64,000 bases of DNA, taken from contig NZ_JQMJ01000004.1 of the NCBI RefSeq assembly GCF_000744655.1, positions 1,488,001-1,552,000 on the forward strand, given 5' to 3'. The position numbers and the translations under genes were made by a program. Of the stretch, positions 1 through 64,000 are shown piece after piece. The notes beneath the pieces were generated by a model. It did not search any database and was not told the origin of the DNA. It worked only from the letters and a program-made list of their open reading frames with translations. Within the stretch, counting starts at the first letter, position 1. The number at the start of each line of letters is the position of its first letter. The DNA comes from Streptacidiphilus rugosus AM-16. GTDB lineage: Bacteria > Actinomycetota > Actinomycetes > Streptomycetales > Streptomycetaceae.

Positions 1-344
1 TCCAGATGGGCGAAGAGGCGGTCCAGGAACCGGACGTAGTGGCTGCCGGGCTCGACGGCCTGCGCGGCGAGGGGCAGCACCAGGGCCTCCACCAGCGGCC
101 GCACGTCGTCGCCCGGCTCCGCGGGCACCGCCGCCAGCAGTTCACGGCGTCGCGCGTCGACGGTGTCGAGGCGAGCGCGCAGGACCTCCCGCAGCAGGGT
201 CTGCTTGTCGCCGAAGTGGTAGTGCGCGGCGGCGGTGTTGCGCTGCCCCGCGTCCGCGCCGATCTGCCGCAGCGAGACCTCGGCGATGCCGTGCACGGCG
301 AACAACCGCTCGGCACTGCGCAGAAGTTGGAGGCGAGTGGACAT
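1..344 (-). CDS. TetR-family transcriptional regulator (partial, runs off the window)
   Basis: The N-terminal 114 or so residues of a TetR repressor, read leftward from an ATG at 344 and cut by the window edge. The helix-turn-helix is clear: residues ~1-50 carry LFAVHGIAEVSLRQIG followed by AAAHYHFGDKQTLL, the usual TetR recognition helix and H-Y-x-F pattern. The C-terminal ligand-binding domain is only begun. It is divergent from the sulfatase gene, and a perfect 18-bp palindrome lies between the two starts. The simplest reading is that it represses itself and the sulfatase; the ligand is unknown. Confidence 0.85.
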   Translation of the reverse strand, partial: MSTRLQLLRSAERLFAVHGIAEVSLRQIGADAGQRNTAAAHYHFGDKQTLLREVLRARLDTVDARRRELLAAVPAEPGDDVRPLVEALVLPLAAQAVEPGSHYVRFLDRLFAHL

Positions 345-353
345 GGACCCATC

Positions 354-371
354 GTAAAGCACGTGCTTTAC
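354..371. promoter_or_regulatory. 18-bp perfect palindrome, probable TetR operator
   Basis: GTAAAGCACGTGCTTTAC is a perfect inverted repeat lying 10 bp upstream of the tetR start and 9 bp upstream of the sulfatase start. Its position between divergent genes is typical of a TetR operator. Binding is inferred, not shown. Confidence 0.6.
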
Positions 372-379
372 TCGCCCCC

Positions 380-2650
380 ATGTCGCGCCCTGCCACCCCT
401 CGTGAGCTGACCGAGGCCGTCCGCAGCCACCCGGACGATCCGCGCCCCGCCGCCGACGCCCCCAACGTGGTCGTGATCCTGCTCGACGATCTCGGCTTCG
501 CCCAGTCCGGCGCCTTCGGCTCGGACATCGCCACCCCACACATCGACCGGCTCGCCGCCGACGGCCTGCGCTTCAACCGCTTCCACGTGACCGCGATGTG
601 CTCGCCCAGCCGCGCGAGCCTGCTGACCGGCCGCAACCACCACGCCGTCGGCATGGGCTTCCTGGTCGACCTGCCGCTCGCGTTCCCCGGCTACAACGCC
701 CGGGTCCCCCGCTCGGCGGCGCCGCTGCCCCGGATCCTGCGCGACGCCGGGTACTCCACGATGGCCGTCGGCAAATGGCATCTGACGCCGCGCTGGGAGC
801 GGTCGGCCGCCGGCCCCTTCGACCGCTGGCCGCTCGGCTACGGCTTCGAGCGCTTCTACGGCTTCCTCCAGGGCGACGCCAACCACTGGGCGCCCTCGCT
901 GGTCCGCGACAACCACCACACCGAGCCGCCGCGCGGCCCGGACGAGGGCTACCACCTCAGCGAGGACCTGGTGGACACCGCGCGGCGGATGATCCTGGAC
1001 CAGACCCAGGCCGCCCCCGGCAAGCCGTTCTTCCTCTACCTGCCCTTCGGCGCGATGCACTCGCCGCACCACGTCGCCCCGGAGTGGGTCGCTCCCTACC
1101 GCGGCCGTTTCGACCAGGGCTGGGAGCGCTGGCGCGAGGAGGTGTTCGCCCGTCAGATCGCTTCCGGCGTGGTGCCGGAGGGCACCGAGCTGCCGCCGCG
1201 GCCGCCGTGGATCCCCGACTGGCGCGCCCTCTCCGCCGACGAGCGCCGCGTCTTCGCCCGGATGCAGGAGGTGTACGCGGGCTTCCTCACCCACACCGAC
1301 GCCCAGATCGGGCGGCTGCTGGACTTCCTGCGCGAGATCGGCCGCCTGGACGACACGCTGGTGCTGTTCCTCTCCGACAACGGCGCCAGCGCCGAGGGAG
1401 GGCAGCTCGGCACGCCCAACGAGCACCGGTTCTCCTCCCGCATGGAGGACACCACCGAGCGCAATCTCGCCGAGCTCGACGGGTGGGGCGGACCCGACAC
1501 CTATCCCCACTACGCCTGGGGCTGGGCCTGGGCCGGCAACACCCCGCTACGGCTGTGGAAGCGCTACACCTGGCTCGGCGGCACCCGCGCGCCGCTGATC
1601 GTCCACTGGCCCCGCCGCATCACCGCGCGCGGCGGGATCCGGCAGCAGCTGACCCATGTGGTCGACCTGATGCCGACCGTGCTCGAGGCCTGCGGCGTCC
1701 CGGTGCCCGAGGTCGTGGACGGCGTGGTCCAGCAGCCGATGGACGGCCGCAGTCTGCTCCCCGTGTTCGACGACCCCGACGCGCCGGACCCGCGCCGAAC
1801 CCAGTACTTCGAGATGCTCGGCTCCCGCTCGATCATCCACGACGGCTGGAAGGCCACCACCGACCACGTCTCCCGGGGCGTCCAGGACGAGGAGCGCCTG
1901 CTGCTGGGCAGCAGGGACTTCGCCACCGACCACTGGTCGCTGTTCCTGCTGGACGAGGACTTCGCCGAGGCCCGCGACGTCTCGGCCGAACACCCCGACG
2001 TCATCGCCGAGTTGGAAGGCCTCTGGTTCGACGAGGCACGCCGCAACCAGGTACTGCCGCTGGACGACACGCTGCAGAACCGCGTCGCCGCGCTCCTCAT
2101 GCCCGCGTACGGGATCCCCCGGCGTGCCGTCTACCGCCGCGGCGGGGGCCCGGTCCACGACGAGTCGCTGCCACTGCTGTTCGGCGGCTTCACCCTCACC
2201 GCCGACGTGGAGGTCCCGCCCGGCGGCGCGGACGGCGTGGTGTGCGCGCTGGGCGACCTGATCGGCGGCTTCGTCCTGCGCGTGGCCGACGGACGCCTGG
2301 TCTTCGCCTGTTCCCGCGCCGGGGACCTGGACCGGGTCCAGGCGCCGGAACCGCTGCCGCCGGGGCCTGCCACGGTCGGGGTGCGCTTCGACGCCGGGGC
2401 GCGGACCTTTGCGCTGCTGCACGACGGCGCGGTGGTCGCGACCACGTCACTGGGTGGCGACTTCCCGATCGCCTTCCAGCACGGCGGCACCGGGCTCTGC
2501 GTCGGCCACGACCGCGGCCTGCCGGTCGAGGCGGGCTACCGGCCCCCGCACCCGTTCACCGGCACGATCCACCGGCTCGTCGTCGACACCGACCCGGGGC
2601 CCGCCCCCGACCTCGCGGACGAGGTCCGCACCGCCCTGCACAGCGACTGA
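380..2650 (+). CDS. Arylsulfatase (type I, formylglycine-dependent)
   Basis: A 756-residue sulfatase of the alkaline phosphatase superfamily, expected to hydrolyse sulfate esters. The N-terminal metal-binding Asp pair is in VVVILLDDLGF (D36, D37). The signature CSPSRASLLTGR at residues 74-85 carries the Cys that is converted to formylglycine. Further conserved pieces are AVGKWHL (~130), HSPHH (~217) and LFLSDNG (~330). It is longer than the ~540-residue arylsulfatases: about 200 extra C-terminal residues look like a beta-rich domain (HDESLPLLFGGFTLTADVEV onward), as in the larger actinobacterial arylsulfatases. No signal peptide is visible, so it is probably cytoplasmic. The ATG at 380 lies just past the palindrome. 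The substrate is unknown. Confidence 0.9.
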   Translation: MSRPATPRELTEAVRSHPDDPRPAADAPNVVVILLDDLGFAQSGAFGSDIATPHIDRLAADGLRFNRFHVTAMCSPSRASLLTGRNHHAVGMGFLVDLPLAFPGYNARVPRSAAPLPRILRDAGYSTMAVGKWHLTPRWERSAAGPFDRWPLGYGFERFYGFLQGDANHWAPSLVRDNHHTEPPRGPDEGYHLSEDLVDTARRMILDQTQAAPGKPFFLYLPFGAMHSPHHVAPEWVAPYRGRFDQGWERWREEVFARQIASGVVPEGTELPPRPPWIPDWRALSADERRVFARMQEVYAGFLTHTDAQIGRLLDFLREIGRLDDTLVLFLSDNGASAEGGQLGTPNEHRFSSRMEDTTERNLAELDGWGGPDTYPHYAWGWAWAGNTPLRLWKRYTWLGGTRAPLIVHWPRRITARGGIRQQLTHVVDLMPTVLEACGVPVPEVVDGVVQQPMDGRSLLPVFDDPDAPDPRRTQYFEMLGSRSIIHDGWKATTDHVSRGVQDEERLLLGSRDFATDHWSLFLLDEDFAEARDVSAEHPDVIAELEGLWFDEARRNQVLPLDDTLQNRVAALLMPAYGIPRRAVYRRGGGPVHDESLPLLFGGFTLTADVEVPPGGADGVVCALGDLIGGFVLRVADGRLVFACSRAGDLDRVQAPEPLPPGPATVGVRFDAGARTFALLHDGAVVATTSLGGDFPIAFQHGGTGLCVGHDRGLPVEAGYRPPHPFTGTIHRLVVDTDPGPAPDLADEVRTALHSD

Positions 2651-2657
2651 GCGCCCG

Positions 2658-3521
2658 TCAGGCCAGCGGCGATTCCATGGCCGCGGTGCGTTCCAGCCAG
2701 GCCGCCGCCGCGGCGCTGCGCCGTTCGACGACCTCCTCCGGCTCGTCGTTGAGCAGCGCGAACGGGACCTGCTCCAGGCCGAAGGTCCGGTACCAGGTCC
2801 AGGCGCGGTGCAGCGTGGTCCTGTCCACGGCCGCGGCGACCTGGTGCCAGCCGTGCCAGCTCAGACAGGCGGCGTCGACGGCGGGGTCGAAGGGCTGGGC
2901 CAGGTCCCAGTCCAGCACGCCGAGCAGACGGCCGTCCTCGCCCCAGTGCACGTTGGCGCCGGCCAGGTCGCCGTGGACGAGGGAGGGCGGGACGGCGGGG
3001 AGGTCCAGCGCGTCCTGGACGCGGCGGCGGGCCTCCGCCTGCCAGGCTGCGGGCAGCCGGGGCACGACCTGCTGCTCCATCAACTCGGCCCAGCGCTCGC
3101 CGCCCGCGTACTCGTGCGGCGCGCCGAGCAGGCCCTGAAGGTCCCGGCAGTCCACCTCCCGCAGCGCGTCCAGCAGCTTGGCCAGTTCCTTCGGCTCGCC
3201 GCCCTCGCGCCGTCCGGCGGGCCGGCCCTCCAGCCAGGAGAGCGCGACGGCGGTGCGTCCCTCGGCCTGCACCACCTCGGTCAGCGGGACCGGCACGGCG
3301 AACGGGAGATCCGCCTCGGCCAGGCGGCGCAGCAGCTCGGTCCGGCGGGGCAGCGCGGCGACCGCGGTCGGGTTCCTGGCGACGCGCACGACCGCGACAC
3401 CGGGCAACAGCACCACGTGGTGGGAGCCGCCGCCCTCCAGCGCGGCACGGCGCAGGTCCTCCCCGGGCAGCACGGCTGCGGCCACGGCGAGCAGTTCCTC
3501 GGGCACGGCGGCGTTCGTCAC
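2658..3521 (-). CDS. Aminoglycoside phosphotransferase (APH)-family kinase
   Basis: A 287-residue protein with the APH/choline kinase fold. The catalytic loop [13 protein letters not shown] (H-G-D-x4-N) is followed by the metal-binding [10 protein letters not shown] motif. It starts at a GTG that overlaps the stop of the upstream methyltransferase (GTGA), so translation is probably coupled. It is last in a leftward operon of AraC, DUF1348 protein, methyltransferase and this kinase. The family phosphorylates antibiotics, sugars or small metabolites; nothing here fixes the substrate and a resistance role should not be assumed. It converges on the sulfatase gene with 7 bp between stops. Confidence 0.8.
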
Positions 3522-4345
3522 CTCGTCTCCTGACGCCGGCCGGACGCGAGCAGCGCCAGGGCGGGAATGTCGATCAGGCCGTCCCCGGCCACGCGCTCGG
3601 CGGCCAGGCGGTCGTAGGCGGACTTGATCCGGGCGACCGTCGCGGGGGGCTGCCCGGTGACCGTCATGCCGATGCCGGCCACCCCGCCGGCCGGTCCCGA
3701 CCACCAGACCTCGGGGTGCTCGCGGTGGGTCCAGGCGAGCTCGCGGCCGACCGCCTCGGCCCATCCGGCCTGCTCCAGCAGACCGCGCAGGCCCTCGGCG
3801 GTGCGCGCGAAGTCCACCGGGAGCGTCGGGCGGGCGGGGCGCCGCACGCCGGCTTCGTCCAGGGCCAGGCCGAACAGCGACATCGCCGAGTTCTCCGTGC
3901 CGTGCCAGATCGTCACCGCGACCCGGCCCCCTGGGCGGACCACCCGGCGCAGCTCCCTCAGCGCCGCCCGCGGGTCCTCCACGTGGTTGACCACGAAGTT
4001 GGCCACCGCGGCGTCGAACGCGTCGTCGGGGAACGGCAGCGCGGGGAGCACCGCGTGCCGGACCTGCGCGCCGGGGGCGTTGGCGGCGGCCAGGGCCACC
4101 ATGCCCGGTTCGGCGTCCACCGCGACGACCTCGGCCCCGAGGGCCAGCGCGGCCGCGGCGACCGTGCCCGGTCCGGTGCCGACGTCCAGCACCCGCGTCC
4201 CGGCCCGTACCTCGGCCGCGTCCAGCAGCGCCCCGGCCGTCGCCCCGCACAGGGCCGCGAAGCTCCCCGCGTACGCGTCGGCCGCCCCGGCCCACATCCG
4301 CCGCTCGTGCCCGTCGAACTCGCCGGCCGTCGTCTGCTCCCCCAT
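3518..4345 (-). CDS. Class I SAM-dependent methyltransferase
   Basis: A 275-residue Rossmann-fold methyltransferase of the UbiE/Methyltransf_11 type. SAM-binding motif I is [15 protein letters not shown] (residues ~50-65), the acidic end of strand 2 is [10 protein letters not shown], and motif IV-like [20 protein letters not shown] is followed by a R-P-G-G-R turn. The substrate is not predictable. It lies 3 bp downstream of the DUF1348 gene and overlaps the kinase gene by 4 bp, so it is within one operon. Confidence 0.85.
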
Positions 4346-4348
4346 GGC

Positions 4349-4819
4349 CTACAGGCCCAGGTCGGACAGCGACGGGTGGTCGTCGGGCCGGCGGCCCGGC
4401 GGCCAGTGGTAGAGGCGCTCGGAGGCGTCGATCGGCAGGTCGTTGATGGACGCGTGGCGGGTGCGCATCAGTCCGCGCTCGTCGAACTCCCAGTTCTCGT
4501 TGCCGTAGGAGCGGAACCAGGTGCCGGAGTCGTCGTGCCACTCGTAGGCGAACCTGACGGCGATGCGGTTGTCCTCGAACGCCCACAGTTCCTTGATCAG
4601 CCGGTAGTCCAGCTCCCGCGCCCACTTGCGGGTCAGGAACCCGACGATCTCCTGGCGGCCGGTGACGAACTCGGCGCGATTGCGCCAGCGCGAGTCCGCC
4701 GTGTAGGCGAGGGCGACCTTCTCCGGGTCGCGGCTGTTCCAGCCGTCCTCGGCCCGGCGCACCTTCTCGATCGCGGTCTCCCTGGTGAAGGGCGGGAACG
4801 GCGGGCGCTCATCGGACAT
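4349..4819 (-). CDS. DUF1348 (NTF2-like, SnoaL superfamily) protein
   Basis: A 156-residue cone-shaped NTF2-fold protein of the DUF1348 group. It is recognised from its whole layout: [35 protein letters not shown] at the N-terminus, then [30 protein letters not shown], and a C-terminal [10 protein letters not shown]. The biochemical role of the family is not established. Its start overlaps the end of the AraC gene by 11 bp, so it is co-transcribed with the regulator. Confidence 0.85.
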
Positions 4820-5636
4820 CGTGGCTCCTTGCCGGGAGGGGGGAACGCCGCGCGAAGCGGCCGGGGCTGACGCCGACGATCCGGCGGAAGTGGCGGGTCA
4901 GGTGCGACTGATCGTAGAAGCCGGCCTCGGTGGAGACGGAGCCCGCGGGGAGGCCGTCCAGCAGCAGCGCGCGGGCCAGGTCCACCCGGCGTGAGGTCAG
5001 GTACTGGTGCGGGGCCATGCCGAACTCCCGGGTGAAGGCCCGGACCAGGTGCGCGGGGCCGGCGTACAGCTCCGCCGCCGCCTGCTCCAGGGACACGCCC
5101 TCGACGACGCGGGCGTCGATCAGCTCCCGCAGCCGGTGGGCGACGCCGCGGTCACGCGGCGGCGTCGGCTCGGGGCCCGTGCGGCGCAGCAGATGCCCAC
5201 GCAGCCGGCCGCAGATCAGCGCCAGCCGGCTCTCGGCCTCCAACTCCTCCCCGGGGAACCGCAGCGCGTGGTGCAGCCGGTGCACCCGGCGGCGCAGCAG
5301 CGGGTCGTCCAGCGTGGGGGTGTCCACGGCGGCGCCGATCAGATCCGCGCCCAGCGCCTCCGGCTCCAGGTACAGCACCCGCTTGCGGAAGCCGAGCGCG
5401 GTCGCGGCCCGGCCGTTGTGCGGCACCTGGGGCGGCAGCAGGCTGACGCGGTCGCTCGGCGCACCGCGTTCGTGGCGGTCCAGGTCGTAGCGGACCGCGC
5501 CGTCGTCGACGATCAGCAGCGTCCAGGTGGCGTGGGCGTGCATCGGGTAGCGGTGCTGGACGAAGTGCGCGTGGAAGACCTCGGCGATGCCCGGCACCTC
5601 GGGATGCCAGGCGGTGACCTCCTCGGCGGCGACCAT
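4809..5636 (-). CDS. AraC-family transcriptional regulator
   Basis: A 275-residue regulator with an N-terminal cupin sensor (AraC_binding: [26 protein letters not shown] at ~30-60) and a C-terminal double helix-turn-helix ([46 protein letters not shown], then [24 protein letters not shown]). An ATG at 5651 is also in frame, but the ATG at 5636 leaves more room for a promoter shared with the divergent DUF2000 gene and starts at the usual place for the family. It heads the leftward four-gene operon and probably autoregulates. Confidence 0.88.
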
Positions 5637-5686
5637 GCAAAGAACGTACAAGACCGTTGCCCCGGTCCGCGAACAGACTTCGGAGT

Positions 5687-6097
5687 ATGGACTTCGACAC
5701 CAAGATCGCTGTGCTGCTCCGCGACGACCTGCTGCCCTGGCAGCGCCTCAACGTGACCGCCTTCCTGGTCAGCGGGATCGCGGCGGCGCTGCCCGAGCTG
5801 ATCGGCGGGCCGTACGCGGACGCCGACGGAACGCCCTACCTGCCGATGTTCCGTCAGCCGGTGCTGGTCCTCGAGGGCTCCAAGGAGACGATGACCGCCG
5901 CCCACGGGCGCATCCTCGGTCGCGACCTGCCCCGGGCGGTCTTCACCGCGGACCTGTTCGCGACCGGCAACGACGACGACAACCGCGCCGCGGTGCGCGC
6001 GGTGCCGCGCGACCGACTGGACATCGTCGGACTGGCCGTGCACGGCCCGAGGAACGTGGTCGACCGGGTGCTCAAGGGCGCCAGGATGCATCCCTGA
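5687..6097 (+). CDS. DUF2000 family protein
   Basis: A 136-residue protein beginning MDFDTKIAVLLRDDLLPWQRLNV, the characteristic opening of DUF2000 proteins, with the family's QPVLVLEGSKE and GLAVHGPRNVVDRVLKG segments. The function is unknown; the fold is peptidyl-tRNA hydrolase-like according to the family description. It starts 50 bp from the divergent AraC gene. DUF2000 genes are often found beside AraC regulators, which supports a regulator-target relationship. A GTG/ATG 30 bp upstream is less likely because it would run into the promoter space. Confidence 0.82.
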   Translation: MDFDTKIAVLLRDDLLPWQRLNVTAFLVSGIAAALPELIGGPYADADGTPYLPMFRQPVLVLEGSKETMTAAHGRILGRDLPRAVFTADLFATGNDDDNRAAVRAVPRDRLDIVGLAVHGPRNVVDRVLKGARMHP

Positions 6098-6115
6098 CGC
6101 CGCCCCGGCGGCGGC

Positions 6116-6565
6116 TCAGGTCGCGCGTCCCGGTTCGATCAGCAGGTAACGGGATCGGCCCGCCCGGTAGAGCAGGGCGTCCCACCCGGCGCGTCCGGCG
6201 GCCTCGGCGGCCTCCCCGAGCCGGGCCTCGCCGGCGTCGGCCGGGCGCTCGCCGCGCCGGCTCACCCACTCCGCCCGGACGACCCCCTGACGCTCCTCGC
6301 TGAGCCGGACCCCGCTCGCCACCACCGTGCCCTGGCCGTCGACCCCGGCGAAGTCGACGCCCATCGCCTCCAGGGCGAGACCCACCGCCTGGACGGGGCG
6401 GTTCCGCTCCCAGGGCGCGGGCAGCTCGGGCTCCTCCGCCTGCGTGATCCGGCGGATCTGCCGCAGCGACTCCCAGGCCTGCGCGACCTGGGCCGGCCGG
6501 TCGGCGGTCAGCTCCTCGGGCCGCTCGTGGCCGGTCCGCGCGGCGAATCCGGAGACGCCCGTCAC
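6116..6565 (-). CDS. Hypothetical protein, 149 aa
   Basis: Not recognised. It is a soluble protein with no signal peptide or membrane segment. It has a predicted helical N-terminus (AQVAQAWESLRQIRRITQ) and a C-terminal part with alternating hydrophobics ending WDALLYRAGRSRYLLIEPG. It follows the beta-propeller gene by 57 bp on the same strand and converges on the DUF2000 gene. Codon pattern (GC-rich third positions) supports it as a real gene. Confidence 0.6.
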   Translation of the reverse strand: MTGVSGFAARTGHERPEELTADRPAQVAQAWESLRQIRRITQAEEPELPAPWERNRPVQAVGLALEAMGVDFAGVDGQGTVVASGVRLSEERQGVVRAEWVSRRGERPADAGEARLGEAAEAAGRAGWDALLYRAGRSRYLLIEPGRAT

Positions 6566-6622
6566 CCCGACCTCCCGACCTCGGACCTCGCTCCCTGGGG
6601 ACGATCGTCGCAGACCCCACTG

Positions 6623-8598
6623 TCAGGGGCGCTGCGGCGGGCCGGCGAGCGGGGTCCGCACCGGCGCCGCGGCCCCGACCAGGACCACCAGCTCGTGGCC
6701 GCCGGGATTGGTCTGCACCGGGACGGTGCGCCAGTTGTTGGCCAGCCACACGTTGCCGGACGGGTCGATCTGCAGGCCGGTGTTCCTGACCAGGCCGTCG
6801 CTGGTGTAGCCGGTGGCGGCCGGGGAGATCGGCTGCCCGGTCCGGTAGCCGGGCGGGCAGGCGCCGACCCGGACGCCGCAGAGCTCGGCGAGTCGGTGGC
6901 CGCCGAAGTTCGCGACCCAGACGTGGTCGTCCCCGTCGATCGCGACGCCCCACGGGAGCACCAGCCCTCCGTTGGTGAAGGGGGCGGGCAGGGCCGTGCC
7001 GTCGGGGCGGATCATCACCATCCCGGGACGCGCTCCGGCCGGCGGGGCGGCGTTCAGCGCCGCCGCGAAGTCCGCCGTGGTGCCGCCCTCGCAGGGCACC
7101 GGCAGGACCTGGTCGTCCGCGACCCAGAGGTCGCCCTCCTGATCGGCGGCGATGCCCAGGGGCCGGTGCAGGCCGGGCGGGGTGACGGTGCGCAGCGGTC
7201 GGCCGTCGGGGGCCAGTTCGACCACGTTGTCGCTGCCGTTGCCGGTGACCCAGGCCCGTCCCTTCGGGTCGACGGCGATGTCGAAGGGCTTGACCAGCCC
7301 GGTGCCGCCGAGGGCGAGGTTGCGGGCCGAGGCGGCGTGCCCGTCGGGAACGCGGGTGACGCTGCGGTTGCCGCAGTTCGCGATCCAGATGTTCCCCGAG
7401 CGGTCGGCGACGGTGCCCTGCGGCTGGCTGATCCCGCCGAACCGCCATCCGGTCGCCGGGGACAGTGCCCTTCCGTCCGGGGCGAACTCGGACACGGAGT
7501 GGTAGTGCGGGCTCGGGTCGACGGTGCAGCCACGGCCCTGGAAGCCGAAGTTGGAGACCCAGGCGTGTCCGCTCCGGTCCACCGCGATGCCGAATCCGGC
7601 CCCGTAGAGGCCGCCGCCGCGGTAGGGCGCGCCCGGCAGGTCGCCCCCGGTCGGGGTGAGCGCGAGCACGGTACGGCCGCCGCAGACAGGGGTGAGGGGG
7701 TCGAGCACGAAGGGGTAGTTGTTGCTGACCCAGGCGTTCCCCGCGGCGTCGAAGGCGATGTTGCCCGGCCCGTTGATCTCGTGGCCGTTCCCGGCGTAGC
7801 GCAGGGCCAGCGTCCAGGCGTCGGGGGCCGCGTCGAGTGCGGGCCGGTAGACGGGCGCGGTGCGGGCCAGGGCGAAGAGCGCGGCGACCCGGTTCCACGG
7901 TGCGCGGGCGATGTCGGCGGCGGCCTGGAAGCTGTCGCCCGGCTTCGGCTGTCCGGGCGGCCGGGCGAGCCGCAGCAGTGCGTCGCAACCGCGGCCGCGG
8001 GCGCAGGACGCGAGCAGGTCGGCGAGGGTGTCGAAGGCGGCCAGGGTCGAGGTCTGCCGCCCGTTGGGCGGGGCGGCCAGCAGCGGCGCGATCCCGCCGG
8101 TGCGGACGTCGGCCAGGTTGTGGGAGATCGCGGCGGCGTTCGGCAGTCCTGGGCTGCTTCCGGCGACCTCGCCGCCGCGGGTGAACTGCGCGAAGGCGTA
8201 CGCGGCCGCGACGGTGGTGCGCTCGTTCACCACGACGTCGGTGCCGGCCGGACCGCCGAGCGCGGCGGCGAGGCGCAGCCCCGGCCGCCCGTCGGCGGTC
8301 AGGTACAGCACCGCGGCCGGGTCGCGGGGCTGACGGTAGACCAGGTGGAAGCGGCCTTGCGGTCCGCTGCAGGCGTGCGCCAGCTCCTTCGGGCGCTCCC
8401 CGGAGCGCGTGCCCGCCTCGAGGAGCGTGACCCGCGTGTCCCGCAGCGGCGTCGCACCGCTGCGGACGGCGCCGTCCTGGGAGACCTCCGCACCGGCGGG
8501 GACGGCACCGGCGGGGTGCCACCGCCCGCGGCGCCCGCTCCCGCCCCCAGGCAGGCGAGCAGGGTGGCGACCAGCAGGGTCCGACGACGTCGACGCAT
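6623..8598 (-). pseudogene. NHL-type beta-propeller lipoprotein, apparently frameshifted near the N-terminus
   Basis: From about 8530 down to 6623 the frame encodes a ~600-residue protein with repeated streptogramin-lyase/NHL-like units (GNIWIANCGNRSVTRVPDG, GHAWVSNFGFQG, DHVWVANFGGHRLAEL, GNVWLANNW), typical of a secreted six- or seven-bladed propeller. The in-frame coding sense continues upstream of 8311 (VTLLEAGT, HACSGPQGRFHLVYRQPRDPAAV) without any usable start. The only good start, ATG at 8598, encodes a perfect lipoprotein signal (MRRRRR, hydrophobic core, lipobox LLAC) but lies in a different frame. A single-base indel between roughly 8520 and 8560, possibly in the G5 run there, would join them. 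It is either a real frameshift or a sequencing error. Confidence 0.7.
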
Positions 8599-8661
8599 GA
8601 GGGTACTGTCACCCGGGCCCCGCCCGTCCGGCCGGGGGCACGCGCGCGGCACGTCACCGAA

Positions 8662-9396
8662 TCAGCCGGTTGCCCCACCAGGCGGCAGGCAGGCCAGGGC
8701 CTTGCTGAGCCGGGCGGCCGCCTCGACCACGGGCTGCGCGAAGTGCGCGCCGGGGTGCCGGGTGAGCCGCTCGATCGGCCCGGAGACGGTGACGGCGGCC
8801 ACGACCCGGTTGGCCGGGCCGCGGACCGGTGCGGAGACGGAGGCGACCTGGGGCTCGCGTTCGCCGACCGACTGGGCCCAGCCGCGCCGCCGCACCCCGC
8901 TCAGCGCGGTGGCGGTGAACCGTGCGCCGCGCAGACCGCGGTGGAGACGCTCGGGTTCCTCCCAGGCGAGCAGGATCTGGGCCGCGGAGCCGACCTGCAT
9001 GGGCAGGGTGACCCCGACCGGGACGGTGTCGCGGAGACCGGACAGCCGTTCCGCTGCGGCGACGCAGATGCGGGCCTCGCCCTGCCGCCGGTAGAGCTGG
9101 GCGCTCTCGCCGGTGACGTCGCGCAGCCGGGTCAGCACCCCACCGGCGGCGGCCAGCAGGCCGTCCTCACCGGCGGCTGCCGACAGCTCGCCGAGCCGCG
9201 GGCCGAGCACGAACCGGCCCTCGAGGTCCCTGGCGACCAGGCGGTGGCGTTCGAGCGCGACGGCCAGACGGTGGGCGGTGGGCCGCGCCAGGCCGGTCGC
9301 CGCGACCAGTCCGGCCAGGCTGTTCGGGCCCGACTCCAGGGCGCCGAGGATCAGGCTGAGCTTGTCGAGCACGCCGACGCCGCTCGTGTTCTCCAT
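8662..9396 (-). CDS. IclR-family transcriptional regulator
   Basis: A 244-residue IclR regulator. The N-terminal winged helix-turn-helix is VLDKLSLILGALE...SLAGLVAATGLARPTAHRLAVALERHRLVARD (residues ~9-65). The C-terminal effector domain contains LRDVTGESAQLYRRQGEARICVAAAE and a late GANRVVAAVTVSGP strand, as in the family. It begins 455 bp from the divergent phospholipase C gene. It could control that gene or the propeller gene; neither is shown. Confidence 0.88.
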   Translation of the reverse strand: MENTSGVGVLDKLSLILGALESGPNSLAGLVAATGLARPTAHRLAVALERHRLVARDLEGRFVLGPRLGELSAAAGEDGLLAAAGGVLTRLRDVTGESAQLYRRQGEARICVAAAERLSGLRDTVPVGVTLPMQVGSAAQILLAWEEPERLHRGLRGARFTATALSGVRRRGWAQSVGEREPQVASVSAPVRGPANRVVAAVTVSGPIERLTRHPGAHFAQPVVEAAARLSKALACLPPGGATG

Positions 9397-9851
9397 GGGT
9401 GGGGTACTCCAGTCTCAAATCCGGTGAGCGGCAGATCTGTTGCCTGCGCCGGCCCGAGAACGGGTACGCGGGTGCACCGGGCGGGGAAGCGCCCGGGCGA
9501 AGGACAGCACTGGAAGCACCGTGTCTCCTCATCTTTCCCGCGCCACGTTGGCGACAGGCCGGAGTTGGCACTGATCCCTGACGTCCCCGCGCGCGGTTCG
9601 CGCGCGGGATCGACCGGGGAGTTGCCGGGGCTTCGTAGGGCCGGTCCCTCCACCCCTCTGGATGATTCGGGAGGAACCCTACAAGATGCCACCGGCCGCT
9701 CACCAAACGACCCCTGCGCGCATCGCTCCGTCACGACACGTTCGCCGTCCCGAGGTCCGCCGACCACCGGCGCGACATCGCGAAGTTGTCCAGACAAGTT
9801 GTCCTGGTCCGCAACCCGAAAGCCCCCGCCCCCGACGTGTGAGGCCCGCCC
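9397..9851. promoter_or_regulatory. 455-bp divergent intergenic region with hairpin and repeated AAGTTGTCC
   Basis: There is no credible gene here. The region holds a GC hairpin with a 10-bp perfect stem (9586-9595 / 9599-9608, loop GTT). Near the phospholipase start it holds two copies of AAGTTGTCC (9783-9791 and 9796-9804), the second inside the palindrome GACAAGTTGTC (9793-9803). The repeats are a plausible operator for the phospholipase gene 48 bp downstream. Confidence 0.4.
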
Positions 9852-11912
9852 ATGACCGAGCTCAGCCGCCGCCGTTTCCTCCAGCTGTCCGGCGCCACCG
9901 TGGCCTTCTCCGCGCTCTCGCAGAGCATCGCGCGGGCCGCCGCCATCGCCCCGCAGGGCACCACCGGCAGCATCCAGGACGTGCAGCACATCGTCGTGCT
10001 GATGCAGGAGAACCGCTCCTTCGACCACTACTTCGGCTCGATGAAGGGCGTCCGCGGCTTCGGCGACCCCCGGCCGGTCACGCTGCCCAGCGGCAAGTCG
10101 GTGTGGCACCAGACCAACAGCAGCAACAAGGAGACCCTGCCGTTCCGGCCGCAGGTCGACAACCTCGGCCTGCAGTTCGTCCAGGACCTCAACCACGACT
10201 GGGCCGGCACCCACCAGGCCTTCGACAACGGCAAGTACGACAAGTGGATCCCCGCCAAGACGGCCACCAGCATGGCCTACCTGACCCGCCAGGACATCCC
10301 CTTCCACTACGCGCTCGCCGACGCCTTCACCCTGTGCGACGCCTACCACTGCTCGCTGATGACCTCGACCGACCCCAACCGCTACTACATGTGGACCGGC
10401 TACACCGGCAACGACGGGACCGGCGGCGGCCCGGTCCTCGGCAACCAGGAGGCCGGGTACAGCTGGACCACCTACCCCGAGCGGCTGGAGTCCGCGGGCG
10501 TCAGCTGGAAGATCTACCAGGACATCGGCGACGGCCTGGACGCCGCCGGCTCCTGGGGCTGGATCAGCGACGCCTACCGCGGCAACTACGGCGACAACTC
10601 GCTGCTCTACTTCGACAACTACCGCAACGCCCAGCCGGGCAGCGCGCTCTACGAGAAGGCCCGCACCGGCACGAACGCCGCCGCGGGCGACGGTCTGTTC
10701 GACCGGCTGGGGGCCGACGTCGCGGCGGGCACGCTGCCGCAGGTCTCCTGGATCGTCGCCCCCGAGGCCTACACCGAGCACCCCAACTGGCCCGCCAACT
10801 ACGGCGCCTGGTACATCTCGCAGGTGCTGGACGCGCTCACCTCGAACCCCGCGGTCTGGGCCAACACGGCACTGTTCATCACCTACGACGAGAACGACGG
10901 CTTCTTCGACCACGTCGTCCCGCCGTTCCCGCCCTCCGGCGCCGCGCAGGGCCTGTCCACCGTCTCCACCACCGCCGACTGGTTCGCCGGCAACAGCAGC
11001 TACGCCGCGGGCCCCTACGGGCTCGGACCCCGCGTCCCGATGCTGGTCGTCTCCCCCTGGAGCACCGGCGGCTACACCTGCTCGGAGACCTTCGACCACA
11101 CCTCGATCATCCGCTTCATCGAGCAGCGCTTCGGCGTGGCCGAGCCGCACATCTCCCCCTGGCGGCGCGCCGTCTGCGGCGACCTCACCTCCGCCTTCGA
11201 CTTCACCGCCGCCAACCCCGCCCCGGCGACGCTGCCCTCCACCACCGGCTACCTGCCGCCGGACCACAACCGTCACGCCGACTACGTGCCCACGCCGCCG
11301 GCCACCGGCACGATGCCGGTCCAGGAGACGGGCGCCAAGCCCACCCGGCCGCTGCGCTACGCGCCCTTCGTCGACGGCGCGGCGAACACCTCGGCGGCCA
11401 CCTTCGCGCTCACCTTCAGCGGCGGCGCGAACGCGGGCGCACAGTTCCTGGTCACCGCGGCGAACCGGACCGACGGCCCGTGGAGCTACACCGCAGAGGC
11501 GGGCAAGAGCATCGGCGACACCTGGAACACCAAGTACTCCAAGGGCGTCACCGACCTGACCGTCCACGGCCCCAACGGGTTCCTGCGCCGCTTCCGCAAC
11601 CCCGGCAGGACGGCCGGACCCGAGGTCACCGCGCGCCACAACGCCGCCACCGGCAACCTCGACCTGACGTTCACCAACGCGGGCACGGCGAGCGCGGTCC
11701 TCACCGTGACCAACGCCTACGCCGGTTCCCCGGTGACCGTCACCGTGGCCAAGGGCGCGACGGTGACCCGGTCGCTGGACCTCGGCGGCTGCCGCAACTG
11801 GTACGACGTCACCGTCACCCAGTCCGGGCAGGCGGACTTCGTCCGCCGCCTGGCCGGTCACGTCGAGACCGGCGCACCCGGCCTCTCCGACCCCGGCCTG
11901 ATCACCGCCTGA
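9852..11912 (+). CDS. Phosphocholine-specific phospholipase C, Tat-exported
   Basis: A 686-residue non-haemolytic type phospholipase C of the acid phosphatase-like superfamily, hydrolysing phosphatidylcholine-type lipids outside the cell. The N-terminus is a textbook twin-arginine signal (SRRRFLQLSGATVAFSALS, cleavage near A-R-A-A). The catalytic/metal motif follows at once: HIVVLMQENRSFDHYFGSMKGVRGFGD. Later come SWIVAPEAYTEHPNWP, FITYDENDGFFDHVVPP and RVPMLVVSPWSTGGY with the FDHTSIIRFIEQRF motif. The last ~200 residues form the two repeated C-terminal DUF756 beta-sandwich domains of this family. The length is usual. A strong terminator follows directly. Confidence 0.93.
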   Translation: MTELSRRRFLQLSGATVAFSALSQSIARAAAIAPQGTTGSIQDVQHIVVLMQENRSFDHYFGSMKGVRGFGDPRPVTLPSGKSVWHQTNSSNKETLPFRPQVDNLGLQFVQDLNHDWAGTHQAFDNGKYDKWIPAKTATSMAYLTRQDIPFHYALADAFTLCDAYHCSLMTSTDPNRYYMWTGYTGNDGTGGGPVLGNQEAGYSWTTYPERLESAGVSWKIYQDIGDGLDAAGSWGWISDAYRGNYGDNSLLYFDNYRNAQPGSALYEKARTGTNAAAGDGLFDRLGADVAAGTLPQVSWIVAPEAYTEHPNWPANYGAWYISQVLDALTSNPAVWANTALFITYDENDGFFDHVVPPFPPSGAAQGLSTVSTTADWFAGNSSYAAGPYGLGPRVPMLVVSPWSTGGYTCSETFDHTSIIRFIEQRFGVAEPHISPWRRAVCGDLTSAFDFTAANPAPATLPSTTGYLPPDHNRHADYVPTPPATGTMPVQETGAKPTRPLRYAPFVDGAANTSAATFALTFSGGANAGAQFLVTAANRTDGPWSYTAEAGKSIGDTWNTKYSKGVTDLTVHGPNGFLRRFRNPGRTAGPEVTARHNAATGNLDLTFTNAGTASAVLTVTNAYAGSPVTVTVAKGATVTRSLDLGGCRNWYDVTVTQSGQADFVRRLAGHVETGAPGLSDPGLITA

Positions 11913-11919
11913 CGCGGCG

Positions 11920-11955
11920 CCGCGGCCCCGGAGCCACCACGCTCCGGGGCCGCGG
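11920..11955. terminator. Hairpin terminator after phospholipase C
   Basis: The 14-bp arm CCGCGGCCCCGGAG (11920-11933) pairs perfectly with 11942-11955 around an 8-nt loop, 7 nt past the stop codon. No U-run follows, as is usual in high-GC actinomycetes. Confidence 0.75.
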
Positions 11956-12129
11956 CGTGCCGCCGGTCCGCGCGCGGCGCATCCCCATGTTCGCCGCGAT
12001 CGCATGCCGTCCGTGTACTGTCAGATCGGGAGGACGTTGGCCGGACACTCCCCGGACGCTTCGCCGCCGGGGCTGGCCCTGCACGGAACAGCACGACCAG
12101 ACTGCCCGGGGCGGCCGGACGAGTCTCGT

Positions 12130-12148
12130 TTCCCGTACGAGTCCGTAC
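12130..12148. promoter_or_regulatory. Direct-repeat element upstream of the NB-ARC regulator (reads GTACGGA-CTC-GTACGGG on the minus strand)
   Basis: This 19-bp element matches, in inverted orientation and with two mismatches, the element at 14551-14569 upstream of the ricin-lectin gene. Each is a pair of heptamers GTACGG(G/A) with a 10-bp period, resembling direct-repeat sites of AfsR/SARP-like regulators. It ends 36 bp before the regulator's start. Confidence 0.4.
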
Positions 12149-12184
12149 ACCGCCTGCACCACAGTCCAGCAGGAACACGACTTC

Positions 12185-14548
12185 ATGGGGGGCGTCGTGG
12201 GTGAGCAGCACGGAACGGTTCCGGATCCGGACCGAGCCGCGGATCTGGCCGAGTTCATCGGCGCGTTGGGGGAACTGCGTGTGTCGGCGGGGATGCCGTC
12301 CTACCGGGCGCTGGCCAAAAGGGTCGGGCCACGGATGCGGCCGCCGCGGGTGATGTCGCCCAACACGCTCGTGGACGCGTTCAGGCCCGAGCGGCGGCGT
12401 CTCGACCTGGATCTGGTGGTCGCGATCGTCGGGGCCCTCGGCGAGGACGAAGCCGCGGTCGACCGCTGGCGGGAGAGCTGCCTCCGGGTGCACCGCGACG
12501 CCAGGACGCAGGCCCCGGCGGGAGCCGAGCGGAGGAGGCGCGCCGTGGACGGGGCGCCGGCCGAACTGTCGGCGGATCTCACCGACTTCACCGGACGCGT
12601 GAGCGAGGCGGAAGAACTGGTCGCCGCCCTCGGGACGCCCCCGTCCGGGCCGGCCGCCCCGGTGGTCCTCTCGGCGATCAGCGGCGCGGGCGGGATGGGC
12701 AAGACCACGCTTGCCGTTCATGTCGCCCATCGGGTGCTCCGGGGGTTTCCCGACGGACAGCTCCAGGCCGACTTCCACGGCACCGAAGCCGTGCCGACGG
12801 CTCCCCACGACGTCCTCGCCCGCTTCCTCCGGTCGCTCGGCGTCGCACCGGCTCGCATCCCCGTCGATCCCGACGAGCGCGCGGCCCTGTACCGCAGCCT
12901 GCTCGCCCAGCGGCGGGTGCTGATCCTCCTGGACAACGTCAGGGACGCGGCGCAGGTGCGCCCGCTGCTTCCCGGCGCGGGACCGAGCCGGGTCCTGGTG
13001 ACCAGCCGAAGCGCCCTCCCCGGCCTGGACGGCGCGCTCCGGATCACTCTCGGCGCCCTCGGCCCTGACGAGTCGTCGGAGCTGTTCACGAACATCGTCG
13101 GCCACCCTGTCGTCTCCGCGGAACCGGACGCCGTGCAGTCCCTGCTGGAGATCTGCGCGGGCCTGCCGCTGGCCGTCAGGATCGCCGCGAGCCGACTGGC
13201 GACCGGGCTCCACCCCAGCGTAGGCGAGCTGGCCCGACGCCTGGCCGACGAGCGGTCACGGCTGGACGAGCTCACGGTCGAGGACCGGGCGATCCGGACG
13301 ACCTTCTCGGTCAGCTACCGGGGACTGCCCGAGGACCAGGCCCGGGCGTTCCGGCTGCTGACGGTCAGCGACTGCCCGTCGTTCACGGTCCCGGCTGCGG
13401 CCGCGCTGCTCGCCCTGCCCGCGGACGTCACGCGGCGGCTCCTGGACGCGCTGGTCGACATCCATCTCCTGCAGTCCTCGACGCCGGGACGGTACGTGTT
13501 CCACGACCTTCTCCGGCTCTTCGCGGCCGAGTGCGCCCAGAGAGACGAGACTCCGGCCGCACGGGACGCGGCCATGCACCGGCAGCTGCGCTGGCACCTG
13601 CACACCAGCGCGGCGGCGTCCCGGCGCATGAACCCGTCGCGCCGTCATGTCATCGTGGAGGAGCCGGGTCCTGGGTGGCGCCCACTGGACTTCGACGACT
13701 TCGACGCGGCACTGGCCTGGTTCGAGGCGGAGCGCACGAACCTGGGCTTCGCGGTCGCGCAGGCGGCACGGACCGGTTGTTACGAGATCGCCTGGAAACT
13801 GCCGATCACCATGTGGGACCTGTTCCACAAGCGGCTGTGGCAGCAGGACGGTATCCGGTGCTACGAGAGCGCACTGGCCGGCGCGGAAGCGCTGCAGGAC
13901 CGCGCGGCCGAAGCCTGGGTGCTCGTCAGCCTCTCCAGCGCCTACCGGGAGGCGCTGCGGCTCGGCGAGGCGGCGGACTGCCTGGACCGCGCGCTGACGA
14001 TCCGCAGCGGGCTGGGCGACCTTCAGGGGCAGGGCTCCTGTCTGATCAACCTCGGGTACGTGTACACGGAGATGGGCAGGGCGGCGGAAGCCGCCGACGT
14101 GCTGGAACGAGCCGTGCGCATCTTCCAGGGCCTCGGCCACCCGGCGGGTGAGGCCGCGGCGCACACCAACCTCGGCCTGGCGCTTCAGCAGCTGGGCGAC
14201 CACCCCGCCGCTGTCGGGCACCATCGGCGGGCGCTCGCGATCAACCTGCGGACCCCCGACCGCTTCGCCGTCGGCAAGACGCTCACCAATCTCTCGGTCG
14301 CCCTGTTCCAGCTCGGCAGCCTCGACGAGGCGGCCGACCAGGCACGACGCGCCGTCGAGGTGACCCGTGACACCGGCAACTCGACCGACGAGGGCCACGC
14401 CCTGGACGCCCTGGGCCAGGTCCACGCCGCGCGGGGGCAAGGGCCGCTGGCCCACCGGTACTGGCGTGAGGCATACGTGATCCTCGACTCCATCGGCCAC
14501 CCCCACGCCGCGGACGTCCACCACCGGCTCACCTCCCCGACCGGGTAG
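12185..14548 (+). CDS. NB-ARC/TPR regulator with N-terminal XRE-like helix-turn-helix (STAND family)
   Basis: A 787-residue STAND ATPase. Residues ~10-95 form an XRE-like DNA-binding domain (LAEFIGALGELRVSAGMPSYRALAKRVG...). The NB-ARC domain follows: Walker A GAGGMGKTTLAVH (~160), Walker B VLILLDNVRDA (~240), VLVTSRS, and the GLPLA motif in LLEICAGLPLAVRIAASRLATG. The last ~300 residues are TPR repeats (AAEAWVLVSLSSAYREALRLGEAADCLDRAL and QGSCLINLGYVYTEMGRAAEAADVLERAV among others). It is an AfsR-like layout without the SARP domain. Start chosen at ATG 12185; GTG 12197 is an alternative. It probably switches transcription of neighbouring genes in response to an unknown signal. Confidence 0.88.
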   Translation: MGGVVGEQHGTVPDPDRAADLAEFIGALGELRVSAGMPSYRALAKRVGPRMRPPRVMSPNTLVDAFRPERRRLDLDLVVAIVGALGEDEAAVDRWRESCLRVHRDARTQAPAGAERRRRAVDGAPAELSADLTDFTGRVSEAEELVAALGTPPSGPAAPVVLSAISGAGGMGKTTLAVHVAHRVLRGFPDGQLQADFHGTEAVPTAPHDVLARFLRSLGVAPARIPVDPDERAALYRSLLAQRRVLILLDNVRDAAQVRPLLPGAGPSRVLVTSRSALPGLDGALRITLGALGPDESSELFTNIVGHPVVSAEPDAVQSLLEICAGLPLAVRIAASRLATGLHPSVGELARRLADERSRLDELTVEDRAIRTTFSVSYRGLPEDQARAFRLLTVSDCPSFTVPAAAALLALPADVTRRLLDALVDIHLLQSSTPGRYVFHDLLRLFAAECAQRDETPAARDAAMHRQLRWHLHTSAAASRRMNPSRRHVIVEEPGPGWRPLDFDDFDAALAWFEAERTNLGFAVAQAARTGCYEIAWKLPITMWDLFHKRLWQQDGIRCYESALAGAEALQDRAAEAWVLVSLSSAYREALRLGEAADCLDRALTIRSGLGDLQGQGSCLINLGYVYTEMGRAAEAADVLERAVRIFQGLGHPAGEAAAHTNLGLALQQLGDHPAAVGHHRRALAINLRTPDRFAVGKTLTNLSVALFQLGSLDEAADQARRAVEVTRDTGNSTDEGHALDALGQVHAARGQGPLAHRYWREAYVILDSIGHPHAADVHHRLTSPTG

Positions 14549-14550
14549 CC

Positions 14551-14569
14551 GTACGGGTTCGTACGGGAA
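14551..14569. promoter_or_regulatory. GTACGGG-TTC-GTACGGG direct repeat upstream of the ricin-lectin gene
   Basis: Two identical heptamers one helical turn apart lie 2 bp after the regulator's stop and about 118 bp before the ricin-lectin start. It is the inverted counterpart of 12130-12148. It is a candidate site for the adjacent NB-ARC regulator. Confidence 0.4.
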
Positions 14570-14686
14570 CCGGGACTCCGTCCTCTCCCCGGCACAGCCT
14601 GGACGTGTCGCTTCGTACCGGACCGGTCGAGCGGCACGTCCAGCGCCGACGCTCATGCTTCGGCCACACGGAACAGGGAGAGAGCC

Positions 14687-15367
14687 TTGTACGGAACGAA
14701 GGCAACCACGACGCGCCGCACCGTCGCCACGGCGGTCGCAGCGCTCGCGCTCGCCGGCGGCACGGCCCTCGGCGCCGCGAACACCGCGACCGCCGCCACC
14801 ACCCACGCCACGCCGCACATCGCCTCGGCGCAGGCGTCCATGCCCGCGGGCGGGCTCACGGCGGGTCAGCTGGCCGACGGCGCCCACACCGAGCTCCTCC
14901 GCGGCGCGACGAGCGCCGTGACGCCGTCGGCGGTGCTCCAGGGCGTCGTCGTGATCGACAGCCTCTACACGGTGACGCACGGGCAGTGCCTCGACGCGGA
15001 CGCCACCAACGGCGGCAACGGCACCAGGGTCCAGGCCTGGGCCTGCAACGGCTCCACGCAGCAGGAGTGGTACTCCTACAGCGACGGCAGCCTCGAGAGC
15101 GTCAGGTTCCCGGGAATGTGCCTGGACGCGGACACCAACGGCGCCGGCAACAACGGCACCAAGGTCCAGCTGTGGCAGTGCAACGGCTCCACGCAGCAGG
15201 ACTGGTTCTTCCGCTCCGGCGACCTCGCCATGTACAACCTGCGGTTCAACAACAACCTCAACACCGTGCTGGACCGCAACGCCACCATCCCCGGCAACGG
15301 AGCACCGGCGCAGCTGTGGCAGAAGAACTTCCAGTCCCAGCAGTGGTGGAAGCCCGTCCTCGCCTGA
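14687..15367 (+). CDS. Secreted ricin B-type lectin (CBM13-like) protein
   Basis: A 226-residue protein starting at TTG 14687 behind a strong ribosome site (GGGAGAGAG). It has a Sec signal peptide (TTRRTVATAVAALALAGGTALG, cleavage near A-T-A-A). The mature part has a ricin B lectin domain: CLDADATNGGNGTRVQAWACNGSTQQEW, then CLDADTNGAGNNGTKVQLWQCNGSTQQDW, then a third weaker repeat ending QLWQKNFQSQQWW. These are the Q-x-W repeats of a beta-trefoil that binds sugars. There is no catalytic domain. The repeat element upstream suggests control by the adjacent NB-ARC regulator. Confidence 0.88.
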   Translation: MYGTKATTTRRTVATAVAALALAGGTALGAANTATAATTHATPHIASAQASMPAGGLTAGQLADGAHTELLRGATSAVTPSAVLQGVVVIDSLYTVTHGQCLDADATNGGNGTRVQAWACNGSTQQEWYSYSDGSLESVRFPGMCLDADTNGAGNNGTKVQLWQCNGSTQQDWFFRSGDLAMYNLRFNNNLNTVLDRNATIPGNGAPAQLWQKNFQSQQWWKPVLA

Positions 15368-15390
15368 CCCACCCCTGACGCGCCACCAGT

Positions 15391-15430
15391 CCCCCCGGCA
15401 CCGGCCGCCTTGGCGGCCGGTGCCGGGGGG
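15391..15430. terminator. Strong bidirectional terminator
   Basis: An 18-bp perfect stem (15391-15408 / 15413-15430) with loop CTTG, between the convergent ricin-lectin and lipoprotein genes. Confidence 0.85.
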
Positions 15431-15452
15431 ACAGGGCTGTGGCCATCCGGGG

Positions 15453-15884
15453 TCAGGGGGTGACTCCCTTGTCCAGCACCATGCAGGTGCCGTCGTCCGA
15501 GACGGCGTAGGTGACCGAGACGAGCCGGAGGTCGGGCGTCGGGCTGGTCACCGTGGGGCAGGTGGTGCCGACGCCGCGCACGGTGACCGTGTAGGTCACC
15601 GGCCAGGTGCGCGTTTCGGTCCAGCCGACGGAGGCGCCCGCGCCCGGGCTGCTCGGCGTGTTGTCGGGGTTCGCGACGACGCCCAGCCCCTGGCTGGTGC
15701 ACGCCGCGCAGCCGAACACGTGGATGAGGACGGCCGTGTCGTTGCTCACCGTCACCGATACGCCCGTGACGGCTCCCTGGTCGTCGGCTCCGCAGCCGGC
15801 GAGCAGAGTCGCCCCGCCCAGGCCGAAGAGCGACCACGCCGCCGCACAGCCGATCGCCCGTCCGAGACTCGCCACCACCGACAC
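15453..15884 (-). CDS. Small lipoprotein, function unknown
   Basis: A 143-residue protein. The GTG at 15884, preceded by an AGG-rich site, gives a type II signal: positively charged start, hydrophobic core WSLFGLGGATLLAGC with the lipobox Cys at residue 31. The mature part is a small beta-rich domain with conserved-looking Cys residues (GCAACTSQG, GTTCPT, GTCMVLD), probably disulfide-bonded on the outer face of the membrane. An upstream in-frame ATG at 16013 is unlikely because it would bury the signal. Family not recognised. Confidence 0.65.
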   Translation of the reverse strand: MSVVASLGRAIGCAAAWSLFGLGGATLLAGCGADDQGAVTGVSVTVSNDTAVLIHVFGCAACTSQGLGVVANPDNTPSSPGAGASVGWTETRTWPVTYTVTVRGVGTTCPTVTSPTPDLRLVSVTYAVSDDGTCMVLDKGVTP

Positions 15885-16211
15885 CCGACCTGATTCGCCC
15901 GCACACGTCACCCGAACGAGCGTGGATGCTCGCACGCCCGGGAGTCCGATGACAAGTGGGATCACGGCCCTGGTCTGCGAAAACACCGAGGCGCCCGGGC
16001 CGGTGATCTCCAACGGGTCCCGCCCGGCCCATCCGGCCTTCGGCCGGCTTCGGGACGCTCGAGCTGCGGGGCCGCAACATCCGCGCCGGGCGCGTTTCGT
16101 TTCGCGGACAGGCCGACGCTTCGCTCACGGGGCTGTCCAAGATCCTCTCGTGGCGCAGCCTTGGACGACGACTCCCGACCCGGGAGCCGAACGTGACAGG
16201 CGGTCCCCTCC
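15885..16211. other. 327-bp divergent intergenic region
   Basis: It separates the leftward lipoprotein and the rightward 161-residue gene, so it should contain both promoters. No convincing -35/-10 pair, operator or small gene was seen. Confidence 0.4.
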
Positions 16212-16697
16212 ATGCCTTCCCAGCTTTCCCCGGCACCCTTCGGGGAGACCTCGGCCATCGCCACCGCCCGCGCCGCGCTCCGCCGGGCCGAACTGGAACT
16301 GGCGGCGGGCTGCTGGCACATGTACCCCAGCGGTGTCGAGGCCGCCCAGCAGATCCTGCGCCCGCTCGACGCCCTGGCCCGGCTCACGCCCGAGCAGCGC
16401 GGCAGCGGAGCGGGGCAGCCGGAGGCCCTGATGCGCGAAGCGCTCGGGGAGATCGCCACCGCCGCGCTGCGGACCGAGGGCGGGCTGCGTCAGCTGGTCG
16501 CCGCCGTCTGCGCCGCTCTGGACCCGCTGGTCCAGCCGCACCCCGCCCTCCCCTGCGGCACCGTGCCGACCGTCGCCGACGACGCCGCGCGGCTCGCCGC
16601 GGCCGAGCAGATCCTGGAGCCCCTGCAGCGCCTGCTGCGCACCGCGCTGGCGCAGCACGGCGGGATCGACGAGGCCCAGGGCCGCCCGCTGCCGTGA
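16212..16697 (+). CDS. Hypothetical protein, 161 aa
   Basis: Not recognised. It is an Ala-rich, almost wholly helical soluble protein with three apparent helical hairpins (TARAALRRAELELAAGCWHM, GGLRQLVAAVCAALDPLV, LAAAEQILEPLQRLLRTALAQHGG). There is no signal peptide or membrane segment. ATG 16212 follows a usable purine-rich stretch. It lies 46 bp before the AraC gene on the same strand. Confidence 0.6.
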   Translation: MPSQLSPAPFGETSAIATARAALRRAELELAAGCWHMYPSGVEAAQQILRPLDALARLTPEQRGSGAGQPEALMREALGEIATAALRTEGGLRQLVAAVCAALDPLVQPHPALPCGTVPTVADDAARLAAAEQILEPLQRLLRTALAQHGGIDEAQGRPLP

Positions 16698-16743
16698 TCA
16701 GCACGGCCTTTCCCCGACGGGAGGGCGCGGGATCTGATGAGAT

Positions 16744-17697
16744 GTGGTGATGGAGCAGTCGTTGTTCGAGAGCAGCAGTCTGGAGGCCACCGAGGCCTTC
16801 CTCTCGTCGGCGTACACCACGATGCGGATCAGCGGCCGGGAGACGGACGACACCCGGGCCAGGGTGAGCCGGCAGGCGCTGCCCACCGTGAGTGTGGACC
16901 AGCTCTCCCTCGGCTACGACATGGGCTACGACGCGGGCTGTCTGGGGAAGGTGGCCCTGGTCACCGTCGAGTCCGGCTCCCTGGTCGACCGCTCCGAGGG
17001 CCGGGAGGAGGTGTTCGGACCGGGCGAGACCTTCCTGGTGGCCCCGCCCGACCGGCCCTACCGGGGCGTGGTCCGCTCCGCGCGCTACACCGTGACCATG
17101 CTCGACCCGGCCCTGTTGGACCGGGTCGCCCGCGGCGGATCCCACGGGGCCCGGGTCGACCTCACCGACGCCCGCGCGGTGACGCCCGCCGCCGGCCGGC
17201 GGCTCACCTCCGCCGTCGGCTACCTCAGGGACCAGGTGCTGACCGACTTCGACGCGTCCGCGTCGGAGCTGGTGGTGTCCACCGCGCTCCAGCACCTGGC
17301 CGCGGTCGTGCTCACGACCCTGCCGAACACCTCGCAGACCCCGCCGACCAGGACCGACTCCCTGGACGCCGGGTACGGCACGCTGCGCCGCGCCGAGGCC
17401 TTCATCGACGACAACGCGCACCGCGACATCTCCCTCGCCGACATCGCGGCGGCGGCCTGCGTGACGCCCCGGGCCCTCCAGTACGCCTTCCGCCGCCACG
17501 CCGACACCACGCCGCTGGCCTACCTGCGCCGGGTCCGGCTGGCCCGCGCCCACGAGGAACTCGCCTCGTCGAACCCCCAGCGGACGACGGTGACCGCCGT
17601 CGCCCTGCGCTGGGGCTTCCTCCACCAGGGCCGCTTCGCCGCCGCGTACCGGCAGGCCTACGGCGTGGCCCCCTCGCTGACCCTGCGGGACCGGTAG
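16744..17697 (+). CDS. AraC-family regulator (AraC_binding_2 type)
   Basis: A 317-residue regulator. The N-terminal half has the sensor domain of the AraC_binding_2 group (TTMRISGRE...LSLGYDMGYDAGCLGKVALVTVESGSL). The C-terminal half has the DNA-binding double HTH: RDISLADIAAAACVTPRALQYAFRRH and TVTAVALRWGFLHQGRFAAAYRQAYG. The start is uncertain: GTG 16744, GTG 16747-frame neighbours and ATG 16750 are all close and none has a strong ribosome site. The target is unknown. Confidence 0.85.
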   Translation: MVMEQSLFESSSLEATEAFLSSAYTTMRISGRETDDTRARVSRQALPTVSVDQLSLGYDMGYDAGCLGKVALVTVESGSLVDRSEGREEVFGPGETFLVAPPDRPYRGVVRSARYTVTMLDPALLDRVARGGSHGARVDLTDARAVTPAAGRRLTSAVGYLRDQVLTDFDASASELVVSTALQHLAAVVLTTLPNTSQTPPTRTDSLDAGYGTLRRAEAFIDDNAHRDISLADIAAAACVTPRALQYAFRRHADTTPLAYLRRVRLARAHEELASSNPQRTTVTAVALRWGFLHQGRFAAAYRQAYGVAPSLTLRDR

Positions 17698-17734
17698 GCG
17701 CCGAGGCGAGCCGCGGGAGCGACCGGATCCGACC

Positions 17735-18142
17735 TCAGGCGTTGAACCTGGTCAACGCCCACAGGATCAGCACGTCCAGCACCATCACGCTGATCGCCCA
17801 CGCCGGGTAGTGGGGCAGGTACATGAACTGGGTGCCCAGACTGATGGCGGCCATCGTCACACCCATCAGGCGGCCCCAGCTCCGGCCCCCCAGCACTCCC
17901 ACGCCGGCGACGACCAGGATGACGCCGACCACCAGGTGGATCCAGCCCCAGGAGGTCAGGCTGAAGCTGTAGGCGTACCCGGCCACGGAGAACAGGTGGT
18001 CGCGCGCGATCCCGGTCACGCCCACCAGAATGCTCAGCGGCCCGCTCACCAGCAGGACGATCCCGGCGAAGAGGGAGGGTCCGGGGATGGTTCCGTTGCT
18101 GCCGCGCGACTGCTCCTGCCGCGCCTCGGGCATCGTGGTCAT
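17735..18142 (-). CDS. DUF7144-like four-helix membrane protein
   Basis: A 135-residue integral membrane protein starting at ATG 18142. It has a short charged cytoplasmic tail, then four transmembrane helices: LFAGIVLLVSGPLSILVGV, WGWIHLVVGVILVVAGVGVLGG, LMGVTMAAISLGTQF and AWAISVMVLDVLILWALT. This matches small actinobacterial membrane proteins of the DUF7144 group (tail, then four helices ending in a short basic end). The function is unknown. It is divergent from the YVTN protein gene. Confidence 0.72.
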   Translation of the reverse strand: MTTMPEARQEQSRGSNGTIPGPSLFAGIVLLVSGPLSILVGVTGIARDHLFSVAGYAYSFSLTSWGWIHLVVGVILVVAGVGVLGGRSWGRLMGVTMAAISLGTQFMYLPHYPAWAISVMVLDVLILWALTRFNA

Positions 18143-18316
18143 GACTGCCACCTTCCTGACAGCGTGCTCTCCTGCAAGCGTGACCGCGATCGACGGCGCC
18201 CGCGACCGCGCGCCGTCCGGGTGGCCCGAATTCCCCGCGGCACGGGCCTTGGCTGTTCGCCCCCGAGTACTTACTGTCGAGTAGCTTGATCCGGACACCT
18301 CAACCCAGGAGGGCAC

Positions 18317-19546
18317 ATGCGGGGCGCTCGCACCTTACGCAGCGCGGTCGTGGTCACGGCCGGCGCGATCCTGCTCGGCGCGGCACTGACCGGGCCGCCG
18401 GCCGGGGCCGCACCCGCCGCCACGGCGGTGGCGGACGGGCTGCGGGACGTGATCGTCGTGGGCAACAGCCAGGCGGGCACCGTCAGCTTCGTCGACGCCC
18501 ACACCTTCGCCGTTCTGGGCTCACTGAACGTCACGGCCGACGCGCAGCAGCGCATCGCCGCGATGGACCCGATCCAGTGGGCCGGATTCCAGACCGTCAC
18601 CTCGGTCGAGGGCGGCAACCGTTGGGTGGACGACGCGCAACTGTCCCCCGACGGACGCCGGTTGTACGTCTCCCGGGGCAACCTCGACGACGTGGCCGGG
18701 TACGACCTCGCGACCGGCGCGCAACTGTGGCGCACCAGGCTCGACGGCTTCAAGGCCGACCACGCCGCGCTCTCCCCGGACGGCACCCGCTACGTCGTCT
18801 CCGCCACCACCGCGCAGAAGGCGGAGGTGCTGGACACGGCGAACGGCTCCGTCGTCGGCTCGTTCCCGACCGGCACCTACCCGCACCAGAACGACTACAG
18901 CGCGGACGGCCGCTACATCTACAACTCCAGCATCGGCGTGACCTCGCTGCCGAAGTCCCTGGAGTGGGCCAAGGGCACGTTCCAGCTCACCAAGGTCGAC
19001 GCGCGCACCCTCCAGGTGGTGCAGACCTGGCTGTTCCCGCACGGCATCCGCCCCAACATCATCGAGCCGGACGGCCGCACGATGTTCACCGACCTGTCCT
19101 ACCTCAACGGCTTCGCCCAGTTCGACCTGGCGACCGGCCGCCAGGTGCGGACGGTCCAGATGCCCTACAGCGCCGCGGGCTCGGCGCTGAGCCCCGACTC
19201 CTACCCGCAGAACTCGGCGCACCACGGGCTCGCCCTCTCCGGTGACGCCTCACGCGTGTGCGACGCGGGCACCATCGACGACTACACGGCGATCGTCGCC
19301 GCCGGCGACGGATCGACGGTGGGCACCGTCGACTACCCGACCGGCAGCCTGCCCTACTGGGCCACCAGCAGCGCCGACGGCACCCTGTGCTTCGTCTCCC
19401 TGAGCAAGGCGGGCGAGGTCTCCGTGGTCGACTTCGCCACGGCGAAGGAGCTCGCGCGAGTACCCGTGGGGGCGTTCCCGCAACGCGAGCGCACCGGCGC
19501 GATCGACCCCGCCGTGATCCCCGACCTGTCCCCCGCGGCGGGCTGA
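18317..19546 (+). CDS. Secreted YVTN/YncE-type beta-propeller protein
   Basis: A 409-residue exported protein with a Sec signal peptide (RSAVVVTAGAILLGAALTG, cleavage near A-G-A-A) behind a good ribosome site (AGGAGGG). The mature protein has seven-bladed propeller repeats of the YVTN type: VIVVGNSQAGTVSFVDAHTFAVLGSL, DAQLSPDGRRLYVSRGNLDDVAGYDLATG, AALSPDGTRYVVSATT, and so on. Such proteins are usually binding scaffolds; no catalytic residues can be named. It is a single gene followed by the ABC transporter operon. Confidence 0.82.
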   Translation: MRGARTLRSAVVVTAGAILLGAALTGPPAGAAPAATAVADGLRDVIVVGNSQAGTVSFVDAHTFAVLGSLNVTADAQQRIAAMDPIQWAGFQTVTSVEGGNRWVDDAQLSPDGRRLYVSRGNLDDVAGYDLATGAQLWRTRLDGFKADHAALSPDGTRYVVSATTAQKAEVLDTANGSVVGSFPTGTYPHQNDYSADGRYIYNSSIGVTSLPKSLEWAKGTFQLTKVDARTLQVVQTWLFPHGIRPNIIEPDGRTMFTDLSYLNGFAQFDLATGRQVRTVQMPYSAAGSALSPDSYPQNSAHHGLALSGDASRVCDAGTIDDYTAIVAAGDGSTVGTVDYPTGSLPYWATSSADGTLCFVSLSKAGEVSVVDFATAKELARVPVGAFPQRERTGAIDPAVIPDLSPAAG

Positions 19547-19637
19547 GTCCGCACCGGCGCCGTTGACATTTGTCATCAGGCGCCGGTGACGGGGCATCAC
19601 TACCCGCGAGGGCGCTCACGAGGGGAGGGTGGCGACC

Positions 19638-20543
19638 ATGGGGACGACACAGGCGGTGCTGACCGCCGAAGGGCTGCGGTACCGGTACGGGGAGACGCTC
19701 GCGCTGGACGGGGTCGGCCTGCGGGGCGACCCCGGGGAGTGCGTCGCGCTGCTCGGGCCGAACGGCGCGGGCAAGTCGACGCTGGTGGCGCTGAGCGTCG
19801 GGCTGCTGGCCCCGCAGCAGGGCACGGTGCGGGTGCTCGGCGGTGACCCGCGCCGCGCGGCGACCCGGCGACGGCTGGGCGTGGCGCAGCAGACGCTCGG
19901 TTTCCCCAACACGCTGACCGTCGGCGAGCTGGTGACCGGCGCCGCGGTACGCGGCGGCCTGCGGGCCTCGGCGGCCGCCCCGGTGCTGGCCGAGCTCGGC
20001 CTGGCCGAGCTGCGCGGCCGCCGGGTGCCGAAGCTGTCCGGCGGCCAGAAGCAACGCGTGCAGCTGGCCATGGCGCTGGTCACCGAGCCGGCCCTGCTGG
20101 TGCTCGACGAGCCGACCGTGGGCCTGGACACCTCGGCCAGGCGGCACTTCTGGAAGATCCTGGAGCGGCGCAGGGCACAGGGCGCCGCGGTGCTGGTGAC
20201 CACCCACCTGATCGAGGAGTCGGCCGCGGTCGCGGACCGCGTGGTCGTGCTCGACCGCGGCCGGATCCTGGCCGACGCGCCGCCCGAGGAGCTGGTGTCC
20301 CGCCTGCCCGACCGGACGGTCACCGTCAGCACCCGCCTGGACCGGCGGGAGCTGGAGAGCCTGCCGGGGGTGCTCTCGGTCACCGCCGAGCACGGGCTGA
20401 CGCGGATTCAGACCCGCTCGCCCGAGGACCTGCTGCGGGCGCTGCTGGCCAGGGACGAGCAGGTGTCGGAACTGCGGGTGCAGGACGCGGGCCTGGAGGA
20501 AGCCGTGCTCGCGCTGACGGACGAGGCGGAGGCGGCACTGTGA
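19638..20543 (+). CDS. ABC transporter ATP-binding protein
   Basis: A 301-residue ABC-2-type ATPase. Walker A is LLGPNGAGKSTLV (~40), the Q-loop region is RLGVAQQTLGFP, the signature is KLSGGQKQRVQLAM (~135), Walker B is LLVLDEPTVGLD (~155), and the switch His is in LVTTHLIEES. The C-terminal ~80 residues form the regulatory extension common in drug/lipid exporters. ATG 19638 lies 8 bp after AGGGGAGG. It is the first gene of a translationally coupled four-gene operon with a permease, a histidine kinase and a response regulator. Confidence 0.92.
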   Translation: MGTTQAVLTAEGLRYRYGETLALDGVGLRGDPGECVALLGPNGAGKSTLVALSVGLLAPQQGTVRVLGGDPRRAATRRRLGVAQQTLGFPNTLTVGELVTGAAVRGGLRASAAAPVLAELGLAELRGRRVPKLSGGQKQRVQLAMALVTEPALLVLDEPTVGLDTSARRHFWKILERRRAQGAAVLVTTHLIEESAAVADRVVVLDRGRILADAPPEELVSRLPDRTVTVSTRLDRRELESLPGVLSVTAEHGLTRIQTRSPEDLLRALLARDEQVSELRVQDAGLEEAVLALTDEAEAAL

Positions 20544-21286
20544 GCGGGCTGACGGCACGGGTCTTCGGAGTGGAGCTCAGGGACGAGCTGCGGGCGATCG
20601 TGCGCGAGCCCACCTCGCTGTTCTTCAGCATCCTGATGCCGGTCGGCTTCTTCGTGCTGTTCAACCTGCTCTACGGGCAGAAGACCACCCAGGGCATCTC
20701 GGCCGGCACGGCCATGGTGGCGACCTTCGGCACCTACGGCGTGATCACGGTGGCGGCGCTGCAACCGGGGATCGGCGTCGCGCAGGACCGCGACCTCGGC
20801 TGGCTGCGGATGAAGCGGGTCTCCGCGGTGCCGATCGGCGTCAGCCTGGCGGCCAAGGCCACGGCCGCGCTGCTCTACGCCGTGGGCGTGCTGGTGCTGA
20901 TGGGCGTGACGGCCGCGGCCTTCGGCACGCTGCACGCCTCGGCCTGGCAGCTGGCGCGCGTGGCGGTGGTACTTCTGCTCGGCACCGTGCCGTTCACGCT
21001 CGCAAGCGTGGCGGTGGGACTGCGGTTCCGCACCAACGCGACGATCGCACTGCTCAACGCGATGCTCTTCCCACTGGCGGTACTGTCGGGCCTGTGGATC
21101 CCGCTCCAGTTCCTGCCCAGGACGGTCCGTCAGATCGCCAGGTTCCTGCCCACCTACCACCTGGCCCAGCTCGGTCTCGCGCAGCTGAGCTCCGGCAGTG
21201 TGCTGATCCACGTCTTCGCCCTGCTGGTGACGACGGCGGCGGCGCTCGGGCTGGCGATGCTGGCCTACCGGCACGCCCGGATATGA
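20540..21286 (+). CDS. ABC-2 type transporter permease
   Basis: A 248-residue membrane protein with six predicted helices, among them LFFSILMPVGFFVLFNLLYG, AALLYAVGVLVLMGVTAAAFG, TIALLNAMLFPLAVLSGLWIPLQFLP and VFALLVTTAAALGLAMLAYRH. It carries the ABC-2 permease pattern around LSGLWIP. It overlaps the ATPase gene by 4 bp (GTGA). Substrate unknown. Confidence 0.88.
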   Translation: MSGLTARVFGVELRDELRAIVREPTSLFFSILMPVGFFVLFNLLYGQKTTQGISAGTAMVATFGTYGVITVAALQPGIGVAQDRDLGWLRMKRVSAVPIGVSLAAKATAALLYAVGVLVLMGVTAAAFGTLHASAWQLARVAVVLLLGTVPFTLASVAVGLRFRTNATIALLNAMLFPLAVLSGLWIPLQFLPRTVRQIARFLPTYHLAQLGLAQLSSGSVLIHVFALLVTTAAALGLAMLAYRHARI

Positions 21287-22377
21287 GCCGCCTGGCCGCC
21301 AGACTGCGGACCTGGGACTGGGTCTACCTCGGCTATCTGCTGTTCGTGCCCGCGCAGCCGTACTTCTCCCCCCGTCCGGCGTGGTGGGAGTGGCCGCTGG
21401 CCGTGGGGGTGTGCGCCGCCACGGCGGTGCTGTACGCGGTGAAGCTGCTGCGCGGTCCCGACGCGCGGCATCTGTGGACGGCGATCGTGCCGATGGCGGC
21501 CGTCGGCACGGCGGCCACCCCGTTCAACACCAACGCGAGCGTGCTCTTCGTCTACGCGGCGGCCGTGGTGGGCGACACCCTTTCCTGGCGCGAGGCGCGG
21601 CTGTGGTTCGCGGCGCTGACGGTCCTGGACAGCGCCGCGGCCGCGGTCTCACGGGTGCCGATGCCCTACCGACTGTGGGGTTTCGCGTCGGCGACCGTGC
21701 TGATCTGGGTGATCGGGCTGCTCGAACTGCGGCAGCGCGACCGGCGGCAGGAGTGGGAGAACCAGCGGCTGCGCACCGCCCAGGTGGAGCTGCTGGCCAC
21801 CCTCGCCGAGCGCGAGCGGATCGCGCGCGACCTGCACGACCTGCTCGGGCACTCGCTGACCGCCGTGGTGATGCGCGCCCAGCTGACCAAGGAGCTGGTG
21901 CCGGTCGACGCGGAGCGCGCCAGGGCCGAGGCCGAGGAGATCGAACGCAACGCCCGCGACGCGCTCGCGGCGGTGCGCAGCACCGTCACCGGCTGGCGAC
22001 GCACCACCGTCCGCGACGAACTGGAAGCGGCGCGGCGGGCGTTGGCGGGGACGGGGGTGACCCTGCGGGTGGACCTCGACGCCGACCCGCCGCTGGTCGC
22101 CTCGGTCGAGCACGCGCTGGGCCTGGCGATGCGCGAGGCCGTGACCAACGTGGCCCGGCACGCCCGGGCCACCCACTGCCGGATCGGACTGGACGCGGAC
22201 GGCGGGCGGGTGCGCTTGGTGGTCGCGGACGACGGGATCGGCGGCACGGCCCCCGAGGGCACCGGGCTGACCGGGATGCGCGAGCGGATCGCCAAGCTCG
22301 GCGGCGCGGTCCAGCGCACCGGCGCGGCCGGCACGACGCTGACGATCACCGTGCCGATCCGGGCGGTGGCCGGGTGA
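21283..22377 (+). CDS. Sensor histidine kinase (DesK/HPK7 type)
   Basis: A 364-residue kinase starting at an ATG overlapping the permease stop (ATGA). The N-terminal ~145 residues form five or so membrane helices. The dimerisation/phosphoacceptor region ERERIARDLHDLLGHSLTAVVMRAQL (H-box, H ~183) and the ATPase motifs REAVTNVARHA, VADDGIGG and GTGLTGMRERI are those of the HisKA_3 family. It pairs with the next gene. In this arrangement the system usually controls the adjacent exporter. Confidence 0.92.
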   Translation: MSRLAARLRTWDWVYLGYLLFVPAQPYFSPRPAWWEWPLAVGVCAATAVLYAVKLLRGPDARHLWTAIVPMAAVGTAATPFNTNASVLFVYAAAVVGDTLSWREARLWFAALTVLDSAAAAVSRVPMPYRLWGFASATVLIWVIGLLELRQRDRRQEWENQRLRTAQVELLATLAERERIARDLHDLLGHSLTAVVMRAQLTKELVPVDAERARAEAEEIERNARDALAAVRSTVTGWRRTTVRDELEAARRALAGTGVTLRVDLDADPPLVASVEHALGLAMREAVTNVARHARATHCRIGLDADGGRVRLVVADDGIGGTAPEGTGLTGMRERIAKLGGAVQRTGAAGTTLTITVPIRAVAG

Positions 22378-22976
22378 TCCGCGTGGTGCTGGCCGAGGAC
22401 CAGGGCATGGTGCTGGGCGCGTTCGCCGCCCTGCTGGACCTGCAGCCCGACATCACGGTGGTGGCGACGGCGACCAACGGCGACGACGCGCTGACGGCGG
22501 TGCGCGCGCACCGCCCCGACGTGCTGGTGACCGACATCGAGATGCCCGGCCGCACCGGTCTCGACCTGGCCGCCGAACTGAGCCGCACCGGCGACCCGGC
22601 CCGGGTGCTGATCGTGACCACCTTCGCCCGCAGCGGCTACCTGCGCCGCGCGGTCGACGCCGGCGTGGCGGGCTACGTCCTCAAGGACGCCCCGATCGGC
22701 GAACTGGCCGCGGCCCTGCGCCGGGTGCACGCGGGCGAGCGGGTGGTCGCGCCGGAACTCGCGGTGGCCGCCTGGGACTCGGCCGACCCGCTCACCGACA
22801 GGGAACGCGAACTGCTGCGCGCGGTCGCCGACGGGGCCAGCAACACGGAGATCGCAGCCCGCCTCTTCCTGGCCGAGGGCACCGTCCGCAACTACCTCTC
22901 CACCGCGATGGCCAAACTGGGCGCCCGCAACCGCACCGAGGCGGCCCGCACGGCGCTGTCGCGCGGCTGGCTGTAA
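22374..22976 (+). CDS. LuxR-type response regulator (NarL/DesR family)
   Basis: A 200-residue response regulator starting at GTG 22374, overlapping the kinase stop. The receiver has the acidic pair ED (VVLAEDQGMV) and the phosphoacceptor Asp in VLVTDIEMPG, followed by TTFARSGYLRRAVDAGVAGYVLKDAP. The C-terminal LuxR HTH is LTDRERELLRAVADGASNTEIAARLFLAEGTVRNYLS. It is the output of the adjacent kinase. Confidence 0.93.
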   Translation: MIRVVLAEDQGMVLGAFAALLDLQPDITVVATATNGDDALTAVRAHRPDVLVTDIEMPGRTGLDLAAELSRTGDPARVLIVTTFARSGYLRRAVDAGVAGYVLKDAPIGELAAALRRVHAGERVVAPELAVAAWDSADPLTDRERELLRAVADGASNTEIAARLFLAEGTVRNYLSTAMAKLGARNRTEAARTALSRGWL

Positions 22977-23231
22977 CGCTGCGGCCTGGCGTACTCGACC
23001 GGGCCCGCGGCGCGGCGAACCCCCGGCGCAGCCCGTACCTGGCCCGACCGTCAGGCGGACGCATGGTGACGTCCTCGGTCCGGTCACGGCGCCCGGCCGG
23101 ACCACGGCGAGGATCGGCCCCAGGCGCTCGGCCCAGAGCCTCGCCTCCGTCTACCAGGGCCAGGGGCGCGCGGGCATCGACTCGGTCCCTGGTGACCGGC
23201 CCGGGGGCGGGGCGAGGTGCGCGACGGCGGG

Positions 23232-25223
23232 TCAGGACAGCGCGAAGAGCAGGTCGTGGAGCGGGCGGCCGGTGCCGTGCCAGATGGAGAGGGAGTAGAC
23301 GCTGATCGGGTAGTGGACCCAGCGCGGCGGGGCCCAGACCGTGCCGCGCACGGTGGCGCCCCGGCCGTCGGCGTCCAGGCTGGAGGGGACGTCGCCGGCG
23401 TCGACCAGCAGGTCCCAGGCCCGCCGGGGCACGGCGAACTCCGCCTCGTGCAGCTCGCCGCGCATGCTGGCGCGGAGAATCGTCGTCGCCGCGAGGTCCA
23501 GGCTGAGGGCGCCGTCGACCAGCGCGCGGTCGATCTCGTGGCCGGCGGCGGTCAGCCGGGCGCAGAGCCGGTCGACGGCGTCGGTGAGCAGGTTCCTCGC
23601 GGCGCGTTCGGTGCCCGCGGCCCGGCACAGCAGGGCCTGGAAGTGCACCTCCTCCGGCACCACGACCCGGTCGCCGATCACGGTCCGCAGCAGCGCCATG
23701 TCCACGTCCCCCGGCTCCCGGTAGCCGGCGGCGACGTTGCGGGCCACCGCGCGCAGGAACGGGTCGGCGCAGTCCTCCAGCAGGAACGACCAGAGCTGGT
23801 CGCAGAGTTCGACCATGCGCACACCGGTGGTCATGTGCAGCACGCGGAGCGCGCAGCGGAGCAGGATCTTCTGGAACAGTGTCATGGAGACGCGGAACGC
23901 CATGCCGTCGACCCACTCCTCGGTCGTCATGGTGTCGTGCGCGACGACGACCTCGGCGACGAGTTCGGGGTTGGTGATGTCGGCCGGCATCCACCGGGTG
24001 GTCAGTTTGTGCTTGTCCTGGAAGGACTCGCGCGAGTACTCGGTGTTGTTGAGCAGCAGCAGCGGATAGATCACCGGCGAGCCGCCCGCCGTCAGCACCT
24101 CCTCGGCCCCGGCCAGATAGGACTCGTGGGTCTCCCCCGGCAGGCCCCAGATCAGGTCGGTGTAGGTGGGCACGTCCAGCGCGCGGAAGCGGGAGAGCAG
24201 CCGCCGGTAGTGGTCGGTGCGGATGTTGGCCCGGTTGGCGATCTTCAGCACGTCCGGGTCGAAGGACTGCGCGGACAGCGTGATCGCGCCGGTGAGTTCG
24301 GCGGCGTGGAGCATGCCGGCGATCTCCACGATGCGGTCGTTGCCGTTCTTCGCCCAGTTGGTGCTGATGATCAGCCGCTTGTCGTGGCGCCGGGTGAGCT
24401 CCACGATGTGCTCGGCGATCTGCCGGTCCCTGGCGATGATCCCGAAGTTCGCGTCCGCGATGAAGAGGGTGGCGTCGGTCGGCATCAGCCGTACCAGCCG
24501 GTCGAGTTCGGCGAAGATCCGGTCCAGGTCGAACTGGCGCACCTTGGAGTTGGTGGCGCCGCCCCAGTAGCAGAAGGCGCACTTGTAGGGGCAGCCGCGG
24601 TTGGTCTCGTAGACGATCATCGACGAGCCGGTGATCTCCGCGTCGGAGTAGACCGGGGAGAGGATCGGCGAGACGACCTGCTCGAGGTCGGTGATCCGGT
24701 CCGCGTCCGCGTTGGTGACGACGGCGCCCTCGGACCAGTAGCTGATGCCGGGGATCGCGGCGAGGTCGCCCTCGGCCAGGAAGCAACCGATCAGGTCGCG
24801 GAACCGCAGTTCGCCCTCGCCGTGGACCAGCACGTCCACCCAGGGAGCCTCGGCGAACAGCGGATCCTGCTGGTAGCTCACGTCGTTGCCGCCGAGGACG
24901 ACGCGGCAGTCGGGCCAGCGCAGCTTCACCCGGCGGGCCAGCTCCAGGGACTGGGCCCGGTTCCAGAAGAACACGGTAAGCGCGACGGCGAACGGCTCGT
25001 CGTCCCAGGAGTCGAGCAGCTCGTCCATGGCCTGCTCGCCGCCGCTCTGCTCGCGCACGCTGATGCGGAAGTCGCAGGCTTCGTCGAGCTCCGGGTCGGC
25101 GACCGCGGTGGCCTTGAGATAGCCGAGGGTGACGCTGTAGCGGACACCGTGCATCGCGGTGAACTCGACGAGCTGAACCGTTTTCTTCTTCACTGCGGCC
25201 ACGGCCGGCCAGGTGGAGGTCAT
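23232..25223 (-). CDS. B12-binding radical SAM protein, probable RiPP tailoring enzyme
   Basis: A 663-residue radical SAM protein. The [4Fe-4S] motif is CPYKCAFC (C-x3-C-x2-C) at residues ~215-222, after an N-terminal part with the cobalamin-domain pattern (CRVVLGGNDVSY ... WVDVLVHGEGELRF). The barrel continues with FIADANFGI and PTYTDLIWGLPGET. A ~200-residue C-terminal domain follows. ATG 25223 sits behind GGGAG. B12-type radical SAM enzymes often methylate unreactive carbons of RiPPs, including in thiopeptide pathways. Here the gene is divergent from the precursor operon across a shared 295-bp region, so a role in tailoring the peptide is likely but unproved. Confidence 0.82.
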   Translation of the reverse strand: MTSTWPAVAAVKKKTVQLVEFTAMHGVRYSVTLGYLKATAVADPELDEACDFRISVREQSGGEQAMDELLDSWDDEPFAVALTVFFWNRAQSLELARRVKLRWPDCRVVLGGNDVSYQQDPLFAEAPWVDVLVHGEGELRFRDLIGCFLAEGDLAAIPGISYWSEGAVVTNADADRITDLEQVVSPILSPVYSDAEITGSSMIVYETNRGCPYKCAFCYWGGATNSKVRQFDLDRIFAELDRLVRLMPTDATLFIADANFGIIARDRQIAEHIVELTRRHDKRLIISTNWAKNGNDRIVEIAGMLHAAELTGAITLSAQSFDPDVLKIANRANIRTDHYRRLLSRFRALDVPTYTDLIWGLPGETHESYLAGAEEVLTAGGSPVIYPLLLLNNTEYSRESFQDKHKLTTRWMPADITNPELVAEVVVAHDTMTTEEWVDGMAFRVSMTLFQKILLRCALRVLHMTTGVRMVELCDQLWSFLLEDCADPFLRAVARNVAAGYREPGDVDMALLRTVIGDRVVVPEEVHFQALLCRAAGTERAARNLLTDAVDRLCARLTAAGHEIDRALVDGALSLDLAATTILRASMRGELHEAEFAVPRRAWDLLVDAGDVPSSLDADGRGATVRGTVWAPPRWVHYPISVYSLSIWHGTGRPLHDLLFALS

Positions 25224-25374
25224 GGCTCCCAATCCGTGCAGTCGGCAACAGGCACACACGGTCGCAGCGCGGGCCGACGCAGTCAATAACGCTTCCTTCG
25301 AACCGTAAGTATCCCCGGTGATACCGACCGCCGAATTGAATACTTTGCCCCGGGAGCGGCCCGCCTGTCGGATA

Positions 25375-25403
25375 TTGACGACTTCGGTGGCCCCCTGTAG
25401 CGT
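25375..25403 (+). promoter_or_regulatory. Predicted vegetative promoter of the RiPP operon
   Basis: TTGACG (25375-25380), a 17-bp spacer and TAGCGT (25398-25403) fit the streptomycete HrdB-type consensus well. It lies 115 bp upstream of the luciferase-like gene and would drive that gene, the precursors and probably the downstream operon. Confidence 0.55.
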
Positions 25404-25482
25404 CGGCCAGGAAAGACCCCCCGGCTCCGCGCTCACAGAGGCCTCGGACCGTGTGGATGACCACCGCAGACGTCGATCTCGC

Positions 25483-25499
25483 GGATATCCCGGATATCC
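25483..25499. promoter_or_regulatory. Tandem palindromes GGATATCC-C-GGATATCC
   Basis: Two copies of the palindrome GGATATCC start 9 bp apart, just downstream of the predicted promoter and 20 bp before the luciferase-like start. They are AT-richer than their surroundings and well placed to act as an operator or 5'-UTR element. Confidence 0.4.
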
Positions 25500-25518
25500 G
25501 GTTCAAGGAGTGGTATCG

Positions 25519-26583
25519 GTGCGCTTCGGGCTTTCTCTTCTTCCTGACTGCACGCCGGAGACCAAATCTCCGCAGGACTATTTCAGCGACGCGCTGGAAT
25601 TGTCGGTGCAAGCGGAACTCGGTGGTCTTGATTCCGTCAAGATGACCGAGCACTATCTGCATTACTACGGCGGGTACTGCCCGAGCCCGCTGGGATTCCT
25701 CTCCGCCGTGGCCGCCAGGACGAGCTCGGTGCGGCTGATGACCGGCTGTGTGCTGCCGGTCTTCCACCATCCGATCCAACTGGCCGCCGAGGCCGCGCAG
25801 GTGGACGCGATCAGCGGCGGCCGGCTCGACGTCGGCTTCGCCCGGGCCTATCTGCCCGACGAGTTCGACGCGCTGGGCCTCGCGATGGAGGAGAGCACCG
25901 ACCGCTTCAGGGAGACCATCCGCGCGGTGCTGCGCATCTGGACCGAGGAGAAGGTCACCGAGGACACGCCGTTCTTCTCCTACCGCGACGTCACCGGACT
26001 GCCGCGGCCCACCCAGCAGCCGCATCCGCCGGTCTGGGGGGCGGCGGTCCGCACCCCGGAGAGCTTCTCCTGGCTGGGCACCGAGGGCATGGGGCTGCTG
26101 ATCACACCCCTGATCTCGCCGCACGAGTTCCGCGGCCACCTCACCCTCTACCGGGAGGCGTTCGAGGCCGCGCACGGCGGCACCGCACTGCGTCCCCGGG
26201 TCACGGCCAGCCTGCCGCTGGTGGTCGCCGACACCGACGCGCAGGCCGAGGAGATCGCCGAGACCTACCTGCGGCGCTACCTGGACGTGTGGGCGCTGGC
26301 GGTGAACGCCTGGGACCGCAGGGAGTCCTCGGCCTATCAGGGTTACTCCGGCTTCGGCTGGATGCTGCGCGGCCTCCAGCCGGCCAAGCTCTACCGCGAG
26401 GGCGGCGCGATCGTCGGCTCCCCGGCCACCGTCATCGACCGGATCCGCGCCTTCAACGACCACATCGGCGGCGTCGACCAGATCCTCTGGCAGATCGACT
26501 TCGGCGCGATGCCGCTCACCGAGGCTGGGCAGACCTTGGAGCTCTTCTGCAACAAGGTGCTGCCCGAAGTGAAATCACTGTGA
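25519..26583 (+). CDS. Luciferase-like (LLM) flavin-dependent oxidoreductase, RiPP-associated
   Basis: A 354-residue (beta/alpha)8 protein of the bacterial luciferase superfamily, probably using FMNH2 or F420H2. Typical features are MTEHYLHYYGGYCPSPLGFLSAVAARTSSVRLMTGCVLPVFHHPIQLAAEAAQVDAISGGRLDVGFAR split over residues ~35-110 and PVWGAAVRTPESFSWLG. GTG 25519 is chosen because AAGGAG ends 8 bp before it. It is the first gene of the precursor operon, 38 bp before precursor 1. It is probably an oxidative tailoring enzyme of the peptide product; the substrate is not predictable. Confidence 0.83.
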   Translation: MRFGLSLLPDCTPETKSPQDYFSDALELSVQAELGGLDSVKMTEHYLHYYGGYCPSPLGFLSAVAARTSSVRLMTGCVLPVFHHPIQLAAEAAQVDAISGGRLDVGFARAYLPDEFDALGLAMEESTDRFRETIRAVLRIWTEEKVTEDTPFFSYRDVTGLPRPTQQPHPPVWGAAVRTPESFSWLGTEGMGLLITPLISPHEFRGHLTLYREAFEAAHGGTALRPRVTASLPLVVADTDAQAEEIAETYLRRYLDVWALAVNAWDRRESSAYQGYSGFGWMLRGLQPAKLYREGGAIVGSPATVIDRIRAFNDHIGGVDQILWQIDFGAMPLTEAGQTLELFCNKVLPEVKSL

Positions 26584-26621
26584 CGACTCGTCACCCGGAA
26601 CGCGAGAGGGGGTGTGAAGAC

Positions 26622-26789
26622 ATGGAGGGATTCGAGGACCTGGTGCTGGACGACGGCGCCTTCGAGCTCGTCGACCTGGGCGAGGTGGTTCCCGCGTCGG
26701 TGACGGCCGGCTACGGCCTGACCGAGCTGTCGGCTTCCGGCGGCCAGAGCAGCTGTTGCTGCTGCTGCCCGTGCTGCTCCTGCACCTGA
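26622..26789 (+). CDS. RiPP precursor peptide 1 (thiopeptide/azole type)
   Basis: A 55-residue peptide. The leader (residues 1-~41) is acidic, MEGFEDLVLDDGAFELVDLG, then TAGYGLTELSAS, which resembles thiopeptide leaders (F-E-L-x-D-x-G ... L-T-A-G-H-G-M-T-E-V-G-A-S). The core is GGQSSCCCCCPCCSCT: eight Cys, three Ser, one Pro and one Thr in the last 14 positions. Ser44 and Ser53 are nine positions apart, the spacing of Ser1 and Ser10 in 26-membered thiopeptides; Ser43 and Ser53 would give the 29-membered class. It lies 38 bp after the luciferase-like gene, behind GAGAGGGGGTG. It is almost identical to precursor 2. Confidence 0.93.
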   Translation: MEGFEDLVLDDGAFELVDLGEVVPASVTAGYGLTELSASGGQSSCCCCCPCCSCT

Positions 26790-26848
26790 TTCAGGGTGCC
26801 GGTGTTCCCACCGCACGTCACAGCGAGAAGGGGAGGAGGTGTAGAGAC

Positions 26849-27016
26849 ATGGAGGGATTCGAGGACCTGGTGCTGGACGACGGCGCCTTCGAGCTCGTCG
26901 ACCTGGGCGAGGTGGTTCCCGCGTCGGTGACGGCCGGTTACGGCCTCACGGAGCTGTCCGCTTCCGGCGGCGCCAGCAGCTGCTGCTGCTGCTGCCCGTG
27001 CTGCTCCTGCACCTGA
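26849..27016 (+). CDS. RiPP precursor peptide 2 (thiopeptide/azole type)
   Basis: A 55-residue peptide differing from precursor 1 at one residue only: Gln42 is Ala here, directly before the Ser-Ser-Cys5 core. Its ribosome site is stronger (GGGGAGGAGG). The first ~110 coding bases are identical to precursor 1, and the few later changes are silent except for codon 42. This means a recent duplication or gene conversion, with the leader and the cyclisable core under strict conservation. Both would feed the same enzymes and give products that differ, if at all, only near the leader cleavage site. Confidence 0.93.
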   Translation: MEGFEDLVLDDGAFELVDLGEVVPASVTAGYGLTELSASGGASSCCCCCPCCSCT

Positions 27017-27070
27017 TCAGGGTGCTGAACTTTCCGGCGCCTGTGCTCTAGCCGGTGCGTGCGATCGAAC

Positions 27071-27095
27071 GAGGACCGGGTGGCTCTTGGTCCTC
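27071..27095 (+). terminator. Stem-loop between precursors and maturation operon
   Basis: GAGGACC (27071-27077) pairs perfectly with GGTCCTC (27089-27095) around an 11-nt loop in the 120-bp gap after precursor 2. There is no U-run. It probably acts as a leaky terminator or RNA-stabilising element that keeps precursor mRNA above enzyme mRNA. Confidence 0.4.
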
Positions 27096-27136
27096 CTCCT
27101 GACCGGTCATCAGTCATGCCTGAAGAAGCGGTGGTC

Positions 27137-29104
27137 ATGGAAGTAAATGTCGAGCGGATCCGGCCGCGCCTGCGTGGGGACGTCTACGTCATGCGCGTGC
27201 CCGAGGGCGCGTACATCCGCAGCAATCTGGGCGGGTCGATGCTCAAGGGCGCCTCGACCTACGAGTGGATCCAGCGGATCGCGCCGATGCTCGACGGCAC
27301 CAGGACGCTCGGCGAACTGTGCGCCGGCGTGCCGGAGCAGAACCGCGCCGCGCTGGCCAAGCTGACCCTGCTGCTGCTCGGCAAGGGCTACGTCAAGAAC
27401 GTGCTGGAGGACCGCCCGCACACGCTGACCGCCGAACTGGCCACGACCTACGCGGCCAACATCGCCTTCGTCGAGTACTTCGTCGACTCGCCGGAGCTGC
27501 GCTTCGAGCACTACCGCGAGGCCGCCGTGGTGCTGGCCGGCGCGGGACCGCTGCTCCAGGCGCTGACCAACGCGCAGCTGCGCGCCGGCGTGCGCACCGC
27601 ACCTGTCGCGCCGTTCGCCGAGTCGCCCTTCGACCGCGAGCGCGTGGCCGAGCACCTGACCGCGGCCCGTGCCAGGGACCCGCAGCAGGAGCTCACCTGG
27701 GTCGAGACCGCCGACGACCGGCTGGTGGCCGGCGGCGACATGCTGCTGCACGTCGCCGACCGGCCGATGATCGGGCGCGCCCTGCGGCTGCCCGGGGTCG
27801 CCCGCGCCGCGGGCGCCGCCTTCGCCCAGGCCGTGGCGGTCGGCGACGAGGCGTGGATCGGCCCGGTGATCGCCAAGGACGGCGACGCCACGGCCTGGGA
27901 GTCGGCCTGGCGCCGGCTGCGCGCGCTGGCGCCCGAGCTCGCGGGCGCGGACCTGCGCGACCACCCCGAGCAGGCGCCGAGCGAGTTCCTGCGCGGCCCG
28001 ACGGTCGCCCTGGTCGCCAACCAGCTCTGCTTCGCCGCCTTCCGGCACCTGACCGGCATCGACCAGGGTCAGGCGGCCGACCGCCTGGTCAGGTTCGACC
28101 TGGAGACCCTGGAGACGGCGACCCACGCCTTCCTGCCGCACCCGCTGGCGCTGCCCGCGCTCCCCGACGACCCGGCCCGACTGGCCCGGCTCGCCGCCGC
28201 GCCGCCCGTCGACGACGAGGAGCTCGGCCGCCGCGCCGTGGACTGCGTCGACGTCAGGACCGGCGTGTTCGCGGAGATCACCGAGCGCGACTACGAGCAA
28301 CTGCCGCTGTTCGTCAGCGAGGTCGTGGTCTCCGACCCGGTCGGGCTGGCCGGCGGACCGTTCCCCGTGCACGGCTGCGGCGAGAGCGTCGTCGAGTCGC
28401 GTCAGCGCGCGGTGCGGCGAGCGTTCGAACGCTATGCGGCCGTGACGGCCGACCCCCGCAGGGGCGACCGACTGCACGGCGCGGACGTGCTGACCGGTGA
28501 GCCGGTCGAGGTCGAGGCCGCGGCGGTCCTCCCGGCGCGGAGCCCCGCGTCCGGCGGCGACTGGGCCGAGGCCGTGAGCGCCGCGGTCGTCGCCGCGGCC
28601 GGCGCGGGCGTCGGCCCGGCCCTCGCCGCCGCGACCGAGCCGCTCCCCCGGCTGGACCTGGACGGCGCCGAGCTGACCGGCCGCGGCGAGCGCTACCGCA
28701 AACTGCTGGAGATCGTCGACGAGCGGTTCGAGGTCTACGACCTGTCCGGGTTGCTCGGCCTGCCCACCTTCGCGTTCACCACCGCGCACGGCACCGTCGC
28801 CTGCGCGAGCGGACTCGAACCCGGGACGGCGCTGGAACGGGGTCTCGAGCAGACGCTGCTCGCCTACCAGTCCCGCAGCGCCGACCAGCCCGGCTACGCG
28901 CCGGAGCCGGTGCCCCAGCTGCCCGCGGAGCTGCGCGGCGAGCCGCGTGGGGCGGGCGCGTGGCCGACCCCGGTGTCCCTGGACGAGGTCGTGGCGCGGC
29001 TGACCCGCGACGGCGGCCGCGTGGTCGCGGTGCCGCTGGACCACGATCCGGCCGTCGCCGCGCTGTGTCCGTTCGTGGCGCAGGCCGCGGTCGTCCATGG
29101 CTGA
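27137..29104 (+). CDS. Ocin-ThiF-like partner protein with N-terminal RRE (TOMM cyclodehydratase partner)
   Basis: A 655-residue protein. Residues ~1-95 look like a PqqD/RRE leader-binding domain (GDVYVMRVPEGAYIRSNLGGSMLKG, STYEWIQRIAPMLDGTRTLGELC, LLLLGKGYVKN). The middle resembles the E1/ThiF-like scaffold of ocin-ThiF proteins (AAVVLAGAGPLLQAL). The C-terminal third has a YcaO-accessory look (GCGESVVESRQRAVRRAFERYAA). In thiopeptide and related pathways such a protein binds the leader and presents it to YcaO. It is the only such protein in the cluster although there are two YcaO genes. ATG 27137 is preferred; ATG 27116 is also in frame. It overlaps the first YcaO gene by 8 bp. Confidence 0.82.
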   Translation: MEVNVERIRPRLRGDVYVMRVPEGAYIRSNLGGSMLKGASTYEWIQRIAPMLDGTRTLGELCAGVPEQNRAALAKLTLLLLGKGYVKNVLEDRPHTLTAELATTYAANIAFVEYFVDSPELRFEHYREAAVVLAGAGPLLQALTNAQLRAGVRTAPVAPFAESPFDRERVAEHLTAARARDPQQELTWVETADDRLVAGGDMLLHVADRPMIGRALRLPGVARAAGAAFAQAVAVGDEAWIGPVIAKDGDATAWESAWRRLRALAPELAGADLRDHPEQAPSEFLRGPTVALVANQLCFAAFRHLTGIDQGQAADRLVRFDLETLETATHAFLPHPLALPALPDDPARLARLAAAPPVDDEELGRRAVDCVDVRTGVFAEITERDYEQLPLFVSEVVVSDPVGLAGGPFPVHGCGESVVESRQRAVRRAFERYAAVTADPRRGDRLHGADVLTGEPVEVEAAAVLPARSPASGGDWAEAVSAAVVAAAGAGVGPALAAATEPLPRLDLDGAELTGRGERYRKLLEIVDERFEVYDLSGLLGLPTFAFTTAHGTVACASGLEPGTALERGLEQTLLAYQSRSADQPGYAPEPVPQLPAELRGEPRGAGAWPTPVSLDEVVARLTRDGGRVVAVPLDHDPAVAALCPFVAQAAVVHG

Positions 29105-30755
29105 CCAGCCCCAGGTGCTGCTCGAACCCCATCAGGTGATCGTCGGACCGTGGCCGCCCGGCTGCCCGGACTGCCTGCGCACCAGGCGTACCGCGGCGGC
29201 GGGCGACGACCCCGCCGCCGGGCCGGTCGCCGAACCGTCGGCGGCGCCACGCCACGGACTGCCGAGCTTCCTCGCGGACACGGTGGCCCAACTGACCGCG
29301 ACCGAGCCGCAGGAGCAGCGCTACCGGATCGTCGACGCCGCCACGCTCGCGCTGTCGCGGCACTCCTACCTCACCGACCCGCACTGCCGGACCTGTTCGA
29401 CCGTCCTCCCCGACACCGAGCAGGGCGCACGGATCAGCCGGCAGGCCAGGACCAAGCTGTCCGACGGGTCGAGCCGCATCCGGGCGCTGGACCGGGCCGC
29501 TCTCGAAGCGGTCTACGTGGACCGGCGAAGCGGCCTGATCCCCTCCGTCACCTCCTACACCCATCACGCGTTCCCCTTCACCGAGGCCGTGCTGGCGGTG
29601 CCCGGCGTCGCCACCGAGGCGTCCGGTTACGGCCGCACCCGCGACTTCGCGTCCGCGCGGGCCGTCGCGGTGGCCGAGTCGCTGGAGCGCCTCGCGGCCT
29701 ACACGCCGACGAGGCGCACCGGTGTGCGCGCGTCGTGGTCGGAGCTCGCCGCCGACGCGGTCGACCCCCGCACCCTCGGCCTGTACCCGGCCGAGCGGTA
29801 CCGCGCGCCCGGCTTCCCCTACCGGGAGTTCACCGAGGACGCGATGGCGAACTGGGTGTGGGGCTGGTCGTTCGGCCGGGGGCGTCCGGTGCTGGTCCCG
29901 GAGAGCTTCGTCTACTACCGGCTTCCGAGGCACGGCGGGGAGGCCTCCTTCGCCTGCGAGATCTCCAGCGGCTGCGCGCTGGGCGGCTGTTACGAGGAGG
30001 CGGTGCTGCACGGCGTCCTCGAGGTCGCCGAACGCGACGCGTTCCTCCGGACCTGGTACGGCGGCGCCCCGCTGCCCGTGCTCTATCCGGCCTCCGTGCC
30101 CGATCGCAGGATCCCGCTGGTGGCCGAGAGGATCGAGCGGCAGGGCTACCGGGTGCGGATCTTCGACAGCACCCAGGAGCACGGCATCCCCTCCTTCTGG
30201 ACGTTCGCCGAGGACGTCACCGGCACCGGGCGGCCCAGGGCCGTCTCGACCGGCGGCAGCGGGCTGCAGCCGGCCGAGGCGATCCTGGCCGCGCTGCACG
30301 AGCTCAGCCAGACCGTCGAGTACGTGACCCTGTTGGCGCTCGACCCCGGCTGGCGCGACCGGGCCCGGCATCTGGCCGGGCATCCGGACGAGGTGGTCTC
30401 GATGGCGGACCACCTGCTGTGCGCGGCCGATCCCGACAGCTTCGACCGGTACGGGTTCCTGCTGGACGACCCGCCCGCCTCGACCTGGGAACAGGGGCTC
30501 GCGCGGTGGCACTGGCCGCGCAACGCCGAGATCGGCGCGGACCTGGACGAGGCGGTACGCCGCTTCGCGGCCGCGGGCATGGACGTCGTCGCCGTCGACA
30601 CCACCTCAACGGAACAGGCTTCGGGAGGCTTCACATGCGTCAAGGTGATCGCACCGGGCTCGGTGCCGATGACCTTCGGCCACACGGCCCGGCGGGTGAC
30701 CGGTCTGCCCCGGCTGGAGCGGGTGCGCAATCCGCATCCGCACCCGTTCCCGTGA
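29097..30755 (+). CDS. YcaO-A: azoline-forming cyclodehydratase
   Basis: A 552-residue YcaO enzyme that uses ATP to cyclise Cys (or Ser/Thr) into azolines. The C-terminus ends NPHPHPFP, matching the P-x-P-x-P tail diagnostic of azoline-forming YcaOs. ATP-site segments include ARAVAVAESLERLAAY and GCALGGCYEEAVLHGVLEVAERDAF. The N-terminal ~110 residues carry a ThiF-derived zinc site: C23-x2-C26 (CPDC) and C97-x2-C100 (CRTC). It overlaps the upstream partner gene and the downstream SagB gene (GTGA). It is about 30% similar by eye to YcaO-B and shares all motifs with it. Confidence 0.92.
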   Translation: MADQPQVLLEPHQVIVGPWPPGCPDCLRTRRTAAAGDDPAAGPVAEPSAAPRHGLPSFLADTVAQLTATEPQEQRYRIVDAATLALSRHSYLTDPHCRTCSTVLPDTEQGARISRQARTKLSDGSSRIRALDRAALEAVYVDRRSGLIPSVTSYTHHAFPFTEAVLAVPGVATEASGYGRTRDFASARAVAVAESLERLAAYTPTRRTGVRASWSELAADAVDPRTLGLYPAERYRAPGFPYREFTEDAMANWVWGWSFGRGRPVLVPESFVYYRLPRHGGEASFACEISSGCALGGCYEEAVLHGVLEVAERDAFLRTWYGGAPLPVLYPASVPDRRIPLVAERIERQGYRVRIFDSTQEHGIPSFWTFAEDVTGTGRPRAVSTGGSGLQPAEAILAALHELSQTVEYVTLLALDPGWRDRARHLAGHPDEVVSMADHLLCAADPDSFDRYGFLLDDPPASTWEQGLARWHWPRNAEIGADLDEAVRRFAAAGMDVVAVDTTSTEQASGGFTCVKVIAPGSVPMTFGHTARRVTGLPRLERVRNPHPHPFP

Positions 30756-32329
30756 CCGGGCGCGGCGGCGGCCTCGGCGGCGGCGCCGGCAGGGACTTCT
30801 GGCGGGTCAGCCTGGAGGACCTCGCCGAGGCGATGGAGACCAGGCAGTCCGAGTACGGCAACCCTGACGAGCCGCTGAAGTTCAAGATCTACCGGGGGCG
30901 GCCGCGCCGTCCGCTGACGACCAGGATCCCGTCCGGCCTCGACCCGGTCGACGCCCTGGACGAGCGGGCGCTGTCGACGCTGCTCCACTACGGCTACGGC
31001 ATCTCCCGGCAGGAGTTCGACACCAACGGGACCTGGCCCTACCACCGGATGGTCGCCTCGGCCCGCTGCCTGTTCGGGGTCCAGCTCTACCTCTGCCTGC
31101 CCGAGGGCGTGTACCACTACGACGCCCCGCACCACGCGCTGGTGCAGCTGCGGGAGGGCGACCACCGCGAACTCCTCACGCGGGCGACGGGGACGGCCGG
31201 TCCGACGCCCGAGGCCGTGTTCGTGCTGTCCGGTCTCTTCGCCAAGACCGCCTACATCTACCGGGACTACGCCTACCGGCTGTGCACGCAGGAGGCCGGG
31301 CTGCTGGCCGGGAACCTGGACCTGGTGGCCGGCGCCATGGGCCTGCGGGTGCGGACGCACCATCAGTTCCTGGACGAGCCGGTCGGCAGGCTGCTCGGAC
31401 TCGACGGCGACGAGGAGCCCCCGCTGCTGGTGCTGCCGCTGCACCTCTCCGGGGCCCCGACCGACGCCGACGCCTGGCCCTCGCGTCGGCCGGTCGCGGA
31501 GACGGCGACGGCGCTGGCGGCGACCATCGAGGCGATCGAGCCGCAGGTCGTCCCGAGCGGGCTGCGCGTCGCGCAGGCCTGCCCCACGCTGACCGAGGTC
31601 AACCGGGCCTCCCTGCGCACCGACACCGCGACTTTCGCGACGGCCGAACCGGCCGTGCCCGCCGACTCCGGCGCGGCCGCGCGTCCGCTGCCCGCGACCG
31701 AGCTCCGCGGGCCGGGCCTGGCCGAGGTGCTGCGGGCCAGAGACTCCGGGCCGGGGATCTTCCGTCCGCTGGCCTCGGAGGTCGACGGCGTCGACCTGTG
31801 GACACGGCTGGCCGGGATCAGGGCCGGGGTCGTCACCGACTCGGTCCCGCCCGGGGCGCCCGCCCCGCTGGAGGTCTACCTGACCGTCGGCGAGCTCACC
31901 GGCATCCCGGCCGGGGCCTACCGGCTCGACCACGCGAGCGGCGCGCTGCACCCGGTGGTGCGCGCGGACGGCGTCGAGCAGGACCCCGTCACCGCGATCG
32001 AGCGCGTCACCATCCCCGGGCCGGTCTTCACGCACCTGAACGCGATCGTCCACCTGGTCGCGGACCGCGACTGGGCCTTCGACACCTTCGGCGACCGCGG
32101 CTACCGCGTGATCAACCAGGAGGCCGGGCTGCTCGCGCACCGCGTCTGCGTGGCCGCGGCGGCCCAGGGCATGTCCGGCCGCGTCGTCAACGCGTACCAC
32201 GCCGAGGGGGTCCGCGCGGCCCTCGGTCTGACCGAGCGGCGCCACACCCCGGTCTTCCAGATCCTGCTGGCCAGGACGGGACCGGGCGGACGAGTGATCG
32301 TGCCCGTCGAGCCGGAGGCGGTGGAGTGA
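30752..32329 (+). CDS. SagB-A: SagB-type nitroreductase-fold dehydrogenase lacking the catalytic Lys
   Basis: A 525-residue protein with two tandem nitroreductase-like halves (~60-240 and ~290-520), starting at GTG 30752. SagB/McbC enzymes use FMN to oxidise azolines to azoles. In the first half the segment FAKTAYIYRDYAYRLCTQEAG (165-183 region) aligns without gaps with FWRLAAKYGEMHYRLACLEAG of SagB-B, but Ile169 replaces the Lys of the Lys-Tyr motif. The second half has the same landmark as TFGDRGYRVINQEAG, with GVRAALGLTERRHTPVFQILL near the end. It may be inactive, structural, or have changed chemistry. Confidence 0.85.
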   Translation: MTGRGGGLGGGAGRDFWRVSLEDLAEAMETRQSEYGNPDEPLKFKIYRGRPRRPLTTRIPSGLDPVDALDERALSTLLHYGYGISRQEFDTNGTWPYHRMVASARCLFGVQLYLCLPEGVYHYDAPHHALVQLREGDHRELLTRATGTAGPTPEAVFVLSGLFAKTAYIYRDYAYRLCTQEAGLLAGNLDLVAGAMGLRVRTHHQFLDEPVGRLLGLDGDEEPPLLVLPLHLSGAPTDADAWPSRRPVAETATALAATIEAIEPQVVPSGLRVAQACPTLTEVNRASLRTDTATFATAEPAVPADSGAAARPLPATELRGPGLAEVLRARDSGPGIFRPLASEVDGVDLWTRLAGIRAGVVTDSVPPGAPAPLEVYLTVGELTGIPAGAYRLDHASGALHPVVRADGVEQDPVTAIERVTIPGPVFTHLNAIVHLVADRDWAFDTFGDRGYRVINQEAGLLAHRVCVAAAAQGMSGRVVNAYHAEGVRAALGLTERRHTPVFQILLARTGPGGRVIVPVEPEAVE

Positions 32330-34953
32330 TGGAGAGTCTGCGAGAGGCAGAGCCGGGAGCGGCGCTGTACGGGCTGGGGCCGGCGGCCGTGGTCAGGTTC
32401 GCCGGAAGCCCGGTCGCCGTGCTCGAAGGCCTGCGCTGTGCGCGGAGCTGGGACCTCGCCGGGCGACTGGTGCGGCTCACGGGGGAGATCGCCGCGGCGA
32501 GCGGCGCGCTGTCGGACCTGCTGCACTCGGCGATCGGCGCCGCGGGCGACGGCGAACCGAAGGCCGGGCTGGTCGCGGTGCGCCGGGCCGTGCACCGAGG
32601 CCGTCGGGTCGATCCCGCCAGGCTGGCGGACCTGCCCGCCGAGCTCGCCGCCCCGTTGCGGCAGTGGTCCGCGCTGCTCGCCGAACGCGACCGGCTGCAG
32701 ACGGAGTTGCCGCAGCAGCTGGAACAGGACTGGACGGCGAGCTGCCTCGCGCTGCGCGACGCGGCGCGGCTGCCCGACTTCCAGCTGGGGCTGGTGCACG
32801 CGAATCCCGACATGTTCCTGGCGCTGCACAAGTGGCTGGCCGCCGGACGCGCGCCGCAACGCCAGAACATCCTGCGGCTGGCCCAGTACCTGGCCCGCTC
32901 CGCCGCGAAGACCAGCCCCTACTCGACCTTCACCAGCAGCGGACTGGCCGCCTGGAGCCGGTCGGGGGAGCTCGTCGAGCTGTCCGGCCGACCGGCCGAG
33001 GGCCGGTTCGCCGCGGCGACAGGGACGGAGGTCAGCATCGGCTCGCTGCACCGGATCGCCCGCGCGGTGAGCGAGCGGCCCGAGGTCGTCGGCGGCTGTC
33101 TGATCCGGATCAATCCGAGCGTCACGGTGTCCGACGACACCCTGGTCTTCCTCGGCCGCCGCCCGGTCGAGCACGTCCACAGCCTCGCGCTGTCTCCGAC
33201 GCTGCGCCGGGTGCTGGAGGTGACCACGGAAGGGACCACGCTGGACGACCTGCGCGGCGCCCTGCAGGCGCAGGCCACCGACGCCCGCCAGGCCGACGTG
33301 TTCCTGCGCCGTCTGGTGACGCTGGGCGTGCTGGAGCTGGTTCCGCCGCTGGCCGACCAGACCGCCGACCCGGTCGCCGAACTGCGGTCCTGGCTGCGCC
33401 AGTTGGGGCAGCCCGGGCTGGAGCGGCTGGACCGGACGCTGCACGGGGTGCAGGAGGCGCTGTCGGAGTACCCCACCATCGCCTCCCCGGGCGACCGGGT
33501 CGCCGTCCGCGACGCCGTGGTCCGCGGCCTGGACACGGCGCTGCGCGAGGCGGGCGACCACGCCCATCTGACCAGTCCCGGGCTGGCCAAGGAGTTCGCC
33601 CGGTACAGCTTCTACGAGAACGCGGTCCACCCCGGCACCGCCGCGGTACTGGGGTCGGAGCGGTGGCGGCCACTGCTGGACGACCTGGACGCGGTCCGCA
33701 CCCTGCTCGGGCTGGTCGGACCCGACCTGCCCGCCAAGCTGACCCTGAGCCGGCTCTTCCAGGACCGCTATCCGGCTCGTGCCGAGGTGCCGCTGCTGGT
33801 GTTCTACCGTGACGTCCTCGCCCGGCAGCAGAGCCCCGCGGACGCCGGGCCGGACGCCGGACCGGACGACGCCGAGGACCCGCTGCGCGAGCTGCGGCGG
33901 CTGCGCGCCGAGGCCAAACGGCTGCTGGGCGAGCGCGCGCCGGACCGGGACGGGGTGGTCAGGGTCGACCCCGAGGAGGTGCGCAGGCTGGCCAAGGGCT
34001 GGCCGAGCTGGGTGCGCACCCCCACCTCCGTCGCCGTCTACTGTCAGCTCGCCGACGCCGAGCAGGGCCCAGAGCTGGTGGTCAACACCGTCACCTGCGG
34101 TTTCGGGCGCGGTCGCAACCGGGTGCGGCAGATCCTCGACGGCCTCGACCTGCGCGCCGACGCGCCCGCCGAGCCCGGACTGGCCGCGGGCCGCGACGAT
34201 CTGCTGTTCGCCGAGTTCGAGGCCGTGGCGAGGTCCGCGGTCAACGTCAGGAAGCCGGGCGTCGGCCTGGTCGTCGACTACCCGGGCGTCCGCAGCCTGC
34301 GCGAGCCCGGCGAGCTGCTGCCGGTCAACGACCTGTACGTGCGGCACGGCGGCGACGGCCTGCTGCACCTGGTCTCGCGGCGGCTCGGCCGACGGATCTG
34401 CCCGGTCCACCCCGGTCTCGGCGACCGGCTGCTGCCACCCACGGCACGGTTCATGGTCGAGGCCTTCGGCGAGTCCAACACCTGGTTCGGCGCCCACACC
34501 GAACTGCGGATGACCTCGGACCCGCGCGCCGACGACGGCGTGCGCCATCTGCCCCGGCTGATGGTGGGGAAGGTGGTGCTGCGCCGCGCCATGTGGCTGA
34601 CCCGCGCGGACCGGCTGCCCCGCCGCGCCGACGCCGCCACCGACGCGGCATGGATGCTGCGGACCGCCGCATGGCTGGCCGAGCACGGCATTCCGGAGCG
34701 GTGCTTCGTCACCGTGCTCGACCCGGCCACCCTGGCCCAGGGCGGCAAGGGGCAGGGGCCCGGCAACGACATCAAGCCCAACTACGTGGACTTCGCGAGC
34801 ATGCTGCTGCTGCTCGGGTTGGAACGCCGGCTCGCCGAGCCGAACGCGATCGTGCAGATCAGCGAGATGGCGCCGGACCCCGGCCGGATCCGCGGCGAGC
34901 GCGTCGCCGAGTACATCGTGGAACTCAACGAGCCCGGAGTCACCTATGTCTGA
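32329..34953 (+). CDS. LanB-A: split lanthipeptide-type dehydratase, glutamylation domain
   Basis: An 874-residue Lant_dehydr_N protein. The family landmark RSAAKTSPYSTFTSSGLAAW lies at ~195-215, RINPSV at ~262, and GNDIKPNYVDFASMLLLLGLERRL near the C-terminus. These enzymes use Glu-tRNA to glutamylate Ser/Thr of the peptide before elimination to dehydroalanine/dehydrobutyrine. It lacks the SpaB_C elimination domain, which is encoded by the next gene, as in thiopeptide pathways (TbtB/TbtC style). It overlaps the SagB-A stop by 1 bp and the next gene by 8 bp. Confidence 0.9.
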   Translation: MESLREAEPGAALYGLGPAAVVRFAGSPVAVLEGLRCARSWDLAGRLVRLTGEIAAASGALSDLLHSAIGAAGDGEPKAGLVAVRRAVHRGRRVDPARLADLPAELAAPLRQWSALLAERDRLQTELPQQLEQDWTASCLALRDAARLPDFQLGLVHANPDMFLALHKWLAAGRAPQRQNILRLAQYLARSAAKTSPYSTFTSSGLAAWSRSGELVELSGRPAEGRFAAATGTEVSIGSLHRIARAVSERPEVVGGCLIRINPSVTVSDDTLVFLGRRPVEHVHSLALSPTLRRVLEVTTEGTTLDDLRGALQAQATDARQADVFLRRLVTLGVLELVPPLADQTADPVAELRSWLRQLGQPGLERLDRTLHGVQEALSEYPTIASPGDRVAVRDAVVRGLDTALREAGDHAHLTSPGLAKEFARYSFYENAVHPGTAAVLGSERWRPLLDDLDAVRTLLGLVGPDLPAKLTLSRLFQDRYPARAEVPLLVFYRDVLARQQSPADAGPDAGPDDAEDPLRELRRLRAEAKRLLGERAPDRDGVVRVDPEEVRRLAKGWPSWVRTPTSVAVYCQLADAEQGPELVVNTVTCGFGRGRNRVRQILDGLDLRADAPAEPGLAAGRDDLLFAEFEAVARSAVNVRKPGVGLVVDYPGVRSLREPGELLPVNDLYVRHGGDGLLHLVSRRLGRRICPVHPGLGDRLLPPTARFMVEAFGESNTWFGAHTELRMTSDPRADDGVRHLPRLMVGKVVLRRAMWLTRADRLPRRADAATDAAWMLRTAAWLAEHGIPERCFVTVLDPATLAQGGKGQGPGNDIKPNYVDFASMLLLLGLERRLAEPNAIVQISEMAPDPGRIRGERVAEYIVELNEPGVTYV

Positions 34954-35995
34954 CATCTCTGCCGCGCCCGCCGCTCCCGGCGCACCGGCCATGGCCGCCA
35001 TGCCGGAGAAGCCCGAGGCGCCCGCCCGGACCTGGGTCAGCGCCCACCTCTTCTTCCACGGCGACCAGGACGCCGTCGTCGTCGGGGTGGTCCGGCCTGC
35101 CGTGGAGCGGCTGCGCCTGGCCGGCCAGGCCGAGGGCTTCTTCTTCCTGCGCTACTGGGAGGGCGGTCCGCACGTCCGGCTGCGGGTGCTCACCGCCCCC
35201 GAACAGGCGGACCGGGTCCGGGCCGTGATCGAGGAGACGGCCGCGGAGTTCTTCCGCACCTCGCCGTCGGAGTCCTCGATGACACCGCAGGAGTACGCCG
35301 ACACCGCCCCCGGCCTGGCCGCGCTGGAGCGGATGGCCGAATACGACCCGGAGCTGCACCCGGACAACTCGCTCGCGTTCGTCGACTACGTGCCGGAGAC
35401 CGAGGTGTTCGGCTCGGGCCGCTCGCTCGAGGCGGTCGAACGGCAACTGATGGCGACCAGCGCGCTGGCGGTGGAGCTGATCGCGCGCGGCCGCAAGCCG
35501 GGACAGCGCGCCATGGACGCCTTCGCCGTGCTGGCCTCCAACCGCACGCTGTTCACCGGCATCCTTCCCGAACTCGCCTACCAGGCGCGGTTCATGGTGG
35601 AGAGCGGCGGTCAGGCGGGGCAGTTGATCGGCACGCCGGAGTTCGAGCGGCACTTCGACGCCAACAAGGCCCAGCTGCGCTCCACCCTGGAGTCGGTGTG
35701 GGCCTCCACCCGGGGCGTGGCGCTGCCCGACGGCTCGGTGGCGAGCAGTTGGCTGGCGAGCACCAGGGACCTCAACGACACCCTGGTCGAGCTGGAACTG
35801 CTGGGGCGGCTCGACGCCTATCCGGGCTTCGAGGCCCCGGCGGAGGTGCTCGACCACATCAACCACCTGGTGCCGCAGCTGATCGTGGAGCGCTGCGCGC
35901 ACCTGATGTGCAACCGCCTCGGCATCAGCCTGGCCCAGGAGTCCCACCTGCGGCTGCTGCTGACCAGGACCGCGTTCGACCTGTGTGCGGTGTGA
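34946..35995 (+). CDS. SpaB_C-domain protein A (glutamate elimination or [4+2] cyclase)
   Basis: A 349-residue protein of the thiopeptide-type bacteriocin biosynthesis (SpaB_C) family: WVSAHLFFHGDQDAVVVGVVRP, FFFLRYWEGGPHVRLRVL (the family's G-G-P-H-x-R-L-R), then a helical C-terminal half ending ERCAHLMCNRLGISLAQESHLRLLLTRTAF. Members either eliminate glutamate to form dehydroalanine (TbtC) or join two dehydroalanines into pyridine (TbtD/TclM). It directly follows LanB-A, which favours elimination, but sequence reading cannot decide. Confidence 0.85.
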   Translation: MSDISAAPAAPGAPAMAAMPEKPEAPARTWVSAHLFFHGDQDAVVVGVVRPAVERLRLAGQAEGFFFLRYWEGGPHVRLRVLTAPEQADRVRAVIEETAAEFFRTSPSESSMTPQEYADTAPGLAALERMAEYDPELHPDNSLAFVDYVPETEVFGSGRSLEAVERQLMATSALAVELIARGRKPGQRAMDAFAVLASNRTLFTGILPELAYQARFMVESGGQAGQLIGTPEFERHFDANKAQLRSTLESVWASTRGVALPDGSVASSWLASTRDLNDTLVELELLGRLDAYPGFEAPAEVLDHINHLVPQLIVERCAHLMCNRLGISLAQESHLRLLLTRTAFDLCAV

Positions 35996-37410
35996 CCGTG
36001 AGCGACCAGGTCACGCGCTACCAGGAGGACGTCCACACCCCCACCGAGGTGGCCGACCCGAAGGCGTTCCCGCCCCGCGTGGTCAAGAGCTACCCCGGTG
36101 CGCCGCGGCATCCGCTGCCCTGGCCGCCGGAGCGGGCCGGGCACCGGCTCGGCCGGCTGCTCGCCGAGCTCGGCGGCATCACCCGGGCACAGTGGCTGAC
36201 CCCGCTGGACATGCTGCCCTTCACCGACAGCTTCGAGGCCATCCCTGACGACGACCCGCTGCAGTGGCTGGTGACCAGGCGTCCGACGCCGTCGGGCGGC
36301 GCCCGCTACAGCGCCGAGTGGTACGTGATCGCCGGGCCGGACTCCGGTGTGCCGACCGGGGTCCACTACTACGACCCGGCCCGGCACGACCTGGTGCGGC
36401 TGCGCTCGGGCGACTACCTCGCCCAGGTGTCCGCGCGGCCCGCCGCCACGGTGCTCGTGCACACCAACGTGTTCTGGCGGCTGGCCGCGAAGTACGGCGA
36501 GATGCACTACCGGCTCGCCTGCCTGGAGGCCGGGATCCAGGTGGCGCAGGCGCTCGCGGTCACGGACGGGCAGGGGGCCACCGCCAGGCTCTGCTTCCCC
36601 GACGCCGACCTCACCGAACTGCTGGGCCTCGACCCGCGCGAGGAGGGCGTGCACGCCCTGGTCGAGTTGGTCCCGCCGACGCCTCGTGCCGTCCGCGGCC
36701 CCTCGCTCGCGGCCTTCCCGAAGGCCCACGGCGCGCACGCGGCCGTGCTGGAGCAGAGCCGTCCCCGTCCCGAGCCGCTGCCGGCCCCCGCGGGGGACGG
36801 CAAGCGGATCAGTCTGCCGCTCGCCACGCCCGACCTGCGGGCCGGGACCCAGACCCGGCACGCCGCCATGCGCGGCTTCAACGGCGACCCGATGTCGCCC
36901 GGCGCGCTGGCCGCCGTCCTCACCGCCTACGGGCAGCAGGCGCGTTGGGACCTTCCGGAGAACCTGGTCGAGTTCTACTGCGTCGTCGCGGACGTCACCG
37001 GCGTGCCGTCCGGGGCCTACCGCTACCTCCCCGAGGAGCACCAGCTGGAGCTGGTGGCCGAGGGCGATCCCCGGCAGCGGCTGCGCGAGGCGGCCCTGGC
37101 CGCGCTCACCCAGCAGGGCGCGCGCACCGGGAACCTCTGGCTGCTGCCGGTCGGCGACGCGGAGGCCGCCGAGGCGAGGTTCGGCGCCCGCTGGTACCGG
37201 CTCCAGCAGGCCGCCGCGGGCGCCGCGCTGCACCGCGCCTGCCTGGCCGCCGCCGCGGTCGACGTGGCGAGCCGGATCCACAACGACGTGCTGACCCACC
37301 TGCTGGACCAGTGGTTCGGCCTGGAGGGACGCCGGCGCACGCTGCTGATGGCCCAGCTGGGCACCGAACACCCGGCCGGGCCGCGCCCCGAGTTCCGGCT
37401 GACGTGGTGA
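35992..37410 (+). CDS. SagB-B: SagB-type azoline dehydrogenase with intact Lys-Tyr motif
   Basis: A 472-residue dehydrogenase with two nitroreductase-like halves. It starts at GTG 35992 overlapping the previous stop; GTG 35998 is an alternative. The first half contains AAKYGEMHYRLACLEAG with Lys167-Tyr168, the Lys-Tyr pair described as important in TOMM dehydrogenases. The second half has a similar ARFGARWYRLQQAAAG. It should oxidise thiazolines to thiazoles with FMN. It heads the second enzyme set. Confidence 0.88.
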   Translation: MTVSDQVTRYQEDVHTPTEVADPKAFPPRVVKSYPGAPRHPLPWPPERAGHRLGRLLAELGGITRAQWLTPLDMLPFTDSFEAIPDDDPLQWLVTRRPTPSGGARYSAEWYVIAGPDSGVPTGVHYYDPARHDLVRLRSGDYLAQVSARPAATVLVHTNVFWRLAAKYGEMHYRLACLEAGIQVAQALAVTDGQGATARLCFPDADLTELLGLDPREEGVHALVELVPPTPRAVRGPSLAAFPKAHGAHAAVLEQSRPRPEPLPAPAGDGKRISLPLATPDLRAGTQTRHAAMRGFNGDPMSPGALAAVLTAYGQQARWDLPENLVEFYCVVADVTGVPSGAYRYLPEEHQLELVAEGDPRQRLREAALAALTQQGARTGNLWLLPVGDAEAAEARFGARWYRLQQAAAGAALHRACLAAAAVDVASRIHNDVLTHLLDQWFGLEGRRRTLLMAQLGTEHPAGPRPEFRLTW

Positions 37411-37423
37411 GGGGGAGCCGCGC

Positions 37424-39277
37424 GTGAGCGAGACGGTACTCGGCGACGGCCTGCTGGCCGACGCCATCGCACTGCGCCCGCCGCCGCTGCTGGTGGTGGC
37501 GCACGACGGGTGGCGCACCGACGACTGGGCCGACGCCCACGGCCGGGGCGAGCCGTGGCTGCCGGTGTGGACCGAGCTCGACCGGGTGGTGGTCGGCCCG
37601 GTCGTCCGGCCGGGCGAGCCGGGCTGCGCCTGGTGCCTGTCGACCTGGCGGGCCGCCGCACCGCGCCGTGACCGCTGGACCGCCGACCTGCGCAAGGACG
37701 AGCGGATCGCCGGGCGGCCCTCGCTCTGGCTCTCCTCCTTCGCCGCCGACGCCGTGGGCGAACTGCTGCACACCGGCGCGGCCGCCGACTGCTGCTGGTA
37801 CCTGGGGCTGCGCGACCTCTCGCTGGCCCGGCACACCTTTCTGCCCGACCCGCTGTGCCGGGTCTGCGGCTCGCTGCCGCGCGACAGCGCCGCGCTCGCC
37901 GCGTTCGCGCCGCGCTCGCGGCCCAAGCCGAGGCCGGGGGCCACCCGGGTCGGCGCGCTGTCCGAGGTCGAGCTGACGCGTCGTTACGTCGACGCGGAGA
38001 CCGGCGTGGTCGCCCCGCCCAACGGCATGCGGGACGCCAGGTTCCCGCTGGCCGAGGCGGTCCTGGCGGAGTACGGCTACCGGGGCGAGGCCGGCTGGGG
38101 ACGCGGCTCCGACTACGCCTCCTGCCGGACCACCTCGATCGCGGAGGCGCTGGAACGCCTCGGCGGCCAGTGGCCCTGGGGGCGGCGGACCGCCGTGCGC
38201 GGCAGCTACGCCGAACTCGGGGACGACGCCGTCGACCCGCGGTCCTTCGGCCTGTTCCCGCCCGAGCGCCACCCCGACCCCGACGGCGTCCACCAGCCCT
38301 TCACCGAGGACGCGGTGGTCTCCTGGGTCTGGGGGTGGTCGTTCGGCCGGTCCCGCCCGGTGCTGGTGCCGGAGAGCCACGCCTACTACCGGACCCGTTG
38401 GCAGCCGGGGGCGAAGGCGGACAAGCCCTTCACCTTCGAGATCTCCAACGGCTGCGCGCTCGGCGGCTGCCTGGAGGAGGCGATCCTGCACGGCATCCTG
38501 GAGATCGTCGAAAGGGACGCGTTCCTGCTGACCTGGTACGCCCGGATGCCGGTGCCCGAGCTCGACCTGACCCGCGCGCCGGATCCGCGGATCGGGCTGG
38601 TCGTCGAACGCCTGGAGCGCACCGGCTACCGGGTGCGGGTCTTCGACACGACGCTGACCGAGGAGATCCCCGCCTTCTGGGTGCTGGCCCAGGACCTCGC
38701 CGGCGACGCGGCGCGGCCCCGGGTCGTCTGCACCAGCGGATCTGGCCTTGCCCCGGCGGCGGCCGTGCTCAGCGCGCTGGGCGAGCTCGCGCCGATCGTC
38801 GAGCAGGAGATCGCCCGCTACCCGGGCGAGGCCGAGCGGGCCCGGCGGATGGCGGCCGACCCCGAACTGGTGCGGGTGATGACCGACCACTCGCTGTGCA
38901 GCGCCACCCCGGAGGCCTTCGACCGCTTCGCCTTCCTGCTCTCCGGCCCCGACCGCACCGTCGGCTGGGACCGCGCGGGCCGCAGCCCCTGGCCGGTCCA
39001 CACCGACCTGCGCGACGACCTGACCGAGGCGGTCGACCGGATGCTCGCCGGCGGCATGGACGTGGTGGTCGTCGACCAGACCTCGGCACTGCACCGGGCC
39101 GCAGGGCTGCACTGCGTCAAGGTGATCGCGCCAGGGGCGCTGCCGATGACCTTCGGTCACCGTAACCGGCGGACCACCGGCCTGCCCCGGCTGCGGGAGG
39201 TGCCGTACCGGCTCGGCCACGCGCCGCGCCCGCTCACCGAGGCCGACCTCAACCCGCACCCCCACCCGTTCCCATGA
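37424..39277 (+). CDS. YcaO-B: azoline-forming cyclodehydratase
   Basis: A 617-residue YcaO, longer than YcaO-A at the N-terminus. The tail is NPHPHPFP, again P-x-P-x-P. The zinc site is C68-x2-C71 (CAWC) and C145-x2-C148 (CRVC). ATP-site segments are SCRTTSIAEALERLGGQ and GCALGGCLEEAILHGILEIVERDAF. GTG 37424 lies 5 bp after a GAGGGGGAG ribosome site. It overlaps LanB-B by 4 bp. It shares the C-terminal VVVDQTS...LHCVKVIAPGALPMTFGH block with YcaO-A, showing common descent. Confidence 0.92.
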   Translation: MSETVLGDGLLADAIALRPPPLLVVAHDGWRTDDWADAHGRGEPWLPVWTELDRVVVGPVVRPGEPGCAWCLSTWRAAAPRRDRWTADLRKDERIAGRPSLWLSSFAADAVGELLHTGAAADCCWYLGLRDLSLARHTFLPDPLCRVCGSLPRDSAALAAFAPRSRPKPRPGATRVGALSEVELTRRYVDAETGVVAPPNGMRDARFPLAEAVLAEYGYRGEAGWGRGSDYASCRTTSIAEALERLGGQWPWGRRTAVRGSYAELGDDAVDPRSFGLFPPERHPDPDGVHQPFTEDAVVSWVWGWSFGRSRPVLVPESHAYYRTRWQPGAKADKPFTFEISNGCALGGCLEEAILHGILEIVERDAFLLTWYARMPVPELDLTRAPDPRIGLVVERLERTGYRVRVFDTTLTEEIPAFWVLAQDLAGDAARPRVVCTSGSGLAPAAAVLSALGELAPIVEQEIARYPGEAERARRMAADPELVRVMTDHSLCSATPEAFDRFAFLLSGPDRTVGWDRAGRSPWPVHTDLRDDLTEAVDRMLAGGMDVVVVDQTSALHRAAGLHCVKVIAPGALPMTFGHRNRRTTGLPRLREVPYRLGHAPRPLTEADLNPHPHPFP

Positions 39278-41715
39278 GCGGCCGCCACCCCACCGTCGCC
39301 GCCACCTTCGGAGTCAGGGTCGCGGGCCTGCCGGCCACCGTGATCGAGCGACTGGCCGACAAGCGGCTGCGCGACGCCCTGCTGGCCGGGGCCCGCGGCG
39401 ACGCCGAACTGACGGCCCGCGCCGCCGACCTGTCCGACCGCTGCCACACGGTGATCGGGGTGCTCGGCGACCCGGCCGCCAAGCCGAAGCTGGTGGCGCT
39501 GCGCCGCGCGGTGCACCAACTGCGGGACCCGGCCAGGCTGCTGGCCGATCCGCTGGTCGCCGCCGCCCTCGGCGACGAACTGGCGGCCGAGCTGGCCGCG
39601 TTCGGGAGCGGGGTGGGCCGGCGCCGGGCCGAGCGGGCGGAGCTGCCCGCGCTGCTGGCCGAGGCGGAACAGGCCGCGGCCGCGGCACTGCGGGAGATCG
39701 CCGCCCTCCCCCGCTTCGACCAGGGCCTCGCCCATGCCAGCCCGACCCTCCGGGAGGCGGTGCGGCGCAGGCCCGGCCGTTCGGAGCTGACCCGGCTCGC
39801 CGTCTACGTCACCCGGGCCGCCGTCAAGACCAGCCCGTTCAGCACCTTCACCGCCAGCGGCCTGGGCCGCTTCGTCCCCGAGGGCCCGGCGCTGCGCTGG
39901 ACCGCGACCGCACCGGCCCGCTCGGTCGTCGAGCTCGACCTCGCCGCCCTCGCGCCGCAGGCCGAGCAGCTGACCGGGGCCGCCGGGATCCGGATCCGGG
40001 TCAACCCGAGCGCGCGGGTGGAGTCCGACGCCGTCCGGTTCCTCGGCCCGCCGCCGCGGGAGGAGCTGCTCAGCCTGCCGCTGACGCCGGCGCTGCGGCA
40101 CTGCCTGCGGGCCGCGGCCGCCTCGCCGACCCTCGCCGGGCTCACCGCGAGCCTGCCCGCGCCGCCGGACCGGGCCGAAGGCTACCTGCGGTCACTGCTG
40201 ACCGCGGGCGTGCTGCTGGCCACGACCGGCCTCGACGAGCACGGTCCCGACCCGCTCGGACAGCTGGCGCGCCACGCGCCCGCGCTGGCGCCGGTCGGGG
40301 AGGCGCTGCGCGCGTACGCGGACGCCGACGGGGCCGGGCGGATCGCGCTCGGTCCCGCGCTGGCGGACCGCCTCGCACCGTTCGGCGTCACCGGCCGGCT
40401 GCGGGACGTGGTGACCGAGCAGTCGGTCGTCCCCGGCGTGGTCGTCGAGGCGGGTCTTCCGTTCTGGCAGGACGCCCTGGACGATCTCGCCCTCGCCTGC
40501 CGGACACTGGCCGTCTTCGACCACACGCTGCCGTTCAGGCTGGCGGTCGCCGCCTTCGTCGCCGAGCGCTTCGGAGCCGGGGCGCGGGTGCCGTTCGACC
40601 GCTTCTACGCCGAACTGGTCCGCGACGGCGGCGAGGCGACGCGGCTGCACCCGGCCGCCGTCGCCTTCGCCCCGACCGGGCTGACCGAGGTCCTGGCCGC
40701 GAGCCCGGTCCCCGCGGTGCGCCGACTGGTCGGCCTGATCGCGGACGTCCGCGGCGCGCTGTCCGACCGGCGGCGACTCGCCCGGGTCCTGGACGAGCTC
40801 CCTCCCTGGATCCGCCCGGCGGGCTCGGTCGCGGTCTACGCCCAGGGGGACGGCGACCGGCTGGTCGTCAACGCGGTCAACTCCGGTTTCGGCCGCGGCC
40901 GGTCCCAGCTGCGCCGGTTGCTGCGCGCCGCGGGCGAGGAGCCGCTCCCGGTCGAGGCGGTGCGTCCGGCCGGCGCCGGGTACGCCGAGTTCGCCCAGAC
41001 GCTCGCGACCTCGCTGAACCAGCGCGAGCTCGTCCTGCCCGACCGCCTGGACTACCCGCCGCCCGCCCGGCTGCGGGTCGGCGTCGGCGCGGACGGGCTG
41101 CCGGTCCTGCTCGACGAGGAGGCGGTCCTCCGCCCGGTCCACGGCGGGCTCTCCTTCGAGCGTCAACTCCCGCCCGTGATGGCGCTGCTGGTGGAGGCCT
41201 TCGGCGAGAACCCGCTGCTGCTCCGGCCGGACCAGCCGCTGCGGCACGACGCGGCCGCGGGCCGGGACGACGGCCCCGCCAGGGTCCTGCACGCGCCGCG
41301 CCTCGCCGTCGGGCGGGTGGTGCTCCGGCGGGCGGCCTGGGTGGCCCGGCCGGGGGCAGTGCCGCGCCGCCCGGCCGGCGGGTCCGACGCGGACTTCCTG
41401 CTGCGGCTCACCGCCTGGCTCGCCGAACACGGCGTCCCGCCCCGGTTCTTCGCCTCGGTCCTGCCCGCGGGAATCGGCCCGGCCGCCTCGCTCGCGCGCG
41501 ACCGCGCCAGGAAACCGCTGCTCGTGGACATCGGTTCGCCGCACCTGGTACTGGCCTTCGAAAGGCTGGCGGCCGATCCTGCCGGGGCGGCGGTGCTCAC
41601 CGAGGTCCTGCCGGAGCCCGAGACCGCGCTCACCGACCAGGAGGGCCTGCCCCGCGTGACCGAATACCTGATCGAGCTGGACTGCCTGACGGACTGTCGA
41701 GGAGACGGACGATGA
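39274..41715 (+). CDS. LanB-B: second split dehydratase, glutamylation domain
   Basis: An 813-residue Lant_dehydr_N protein with VTRAAVKTSPFSTFTASGLGRF at ~180-200, RIRVNPSARV at ~245, VVNAVNSGFGRGRSQLRRLL at ~530 and a C-terminal ARKPLLVDIGSPHLVLAFERL. It is paralogous to LanB-A: the SGFGRGR and C-terminal blocks match the A copy's TCGFGRGRNRVRQIL and KPNYVDFAS blocks. Cytoplasmic. It starts at ATG 39274, overlapping YcaO-B, and overlaps SpaB_C-B by 4 bp (ATGA). Confidence 0.9.
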   Translation: MSGRHPTVAATFGVRVAGLPATVIERLADKRLRDALLAGARGDAELTARAADLSDRCHTVIGVLGDPAAKPKLVALRRAVHQLRDPARLLADPLVAAALGDELAAELAAFGSGVGRRRAERAELPALLAEAEQAAAAALREIAALPRFDQGLAHASPTLREAVRRRPGRSELTRLAVYVTRAAVKTSPFSTFTASGLGRFVPEGPALRWTATAPARSVVELDLAALAPQAEQLTGAAGIRIRVNPSARVESDAVRFLGPPPREELLSLPLTPALRHCLRAAAASPTLAGLTASLPAPPDRAEGYLRSLLTAGVLLATTGLDEHGPDPLGQLARHAPALAPVGEALRAYADADGAGRIALGPALADRLAPFGVTGRLRDVVTEQSVVPGVVVEAGLPFWQDALDDLALACRTLAVFDHTLPFRLAVAAFVAERFGAGARVPFDRFYAELVRDGGEATRLHPAAVAFAPTGLTEVLAASPVPAVRRLVGLIADVRGALSDRRRLARVLDELPPWIRPAGSVAVYAQGDGDRLVVNAVNSGFGRGRSQLRRLLRAAGEEPLPVEAVRPAGAGYAEFAQTLATSLNQRELVLPDRLDYPPPARLRVGVGADGLPVLLDEEAVLRPVHGGLSFERQLPPVMALLVEAFGENPLLLRPDQPLRHDAAAGRDDGPARVLHAPRLAVGRVVLRRAAWVARPGAVPRRPAGGSDADFLLRLTAWLAEHGVPPRFFASVLPAGIGPAASLARDRARKPLLVDIGSPHLVLAFERLAADPAGAAVLTEVLPEPETALTDQEGLPRVTEYLIELDCLTDCRGDGR

Positions 41716-42821
41716 CGACCGAGCCCACCTGGCGCAGCGTGAACGTCCACCACCACGACAGCGACCGGACGGACCTGCTGCTCGACGCGGTGCGCCCGTT
41801 CCTGCACGCGGTCTCCCCCGCGGTCCCGCGCGTCTGGTTCCAGCCGCACTGGCGGCGCGGGCCGCACGTGCGGATCCCGGTCCAGGCGAGCGCGGAGACC
41901 TTCGACGCGCTGGTGGCCCCGGCGGCCGCGGACATCCTCGGCGGATACCTGCGGGCGCACCCCTCCACGACGGTCCTCGACGAGCGGGCCGCACTGGAGG
42001 AGCACCGGCGGCTTGCCGTGATCGAGCGCGAGCAGGGCCCGTTGACCCCGTGGGCGGCGGACAACTCGCTCGAGTTCGAGCCCTTCGACCGGCGCCTGGC
42101 CGTCCTCGGCGGCACGGCGGCGGCCGACCTGCTGGCCGACTACTACGTGGACACCAACGACACCGTCTTCGCGATCCTGGACTGGATCCGCGGCGGCGGT
42201 TCCCGGATGGCGCTCGCGGTGGACCTGTTCCTCGCGGCGGCGCACCGCTTCCTGCCGCCGGTGACCTACGGCTACCTCTCCTACCGGGGGCACGCGGACG
42301 CCTTCCTGGCCAAGAACCCGGACGCGCTGCGCGAACGCTTCGACCGGGTCTACGAGGCCAACGCGGAGCGGTTCAGGCAGCGGGTGGTCACCGTGACCGG
42401 GGCCGCCGACCACCACGAGGTGCTGCGCTTCGGCGGTCTGCTGGACATCCTGCTGCGCTACCGCAACCGGGCCGCGAAGCTGATCGCCGCCGGCGGGCTG
42501 GCACTGAACTCGGACGCGAACGGCGAGCCCGAGGCCTGGGGCTCGAGCTGGAGCGCCTGGTCCGAGCGGAGCGCCTTCCACCGGACGCTCGGCGGCCACC
42601 GGGGGGCGGCCGACCAGCTCGGCGGCTGGGACGCCTTCCAGCAGTACCGGATCGTCCTCAACTGGCTGTACCTGAACATGTACCGGATCGGCCTCGGTGA
42701 GCTGGAACGCAACCTGGTCTGCCACGTGGTCTCCCGCGCCGTCGAGGACGTGAACGGAGTGACCGCGCTGGACCGGATCCAGGACCTGATCGGTTTCGTC
42801 GACAGCGGCGGTCGTCTCTAG
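41712..42821 (+). CDS. SpaB_C-domain protein B (glutamate elimination or [4+2] cyclase)
   Basis: A 369-residue member of the thiopeptide-type bacteriocin biosynthesis family: WRSVNVHHHDSDRTDLLLDAVRPFL, VWFQPHWRRGPHVRIPVQ, and a helical C-terminal half (FQQYRIVLNWLYLNMYRIGLGELERNLVCHVVSRAVEDV). It is clearly diverged from protein A, sharing little beyond the H-V-R-(L/I) strand. Two diverged SpaB_C proteins in one cluster is what a thiopeptide needs (one lyase, one pyridine synthase), so one of the pair is a candidate macrocycle-forming enzyme. Which one is undetermined. Confidence 0.83.
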   Translation: MTTEPTWRSVNVHHHDSDRTDLLLDAVRPFLHAVSPAVPRVWFQPHWRRGPHVRIPVQASAETFDALVAPAAADILGGYLRAHPSTTVLDERAALEEHRRLAVIEREQGPLTPWAADNSLEFEPFDRRLAVLGGTAAADLLADYYVDTNDTVFAILDWIRGGGSRMALAVDLFLAAAHRFLPPVTYGYLSYRGHADAFLAKNPDALRERFDRVYEANAERFRQRVVTVTGAADHHEVLRFGGLLDILLRYRNRAAKLIAAGGLALNSDANGEPEAWGSSWSAWSERSAFHRTLGGHRGAADQLGGWDAFQQYRIVLNWLYLNMYRIGLGELERNLVCHVVSRAVEDVNGVTALDRIQDLIGFVDSGGRL

Positions 42822-42866
42822 TCCCGCACCGCCGCCCAGCCGGACCGCAGGAGAGGGGAGCACACG

Positions 42867-43832
42867 ATGCACGACGCCGTCACCGTCACCGACCTGGTCA
42901 AGCACTACCACCCGCAGGCGCCGCCCGCCGTCGACGGTCTGAGCTTCACCGTCGCCAGGGGCGAGGTCTTCGGCCTGCTCGGCCCGAACGGGGCCGGGAA
43001 GTCCACCACCGTGGGCGTGCTGACCACACGGATCCTGCCGACCTCGGGCCGCTGCCTGGTCCTCGGCACGGACGTGGTGGCCCGCCCGGCCGAGGCGAAA
43101 CGCCTGCTCGCCGTCGTCCCGCAGCGGCAGAACCTGGACCGGTCGCTGGACGTGCGGCAGAACCTGCTCTTCCACGCCCGCTACCACGGTGTGGGCCGCG
43201 AGGAGCGGACACGGCGCGCGGCGGAGCTGCTGGACCTGATGGGGCTGGCCGACGCCGCGGGCCGGCGGGTCGAGCGGCTCTCCGGCGGCCAGGCCCAACG
43301 GGTGGTGATCGCACGGGCGTTGATGCACGCGCCGGAGGTCCTGTTCCTGGACGAGCCGTCGACCGGTCTCGACCCGCAGTCACGGCTCTTCCTGCACGAG
43401 CGGATCAGGGAGCTGCGGGACCGAGGGGTCACCGTGGTGCTCACCACGCACGACATGGACGAGGCCGAGAGCCTGTCCGACCGGATCGGCATCGTCGACC
43501 ACGGCCGGCTGCTGGCCCTGGACACGCCGCGCGCGCTCACCGGGGCGCTGCCCGGCGGCGCGACGATCCTCGCGCAGGCACACGTCGCATCCGACGCGGC
43601 CACGGCCGTGGTGGCCGCGCTGGCGGAGCTGCCCGGCGTCGAGGCCGTCGAGCACGACGCGGCCGCGGGCCGCTTCCGGGTGCGCACCGAGAAGGACCCC
43701 TCCGCGCTCCTGCCCGACGTGCTGCGGACCGTCGTGGACCGGGGGGCGGGCGCGGAGCTCGTCGACCTGTCGGTGGCCAGGCCCAGCCTGCGGGACGTCT
43801 TCATCTCGCTGACCGGAAGGGAGCTGCGGTGA
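42867..43832 (+). CDS. ABC transporter ATP-binding protein, probable RiPP exporter
   Basis: A 321-residue DrrA-like ATPase. Walker A is LLGPNGAGKSTTVG (~37-50), the signature is RLSGGQAQRVVIARAL (~135), Walker B is VLFLDEPSTGLD (~157), and the switch His is in LTTHDMDEAE. The C-terminal extension is typical of drug exporters. ATG 42867 lies behind AGGAGAGGGGAG, 45 bp after the last maturation gene, so it is in the same operon. It probably exports the product and gives self-protection. Confidence 0.92.
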   Translation: MHDAVTVTDLVKHYHPQAPPAVDGLSFTVARGEVFGLLGPNGAGKSTTVGVLTTRILPTSGRCLVLGTDVVARPAEAKRLLAVVPQRQNLDRSLDVRQNLLFHARYHGVGREERTRRAAELLDLMGLADAAGRRVERLSGGQAQRVVIARALMHAPEVLFLDEPSTGLDPQSRLFLHERIRELRDRGVTVVLTTHDMDEAESLSDRIGIVDHGRLLALDTPRALTGALPGGATILAQAHVASDAATAVVAALAELPGVEAVEHDAAAGRFRVRTEKDPSALLPDVLRTVVDRGAGAELVDLSVARPSLRDVFISLTGRELR

Positions 43833-44650
43833 CCGTGACCACCCTGGCCGAAACCGCCCCACGACCGCGCCACGACCTCGGCTCCGTCCTGCGGACCTTC
43901 CTCGCGGTGCTGTGGCGCGACGTGTTCACCACGACGCGGCGGCCCACCGCGTTCCTGGTGCAGGTCGTGGTCCAACCGCTGCTGCTCTTCTTCGTCTTCG
44001 GCAAGGTCCTGGGCGAAGCCGGCTACACCAGGGGCGACTTCGGCGCCACGCTACTGCCCGGGGTGATGGCACTCAACGCCCTGCTGGTCTCGCTGCAGAA
44101 CACCGCGATGCCGCTGATCATGGACTTCTCCTGGTCCGGCGAGATCGAGGACCGGCTGCTCGCACCGCTGCCGGGCCCGCTGGTGGCCGTGGCCAAGCTG
44201 GTCTTCGGAACGCTGTGCGGTCTCTTCGCCGGGTTGGTCATGGCCCCCATCGGCTTTCTCGTGCTGGGCACCTCGGGCTGGGCGCCCGACGCGTGGCCCG
44301 CGGTGCTGCTCGTCCTCGCGCTCGGCTCGGCCACCGGTGCGGGCATCGGACTGGTCCTGGGCACGGTCATCGCGCCCGACCGGATCAGCGTCACCTTCGC
44401 GCTGGTGCTCGCTCCGGTGACGTTCACCGGGTCCGTCCAGTACCCGTGGTCCTCGCTGGGCCGCGTCGGCTGGTTCCAGGTCGTCTCCGCGGTCAACCCG
44501 CTGACATATGTGAGCGAGGGGCTGCGGGCCGCGACGCTGCCGGGCCAGGCGGCGATCGCCCTGTGGATCGACGTCCTGGTGCTGCTCCTGGCGCTGCTGC
44601 TGGCCGCGCTCGTCGGCGTCAGGGGGTTCATGTCACGGGCGCTCGGCTGA
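43829..44650 (+). CDS. ABC-2 permease, probable RiPP exporter
   Basis: A 273-residue DrrB-like permease with six membrane helices, among them AFLVQVVVQPLLLFFVFGKVLG, TLLPGVMALNALLVSL, LVFGTLCGLFAGLVMAPIGFLVLG and WIDVLVLLLALLLAALVGV. It overlaps the ATPase gene (GTGA). The pair would pump the mature peptide out of the cell. Confidence 0.9.
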   Translation: MTVTTLAETAPRPRHDLGSVLRTFLAVLWRDVFTTTRRPTAFLVQVVVQPLLLFFVFGKVLGEAGYTRGDFGATLLPGVMALNALLVSLQNTAMPLIMDFSWSGEIEDRLLAPLPGPLVAVAKLVFGTLCGLFAGLVMAPIGFLVLGTSGWAPDAWPAVLLVLALGSATGAGIGLVLGTVIAPDRISVTFALVLAPVTFTGSVQYPWSSLGRVGWFQVVSAVNPLTYVSEGLRAATLPGQAAIALWIDVLVLLLALLLAALVGVRGFMSRALG

Positions 44651-44783
44651 TCGGCCATCGATCAACCATGAAAGGAGATTTACCAAGATTGACACAATAT
44701 GTCGCTATGTTTCACGCCAATGTGTCATGCTCATGTTTCGGGTGTACGCGCCACCGTGCACCCCGAACGTGAGGGGGGACACT
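44651..44783. promoter_or_regulatory. AT-rich leader of the HxlR gene with inverted repeat TGACACA-N24-TGTGTCA
   Basis: This 133-bp gap is far more AT-rich than its surroundings. It contains TTGACA at 44689-44694 and an inverted repeat with arms 44690-44696 and 44721-44727, probably the operator of the HxlR regulator. A 34-codon frame (ATG 44668 to stop 44772) ending in a short Cys-containing tail crosses it, but has no ribosome site. Confidence 0.5.
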
Positions 44784-45236
44784 ATGGCCGCTTTCGAGGC
44801 CGGCGCCACCGTCCACGGCGCCCAGAAGTGCAACGAGGACCCGAGCCGCCCGATCCTGGACCAGATCGCCGACAAGTGGTCGATGCCCGTCCTGGGCTTT
44901 CTGGACGAACCCAAGCGCTTCAACGAAATCAGACGTCACCTGGACGGGGTTACCCAGCGGGTGCTGACCCAGACCCTGCGCCGTCTGGAACGCAACGGAA
45001 TGATCGTGCGCCGGGTGCTGCCCACCTCCCCCGTCGGCGTCGAGTACTCCCTCACCCGGCTCGGGGAGTCACTGCGGGAGCCGTTCGGCCGCTTACAGGC
45101 CTGGGCGGTGGACAACACGGACGCGATCAGGGAACACCAGCGCGCGTACGACCAGCGGATGCTCGACTACGGAACCTCCCCGCTCCCGGTCCCCGCCTCG
45201 GCCTCGGCCTCGGCTCCGGTGGCCGGATCCCACTGA
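44784..45236 (+). CDS. HxlR-family transcriptional regulator
   Basis: A 150-residue winged-helix regulator of the HxlR/MarR type. ATG 44784 is chosen because GAGGGGGGA lies 5 bp upstream. Family landmarks are the early Cys (GAQKC), PILDQIADKWSMPVLGFL, RFNEIRRHLDGVTQRVLTQTLRRLERNGMIVRRVLPTSPVGVEYSLTRLG. The last ~20 residues are an Ala/Ser/Pro-rich tail. HxlR proteins often sense electrophiles or redox through the N-terminal Cys. It ends the RiPP region and probably controls its own promoter and perhaps the exporter or the flavoprotein next door. Confidence 0.88.
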   Translation: MAAFEAGATVHGAQKCNEDPSRPILDQIADKWSMPVLGFLDEPKRFNEIRRHLDGVTQRVLTQTLRRLERNGMIVRRVLPTSPVGVEYSLTRLGESLREPFGRLQAWAVDNTDAIREHQRAYDQRMLDYGTSPLPVPASASASAPVAGSH

Positions 45237-45267
45237 GGGCGGCCCCGCCGAGGGCCGCCCCCCGCGG

Positions 45268-46437
45268 TCAGCGCGTGGCACGGCCGCCCTTGGACACGAG
45301 GGTGGTGACGTTCATGCGCCTGCTCAGCCGGTAGGTCAGCAGCGGGCTGCCGCTGACCGTCTCCTTGTAGGCGACGGCGATCCGGCCGGCGAGGTGCAGC
45401 CGACGCGGCGTCTCGTCGGCCCGGGTGAACTGGATCACCGCGTCCCGGCGGCCGAGGCTGACCGGCTGGTGGTAGTAGCCGAAGCGGAAGGGCTTCACCG
45501 CCTTGCCACGCACGAGCGCGGCGATGGCGTCGGCGGTGTACTGGGCGGTGGGCAGACCGCTCTGGCAGGTGCCGTGCAGCCGCCCCCAGCCCAGCCGGAC
45601 GGCCGCGGCGTCGCCGATGGCGTGGACGTCCGGGTGGGACACCGACCGCAGCGTGGCGTCGACCTCGACGAGCCCGCGCTCGTCCGTCGCGATCCCGGCC
45701 TCGGCGGCCAGCGGCGACACCCTGACCCCGGCGGTCCACAGGCACAGGTCGGAGGCGACGAGCCGACCGTCGGCGAGCTCGACCGCGTCCGGCAGCACCT
45801 TGCTGACGCGGGCTCCGGTCTCCACCCGCACCCCGAGCCGGTCCAGCGCGCGGTGGAGGTACGCGCGCGCCCTGGCGCCCATCATGGCGCCGGGCTCCTC
45901 CGTGCTGATCAGGGTGACCCTCGCTCCGGGGTGGCTCTCGGCGATCTCCGTGACCGCCTCGATCCCGGTCAGCCCACCCCCGCAGACGGTCACCGCCCCG
46001 CCGGCCGCGGCGACCTCCCGGAGCCGCGCGGCGAACCGGCCCGCGATCTCCGGGCTGTTGAGCGTGTACGCGTGGGCCTCGGCCCCGGGCACCTGCCCGG
46101 TGTCGGTCGAGCTCCCGAGCGCGTAGACCAGCGTGTCGTAACCGAGTGCCGCCCCGGCGCCCTCGACGGTGACGCTCCTTGCCTCCGGGTCGATGCCGGT
46201 GACGCTTCCCTGGACGAACGCGACGCCGGTCCCTGCGAGCAGCTCGGGAATCCGGTGCTCGGCCAACTCCTGCCCGACGGCGAGCTGATGCATCCGCAGC
46301 CGCTCCACGAACCGGCCCGAAGGGTTCACCAACGTGATCTCCACCCCGGTCCCCCGCGTGCGCCGCGCCAGCCGGATCGCGCAGAACATCCCCGTGTACC
46401 CGGCGCCGATGACGACGATGCGCTGTCCCTTGCCCAT
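45268..46437 (-). CDS. FAD-dependent NAD(P)H oxidoreductase (type II NADH dehydrogenase-like)
   Basis: A 389-residue two-dinucleotide-binding flavoprotein. The FAD motif is RIVVIGAGYTGMFCAIRLA (residues ~6-24), the NAD(P) motif is AVTVCGGGLTGIEAVTEIAE (~150), and the second FAD motif is VHAIGDAAAV (~290). It resembles NDH-2 and the AIF group, which pass electrons from NAD(P)H to quinones or dyes. Start at ATG 46437 behind GGGGAG, not the in-frame ATG at 46491. It converges on the HxlR gene with a 31-bp gap, so the HxlR protein may sense the same redox stress. Confidence 0.86.
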   Translation of the reverse strand: MGKGQRIVVIGAGYTGMFCAIRLARRTRGTGVEITLVNPSGRFVERLRMHQLAVGQELAEHRIPELLAGTGVAFVQGSVTGIDPEARSVTVEGAGAALGYDTLVYALGSSTDTGQVPGAEAHAYTLNSPEIAGRFAARLREVAAAGGAVTVCGGGLTGIEAVTEIAESHPGARVTLISTEEPGAMMGARARAYLHRALDRLGVRVETGARVSKVLPDAVELADGRLVASDLCLWTAGVRVSPLAAEAGIATDERGLVEVDATLRSVSHPDVHAIGDAAAVRLGWGRLHGTCQSGLPTAQYTADAIAALVRGKAVKPFRFGYYHQPVSLGRRDAVIQFTRADETPRRLHLAGRIAVAYKETVSGSPLLTYRLSRRMNVTTLVSKGGRATR

Positions 46438-46773
46438 CTCGATCTCCCCAGTCCGGCACCGGCTTCCGTACCGGTGACGCCCATGGGACAACCGACCCGC
46501 GGCGGACGTGACAGGCAGCCGATGTGAACCAGGTCACACCTGCTACGGGATGCTGTGGCCCTCCTGGACCGGTCGGCAAGCTCGCCTTCGCCACCGACCC
46601 CCGACTCCGGGCCGACAAGCCTGACCCGCCTCCCCGGTGGCTGGACGCCCTCCGGCGCTCGTCCTGGCACTCGTCCGAGCGACCCGGTCACATTTCCGGG
46701 TCGGGCTTCGTCATGGCTGTGTCGGCAGGAAAACGGCCGGCACAGCCGAAAGCCATCAGAAAGACGAATCGCC
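46438..46773. promoter_or_regulatory. 336-bp divergent region: Crp-like site and 5'-UTR hairpins
   Basis: No gene. It holds the palindrome described at 46523-46538, a short hairpin (GACCCGG 46681-46687 / 46696-46702), and a 12-bp stem with one G-U pair (46715-46726 / 46736-46747) ending 26 nt before the VOC gene start. Confidence 0.45.
46523..46538. promoter_or_regulatory. Crp-like palindrome TGTGA-N6-TCACA
   Basis: TGTGAACCAGGTCACA matches both the general Crp core TGTGA-N6-TCACA and the streptomycete form GTG-N6-GNCAC. It lies 86 bp upstream of the flavoprotein start and 236 bp upstream of the VOC gene start. Confidence 0.45.
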
Positions 46774-47604
46774 ATGACTCAGCAGGTCAGCACCATCACC
46801 CTCGGAGTTTCGGACATCACCGAGGCGAAGCGCTTCTACGTCGAGGGGCTCGGCTGCCCGGTCCTCAACGACGCGGGCGAGTTCGTCGCCCTAGGTCTGG
46901 GCGAGGGATCGTCCACCCTGGCGCTCTACCGGCGGGAGGCGCTCGCGGAGGACGCGGGCGTGAGCGCGGACGGTGACGGCTTCCCCGGGCTCATGCTCTC
47001 GTACATCGTCGAGACCGCCGACGACGTCGACGCGGTCATCGCGGGGGCGGTGCGCGCCGGCGCCAAGGTCGCCAAGCCGGCGAAGCGCGCCGTCTGGGGC
47101 GGGTACACCGGGCACTTCACCGACCCCGACGGCTTCCTCTGGAAGGTCAGCTCCAACAACGGCCCGGCACTGCTGCGCCGCCGGACGGCGCCCCCGGCGG
47201 ACGAGGCGGTGACGATGCGCGCGAAGGAGACCGCGGTCACCCTCGGCGCCCAGGACGTCAAGCAGACCCAGCAGTTCTACGCCGAGGGCCTCGGCTTCCC
47301 GGTCAACAAGGCCTACGGCAAGTTCGTGAGCTTCACCTCGGACGGCGCCTCCTCGTTCCTGTCCCTGTACCGCTGGGACGCCCTCGCGGACGACGGCGCG
47401 CTCTCCCCCGACACCCGCGGCTTCCGCGGCTTCACCCTCTCGCGCGTCGTCGCCTCCGCCGACGAGGTCGACGCGGCCCTCGCGGAGGCCGCCCGCTCCG
47501 GCGGCACCGTGAGCAAGCCGGCGGCGGAGGCCGCCTGGGGCGGATACAGCGGCTATTTCACGGACCCGGACGGCGTCCTGTGGAAGGTCGCCGCCAGGGG
47601 CTGA
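46774..47604 (+). CDS. Double VOC (glyoxalase-fold) protein
   Basis: A 276-residue protein with two tandem vicinal-oxygen-chelate domains (residues ~4-125 and ~145-275) that are clearly repeats of each other: VSTITLGVSDITEAKRFYVEGLG against ETAVTLGAQDVKQTQQFYAEGLG, and WGGYTGHFTDPDGFLWKV against WGGYSGYFTDPDGVLWKV. The fold includes glyoxalases, dioxygenases and drug-binding resistance proteins. Metal ligands (His/Glu) are not obvious at the usual places, so a binding role is possible. ATG 46774 is chosen as the start of the first domain. Confidence 0.85.
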   Translation: MTQQVSTITLGVSDITEAKRFYVEGLGCPVLNDAGEFVALGLGEGSSTLALYRREALAEDAGVSADGDGFPGLMLSYIVETADDVDAVIAGAVRAGAKVAKPAKRAVWGGYTGHFTDPDGFLWKVSSNNGPALLRRRTAPPADEAVTMRAKETAVTLGAQDVKQTQQFYAEGLGFPVNKAYGKFVSFTSDGASSFLSLYRWDALADDGALSPDTRGFRGFTLSRVVASADEVDAALAEAARSGGTVSKPAAEAAWGGYSGYFTDPDGVLWKVAARG

Positions 47605-47616
47605 CCGGCACGGCAA

Positions 47617-47648
47617 CGGGCCCCGGGTCGATCACGACCCGGGGCCCG
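47617..47648. terminator. Bidirectional terminator
   Basis: A 14-bp perfect stem (47617-47630 / 47635-47648) with loop ATCA between convergent genes. Confidence 0.82.
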
Positions 47649-47658
47649 CGGCATGCCG

Positions 47659-48027
47659 TCAGCGCGTGTCGCCGTGCGTGGTGCCCGCGTAGTCGGACAC
47701 GTAGGGGGTCACGTAGACGTTCGGGCCGTCGTAGGTCGAGTACTGGCTGTGCCCCAGCGTCCCGACCGAGGTCCTGCCCACGACGCCCTTGTCGCTGGTG
47801 TTGAACCACGCGGTGCAGCCGCCGTTGCTCTTCTCACCGCTGGTCTCGCGGAGGGTGTACTCCTGCTCCCACCCGTTGTTGTAGTACCAGCTGATGTCCA
47901 TCTCGCAGTGCCCGGACGCTGAGGAGAACGAGTACGCCGTGGTGTTGAGGGCGTGGGCCGAGCCGGTGCCGAACACGGCGGCGAGCGCCGCCGTGGCGGC
48001 GATGACGCCCATGCGCTTCCGGATCAT
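47659..48027 (-). CDS. Small secreted protein, 122 aa
   Basis: Not recognised. It has a clear Sec signal peptide (RKRMGVIAATAALAAVFGTGSAHA, cleavage before LNTT). The ~97-residue mature domain is rich in Tyr, Ser, Thr and Gly with two Cys (GHCEMD and GGCTAW), probably one disulfide and a beta-sandwich. It is transcribed alone and converges on the VOC gene. Confidence 0.7.
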   Translation of the reverse strand: MIRKRMGVIAATAALAAVFGTGSAHALNTTAYSFSSASGHCEMDISWYYNNGWEQEYTLRETSGEKSNGGCTAWFNTSDKGVVGRTSVGTLGHSQYSTYDGPNVYVTPYVSDYAGTTHGDTR

Positions 48028-48390
48028 GTGTACCCCTTCGTGAACCGTGAGTTCGCCTCCCCCGACGGGTGGAGGCGTTCACCGGCGCGGTCGCTGGCTG
48101 CGCCGGGGCCGGACCCGGCTGGACCGGGTCGGCCTGTCGGCGCTCATTCATCCGTAGCCAGGGGGCGTCCGAAAGGCCCTCCGGCGTCCACCGGACGCCG
48201 GAGGACGGATCCGGACGCCGACGCCCCCGGCAGCGCGGTCGCGGCAGGCCCTTGAGCTGCGGCGCAGTGCGCGCGGCGACTTGAGGCGTTCGGGCACGCC
48301 GACCCATGTCCTTCCTGTACAACCTGACAGGCATGGACACGACAGGGCGGGGTGGGCTTCCCCGTCCGCGTGCGTCGAACGGGGTGGGCC
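48028..48390. promoter_or_regulatory. 363-bp divergent region with a 12-bp-stem hairpin
   Basis: No gene. It contains a perfect hairpin (48178-48189 / 48193-48204, loop ACC). Close to the HTH gene lies a CCTGT-N8-ACAGG inverted repeat (48314-48331), 60 bp before that start, a possible autoregulatory site. Confidence 0.4.
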
Positions 48391-49629
48391 ATGAAGCAGG
48401 GTGATGTCGTCGCGGACTTCCTCCACCGGCTGCGGCAGCTGCGGGTGGAGGCCGGCAGCCCGTCCTATCGGACGATGGCCAGGGCGTCGGGCGCGGTGTC
48501 GCATTCCGCCCTGCACGAGGCGGTGACCGGCCGACGGCTGCCCAGCTGGCCCGTGGTCCGCGAGTTCGTCAAGGCCTGCGGGGGCGAGGAGGCCGACTGG
48601 CGTCGGTCGTGGGCGGCGGCGAGCAGTCACACGCACGAGGAGGCACACCGGGTCGACCAAGCCGTTGAGCCAGTCGTTGAGCACCCTGTCGAGCAACCGG
48701 TCGAGCTGCCCGCACCCGGACCCTTCGCACCGCCGGCGGTCGCCGGCCACCGCCGTTCCTGGCCGGCCGCCCGGTTGGCGACCCACGGCGCGGCCCTGCT
48801 GGCCGGTGTCCTCATCGGAGCCTTCGCCGTCGGCTACGCCACCGGCGGCCCCGCCTCCGCCGCCAGGACCTCCGGCGGACCGATCCGCACCGCCGCGGAC
48901 TGCCGGAACGCGATCAGCGACGACGGCGTCCAGATGGCGCCCGCCGCCTACACCCTCCAGGCCACGACGCCCGCCGCCGCGCCCGCACCCGCGGCCGGAG
49001 CCGACAGGCCGTCGCCCTCGCCGGCCTGGGTGGGCCGCGCCGCCTCGGAGGCACAGATCATCACCGGCACCGACACCACCGTCCCGATCACGCAGAACGT
49101 GACCGCGGGCGACGCGCTCATCGTGTCGATCATGCTGACCTCCACCTGCCCGGCACCCCTGACCGTCACGGACAGCCGCGGCAACCAGTACAAGCCCGTG
49201 GCGGACGTGTTCGACACGCGCCACCACCGCGTCGTCGTCCTCGCCGCCTTCGACGTCGCCGCCCTCTCCACCGACCACCATCTCCTGGTCACCTACATCA
49301 CCGCGAGCAAGTACCACGTCACCGTCGACGAGTACCGCGACGTTCACGACGCCGTCGCCCACGTCACCGGCCACGGCGAGTCCGGCGGCACCGCCTTCGG
49401 TCTCACCGCGCCACCCGCCTGCCGTCCCGGACAGCTGCTCGTCGGCGCGGTCGGCTCCAACAGCGGCAACACCCCGGTGCTTCACCCGGGCTGGACGGCC
49501 CTTCCCCTCGTCAAGTTGTCCTCGTACAAGCTCACCACCGGATACCAGCTCGTCCGGGCCCCCGGACCCTGCACCCTCGTCGGCAGCACGACCGCCCAGT
49601 GGGGTGCCGCGCTCGTCGTCCTGCAGTGA
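48391..49629 (+). CDS. Membrane-anchored HTH protein with extracellular domain
   Basis: A 412-residue protein in three parts. Residues ~5-85 are an XRE-like helix-turn-helix (FLHRLRQLRVEAGSPSYRTMARASG) similar to the N-terminus of the NB-ARC regulator at 12185. After a linker with Val-Glu/Pro repeats comes one transmembrane helix at ~135-155 (THGAALLAGVLIGAFAVGYA). The ~250-residue C-terminal part is extracellular and beta-rich. A DNA-binding domain anchored by one helix to an outside sensor suggests direct signal transfer from surface to DNA. ATG 48391 is chosen over an in-frame GTG/ATG at 48352. Confidence 0.72.
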   Translation: MKQGDVVADFLHRLRQLRVEAGSPSYRTMARASGAVSHSALHEAVTGRRLPSWPVVREFVKACGGEEADWRRSWAAASSHTHEEAHRVDQAVEPVVEHPVEQPVELPAPGPFAPPAVAGHRRSWPAARLATHGAALLAGVLIGAFAVGYATGGPASAARTSGGPIRTAADCRNAISDDGVQMAPAAYTLQATTPAAAPAPAAGADRPSPSPAWVGRAASEAQIITGTDTTVPITQNVTAGDALIVSIMLTSTCPAPLTVTDSRGNQYKPVADVFDTRHHRVVVLAAFDVAALSTDHHLLVTYITASKYHVTVDEYRDVHDAVAHVTGHGESGGTAFGLTAPPACRPGQLLVGAVGSNSGNTPVLHPGWTALPLVKLSSYKLTTGYQLVRAPGPCTLVGSTTAQWGAALVVLQ

Positions 49630-49647
49630 GATGCCGCGGCGGCCTCC

Positions 49648-50598
49648 TCACGAAGTGGCGGAGGTGGGGGCGTCGGGCTGAGGCGGGTGGGTGCCCTGGC
49701 CCCGGATCTCCGCGGCGGCGCGGTGCAGTTCGGCCAGGACGGTGCGGACGGCCCGGCGTGCGGTGCGTTCCGGGCGGTGGAGGACGTCGATGTGGCGCCG
49801 GGCGTGGACCGACGCCAGCGGCCGCAGGACGAGGTTCGGATGCGCGCGGGTCGTCCAGCGCGGCATCAGCGCCAGGCCGCCGCCCGCGGCCACGACCTCC
49901 GCGACCACGGCGAACTCGTTGATGCGGTGGGCGATGTGGAGACGGCGGTTGGCGACACTGGCGACGGCCTCGATGCTGGACATGAGCGGGAAGCCGTCGT
50001 GGACGGTGATCCACGGCTGGTCGGCCACGTCCTGCGGCAGCAGCACCGGCTTGGAGGCCAGCGGGTGGCCGGTCGGCAGGGCGACGTCGAGCGGCTCCCG
50101 CAGCAGCGTGCTTGCGGTGACGGTACCCGGCCAGGGCGGGCCGTGGTCGAGGCGATGGGCGAGCACGAGGTCGTAGTCCCGGGTGAGGGAGGGAAAACGG
50201 TCCTGGGCGACGTCCTCGTCGGCGAGGGCCAGTCGCGGGAGACCGGGCCCGGACAGACCGCGCAGCAGCAGCGGGAAGAACGCCGAGGCCGCGCTGTGGA
50301 ACGCCGACAGCGAGACGTCGCCCTCGGGCTGCTCGGCGAAGTCGGAGACCGCGTGCCGTGCCCGGGCCAGCGCCGTCTCCACCTCGATGGCCGCGCGAGC
50401 CAGGACCTGCCCGGCTTCGGTCAGCACGACCCGACGCCCGGCGCGCTCGGTGATCGGAACGGGGATCGAGCGCTGCAGCAGTCGCAACTGCTGGGAGATC
50501 GCGGAGGGCGTCACGTGCAGGGCGTCGGCGACGGCACTGACACTGCCCAGCTCTCCGAGCTCCCGCAGGATCTGAAGTTGCCGCTCGTCCATGCGCAC
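49648..50598 (-). CDS. LysR-family transcriptional regulator
   Basis: A 316-residue LysR regulator. The N-terminal HTH is LQILRELGELGSVSAVADALHVTPSAISQQLRLLQRSI, followed by the long linker helix and a periplasmic-binding-like effector domain (GDVSLSAFHSAASAFFPLLLRGL ... DLVLAHRLDHGP ... VAAGGGLALMPRW). ATG 50592 is an alternative start two codons in. It is divergent from the EamA transporter gene across ~75 bp, the classic layout for LysR control of an exporter. Confidence 0.88.
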   Translation of the reverse strand: MRMDERQLQILRELGELGSVSAVADALHVTPSAISQQLRLLQRSIPVPITERAGRRVVLTEAGQVLARAAIEVETALARARHAVSDFAEQPEGDVSLSAFHSAASAFFPLLLRGLSGPGLPRLALADEDVAQDRFPSLTRDYDLVLAHRLDHGPPWPGTVTASTLLREPLDVALPTGHPLASKPVLLPQDVADQPWITVHDGFPLMSSIEAVASVANRRLHIAHRINEFAVVAEVVAAGGGLALMPRWTTRAHPNLVLRPLASVHARRHIDVLHRPERTARRAVRTVLAELHRAAAEIRGQGTHPPQPDAPTSATS

Positions 50599-50672
50599 AG
50601 TGTAGGACTGCTACAGCTTTGCTTAAGTAGTTGGTGGTGGTCTTCAACGTGCTGGTGGTGCAGCGTAAGGGC

Positions 50673-51620
50673 ATGCCCGTTGCCCGCCGTACCGATGCCG
50701 TGCTCTTCCTGATCGCACTGGTCTGGGGTTCCAGCTACCTGGCCGCCAAGACCGCCACCGGCACACTGCCGGTGACCGCCGTGCTGTTCGCCCGGTACGC
50801 GATCTCAGCGCTCGCATGCGGAGCCCTGGTCGCCTTCCGCTCCCGCACCCGAGGCGGCTGGACCCGGGCGGAGGTCCGCGCCGGATCGCTGCTGGGGGTC
50901 ACCCAGGCGGCCGTTCTGGCGCTGGAGACCTACGGGGTCGCGCACACCAGCGCCGCGAACGCCGGGCTGATCATCAGTCTGACCATCGTGCTGACACCCC
51001 TGCTGGACCGGACCGCGGGCAGCCGCAGACTCCCAGGGACGTTCTTCCTCGCCGCCGGCGTGTGCGTCCTGGCCGTGGGGCTGCTCACCGCCGGCACCGG
51101 TCTGCACGCGCTCCGGCTCGGAGACGCCCTGATGCTCGCCGCCGCGGTCGTCCGGGCCGGACACGTGGCGCTCGTCGGACGGGTCACCGCCCGCCGGCCC
51201 ATGGACCCGCTCCACCTGACCACCGCCCAGACCGTCGTCGGCTCGGCCCTGTTCCTTGCACCCGCGCTCACCCACGGGCCCGACCTGGTCCACAGCGGCG
51301 CCGCCACATGGTCGCAGCTGATCTATCTCGCGCTGTTCTGCAGCGTGTTCGCCTTCCTGGCCCAGACCTGGGCCGTGCAGCGCACCTCCGCCAGCCGGGC
51401 CAGCCTGCTGCTGGGCACCGAACCGGTCTGGGCCGTCGCGATCGGGGTCAGCCTCGGCGGCGAACGGCTCACCGTGTGGGCGACCCTGGGCGCCGTGCTC
51501 ATGATCGCCGGAACCTACTGGGGCCAGGCCATCGAACGCACCCACCGCACCACCGCGGCCACGACCGCGGCCCGGGTGGAGGACAGGACGCGCCCGACCG
51601 CGACACCCACCGCCGTCTGA
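50673..51620 (+). CDS. EamA/DMT-family transporter
   Basis: A 315-residue membrane protein with ten predicted helices in two EamA halves: FLIALVWGSSYLAAKTATG at the start of the first and ADALMLAAAVVRAGHVALVGR at the start of the second, ending SLGGERLTVWATLGAVLMIAGTYWGQ. The family exports amino acids and other small metabolites. ATG 50673 is chosen over GTG 50631, which lies in the likely promoter. It is probably controlled by the divergent LysR. Confidence 0.85.
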   Translation: MPVARRTDAVLFLIALVWGSSYLAAKTATGTLPVTAVLFARYAISALACGALVAFRSRTRGGWTRAEVRAGSLLGVTQAAVLALETYGVAHTSAANAGLIISLTIVLTPLLDRTAGSRRLPGTFFLAAGVCVLAVGLLTAGTGLHALRLGDALMLAAAVVRAGHVALVGRVTARRPMDPLHLTTAQTVVGSALFLAPALTHGPDLVHSGAATWSQLIYLALFCSVFAFLAQTWAVQRTSASRASLLLGTEPVWAVAIGVSLGGERLTVWATLGAVLMIAGTYWGQAIERTHRTTAATTAARVEDRTRPTATPTAV

Positions 51621-51676
51621 TCGCGCTGCTCAGCCGCCGGCTGACGCCGAGGCCGCGAGATGTGACAACCTCGACC

Positions 51677-52258
51677 ATGCCGAACACCGTCACGTCCGTG
51701 CCCGCGCCCGGCCGGCCCCCCGCGCCCCGGGCGCGCGGGACGCTGTTCCACACCGCGGTCGAGCACCCCCGCGGGGCCGAGCTGCTGCCGCTCTCCGCCC
51801 TGAAGGACCGCCATCCCGACCTGTACGCACGGCAGTTGCTCAAGTACCGGGGCCGGGAGCACCGTCTGGACGAGCACGTGCCGCCCCTGGACTGCGCCTG
51901 GCGGGACGTCGTCTTCCTCTCCCCGGTCGACTCGGCCCTGCTCTTCGAGGCGATGCGCGCTTCCGGCCGCGCGGTCTCGCCGGTGCCGATGTGGACGCTC
52001 GACGCGTCCCGACTGGACCCGGAGCAGTGCTGCGTGCGACTGATGCGGGTGACCCGCGGCGCGCGCACGGCGGACCCCGGCGAGCCGGACGACTACCTCC
52101 CCCTGACCACGGCCACCCTGCGCGCCGTCTCCGAGGTGACCGCCCGGGCCCTCACCCGGCTGCGCACCCTCGCTCCCGACGAGCCCGCGCTCCCCTGGGG
52201 AGACGTGCCGCACATCCTGCACCGCGGCCCGGTCCCATGGCGCCTGTTCACCCGCTGA
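51677..52258 (+). CDS. Hypothetical protein, 193 aa
   Basis: Not recognised. It is a soluble, basic protein with no signal peptide. It has a striking RGTLFHTAVEHPRGAELLPLSALKDRHPDLYARQLLKYRGREH segment at residues ~20-62, then WRDVVFLSPVDSALLFEAMRASG and a C-terminal GDVPHILHRGPVPWRLF. The pattern is that of a conserved actinobacterial family without known function. ATG 51677 starts it 56 bp after the transporter stop. Confidence 0.65.
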   Translation: MPNTVTSVPAPGRPPAPRARGTLFHTAVEHPRGAELLPLSALKDRHPDLYARQLLKYRGREHRLDEHVPPLDCAWRDVVFLSPVDSALLFEAMRASGRAVSPVPMWTLDASRLDPEQCCVRLMRVTRGARTADPGEPDDYLPLTTATLRAVSEVTARALTRLRTLAPDEPALPWGDVPHILHRGPVPWRLFTR

Positions 52259-52403
52259 GCGGTGGCATGGCCGCGCGCCGGACCGCCTCGGCTCAGCCCG
52301 GCGCGTCCATCAGGGAGGTGACATGGGCGTTCAGTCGCTCCTCCACCCACCGAGCCACCTCACCATCCTGACGGCGGCACCCGCGAACCGGTTCCGTGGT
52401 CTC

Positions 52404-52439
52404 CTGCGTCCGCGATCACCGTGGTGATTGCGGACGCAG
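52404..52439. terminator. Bidirectional terminator
   Basis: A 16-bp stem (52404-52419 / 52424-52439) with one G-U pair and a 4-nt loop, between convergent genes. Confidence 0.78.
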
Positions 52440-52470
52440 CGTCAGACGTACCCGGATTCGCCGCTCGCGC

Positions 52471-53532
52471 TCAGGCCAGGCCGGCCAGTTCCACGGCCTC
52501 GGCCGCCGTGCGCAGGGCGAGGATGCGCTCGTCCAGGGTGAAGCCGCCCGGGGCGAGGTTGACCGTGGTGACGCCGGCCTCGGCGTAGGCGGTCAGGCGG
52601 TCGGCGATGCGGGCGCGGGTGCCGACGAGGGTGGTGGAGTCGATGAGCTGCTGCGGGATCGCAGCGGCGGCGCCCATCTTGTCGCCGGAGAGGTAGAGCT
52701 TCTGGACCTCCTCCGCCTCGGCCTCGTAACCCATGCGGCAGGCGATGCGGTTGTAGAAGTTCTGCTCCTTGCTGCCCATGCCGCCGACGTACAACGCCGT
52801 GTAGTGGCGGAAGATGTCCGCCGCCGCGGCCAGGTCCGTCTCGCTGTCGCTCGCGGCGACGGCGATCGGGACGTTGGGGGCCACGTCGAAGCCGTCCATG
52901 GTCAGGCCCACCTTCTCGCGGCCGGTGCGGACGGGGGCGAGGGAGAGCTCGGCCTGCTCGGGGGCGAAGAAGATGCCCAGCCAGCCGTCGGCGATCTCGC
53001 CGGTCAGTTCGAGGTTCTTCGGGCCGATGGCGGCGATGTAGAGCGGGATGTGCTCGCGGACCGGGTGGATGGTCAGCTTCAGCGCCTTGCCGGGGCCGCC
53101 GGGCAGCGGGAGGGTCCAGTTCGCGCCGTCGTGGGTGACCCGCTCGCGGGACATGGCCTTGCGGATGATGTCCACGTACTCGCGGGTGCGGGCCAGCGGC
53201 TTGTCGAACTTGACGCCGTACCAGCCCTCGGAGACCTGCGGTCCCGAGACGCCGAGGCCGAGCCGGAAGCGGCCGCCGGAGAGGGTGTCCAGGGTGGCCG
53301 CCGTCATCGCCGTCATGGTCGGCGTACGGGCGGGGATCTGGAAGATCGCCGAACCGACGTCGATGCGCTCGGTCTTCGCCGCCACGTAGGCGAGGACCGT
53401 CGCCGCGTCGGAGCCGTAGGCCTCCGCCGCCCAGCAGACCGCGTAGCCGAGGCGGTCGGCCTCCTGCGCGACGGCGATGTTGTCGGCGTCGTTGCCGAGC
53501 CCCCAGTAGCCGAGGTTGATCCCGAGTCGCAC
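52471..53532 (-). CDS. LLM-class F420-dependent oxidoreductase
   Basis: A 353-residue luciferase-like protein. GTG 53532 sits behind a perfect AAGGAGG. Landmarks are LGINLGYWGLGNDADNIAVAQEADRLGYAVCWAAEAYGSDA, IDVGSAIFQIPARTPTMTAMTAATLDTLSGGRFRLGLGVSGPQVSEGWYG and LYIAAIGPKNLELTGEIADGWLGIFF, each short of the family norm by nothing important. Such proteins in actinobacteria mostly use F420H2 to reduce small molecules. Unrelated in detail to the RiPP-associated LLM protein at 25519. It stands alone. Confidence 0.85.
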   Translation of the reverse strand: MRLGINLGYWGLGNDADNIAVAQEADRLGYAVCWAAEAYGSDAATVLAYVAAKTERIDVGSAIFQIPARTPTMTAMTAATLDTLSGGRFRLGLGVSGPQVSEGWYGVKFDKPLARTREYVDIIRKAMSRERVTHDGANWTLPLPGGPGKALKLTIHPVREHIPLYIAAIGPKNLELTGEIADGWLGIFFAPEQAELSLAPVRTGREKVGLTMDGFDVAPNVPIAVAASDSETDLAAAADIFRHYTALYVGGMGSKEQNFYNRIACRMGYEAEAEEVQKLYLSGDKMGAAAAIPQQLIDSTTLVGTRARIADRLTAYAEAGVTTVNLAPGGFTLDERILALRTAAEAVELAGLA

Positions 53533-53731
53533 GGTGGTGCCTCCTTGGTGAAAGTCTGGCCCGACTCTAGCCCTCGCGCCCACCCGATGCTACTAGCCAG
53601 TAGCACCTGTGCGGCCGCACGGACACGCGGCCGTACGGGTGGTCCCCGATGCCCCCCGGGCCACCCCGATCCGCGTAGGCTCACCCCGCCGCCACCAAGG
53701 CGTTCCCGACCACCACGGAAGGCTGCCGCCC

Positions 53732-54715
53732 GTGCAACAGCGTCATCTGGGCCGCACCGGTCTGCGCGTGTCCCGCATCGGCCTGGGCACCATGACCTGG
53801 GGCAGGGACGTGGACGAGCACGACGCCGCCGACCAGCTCAAGGCCTTCGTCGACGCCGGCGGCACCCTGGTCGACACCGCCGACGTCTACGCCGACGGCG
53901 GCGCGGAGTACCTCCTCTCCCAGCTGATGGACACGCTCGTACCGCGCAGCGAGCTGGTCATCGCGACCAAGGCGGGCAGCGTGCCCGACCGGGACCGCCG
54001 CTTCGACGGCTCGCGCGGCCACCTGCTGCGTGCCCTGGACGCGTCGCTGAGCCGGCTCGGCACGGACTACGTCGACCTGTGGCAGGTGCACGCGTACGAC
54101 CCGGACACCCCCCTGGAGGAGACCCTGCACGCGCTGGACCTCGCGGTCAGCAGCGGCCGGGCCAGGTACGCGGGCGTCAGCAACTACTGCGGCTGGCAGC
54201 TGGCCAAGGCCGCCACCTGGCAGCACGCCGTGCCCGGGCGGACGCCGCTGGCCGGGACGCAGATGGAGTACTCCCTGCTCCAGCGCGGCATAGAGCGCGA
54301 GGTGCTGCCCGCCGCGCTGGACGCGGGGATCGGGGTGCTGGCCTCCTCGCCGCTCGGGCGCGGCGTGCTGACGGCCAAGTACCGGCACGGGCTGCCGCCG
54401 GACTCGCGCGGGGCCTCGCCCTCCTTCGGCGCGTTCGTCCACCCCTACCTGGACGAGCGGGGCCGCCGCATCGTCGACGCGGTCGCCACCGCGGCCGACG
54501 GGCTCGCCAGCACGCCGCTGCAGGTGGCGCTGGCGTGGGTGCGCGACCGGCCGGGCGTCACCGCGCCCGTGGTCGGGGCGCGGACCGCCTCCCAGCTCCA
54601 GGCCGCGCTCGCGGTGGAGTCGCTGAGCCTGCCGGAGGAGATCCGGGCGGCGCTCGACGACATCTCCGCGCCGGTGCACGTGTACCCGGACCAGAACTGG
54701 ACCGCCCTGTACTGA
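53732..54715 (+). CDS. Aldo/keto reductase
   Basis: A 327-residue NADPH-dependent reductase of the YajO/KvbB-like aldo/keto group. Start GTG 53732 (QQRHLGRTGLRVSRIGLGTMTWG). Catalytic residues are in place: Asp in VDTADVYADGGAE with Tyr, Lys in ELVIATKAGS, His in YVDLWQVHAYDP. The NADPH site follows at VVGARTASQLQAAL. Substrates are aldehydes or ketones, not predictable further. It is divergent from the F420-type gene. Confidence 0.9.
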   Translation: MQQRHLGRTGLRVSRIGLGTMTWGRDVDEHDAADQLKAFVDAGGTLVDTADVYADGGAEYLLSQLMDTLVPRSELVIATKAGSVPDRDRRFDGSRGHLLRALDASLSRLGTDYVDLWQVHAYDPDTPLEETLHALDLAVSSGRARYAGVSNYCGWQLAKAATWQHAVPGRTPLAGTQMEYSLLQRGIEREVLPAALDAGIGVLASSPLGRGVLTAKYRHGLPPDSRGASPSFGAFVHPYLDERGRRIVDAVATAADGLASTPLQVALAWVRDRPGVTAPVVGARTASQLQAALAVESLSLPEEIRAALDDISAPVHVYPDQNWTALY

Positions 54716-54851
54716 GCCGCGGGCCGCGTACTGGCCTCGGGCCGCGCCGGGGCGAAGCGCTGCGGGTTCTGTCGGTGGCGACCGATAGCGTTCGGGGGAC
54801 AGACAGGGATCCGTCCCGATCCACCCCGTTCCACCCGAAGGGCCGCGACCG

Positions 54852-56696
54852 ATGAGTGAGACCGCGAGCGAGGTCACCGCGAGCACCGTCACCGCGCAGC
54901 TCGCCGAGGCGATCCGCCTGGCTGACGGCCAGGCGCAGGACGTCGACGCGCAGGCGCGCGACGCGGTCGCCGACGCGGCGGCCGTGCTGACCGAAGGAGG
55001 CGCGCCCGCGCAGCTCGCGGGCCCGCTCGTCGCCGCGCTCGGCGAGCGCGCGGCCGAGGGCCTGCGGGCGGACCCGTGGGCCGTGCTGGCCCTGCCGGGC
55101 GTGCAGCCGGCCAACGCGGACGCGTTCGCCCGCGGCCTGCTCGGCCAGGAGGCCGCCCCCGGCGACGCCCGACGGGCCAACGCCCTGGTCCAGTGGCTGC
55201 TGGAGCGCGCGGCGCTGCACGGGCACACGGCGGTCGAGCTGAGCGAGATCCGCGCCGGTCTCGGCCGGGAGGGCGTGCCCGATCCGGACGAGGCGCTGGT
55301 CGCGGTGCTCACCGAAGGCCGGGTGATGACCTTCCAGGAGGAGGGGGACGACGAGGACGAGTCCGAGGAGGCCGCGGCCGGCCGGGTGCTGCTGGCGCTG
55401 GACCGGCTGGCCCTGGCGGAGGAGAGCGCGGCCGACGGCTTCATGCGCCTGACCGCCACCTTCCCCGGCCGGGACGCGGCGGCGGGCGGCCCGGACGCCG
55501 ACGCCGACGTCGAGGTCGAGGCGGACGAGGCGGAGGACGCGCCCGTCGTCGAGCGGCCGAGCTGGGACGAGGTCGCCGAGGCGGCCCCCAACTCCTCCGC
55601 CGCCGCGCTGATCCGCGCCGTCGCCGACGCGCCGCTGGTCCTGCACACCGGCGGCGAGACCGCCCGCAGCGAGCCGGTCGCGCTGCTCGACGCCGCGCGT
55701 CGGCTCGGCCTGCGCGCCGCGCTGGCCGCCGCACACGCGGACAGCGCGCGGCGGCTCGGCGCCGAAGCGCAGCCGCTCGCCGCGCTGCTGGCCGGTGCCC
55801 CGCGCCAGGAGGACGGCACACTCGCCCTGGATCTGCTGATCGTCTGCGACGCCCCGGTGCTCGACGTCGAGCTCGCGGCGACGTTGGTCGAGTCGCTGGC
55901 CGACGGCGCACGGCTGGTGCTGAGCGGCGATCCGGGCGAGCTGTGGTCGCCGGGCCCCGGCCGGGTCTTCGCCGACCTGCTGGCGGCCAAGCCGGGTCCG
56001 GTCGTGGCCTCCCGCCAGCCCGACTTCGGCCCGATCGGCGAGCTGGTCTCCGGCATCGGGATCGGCGAGTTCGAGCCCGTCGACGCGCCGGAGAAGGAGG
56101 TCGTGCTGGTCCAGGCCCGCGACGCGGCCGAGGCGGTGCACCGCGCCGTCCAGCTGGTGGGCGACTCCATCCCCCGCGCGCTGGGCATCCCGTCCGGGCA
56201 GGTCCGCGTGCTGGTCCCCGGCCACGCCGGTCCGACGGGCACGCGCGCGGTCAACGCGGCGCTCAAGCAGCGGCTCAACCCCGGTCCCGGCCAGTTCGGC
56301 GGCTTCGACGCGGGGGACGCGGTCGTCCACGCCGCGACGCCGGGGTCCCTGCGCGAGGGCGTGGTGCGGGCCGCGGTCCCCGAGGGCCTGGAGATCGCCT
56401 TCGGCGAGAAGCAGGAGACCTCGGTCGTCCCCCGCGAGTCGATCGGCGAACTGCGCCACGGCTGGGCCTTGACGGCCCACCAGGCGGCGGGGCGGCGCTG
56501 GCCCGGAATCGTGGTGCTCGTCCCCGCCGAGGCGGGCGCGGAGCTGAGCCGCCAGTGGCTCTACACCGCCTGCGGCCGCGGCGAACGCCACCTCTCCCTG
56601 GTCAACGCCCTCGGCCCGGCCCTCCCCCAACTCCTCACCACCCACCCCGCCCGCCCCCGCACGACGCGCCTGCGCGCGATCCTGATGGGCGAGTAG
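54852..56696 (+). CDS. RecD2-like helicase paralogue with degenerate nucleotide-binding motifs
   Basis: A 614-residue protein with the RecD2 plan: helix-hairpin-helix-type N-terminus (PWAVLALPGVQPANADAFARGL at ~75-95), then a superfamily-1 helicase body. The Walker A position reads LHTGGETARSEPV (265-276), not G-G-P-G-T-G-K-T. Walker B reads LLIVCDAPVLD (328-338) with no D-E. Motif III-like SGDPGELWSPGPGRVF (359-373) and the late LTAHQAAGRRWPGIVVLVP (motif V/VI region) are still recognisable. It therefore probably cannot hydrolyse ATP and may be a DNA-binding or structural relative. An acidic linker (~165-230) is inserted. Monocistronic. Confidence 0.78.
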   Translation: MSETASEVTASTVTAQLAEAIRLADGQAQDVDAQARDAVADAAAVLTEGGAPAQLAGPLVAALGERAAEGLRADPWAVLALPGVQPANADAFARGLLGQEAAPGDARRANALVQWLLERAALHGHTAVELSEIRAGLGREGVPDPDEALVAVLTEGRVMTFQEEGDDEDESEEAAAGRVLLALDRLALAEESAADGFMRLTATFPGRDAAAGGPDADADVEVEADEAEDAPVVERPSWDEVAEAAPNSSAAALIRAVADAPLVLHTGGETARSEPVALLDAARRLGLRAALAAAHADSARRLGAEAQPLAALLAGAPRQEDGTLALDLLIVCDAPVLDVELAATLVESLADGARLVLSGDPGELWSPGPGRVFADLLAAKPGPVVASRQPDFGPIGELVSGIGIGEFEPVDAPEKEVVLVQARDAAEAVHRAVQLVGDSIPRALGIPSGQVRVLVPGHAGPTGTRAVNAALKQRLNPGPGQFGGFDAGDAVVHAATPGSLREGVVRAAVPEGLEIAFGEKQETSVVPRESIGELRHGWALTAHQAAGRRWPGIVVLVPAEAGAELSRQWLYTACGRGERHLSLVNALGPALPQLLTTHPARPRTTRLRAILMGE

Positions 56697-56863
56697 GAGA
56701 CCGCGGGCGAGCCTGCCGCGAACTCCCGCCGCCGCGCGCACGCCACGGGCTGGAGCCCGGCCCGCGAAACGTGGCACCTCGGACCGCCTGCGTGCTCCTG
56801 GCTTTCGGGCGGCGGCCGGCCACATCGCCGCCCGCACGCCGCCCGCACGCCGCGGCACGCGGG

Positions 56864-58051
56864 TCAGGCGCGGGCGGGGCCGCGCGCGGCGCGGCGGTAG
56901 GCGTCGAGGATGTCCTGGCGGAGGAGGTGGCCGAAGCCGGCCGCCTCAAGGCGCAGGCCCAGGGCCGCCTCGCTGACGCCCAGCTCGGCGGCGGTGTCGG
57001 AGATGCGCCAGCCGTGGGCGGCGAGCCTGCTCAGCAGGTGGCCGCGGCGGATCTGGTTCTCCGAGAGGCGGAAGGTCTTCAGGTACACGACGCGGCCGTT
57101 CTCGTCGGTGATCGTCTCTCCGATGTGGTTCTCCTCCCCGCGGCGGAAGCCGGGGAGGAAGCGGGAGAGCGTGAACCGGCCCATCCGGTGGACGCGCTGC
57201 CAGGTGTAGTGCTGCTCGGCCAGCAGCCCGCGCGCCATCACCGTGTCGTGGAAGTCGGCCCAGCCCCGCTCCTGCTCGGCCGCCGCCCGGCGCAGGTCCG
57301 CGAGGGTGCGGACACCCGCGTCCGCGATGCTCGCGCGGAAGTCCGCGACCGGCGGCATCAGCGTCGCGTAGTGGTGGATGACGTCGCCGTAGAGGTCCTC
57401 CACCAGGGTCTGGTGCAGGGCCCGGTAGTCGGCCGGGTGCGGCAGCACGAAGGCCGCGGCGAGCGCGTCGGCGAGGTAGACCATGACCCCGCACTGGCCG
57501 GGGTGGATCTCGAAGACCCGCAGCGCGTCGGCGAGGCCGGCGACCTCCGCGCCCGCGTAGGCCTGCTCGACGCGCGGCGACAGCCCCTGCCGCAGTGCCC
57601 GCTCCGACCACTCCGCCCAGGCGATCGTCGGACCGCCGAAGTGCAGCGCGAGGTACCCCTCCAGAGCGAGGTGCAACGGCAGGAACCGGAGCCGGTCCCT
57701 GGCCTCGCGCCGCACCATCCGCCGGTGGACCCGCAGACGCATCGCCGCGACGGGCCTGACCTGCTCGCCCGGCGACGCGGCCGCGCCCGGCCCGCCCGCG
57801 GCCAACTGCGTGCCGTACGCGACCGCCTGGCCGCCGTCCTCGGTCCACCGCGCCACGAAGCCGTGCGGGATGTAGGAGACGTACGCGTGCCCGCCACCGA
57901 GCTCCGCCACGGCCGGCCTCGCCTCCGGATAGATCTGCCGGTGCAACCGCAGGTCCACGACGGGCTCGCGGCGCACCAGCGGCACCAGCCGCACCGCGCC
58001 CCAGACCTGGGCCGGACGGGTCTCCAGGCCGGTCAGGTCGAGCGTCCTCAC
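56864..58051 (-). CDS. ARPP-2-like protein, partner of the vWA gene
   Basis: A 395-residue protein. I read it as a member of the ARPP-2 domain group: N-terminal beta-rich part (RPAQVWGAVRLVPLVRREPVVDLRLHR, then GGGHAYVSYIPHGFVARW), a long alpha-helical middle (VRPVAAMRLRVHRRMVRREARDRLRFLPLHLALEGYLALHFG, split over ~95-140), and a C-terminal HTH-like segment ISDTAAELGVSEAALGLRLEAAGFGHLL. The assignment is by pattern and moderately sure. GTG 58051 overlaps the stop of the vWA gene (GTGA), so the two are translated together. Confidence 0.62.
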   Translation of the reverse strand: MRTLDLTGLETRPAQVWGAVRLVPLVRREPVVDLRLHRQIYPEARPAVAELGGGHAYVSYIPHGFVARWTEDGGQAVAYGTQLAAGGPGAAASPGEQVRPVAAMRLRVHRRMVRREARDRLRFLPLHLALEGYLALHFGGPTIAWAEWSERALRQGLSPRVEQAYAGAEVAGLADALRVFEIHPGQCGVMVYLADALAAAFVLPHPADYRALHQTLVEDLYGDVIHHYATLMPPVADFRASIADAGVRTLADLRRAAAEQERGWADFHDTVMARGLLAEQHYTWQRVHRMGRFTLSRFLPGFRRGEENHIGETITDENGRVVYLKTFRLSENQIRRGHLLSRLAAHGWRISDTAAELGVSEAALGLRLEAAGFGHLLRQDILDAYRRAARGPARA

Positions 58052-59454
58052 GTCTGCTCCCTTCCGAGGTCGGCCGCCCGGCCGTCGAGGTAGGCGGTGA
58101 GTTCCGCGAGTCCGGTGCGGCCCTCGGCGAACTGGGCCAGCTCGACCAGGGCCGGCAGGTCCTCGGCGTCGCGGATGCCCGCCGTGGGGACGCCCGCGGC
58201 GAGGCGTCGGACGTCGAAGTCGACGGCGTCGTAGACCGGGTTGAGGTGCACCACGGCGGTCCGCCGGTCAGGGTCGAGCCTGGTGCGCCAGAGCCGCAGC
58301 ACCTCGGCCGCGAGGCCGGGCGGGGCGTTGTCCCAGCCGTCGGAGACGATCACCAGGCGGGAGGGGCCCCACTCCAGGGCGTCCATGATCCGGTGCCCCA
58401 GCGGCGTGACGCCGTAGGGGTGGGCGAGCAGCGGGTCGGTCCGCCCCGAGGTCCACAGGCCGGTGTACTCCCCCGCCAGCGCGCCGAGCAGGTAGTGGGA
58501 GGCCAGGGCGACCGCCAGCGGGCGGCGGCGCTTCTCGCCCGAGCCGTACGCGGAGAAGCTGTCGTCGAGCACGGCCGCGACCCTGCCCCAGCTCCCCCTG
58601 CGACGGCCGACCGCCCGCGCGGCGGCGGCGCGCAGGGCCGCCGTGAGTTCGGCCCGGCGCTCGGACCGCTGGTCCAACGGCAGCGACAGCACGTAGGCGG
58701 CGAGCCGGGTCAGCGGCATGCCGGTCAGGTCGGCGGGCGCGCCGCCCGCCGACTGCAGGCGCAGGGTCTCCAGGCGGGTCATCCGGGGCGCGATGCGCGT
58801 CAGGAAGACCCCGCGCGGGATCCCGTGCTTGGCCGCGAAGCCCTCGGCGACCGTGTACGGGAGCTCGTAGAGGGCGCCCTGCTCGTAGTGGGCACGCCGC
58901 CAGGCGTCCAGCAGCGGCGCGTCGTAGCCGCGACGGCTGTGCGGGGCGAACAGGAAGTCGCCCAACTCCTCCTCGCCGACCGACAGGTGCGCGTGCCGCA
59001 GGGCCTGCTTGAGCCCGCTGCGGTACTTGACCGCGTCCAGGGCCAGGTCGGGGCGGGCAGCGAGCCAGTCGCGCAGAACGGCGCGGGTGCGGCGGTTGTT
59101 CACCCCGGCGCGGCGCAGCGCCCGGAACAGCCCGTAGACGCGCTGCGGCGGGAGCAGCGCCAACCGGCCCGCGATCAGCCGTCCCTCGTCGCGCCGCTGC
59201 GCGGGGGTGGCCTCGGCGGCGGTCTCCAGCAGCCGACGGATGATCAGGGCGGCATTGTGGTCGTTGATGTCGAGCGCCAGCACACGCGCGTACAGCTCGC
59301 GGTAGTTGCCGAGCATGTACGCGTGCAGGAAGTCAAGGGAGAAACGCTGCTCGGCCGAGGTGCTGCGGAACTCCCGCTGGCCCGTCCCGGTGATCGCCGC
59401 GTTGACGAAGAGCAGCACGTCCTCGGCCGCGATCAGATCGCCGTACGTCTCCAT
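58048..59454 (-). CDS. TROVE-like helical repeat plus vWA domain protein
   Basis: A 468-residue protein with no signal peptide. Residues ~40-270 are HEAT-like helices (ALIIRRLLETAAEATPAQRRDEGRLIAG, GLFRALRRAGVNNRRTRAVLRDWL, AVKYRSGLKQALRHAHL) reminiscent of Ro60/TROVE proteins. Residues ~290-450 are a von Willebrand A domain with an intact metal site D297-D-S299-F-S301 and a late VIVSDGWDN. Ro60-like proteins bind RNA; this link is by analogy. First gene of a two-gene operon with the ARPP-2-like protein, a pairing seen in predicted conflict or RNA-repair systems. Confidence 0.68.
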   Translation of the reverse strand: METYGDLIAAEDVLLFVNAAITGTGQREFRSTSAEQRFSLDFLHAYMLGNYRELYARVLALDINDHNAALIIRRLLETAAEATPAQRRDEGRLIAGRLALLPPQRVYGLFRALRRAGVNNRRTRAVLRDWLAARPDLALDAVKYRSGLKQALRHAHLSVGEEELGDFLFAPHSRRGYDAPLLDAWRRAHYEQGALYELPYTVAEGFAAKHGIPRGVFLTRIAPRMTRLETLRLQSAGGAPADLTGMPLTRLAAYVLSLPLDQRSERRAELTAALRAAAARAVGRRRGSWGRVAAVLDDSFSAYGSGEKRRRPLAVALASHYLLGALAGEYTGLWTSGRTDPLLAHPYGVTPLGHRIMDALEWGPSRLVIVSDGWDNAPPGLAAEVLRLWRTRLDPDRRTAVVHLNPVYDAVDFDVRRLAAGVPTAGIRDAEDLPALVELAQFAEGRTGLAELTAYLDGRAADLGREQT

Positions 59455-59642
59455 GACCGCCGCCCCCGCGCCGAATAGCCCCCGAACCCTGGTTGCCGGC
59501 CGGGGAATGGGGGCACGAGCTGCGAATCATTGCTTCAGAGGCAGGTTCCGGAAGTCGCACCGGAGTCCCGCGGCCGGCAGCAGGACGGTAACAGAGCGCC
59601 GAAGCGGCGTTCCATCGACTTTCGAACGGGCACCCCTGGTCA

Positions 59643-60257
59643 TCAGCTCGGGTCCAGGACCCCGACCTCGGCCTCGTCGACGTCCTCGGTCTCGTCGTCC
59701 TCCTCGTACTCCTCGACGACGTCGAAGCGGGCGATCAGCAGCTCGGGCTCCGCGGCGTCGAACGGCTCGCCCAGCCAGGAGCCGGGCTCGCCCTGGTCCG
59801 CGGCGACGACCCAGAGCGTGGAGTCGCCCTCCTCCAGGCCGAAGTCGGCCGCGTGGCGGGCGATCCGGTCGGGCTCGTAGTCGCCGAAGAGCGCGCGCAG
59901 GGCCGCGGCGACGGTGGGGCCGCCGACGGACTCGCGCAGCCGGCGGGCGTCGGCGACGGCGTAGTCACGGCGGACCAGCACGCTGACGGCCTCGGGCTCG
60001 ACGGTGTCGGGCAGCCCGCCGTCGCCCGGGTGGGGCACCTCGAAGGGGGTGAACTCGTCGTAGATCTCGTCGAGGAGCTCGTCGTAGACCTCCGCGGCGT
60101 CGGCCAGCGCCTCGTAGGACTCGGCGACCGACGGATCACCCGCACCGGCTCTCGCTTCGACGGCGGCAAGATGCGCGTCGATCGCGGCCTTCACCGCGTC
60201 AGCGGCGCTGCGTACCTGGGCGACCTGGGTTTCCGTGGGGCGCACGACATCAGACAT
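59643..60257 (-). CDS. Conserved acidic hypothetical protein, 204 aa
   Basis: Not recognised by family name. Soluble and very acidic, especially the end (EEYEEDDETEDVDEAEVG). The N-terminal half is helical (AQVRSAADAVKAAIDAHLAAVEAR). The middle has PFEVPHPGDGGLP and YAVADARRLRE, and the C-terminal part TLWVVAADQGEPGSWL. No signal peptide. Sited between the vWA operon and the divergent DUF5703 gene. Its strong codon bias and length suggest a conserved streptomycete gene. Confidence 0.7.
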   Translation of the reverse strand: MSDVVRPTETQVAQVRSAADAVKAAIDAHLAAVEARAGAGDPSVAESYEALADAAEVYDELLDEIYDEFTPFEVPHPGDGGLPDTVEPEAVSVLVRRDYAVADARRLRESVGGPTVAAALRALFGDYEPDRIARHAADFGLEEGDSTLWVVAADQGEPGSWLGEPFDAAEPELLIARFDVVEEYEEDDETEDVDEAEVGVLDPS

Positions 60258-60429
60258 GCGTCGAACGCTATCCGCTCGTGGGCACCCCGCGCACGGGTGT
60301 TATCGGGCTGGTAGCAAATCGATCACGTGAGCAGGACGGTCCGGTTGCCGTGGCCAACGTCTGGGCAGCCTTTCTGCGCGGCCCGGCGCGGCCGTAGGCT
60401 TACCTGTGTTCATCCGCGGGAGGAGAGTC

Positions 60430-60666
60430 TTGACCCCACCCTCTGGCAAGATCGTTCGCCAGTCCGAGTACGAGTTCCGCTCGCTGCTGCTGCCGCGCAC
60501 CGTCTCCCGGAACGAGGCGCGCGCCCTGCTCACCGAGCAGGCGGAGTACGGTCACTGGGAACTGGACCGACTCCGCCTCTACCCGGACGGACGGCGCAAG
60601 ATCACGCTCAAGCGACGGATCATCCGTCAGGTGCGCAGTCCGCTGAGCGCCTACCTGGACAGCTGA
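60430..60666 (+). CDS. DUF5703 family protein
   Basis: A 78-residue basic protein. TTG 60430 follows GGGAGGAGAG; GTG 60406 is the alternative. The family pattern is unmistakable: YEFRSLLLPRTVSRNEARALLTEQAEYGHWELDRLRLYPDGRRKITLKRRIIRQVR spread over residues ~14-70. The function is unknown. It converges on the long chaplin gene. In Streptomyces a DUF5703 gene lies near the chpC-chpH locus, as here (from memory). Confidence 0.85.
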   Translation: MTPPSGKIVRQSEYEFRSLLLPRTVSRNEARALLTEQAEYGHWELDRLRLYPDGRRKITLKRRIIRQVRSPLSAYLDS

Positions 60667-60701
60667 CGGCCGGCCGACCTGCTGACCGGCCGACCTGCCG
60701 G

Positions 60702-61454
60702 CTACTTGGCCGGTCGACGCGTCCGGCGATAGAGCAGCACGCCACCGGCGGTGACGAGCGCGCCGACCGGTGCCAGCACCAGCGCCTCGTTGCCGCCACC
60801 GGTCTCGGCGAGCACCTGGCCCCCGGAGCTCCCGCCCGTCGAACCGTTCGGCGGCGGGCTGTGGTGTCCGCCGGTCGGCGACACCGACGGCGACTGGGAC
60901 GGCGTGGTCTGCGGCGGCGGGGGCTGCTCGCCGCCCGTGCCGCCGTGGCAGCCGCAGGTGTGGGACGGCCTCGGCGTCGGGATGCCGCCGCCCGTCGTGC
61001 CCCCCGAGACCGAGCCGGACCCGCTGTGGTTCGCGCACCCGTTGCCGAAGGCGGGGTTCACCGCGCCGGGAGCGTTCACCGAGTTGCCGCAGAGGTTCAC
61101 CGGCACGTCGACCGGGACCTGCACCGCATTGCCCGAGCCGACGCCCGGGGAGTCGTGCGCACCGCCCTGGGCGGTGCCGCCGCCCCCGCCGCTGCGGCGG
61201 GAGTCGTTGCCGCAGTGGTTCCCGTAGGCGGGGTTCAGCACCCCGACCACGTTGACCGTGTTCCCGCAGGCGTTCACGGGCACCGAGACGGGCACCTGAA
61301 CCGCATTGCCGGAGGCCACGCCGGGGGAATCGCTCGCGGTTCCGTCCGCCCCCGAATCGGCGTAGGCGAGCCCCGCCGCATACCCCGCTGTGGAAGCCAA
61401 GACGCTCCCGGTCGCCATGACCGTGAGCAAACCGCGTTTGGCAGCTTGTCGCAT
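60702..61454 (-). CDS. Long chaplin with LAETG cell-wall sorting signal (ChpA/B/C type)
   Basis: A 250-residue surface protein. Sec signal peptide at residues 1-~33. Two chaplin domains follow (~40-82: DSPGVASGNAVQVPVSVPVNACGNTVNVVG...NPAYGNHC; ~100-140: the same pattern ending NPAFGNGC). A Pro/Ser/Thr/Gly-rich spacer leads to the sortase motif LAETG (~215-219), a hydrophobic helix and a basic RRTRRPAK tail. Sortase attaches it to the peptidoglycan, where chaplins form the amyloid-like hydrophobic layer of aerial hyphae. Likely chpC orthologue by locus, next to a short chaplin and a DUF5703 gene. Its promoter region carries a sigma-BldN-like sequence. Confidence 0.92.
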   Translation of the reverse strand: MRQAAKRGLLTVMATGSVLASTAGYAAGLAYADSGADGTASDSPGVASGNAVQVPVSVPVNACGNTVNVVGVLNPAYGNHCGNDSRRSGGGGGTAQGGAHDSPGVGSGNAVQVPVDVPVNLCGNSVNAPGAVNPAFGNGCANHSGSGSVSGGTTGGGIPTPRPSHTCGCHGGTGGEQPPPPQTTPSQSPSVSPTGGHHSPPPNGSTGGSSGGQVLAETGGGNEALVLAPVGALVTAGGVLLYRRTRRPAK

Positions 61455-61516
61455 GGTTTTGCCCTGCCCTCAGTCTGTCATTCCTGCGTAGTGATCCTGT
61501 GTCCCCGTACACCACT

Positions 61517-61544
61517 CCAACGAGAGCGAGGAGCGTGAGGCACG
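61517..61544 (-). promoter_or_regulatory. Sigma-BldN-like promoter of the long chaplin
   Basis: On the minus strand CGTGCC (61539-61544), a 16-bp spacer and CGTTGG (61517-61522) resemble the sigma-BldN consensus CGTAAC-N16-CGTTGA, with three mismatches but the exact spacing. It lies 62 bp upstream of the start. Confidence 0.5.
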
Positions 61545-61561
61545 GTTGAGTCGTGGAATGC

Positions 61562-61596
61562 CACGACCCCGGGAGGAAAGCTCTCCCGGGGCCGTG
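61562..61596. terminator. Terminator between the two chaplin genes
   Basis: A 14-bp stem with one mismatch (61562-61575 / 61583-61596) and a 7-nt loop, 35 bp after the stop of the short chaplin. The two chaplin genes are therefore separate transcripts. Confidence 0.75.
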
Positions 61597-61631
61597 ATTC
61601 GCTCAGTCGTCCGGACTCATCCGGGACAGGC

Positions 61632-61874
61632 TCAGTTGTTCTCGCAGTGGTTGCCGAACGCCGGGTTCAGCAGGCCGATGACGCTGATGGTGTTGCCGCA
61701 GACGTTCACCGGGACGTGCACCGGAACCTGGATCACGTTGCCGGACAGCACACCCGGGGAACCCCAGGCGGCGCCCTCGGCCTGCGCACCACTGTGGGCA
61801 CTGGCGACACCCGCGCCGGCCAGGGCCAGACCACCGGCGGTGGCGACGACGGCGACGATCTTCTTGACCTGCAT
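61632..61874 (-). CDS. Short chaplin (ChpH/E type)
   Basis: An 80-residue protein: signal peptide (KKIVAVVATAGGLALAGAGVASA) and one chaplin domain with the usual two Cys (NVCGNTISVIGLLNPAFGNHC) and G-N-x-(V/I)-Q-V-P repeats. Short chaplins self-assemble into amyloid fibres at the air-water interface. ATG 61874 is chosen because GGAGGAG lies 6 bp upstream; the in-frame ATG at 61919 is not needed. A sigma-BldN-like promoter lies upstream. Likely the chpH orthologue from its position next to the long chaplin. Confidence 0.93.
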   Translation of the reverse strand: MQVKKIVAVVATAGGLALAGAGVASAHSGAQAEGAAWGSPGVLSGNVIQVPVHVPVNVCGNTISVIGLLNPAFGNHCENN

Positions 61875-61924
61875 GGTCTCCTCCTTCATCCATGGAACAG
61901 CTCGTATGCCGAGCTGCATATGGG

Positions 61925-61952
61925 TGAACGAGGCTGCGGCAAATGGGGTACG
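61925..61952 (-). promoter_or_regulatory. Sigma-BldN-like promoter of the short chaplin
   Basis: On the minus strand CGTACC (61947-61952), a 16-bp spacer and CGTTCA (61925-61930) match the sigma-BldN consensus CGTAAC-N16-CGTTGA with one mismatch in each hexamer. It lies 50 bp upstream of the start. Confidence 0.6.
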
Positions 61953-62030
61953 ACGCCGCAGAAACTCTCACCCTTTGGGGTGAGAAATACGCACGCCCAT
62001 GCGAAGGTCAGGAATCAGCGCTGCTCGATG

Positions 62031-62060
62031 CAGCACGGGTGGATTCAGCACGGGTGGATT
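62031..62060. repeat. Tandem 15-bp repeat at the end of the peptidase gene
   Basis: CAGCACGGGTGGATT occurs twice in a row (62031-62045 and 62046-62060), and a third copy begins at 62061. It lies just past the stop of the M20 gene, between it and the chaplin promoter region. Confidence 0.6.
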
Positions 62061-63403
62061 CAGCACTGATCGATGAAGCGGTCGAGCACCCGCACGCCGA
62101 ACTTCAGCGCGTCGACCGGAACACGCTCGTCCACCCCGTGGAACATCCCGGCGAAATCCAGGTCGGCCGGCAGCTTCAGCGGTGCGAAGCCGAAGCAGCG
62201 GATGCCGAGCTCCGAGAAGGCCTTCGCGTCCGTGCCTCCGGACAGCGTGTACGGCACCGCCCGGGCGATCGGGTCCTCGGCCTTCAGGGCCGCCTGCATC
62301 GCGGCCACCAGCGGGCCGTCGAAGTCGGTCTCCAGCGCCTTGTCGGTGTGCACGTCCTCGCGCCGCACGCGCGGACCCAGCACGGAGTCCAGTTCGGCCA
62401 GGAACTCCTCCTCGTAGCCGGGCAGGAAGCGTCCGTCCACGTGCGCGGTGGCCTGGCCGGGGATGACGTTGACCTTGTAGCCGGCGCCGAGCATCGTCGG
62501 CTGCGCGGTGTTGCGCAGTGTGGCGCCGATCAGCTTGGCGATGCCGCCGAGCCGCTCCAGCGTGGTGTCCATGTCCTCCGGGTCCAGCTCGACGCCCAGG
62601 GCGTCGGAGAGCTCGTCGAGGAAGTGCCGCACGCTCTTGGTGATCCGCACCGGGAACTGGTGCCGGCCGAGCCTGGCCACCGCCTCGCACAGCTCGGTGA
62701 TGGCGTTGTCCTTGTTGGTCATCGAGCCGTGGCCTGCGGTGCCGTCCACGGTGAGCCGCATCCAGTGCATGCCCTTCTCCGCGGTCTCCACCAGGTAGAG
62801 CCGCAGGTTCTCGTCCACGGTGAAGGAGAAGCCGCCGACCTCGCCGATGGCCTCGCTGACCCCGTCGAACAGCCCCCGGTGCCTGTCGACCAGGTGGTGC
62901 GCCCCGTAGACGCCGCCCGCCTCCTCGTCGGCGAGGAAGGCGAGCACGATGTCGCGCGGGGGCCTGCGCCCGCTGCGCAGCCGGTCGCGGACGACGGCGA
63001 GCGTCATCGCGTCCATGTCCTTCATGTCGACCGCGCCGCGCCCCCAGACCATCCCGTCGGCGATCTCGCCGGCGAAGGGATGGTGGGTCCAGTCGGCGGC
63101 GTTGGCCGGGACCACGTCCGTGTGGCCGTGGATCAGCAGCGCCGGGCGGGAGGAGTCCTCCCCGGCGATCCTGGCGATCGTGCTCGCGCGGCCCTTGTCC
63201 GACTCGATGATCTGCGGCTCCAGACCGAACTCGGCGAGCTTCTCGGCGACGTACTCGGCGGCGGCGCGCTCGCCGGGGCCCGAGCCGTCGCCGTAGTTGC
63301 TGGTGTCGATCCGGATCAGGTCCCGGCACAGGTCGGCGACCTCCGCCTCGCCGAAGCCCTCGCCGGAGCCCCCGGTCGGGTTGACGCCCACTGTCTCGCT
63401 CAC
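62060..63403 (-). CDS. M20-family metallopeptidase/amidohydrolase
   Basis: A 447-residue zinc-dependent M20/M25/M40 hydrolase of the ArgE/DapE/CPG2 group. GTG 63403 gives the expected start; an ATG at 63514 would add a low-complexity extension. Metal and catalytic motifs are LLIHGHTDVVPA (H94, D96), GRGAVDMKDM (D126) and FLADEEAGG (E160, E161). The dimerisation domain follows with GTAGHGSM. The substrate (dipeptide or N-acyl amino acid) is not predictable. An M20 gene next to chpC/chpH is, as I recall, conserved in streptomycetes. Confidence 0.9.
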   Translation of the reverse strand: MSETVGVNPTGGSGEGFGEAEVADLCRDLIRIDTSNYGDGSGPGERAAAEYVAEKLAEFGLEPQIIESDKGRASTIARIAGEDSSRPALLIHGHTDVVPANAADWTHHPFAGEIADGMVWGRGAVDMKDMDAMTLAVVRDRLRSGRRPPRDIVLAFLADEEAGGVYGAHHLVDRHRGLFDGVSEAIGEVGGFSFTVDENLRLYLVETAEKGMHWMRLTVDGTAGHGSMTNKDNAITELCEAVARLGRHQFPVRITKSVRHFLDELSDALGVELDPEDMDTTLERLGGIAKLIGATLRNTAQPTMLGAGYKVNVIPGQATAHVDGRFLPGYEEEFLAELDSVLGPRVRREDVHTDKALETDFDGPLVAAMQAALKAEDPIARAVPYTLSGGTDAKAFSELGIRCFGFAPLKLPADLDFAGMFHGVDERVPVDALKFGVRVLDRFIDQC

Positions 63404-63576
63404 GCTGCTCAGCCTCTCTCCCACGTCACGTCGGCCCGCCTCCGGCGACTCCCGGCCCGCGGCCCCGGCCCATCCTCCCCCGGCCGTGCGCCGCCGCCCA
63501 AGAGCGCCGCGCATCGGCGCAGGTCCCCGGCCCGAACGCGGTCGGCAGGGCTGCCGCAGTCGGCCGGGAAACGTGG

Positions 63577-63606
63577 TTCGGAACCCCCGCTGATCTTTGC
63601 TATGGT
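63577..63606 (+). promoter_or_regulatory. Predicted promoter of tRNA-Leu
   Basis: TTCGGA (63577-63582), an 18-bp spacer and TATGGT (63601-63606), about 47 bp before the tRNA. A fair vegetative promoter match. Confidence 0.4.
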
Positions 63607-63652
63607 TTACCTCGTCAGCGAGGCCGACAGGCCAGAGCGGACAGAGTCCGAT

Positions 63653-63735
63653 GCGCGGGTGGCGGAATGGCAGACGCGCTAGCTTGAGGTGCTAGTGCCC
63701 TTCGGGGCGTGGGGGTTCAAGTCCCCCCTCGCGCA
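63653..63735 (+). tRNA. tRNA-Leu (anticodon GAG)
   Basis: An 83-nt class II tRNA without encoded CCA. The acceptor pairs GCGCGGG (63653-63659) with CTCGCGC (63728-63734), one G-T pair. The anticodon arm is CTAGC-TTGAGGT-GCTAG with anticodon GAG. A long variable arm (GCCC TTC GGGGC) and T-arm GGGGG-TTCAAGT-CCCCC are as in tRNA-Leu. The discriminator base is A. Confidence 0.95.
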
Positions 63736-63747
63736 CGCATCGGAATC

Positions 63748-63783
63748 GCCGACCCGGTTTCATCCGGGTCGGCGTTTCTGCAT
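63748..63783 (+). terminator. Intrinsic terminator after tRNA-Leu
   Basis: A 10-bp perfect stem (63748-63757 / 63764-63773), loop TTTCAT, followed by a T-rich stretch. Confidence 0.85.
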
Positions 63784-63867
63784 TTTCGTGTCCAGCGGAA
63801 GGCAGCCGTGCCCGCCGGGTGGCATCGCCGCCCGGCGGGGCTGCGACGGGGATGGGACGATCTGCGT

Positions 63868-64000
63868 ATGGGCGAGGCGAACTCGCGGCCGGGGCCGGTG
63901 GACGAAGCCGTCGCCGGACCCGCCGGCGATCTGCGGCTGCTGCGGCAGATCCTTGACCGGGCGATCGTGGGCGTCGCCGTGCTGGACACCGAGCTGCGCT
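63868..64000 (+). CDS. PAS-domain protein, N-terminal fragment (cut by window end)
   Basis: Only the first 44 residues are present. After an acidic, Pro/Gly-rich start, LRLLRQILDRAIVGVAVLDTELR looks like the beginning of a PAS fold as found in SpoIIE-type phosphatases and sensor kinases of streptomycetes. The output domain lies outside the window, so the function is open. ATG 63868 is the first likely start; the gene is well separated from the tRNA terminator. Confidence 0.55.
   Translation, partial: MGEANSRPGPVDEAVAGPAGDLRLLRQILDRAIVGVAVLDTELR

Follow-up and report, generated by a model that had tools for sequence, protein, structure and literature searches.

According to the available excerpts of its description, the GE2270 cluster (pbt) of Planobispora rosea carries two YcaO genes (PbtG and PbtG1) and two LanB genes (PbtB and PbtB1) (PMC3943966). 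Accounts of the same pathway report that loss of pbtG1 in the GE2270 producer yields linear precursors, and assign the Ser-to-oxazoline step to a YcaO-like enzyme. For sulfomycin (sul), the excerpted account of Du et al. (2020) in PMC10634744 reports that two YcaO proteins and two dehydrogenases act on a single thiopeptide core in the complexes SulBC, SulEFG and SulDEFG; the gene set described in that excerpt makes no mention of a second LanB. Two dehydrogenase components (GenE1 and GenE2) belong to the berninamycin/geninthiocin system in the partial text of PMC6306032, and for micrococcin one scaffold is reported to dock the YcaO protein and then the dehydrogenase.

By its family matches, the locus analyzed here, located within a 64,000-nucleotide stretch of Streptacidiphilus rugosus AM-16 DNA (the window), is a thiopeptide biosynthetic gene cluster (thiopeptides being sulfur-rich, antibiotic-type peptides) with second copies of three tailoring enzymes. 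The class assignment follows from both precursors matching the thiomuracin/GE37468 family and from the last SpaB_C protein being a TbtD/PbtD-type pyridine synthase. Relatives show the same layout and known clusters share part of it, so the locus is an uncommon version of an established system and not a new one. The initial annotation had listed two precursors, one RRE/ocin-ThiF-like protein, a YcaO-SagB-LanB-SpaB_C set (A), a SagB-YcaO-LanB-SpaB_C set (B), an exporter and a regulator, and had called the whole a thiopeptide/azole RiPP cluster; all of these genes are present as open frames with family matches, and the precursor and pyridine-synthase models score above their cut-offs. In the window sequence the maturation genes are open and almost all abutting, with six overlaps of, in order, 8, 4, 1, 8, 4 and 4 bp (the second if SagB_A starts at GTG 30752), and with SpaB_C_A separated from SagB_B by 2 bp and SagB_B from YcaO_B by 13 bp, much as the annotated "nearly all overlapping" had it. 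The frames contain no internal stop, and the family matches span most of their length. All genes described below lie on the forward strand, except for the radical-SAM gene on the reverse strand.

The precursors (55 aa each; precursor 1 at 26622..26789 with core SGGQSSCCCCCPCCSCT, precursor 2 at 26849..27016 with core SGGASSCCCCCPCCSCT) reach 50 and 50.4 bits, respectively, on NF033399 (cut-off 29), and precursor 1 remains at 19.5 bits, below the cut-off of 23.5, on Pfam PF19409. Their start codons are preceded by AGGGGG (precursor 1) and AGGAGG (precursor 2). They share an identical leader in the window and differ by one residue (Q/A, just before SSCCCCC), so that the Cys-rich core may be written for both as SGG[AQ]SSCCCCCPCCSCT; this string had no match in a search of openly licensed literature. 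The predicted product would be unusually thiazole-rich, with Ser1 and Ser5 as candidates for the ring serine. Ser15 appears poorly suited as a diene residue, as the cores of two genomes have Cys at position 15.

Upstream of the precursors are a B12-binding radical-SAM protein resembling the KedN5 C-methyltransferase (23232..25436; PF04055, 51 bits, cut-off 29.5; B12-binding domain, 28.6 bits, and NF033712, 313 bits, both under their cut-offs of 32.1 and 700) and a luciferase-like flavin/F420 oxidoreductase (25519..26583; PF00296, 197 bits; 86–93% identity in relatives). Both lie inside the interval covered by the initial annotation, which did not name them. Of 16 genomes, 14, among them the window, have the radical-SAM gene next to the cluster, and the other two have it downstream; both enzymes are putatively assigned to tailoring. 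At the other end, a DrrA-like ABC ATPase (42867..43832; PF00005, 113 bits; TIGR01188, 286 bits, under the cut-off of 312), which was detected in some relatives only and probably serves export or immunity, is followed by an ABC-2 type permease (43829..44650; PF01061, 64.5 bits) and an HxlR-type regulator (44727..45236; PF01638, 79.5 bits).

The eight maturation genes retain the same order in 16/16 genomes (15 relatives and the window), and the arrangement is thus not due to chance. The 2+2+2 layout of YcaO, SagB and LanB genes is likewise present in 16/16 genomes examined, window included, which were found through these very genes and are a biased sample for co-occurrence; several genes are split in one of them (L186). 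Values of dN/dS for maturation and tailoring genes, computed against four of the 15 relatives, range from 0.15 to 0.47. These values, well under 1, and the lack of internal stops rule out a pseudogenized second set.

The description of the locus as "two complete sets" is nevertheless misleading, since it has one putative RRE protein, a normal non-redundant pair of SpaB_C proteins and an old paralogue pair of SagB proteins. The only putative RRE/ocin-ThiF-like leader-binding scaffold (27116..29104) matches TIGR03693 over residues 30–436 (E=1.2e-42; 146 bits, under the cut-off of 561.9) and has no Pfam match. SpaB_C_A (34946..35995; PF14028, 123 bits; TIGR03891, 79 bits) is a TbtC-like glutamate eliminase with only 100 bits on the pyridine-synthase model NF045556 (cut-off 325), vs. 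434.8 bits for SpaB_C_B (41712..42821), a [4+2] pyridine synthase of the TbtD/PbtD type; a thiopeptide requires both. The split LanB, i.e., glutamyl transferase and eliminase, scores above the cut-offs of PF04738 and PF14028. The YcaO, SagB and LanB functions are each represented in the window by two non-identical genes, as annotated; the true extras are the second YcaO and the second LanB. Duplication of a whole set as one block is ruled out by the placement of the SagBs in different groups and by the different functional types of the SpaB_Cs.

SagB_A (type 1; 30752..32329, starting at GTG 30752 or ATG 30833; TIGR03605, 119.5 bits, cut-off 78.4) and SagB_B (type 2; 35998..37410; 120.7 bits) form an old paralogue pair by a tree with a weak root fork, long-branch warnings and a support of only 87 for the SagB_B group. 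The two groups are found together in 16 other loci. The position of McbC Lys201 is Ile in SagB_A (16/16) and Lys in SagB_B (16/16), which retains the Lys-Tyr motif, and SagB_A is without the motif Lys/Arg; the weight we place on this motif presumes the role that we take it to have.

YcaO_A (29097..30755; PF02624, 257 bits; TIGR03604, 283 bits) and YcaO_B (37424..39277; 281 and 331.5 bits), both above the PF02624 cut-off and the longer- and shorter-branch members of their pair in the tree, arose, by this analysis, through duplication within this lineage. In both, the conserved columns of Glu and Arg are intact, as are the Cys pair and the terminal PHPF (PHPHPFP at the C-terminus of YcaO_A), and in YcaO_A the near-invariant SNG has become SSG and an Asp has become His, both in 9/9 sequences. 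In a sample of 394 genomes from the family to which the window belongs, a YcaO_A orthologue is present in 12 (own included), with a second YcaO within 10 kb in 12/12, and none has a YcaO at the 48–51% identity level of YcaO_B without YcaO_A. A genome locus (L163) with core SCNCVCGFCCSCSPSA, which we take to be the GE2270 core, has the two-YcaO/two-LanB layout of the GE2270 type. A joint clade of YcaO_A with the YcaO that occupies the PbtG1 position at L163 is rejected (p-AU 0.0001); YcaO_A is thus not a PbtG1 orthologue, and the YcaO duplication is independent of the GE2270-type one.

LanB_A (32329..34953; PF04738, 128 bits) and LanB_B (39274..41715; 62.5 bits) have TbtB as their nearest solved relative (6ec7; E=1.4e-88 for LanB_A, a TbtB-like Ser/Thr glutamyl transferase, and E=1.6e-71 over residues 9–802 for LanB_B). 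They are sisters in a 97-row tree (support 91, with a long-branch warning) and are not recovered as resolved in a 44-row tree; a shared origin of LanB_B and PbtB1 (L163) is not rejected (p-AU 0.264). Nearly all near-invariant columns are retained in both. LanB_B has a higher dN than any other maturation gene in 4/4 comparisons and, in most rows, keeps all near-invariant Lys/Arg columns but one. In that column the near-invariant Arg is replaced by Gln in 8 and by His in 1 of 9 sequences, a loss which suggests that LanB_B may not glutamylate.

The explanation we favor, at roughly even confidence, is a normal thiopeptide maturation line that has been widened, not doubled, by a division of residues between the YcaOs, a mixed SagB dehydrogenase and a second LanB. 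The single RRE/ocin-ThiF-like protein would present both precursors and serve both YcaOs; YcaO_B would act as the general Cys cyclodehydratase, and its more diverged sister YcaO_A would close other residues, either in the crowded Cys7–Cys11 run or at Ser5/Ser6/Thr17. SagB_A and SagB_B would form one mixed dehydrogenase with SagB_B as the active subunit. We infer that LanB_A with SpaB_C_A would generate dehydroalanines, and LanB_B may be a second glutamyl transferase or a partner for a harder position in the Cys-rich core. SpaB_C_B would then join two dehydroalanines into the pyridine with release of the leader, and the product would be tailored by the radical-SAM and luciferase-like enzymes. 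Among the three meanings initially offered for the duplicated genes, "different residues" (for YcaO) and a "hetero-complex" (for SagB) fit best, and two products are unlikely.

A possible but rather unlikely alternative extends the hetero-complex throughout, with mixed YcaO_A/YcaO_B and LanB_A/LanB_B dimers, one paralogue in each being mainly structural, in a single functional line. The missing motif Lys of SagB_A, the lost Arg and high dN of LanB_B, the two YcaO_A substitutions and the constant company of the paralogue genes in the genomes examined are consistent with it, and the conserved Glu residues and PHPF end of YcaO_A and the otherwise retained Lys/Arg columns of LanB_B speak against it. 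Improbable, in our estimate, is that the duplicates are redundant, doing the same job for more flux with no division of labor: both copies are open and under purifying selection, but the YcaOs are only 48–51% identical, the paralogues each carry distinct fixed substitutions, and a single copy was seen in 0/16 genomes (a sample biased by having been found via these genes). It appears similarly doubtful that the extra YcaO, SagB and LanB constitute a dedicated second line, which would turn Cys7–Cys11 into five consecutive thiazoles and ready Ser1 and Ser15 for joining into a 41-membered ring. Such a ring would exceed the known 26- to 35-membered ones, and the product could carry as many as eight thiazoles altogether and might have a new binding surface or target. 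The favored explanation, too, has evidence against it, namely the Cys-15 cores, the lost Arg of LanB_B and six loci whose cores end in CCSCCCC. The DNA stretch covered around each of these six shows a lone YcaO and a lone SagB, and a single YcaO thus seems able to handle Cys runs elsewhere. Where further cores contain four to six consecutive Cys, the stretches covered around them likewise include one canonical YcaO, any second being divergent and short, which weakens the idea that long Cys runs call for a second YcaO. Highly improbable is an own set for each precursor giving two products, as two precursors and two enzyme-gene groups might suggest, since a single leader type and a single RRE-like protein serve both precursors, their copies vary from one to three in relatives with the sets unchanged, and the SpaB_C proteins are non-redundant.

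Overall, a second whole YcaO/SagB/LanB complement, which the initial annotation did not recognize from characterized clusters, has a precedent for YcaO and LanB in GE2270 and for YcaO and dehydrogenase in sulfomycin, but the full 2+2+2 arrangement was not found in the searched openly licensed literature, part of it available as excerpts. Sulfomycin, likened here by the excerpted description, shares two YcaOs and two dehydrogenases with the present cluster and differs in that several E1/RRE proteins take part; one of its YcaOs looks discrete, judging from the domain list. The berninamycin/geninthiocin proteins are described by their authors, in the text available, as split, not duplicated; their core is Ser-rich. 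The thiomuracin cluster (tbt) shares its precursor family and enzyme types with the present one; a locus whose core is SCNCFCYICCSCSSA (L145/L146), by that core presumably Thermobispora bispora, has one YcaO, one SagB, one LanB and two P450s within the roughly 20 kb covered to either side. Having a single leader, a single scaffold and a core dominated by Cys, the present cluster is suited to asking whether duplicated cyclodehydratases and LanBs split residues or act as complexes. Since its YcaO duplication is separate by tree from the GE2270-type one, and a second YcaO of a short, divergent kind occurs at yet further loci, it also offers a natural test of repeated second-YcaO gain in thiopeptide pathways. 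The GE2270 cluster resembles it in having a second YcaO, a second LanB and the same precursor leader type, and differs from it in having one SagB and in the location of its extra genes upstream of the precursor.

The thiopeptide cluster of the window (23232..45236) opens with a divergent B12 radical-SAM gene, a luciferase-like oxidoreductase, two precursors and one RRE/ocin-ThiF-like protein, continues with YcaO_A, SagB_A, LanB_A, SpaB_C_A, SagB_B, YcaO_B, LanB_B and SpaB_C_B (A and B denoting first and second copies), and closes with an ABC exporter (DrrA-like ATPase, ABC-2 permease) followed by an HxlR regulator. The initially annotated order of two precursors, a single RRE protein, both YcaO/SagB/LanB/SpaB_C groups, exporter and regulator is confirmed, as is the almost continuous overlap: neighbouring maturation genes share 1–8 bp, and only two junctions are open, by 2 and 13 bp. 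Both precursors scored above the cut-off of NF033399 (NCBIfam, thiomuracin/GE37468 family), and SpaB_C_B matched the pyridine-synthase model NF045556 with 434.8 bits (cut-off 325). SpaB_C_A reached only 100 bits with this model; its match to TIGR03891 fits an eliminase of the TbtC type. Since they match different models, the SpaB_C proteins constitute the usual non-redundant pair rather than two copies, and the notion of two complete sets fails at this point. Matches below cut-off were obtained for the RRE protein with TIGR03693 (146 vs. 561.9 bits), the Pfam precursor model (19.5 vs. 23.5 bits) and the radical-SAM subfamily model (313 vs. 700 bits).

Genome contigs were scanned once using nine aligned pyridine synthases, which yielded 79 loci from the best 80 of 126 confirmed candidates. 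Ten loci among the matches listed (L054–L063) share 74–81% identity with the pyridine synthase of the window; two are short MAG contigs with just LanB_B, SpaB_C_B and the exporter visible, and the other eight, extended upstream, all contain the luciferase-like gene, precursor(s), RRE and all eight maturation genes in the window's order (8/8). The radical-SAM gene is not upstream in two of these eight (L137, L139), lying downstream there instead (L060, L062). Sampling of the window's family (394 genomes) gave 12, its own included, with a YcaO_A orthologue at 75% identity or above, and a YcaO_A orthologue is also present in 2 of 14 genomes of its genus; a second YcaO lies at most 10 kb away in all 12 family genomes, seven of which were new and possess every maturation gene (7/7). 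One of the seven (L186) has several genes with split frames, apparently a sequencing error. The combination of two YcaO, two SagB and two LanB (2+2+2) is present in 16/16 genomes (window, eight and seven), a count from which the frequency of layout loss cannot be read, because the genomes were found via the cluster's own genes. The exporter was detected in only some of the relatives. At locus L134, both precursor frames show core and leader end and lack the usual leader start, possibly through an assembly fault.

Compared with 65 canonical rows (18 of the 101 were set aside as dissimilar or short), both YcaOs retain the conserved Glu/Arg columns, the PHPF end and all four paired Cys; YcaO_A has SNG replaced by SSG and Asp by His, and YcaO_B has Arg replaced by Trp (9/9 each). 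Both LanBs retain most near-invariant columns of 77 LanB rows and match TbtB of the thiomuracin cluster (6ec7) across almost the full length, with one Arg replaced in LanB_B (8 Gln, 1 His; n = 9) and Asp replaced by Gly in LanB_A (9/9). In SagB-type dehydrogenases, a Lys-Tyr motif at the McbC Lys201 position matters. This position, counted off the alignment, is Ile in SagB_A (9/9 rows and 7/7 additional genomes) and Lys in every SagB_B of the same rows and genomes; the 27 other type-1 SagB rows divide into 19 with Lys or Arg and eight with Leu. Against four of 15 relatives, dN/dS is 0.15–0.47 for all maturation and tailoring genes. LanB_B has the highest dN in all four comparisons and the highest dN/dS in three (0.36–0.47 across all four), SagB_A being highest in the fourth (0.38). 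Exporter values of 0.86–0.90 in three comparisons came from non-orthologues and were excluded, as those genomes are without an exporter at this site.

The two YcaO clades, A and B, group as sisters both in a careful tree built on 41 of the 101 rows (support 100/99) and in a quick tree of all 101 (99), with a longer branch for YcaO_A (0.77 vs. 0.32). Grouping YcaO_A with the second YcaO of L163, a locus of GE2270 (pbt)-type layout, was rejected (p-AU 0.0001). For LanB, a quick tree of 97 rows places the copies as sisters (support 91, with a long-branch warning), a tree of 44 rows gives no resolved relationship between them, and a clade of LanB_B with the second LanB of L163 is not rejected (p-AU 0.264). 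SagB_A belongs to a type-1 clade (36 rows, support 99), and SagB_B groups with all other rows (support 87), in a tree whose root fork is weak and which carries long-branch warnings. Since the two kinds group apart and co-occur in 16 other loci, including those of Thermogemmatispora, Rhizocola and Thermocatellispora, the SagB pair looks old. The gain specific to the window's lineage is then the second YcaO, perhaps together with the second LanB. Two more YcaO genes of the window's genome, about 26 kb apart (G000:C4:3456346-3457365 and 3483230-3484240; L001, L002), branch together in the tree, apart from the YcaOs of thiopeptide loci.

Thiomuracin- and GE2270-type cores begin with the Ser that immediately follows the end of the leader, for example LTAGHGMTEVGA. 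Applying this rule gives the core SGG[AQ]SSCCCCCPCCSCT, in which joining of Ser1 and Ser15 would produce a 41-membered ring; the listing demanded Ser directly after the leader end, so that its alignment is by construction and no independent proof of the core start. Counted from Ser5, the SSCCCCCPCCSCT spacing is that of the thiomuracin core, and Ser5–Ser15 joining would give a 29-membered ring. Among copies, positions 2 (G/K/A/S) and 4 (A/Q/S/T/G) vary and positions 5–17 are nearly constant, which mildly favours a ring starting at Ser5. Neither start explains Cys at position 15 in two genomes (copy 2 of L136 and the sole complete copy found in L186), a replacement that should block the usual pyridine formation there.

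A neighbouring thiopeptide group (L094, L095, L096, L102, L107, L113, L116, L123) has the core S[FY]CCAPPPNCCNCSCS, whose only serines are Ser1, Ser14 and Ser16 and whose Ser1–Ser14 joining would give a 38-membered ring; these loci have two SagB and two RRE matches and, in most, one YcaO (frames are fragmented in L096). L143/L100, L144/L082, L181/L148 and L169 encode three to five distinct precursors with five- or six-Cys runs, along with a further SagB and a short YcaO of divergent type. In Nocardiopsaceae YIM 96095 (L039, L073), an extra LanB lies upstream of an otherwise single-set locus with core SDCGCWCCSCC.

Overall, the maturation line of this thiopeptide cluster is widened. By analogy with known systems, we infer a division of labour in which one scaffold would serve the whole line, YcaO_A and YcaO_B probably split the target residues, SagB_A and SagB_B would act as a mixed dehydrogenase, and one of the LanBs may have a specialised or structural role. 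The eliminase and the pyridine synthase are those usual for thiopeptides.

The thiomuracin-type locus L145/L146 has a single enzyme complement in the roughly 20 kb covered to either side, unlike the doubled YcaO/SagB/LanB of the window. The GE2270 gene list in PMC3943966 includes pbtG1 and pbtB1 (second YcaO and LanB), and L163 (core SCNCVCGFCCSCSPSA) has the order YcaO, LanB, precursor, LanB, two SpaB_C, SagB, RRE and YcaO (partial at the stretch end). According to PMC12309360, pbtG1 deletion in Nonomuraea led to linear precursors; a Streptomyces coelicolor strain without pbtR, pbtG1, pbtB1 and pbtO made none, with cyclised congeners restored by adding back pbtG1, and the matching Nonomuraea strain produced no GE2270A. 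Return of cyclised congeners with pbtG1 argues that PbtB1 is not needed for cyclisation. Conversion of Ser to oxazoline is ascribed to a YcaO-like enzyme in PMC9822014. No described 2+2+2 example was found in the openly licensed literature searched; parts of the combination have precedents in pbtG1/pbtB1 of GE2270 and the paired enzymes of sulfomycin. According to PMC10634744, binding of YcaO and dehydrogenase to the micrococcin scaffold TclI is mutually exclusive, and sulfomycin employs two YcaOs and two dehydrogenases, with three complexes that generate thiazole, methyloxazole and oxazole.
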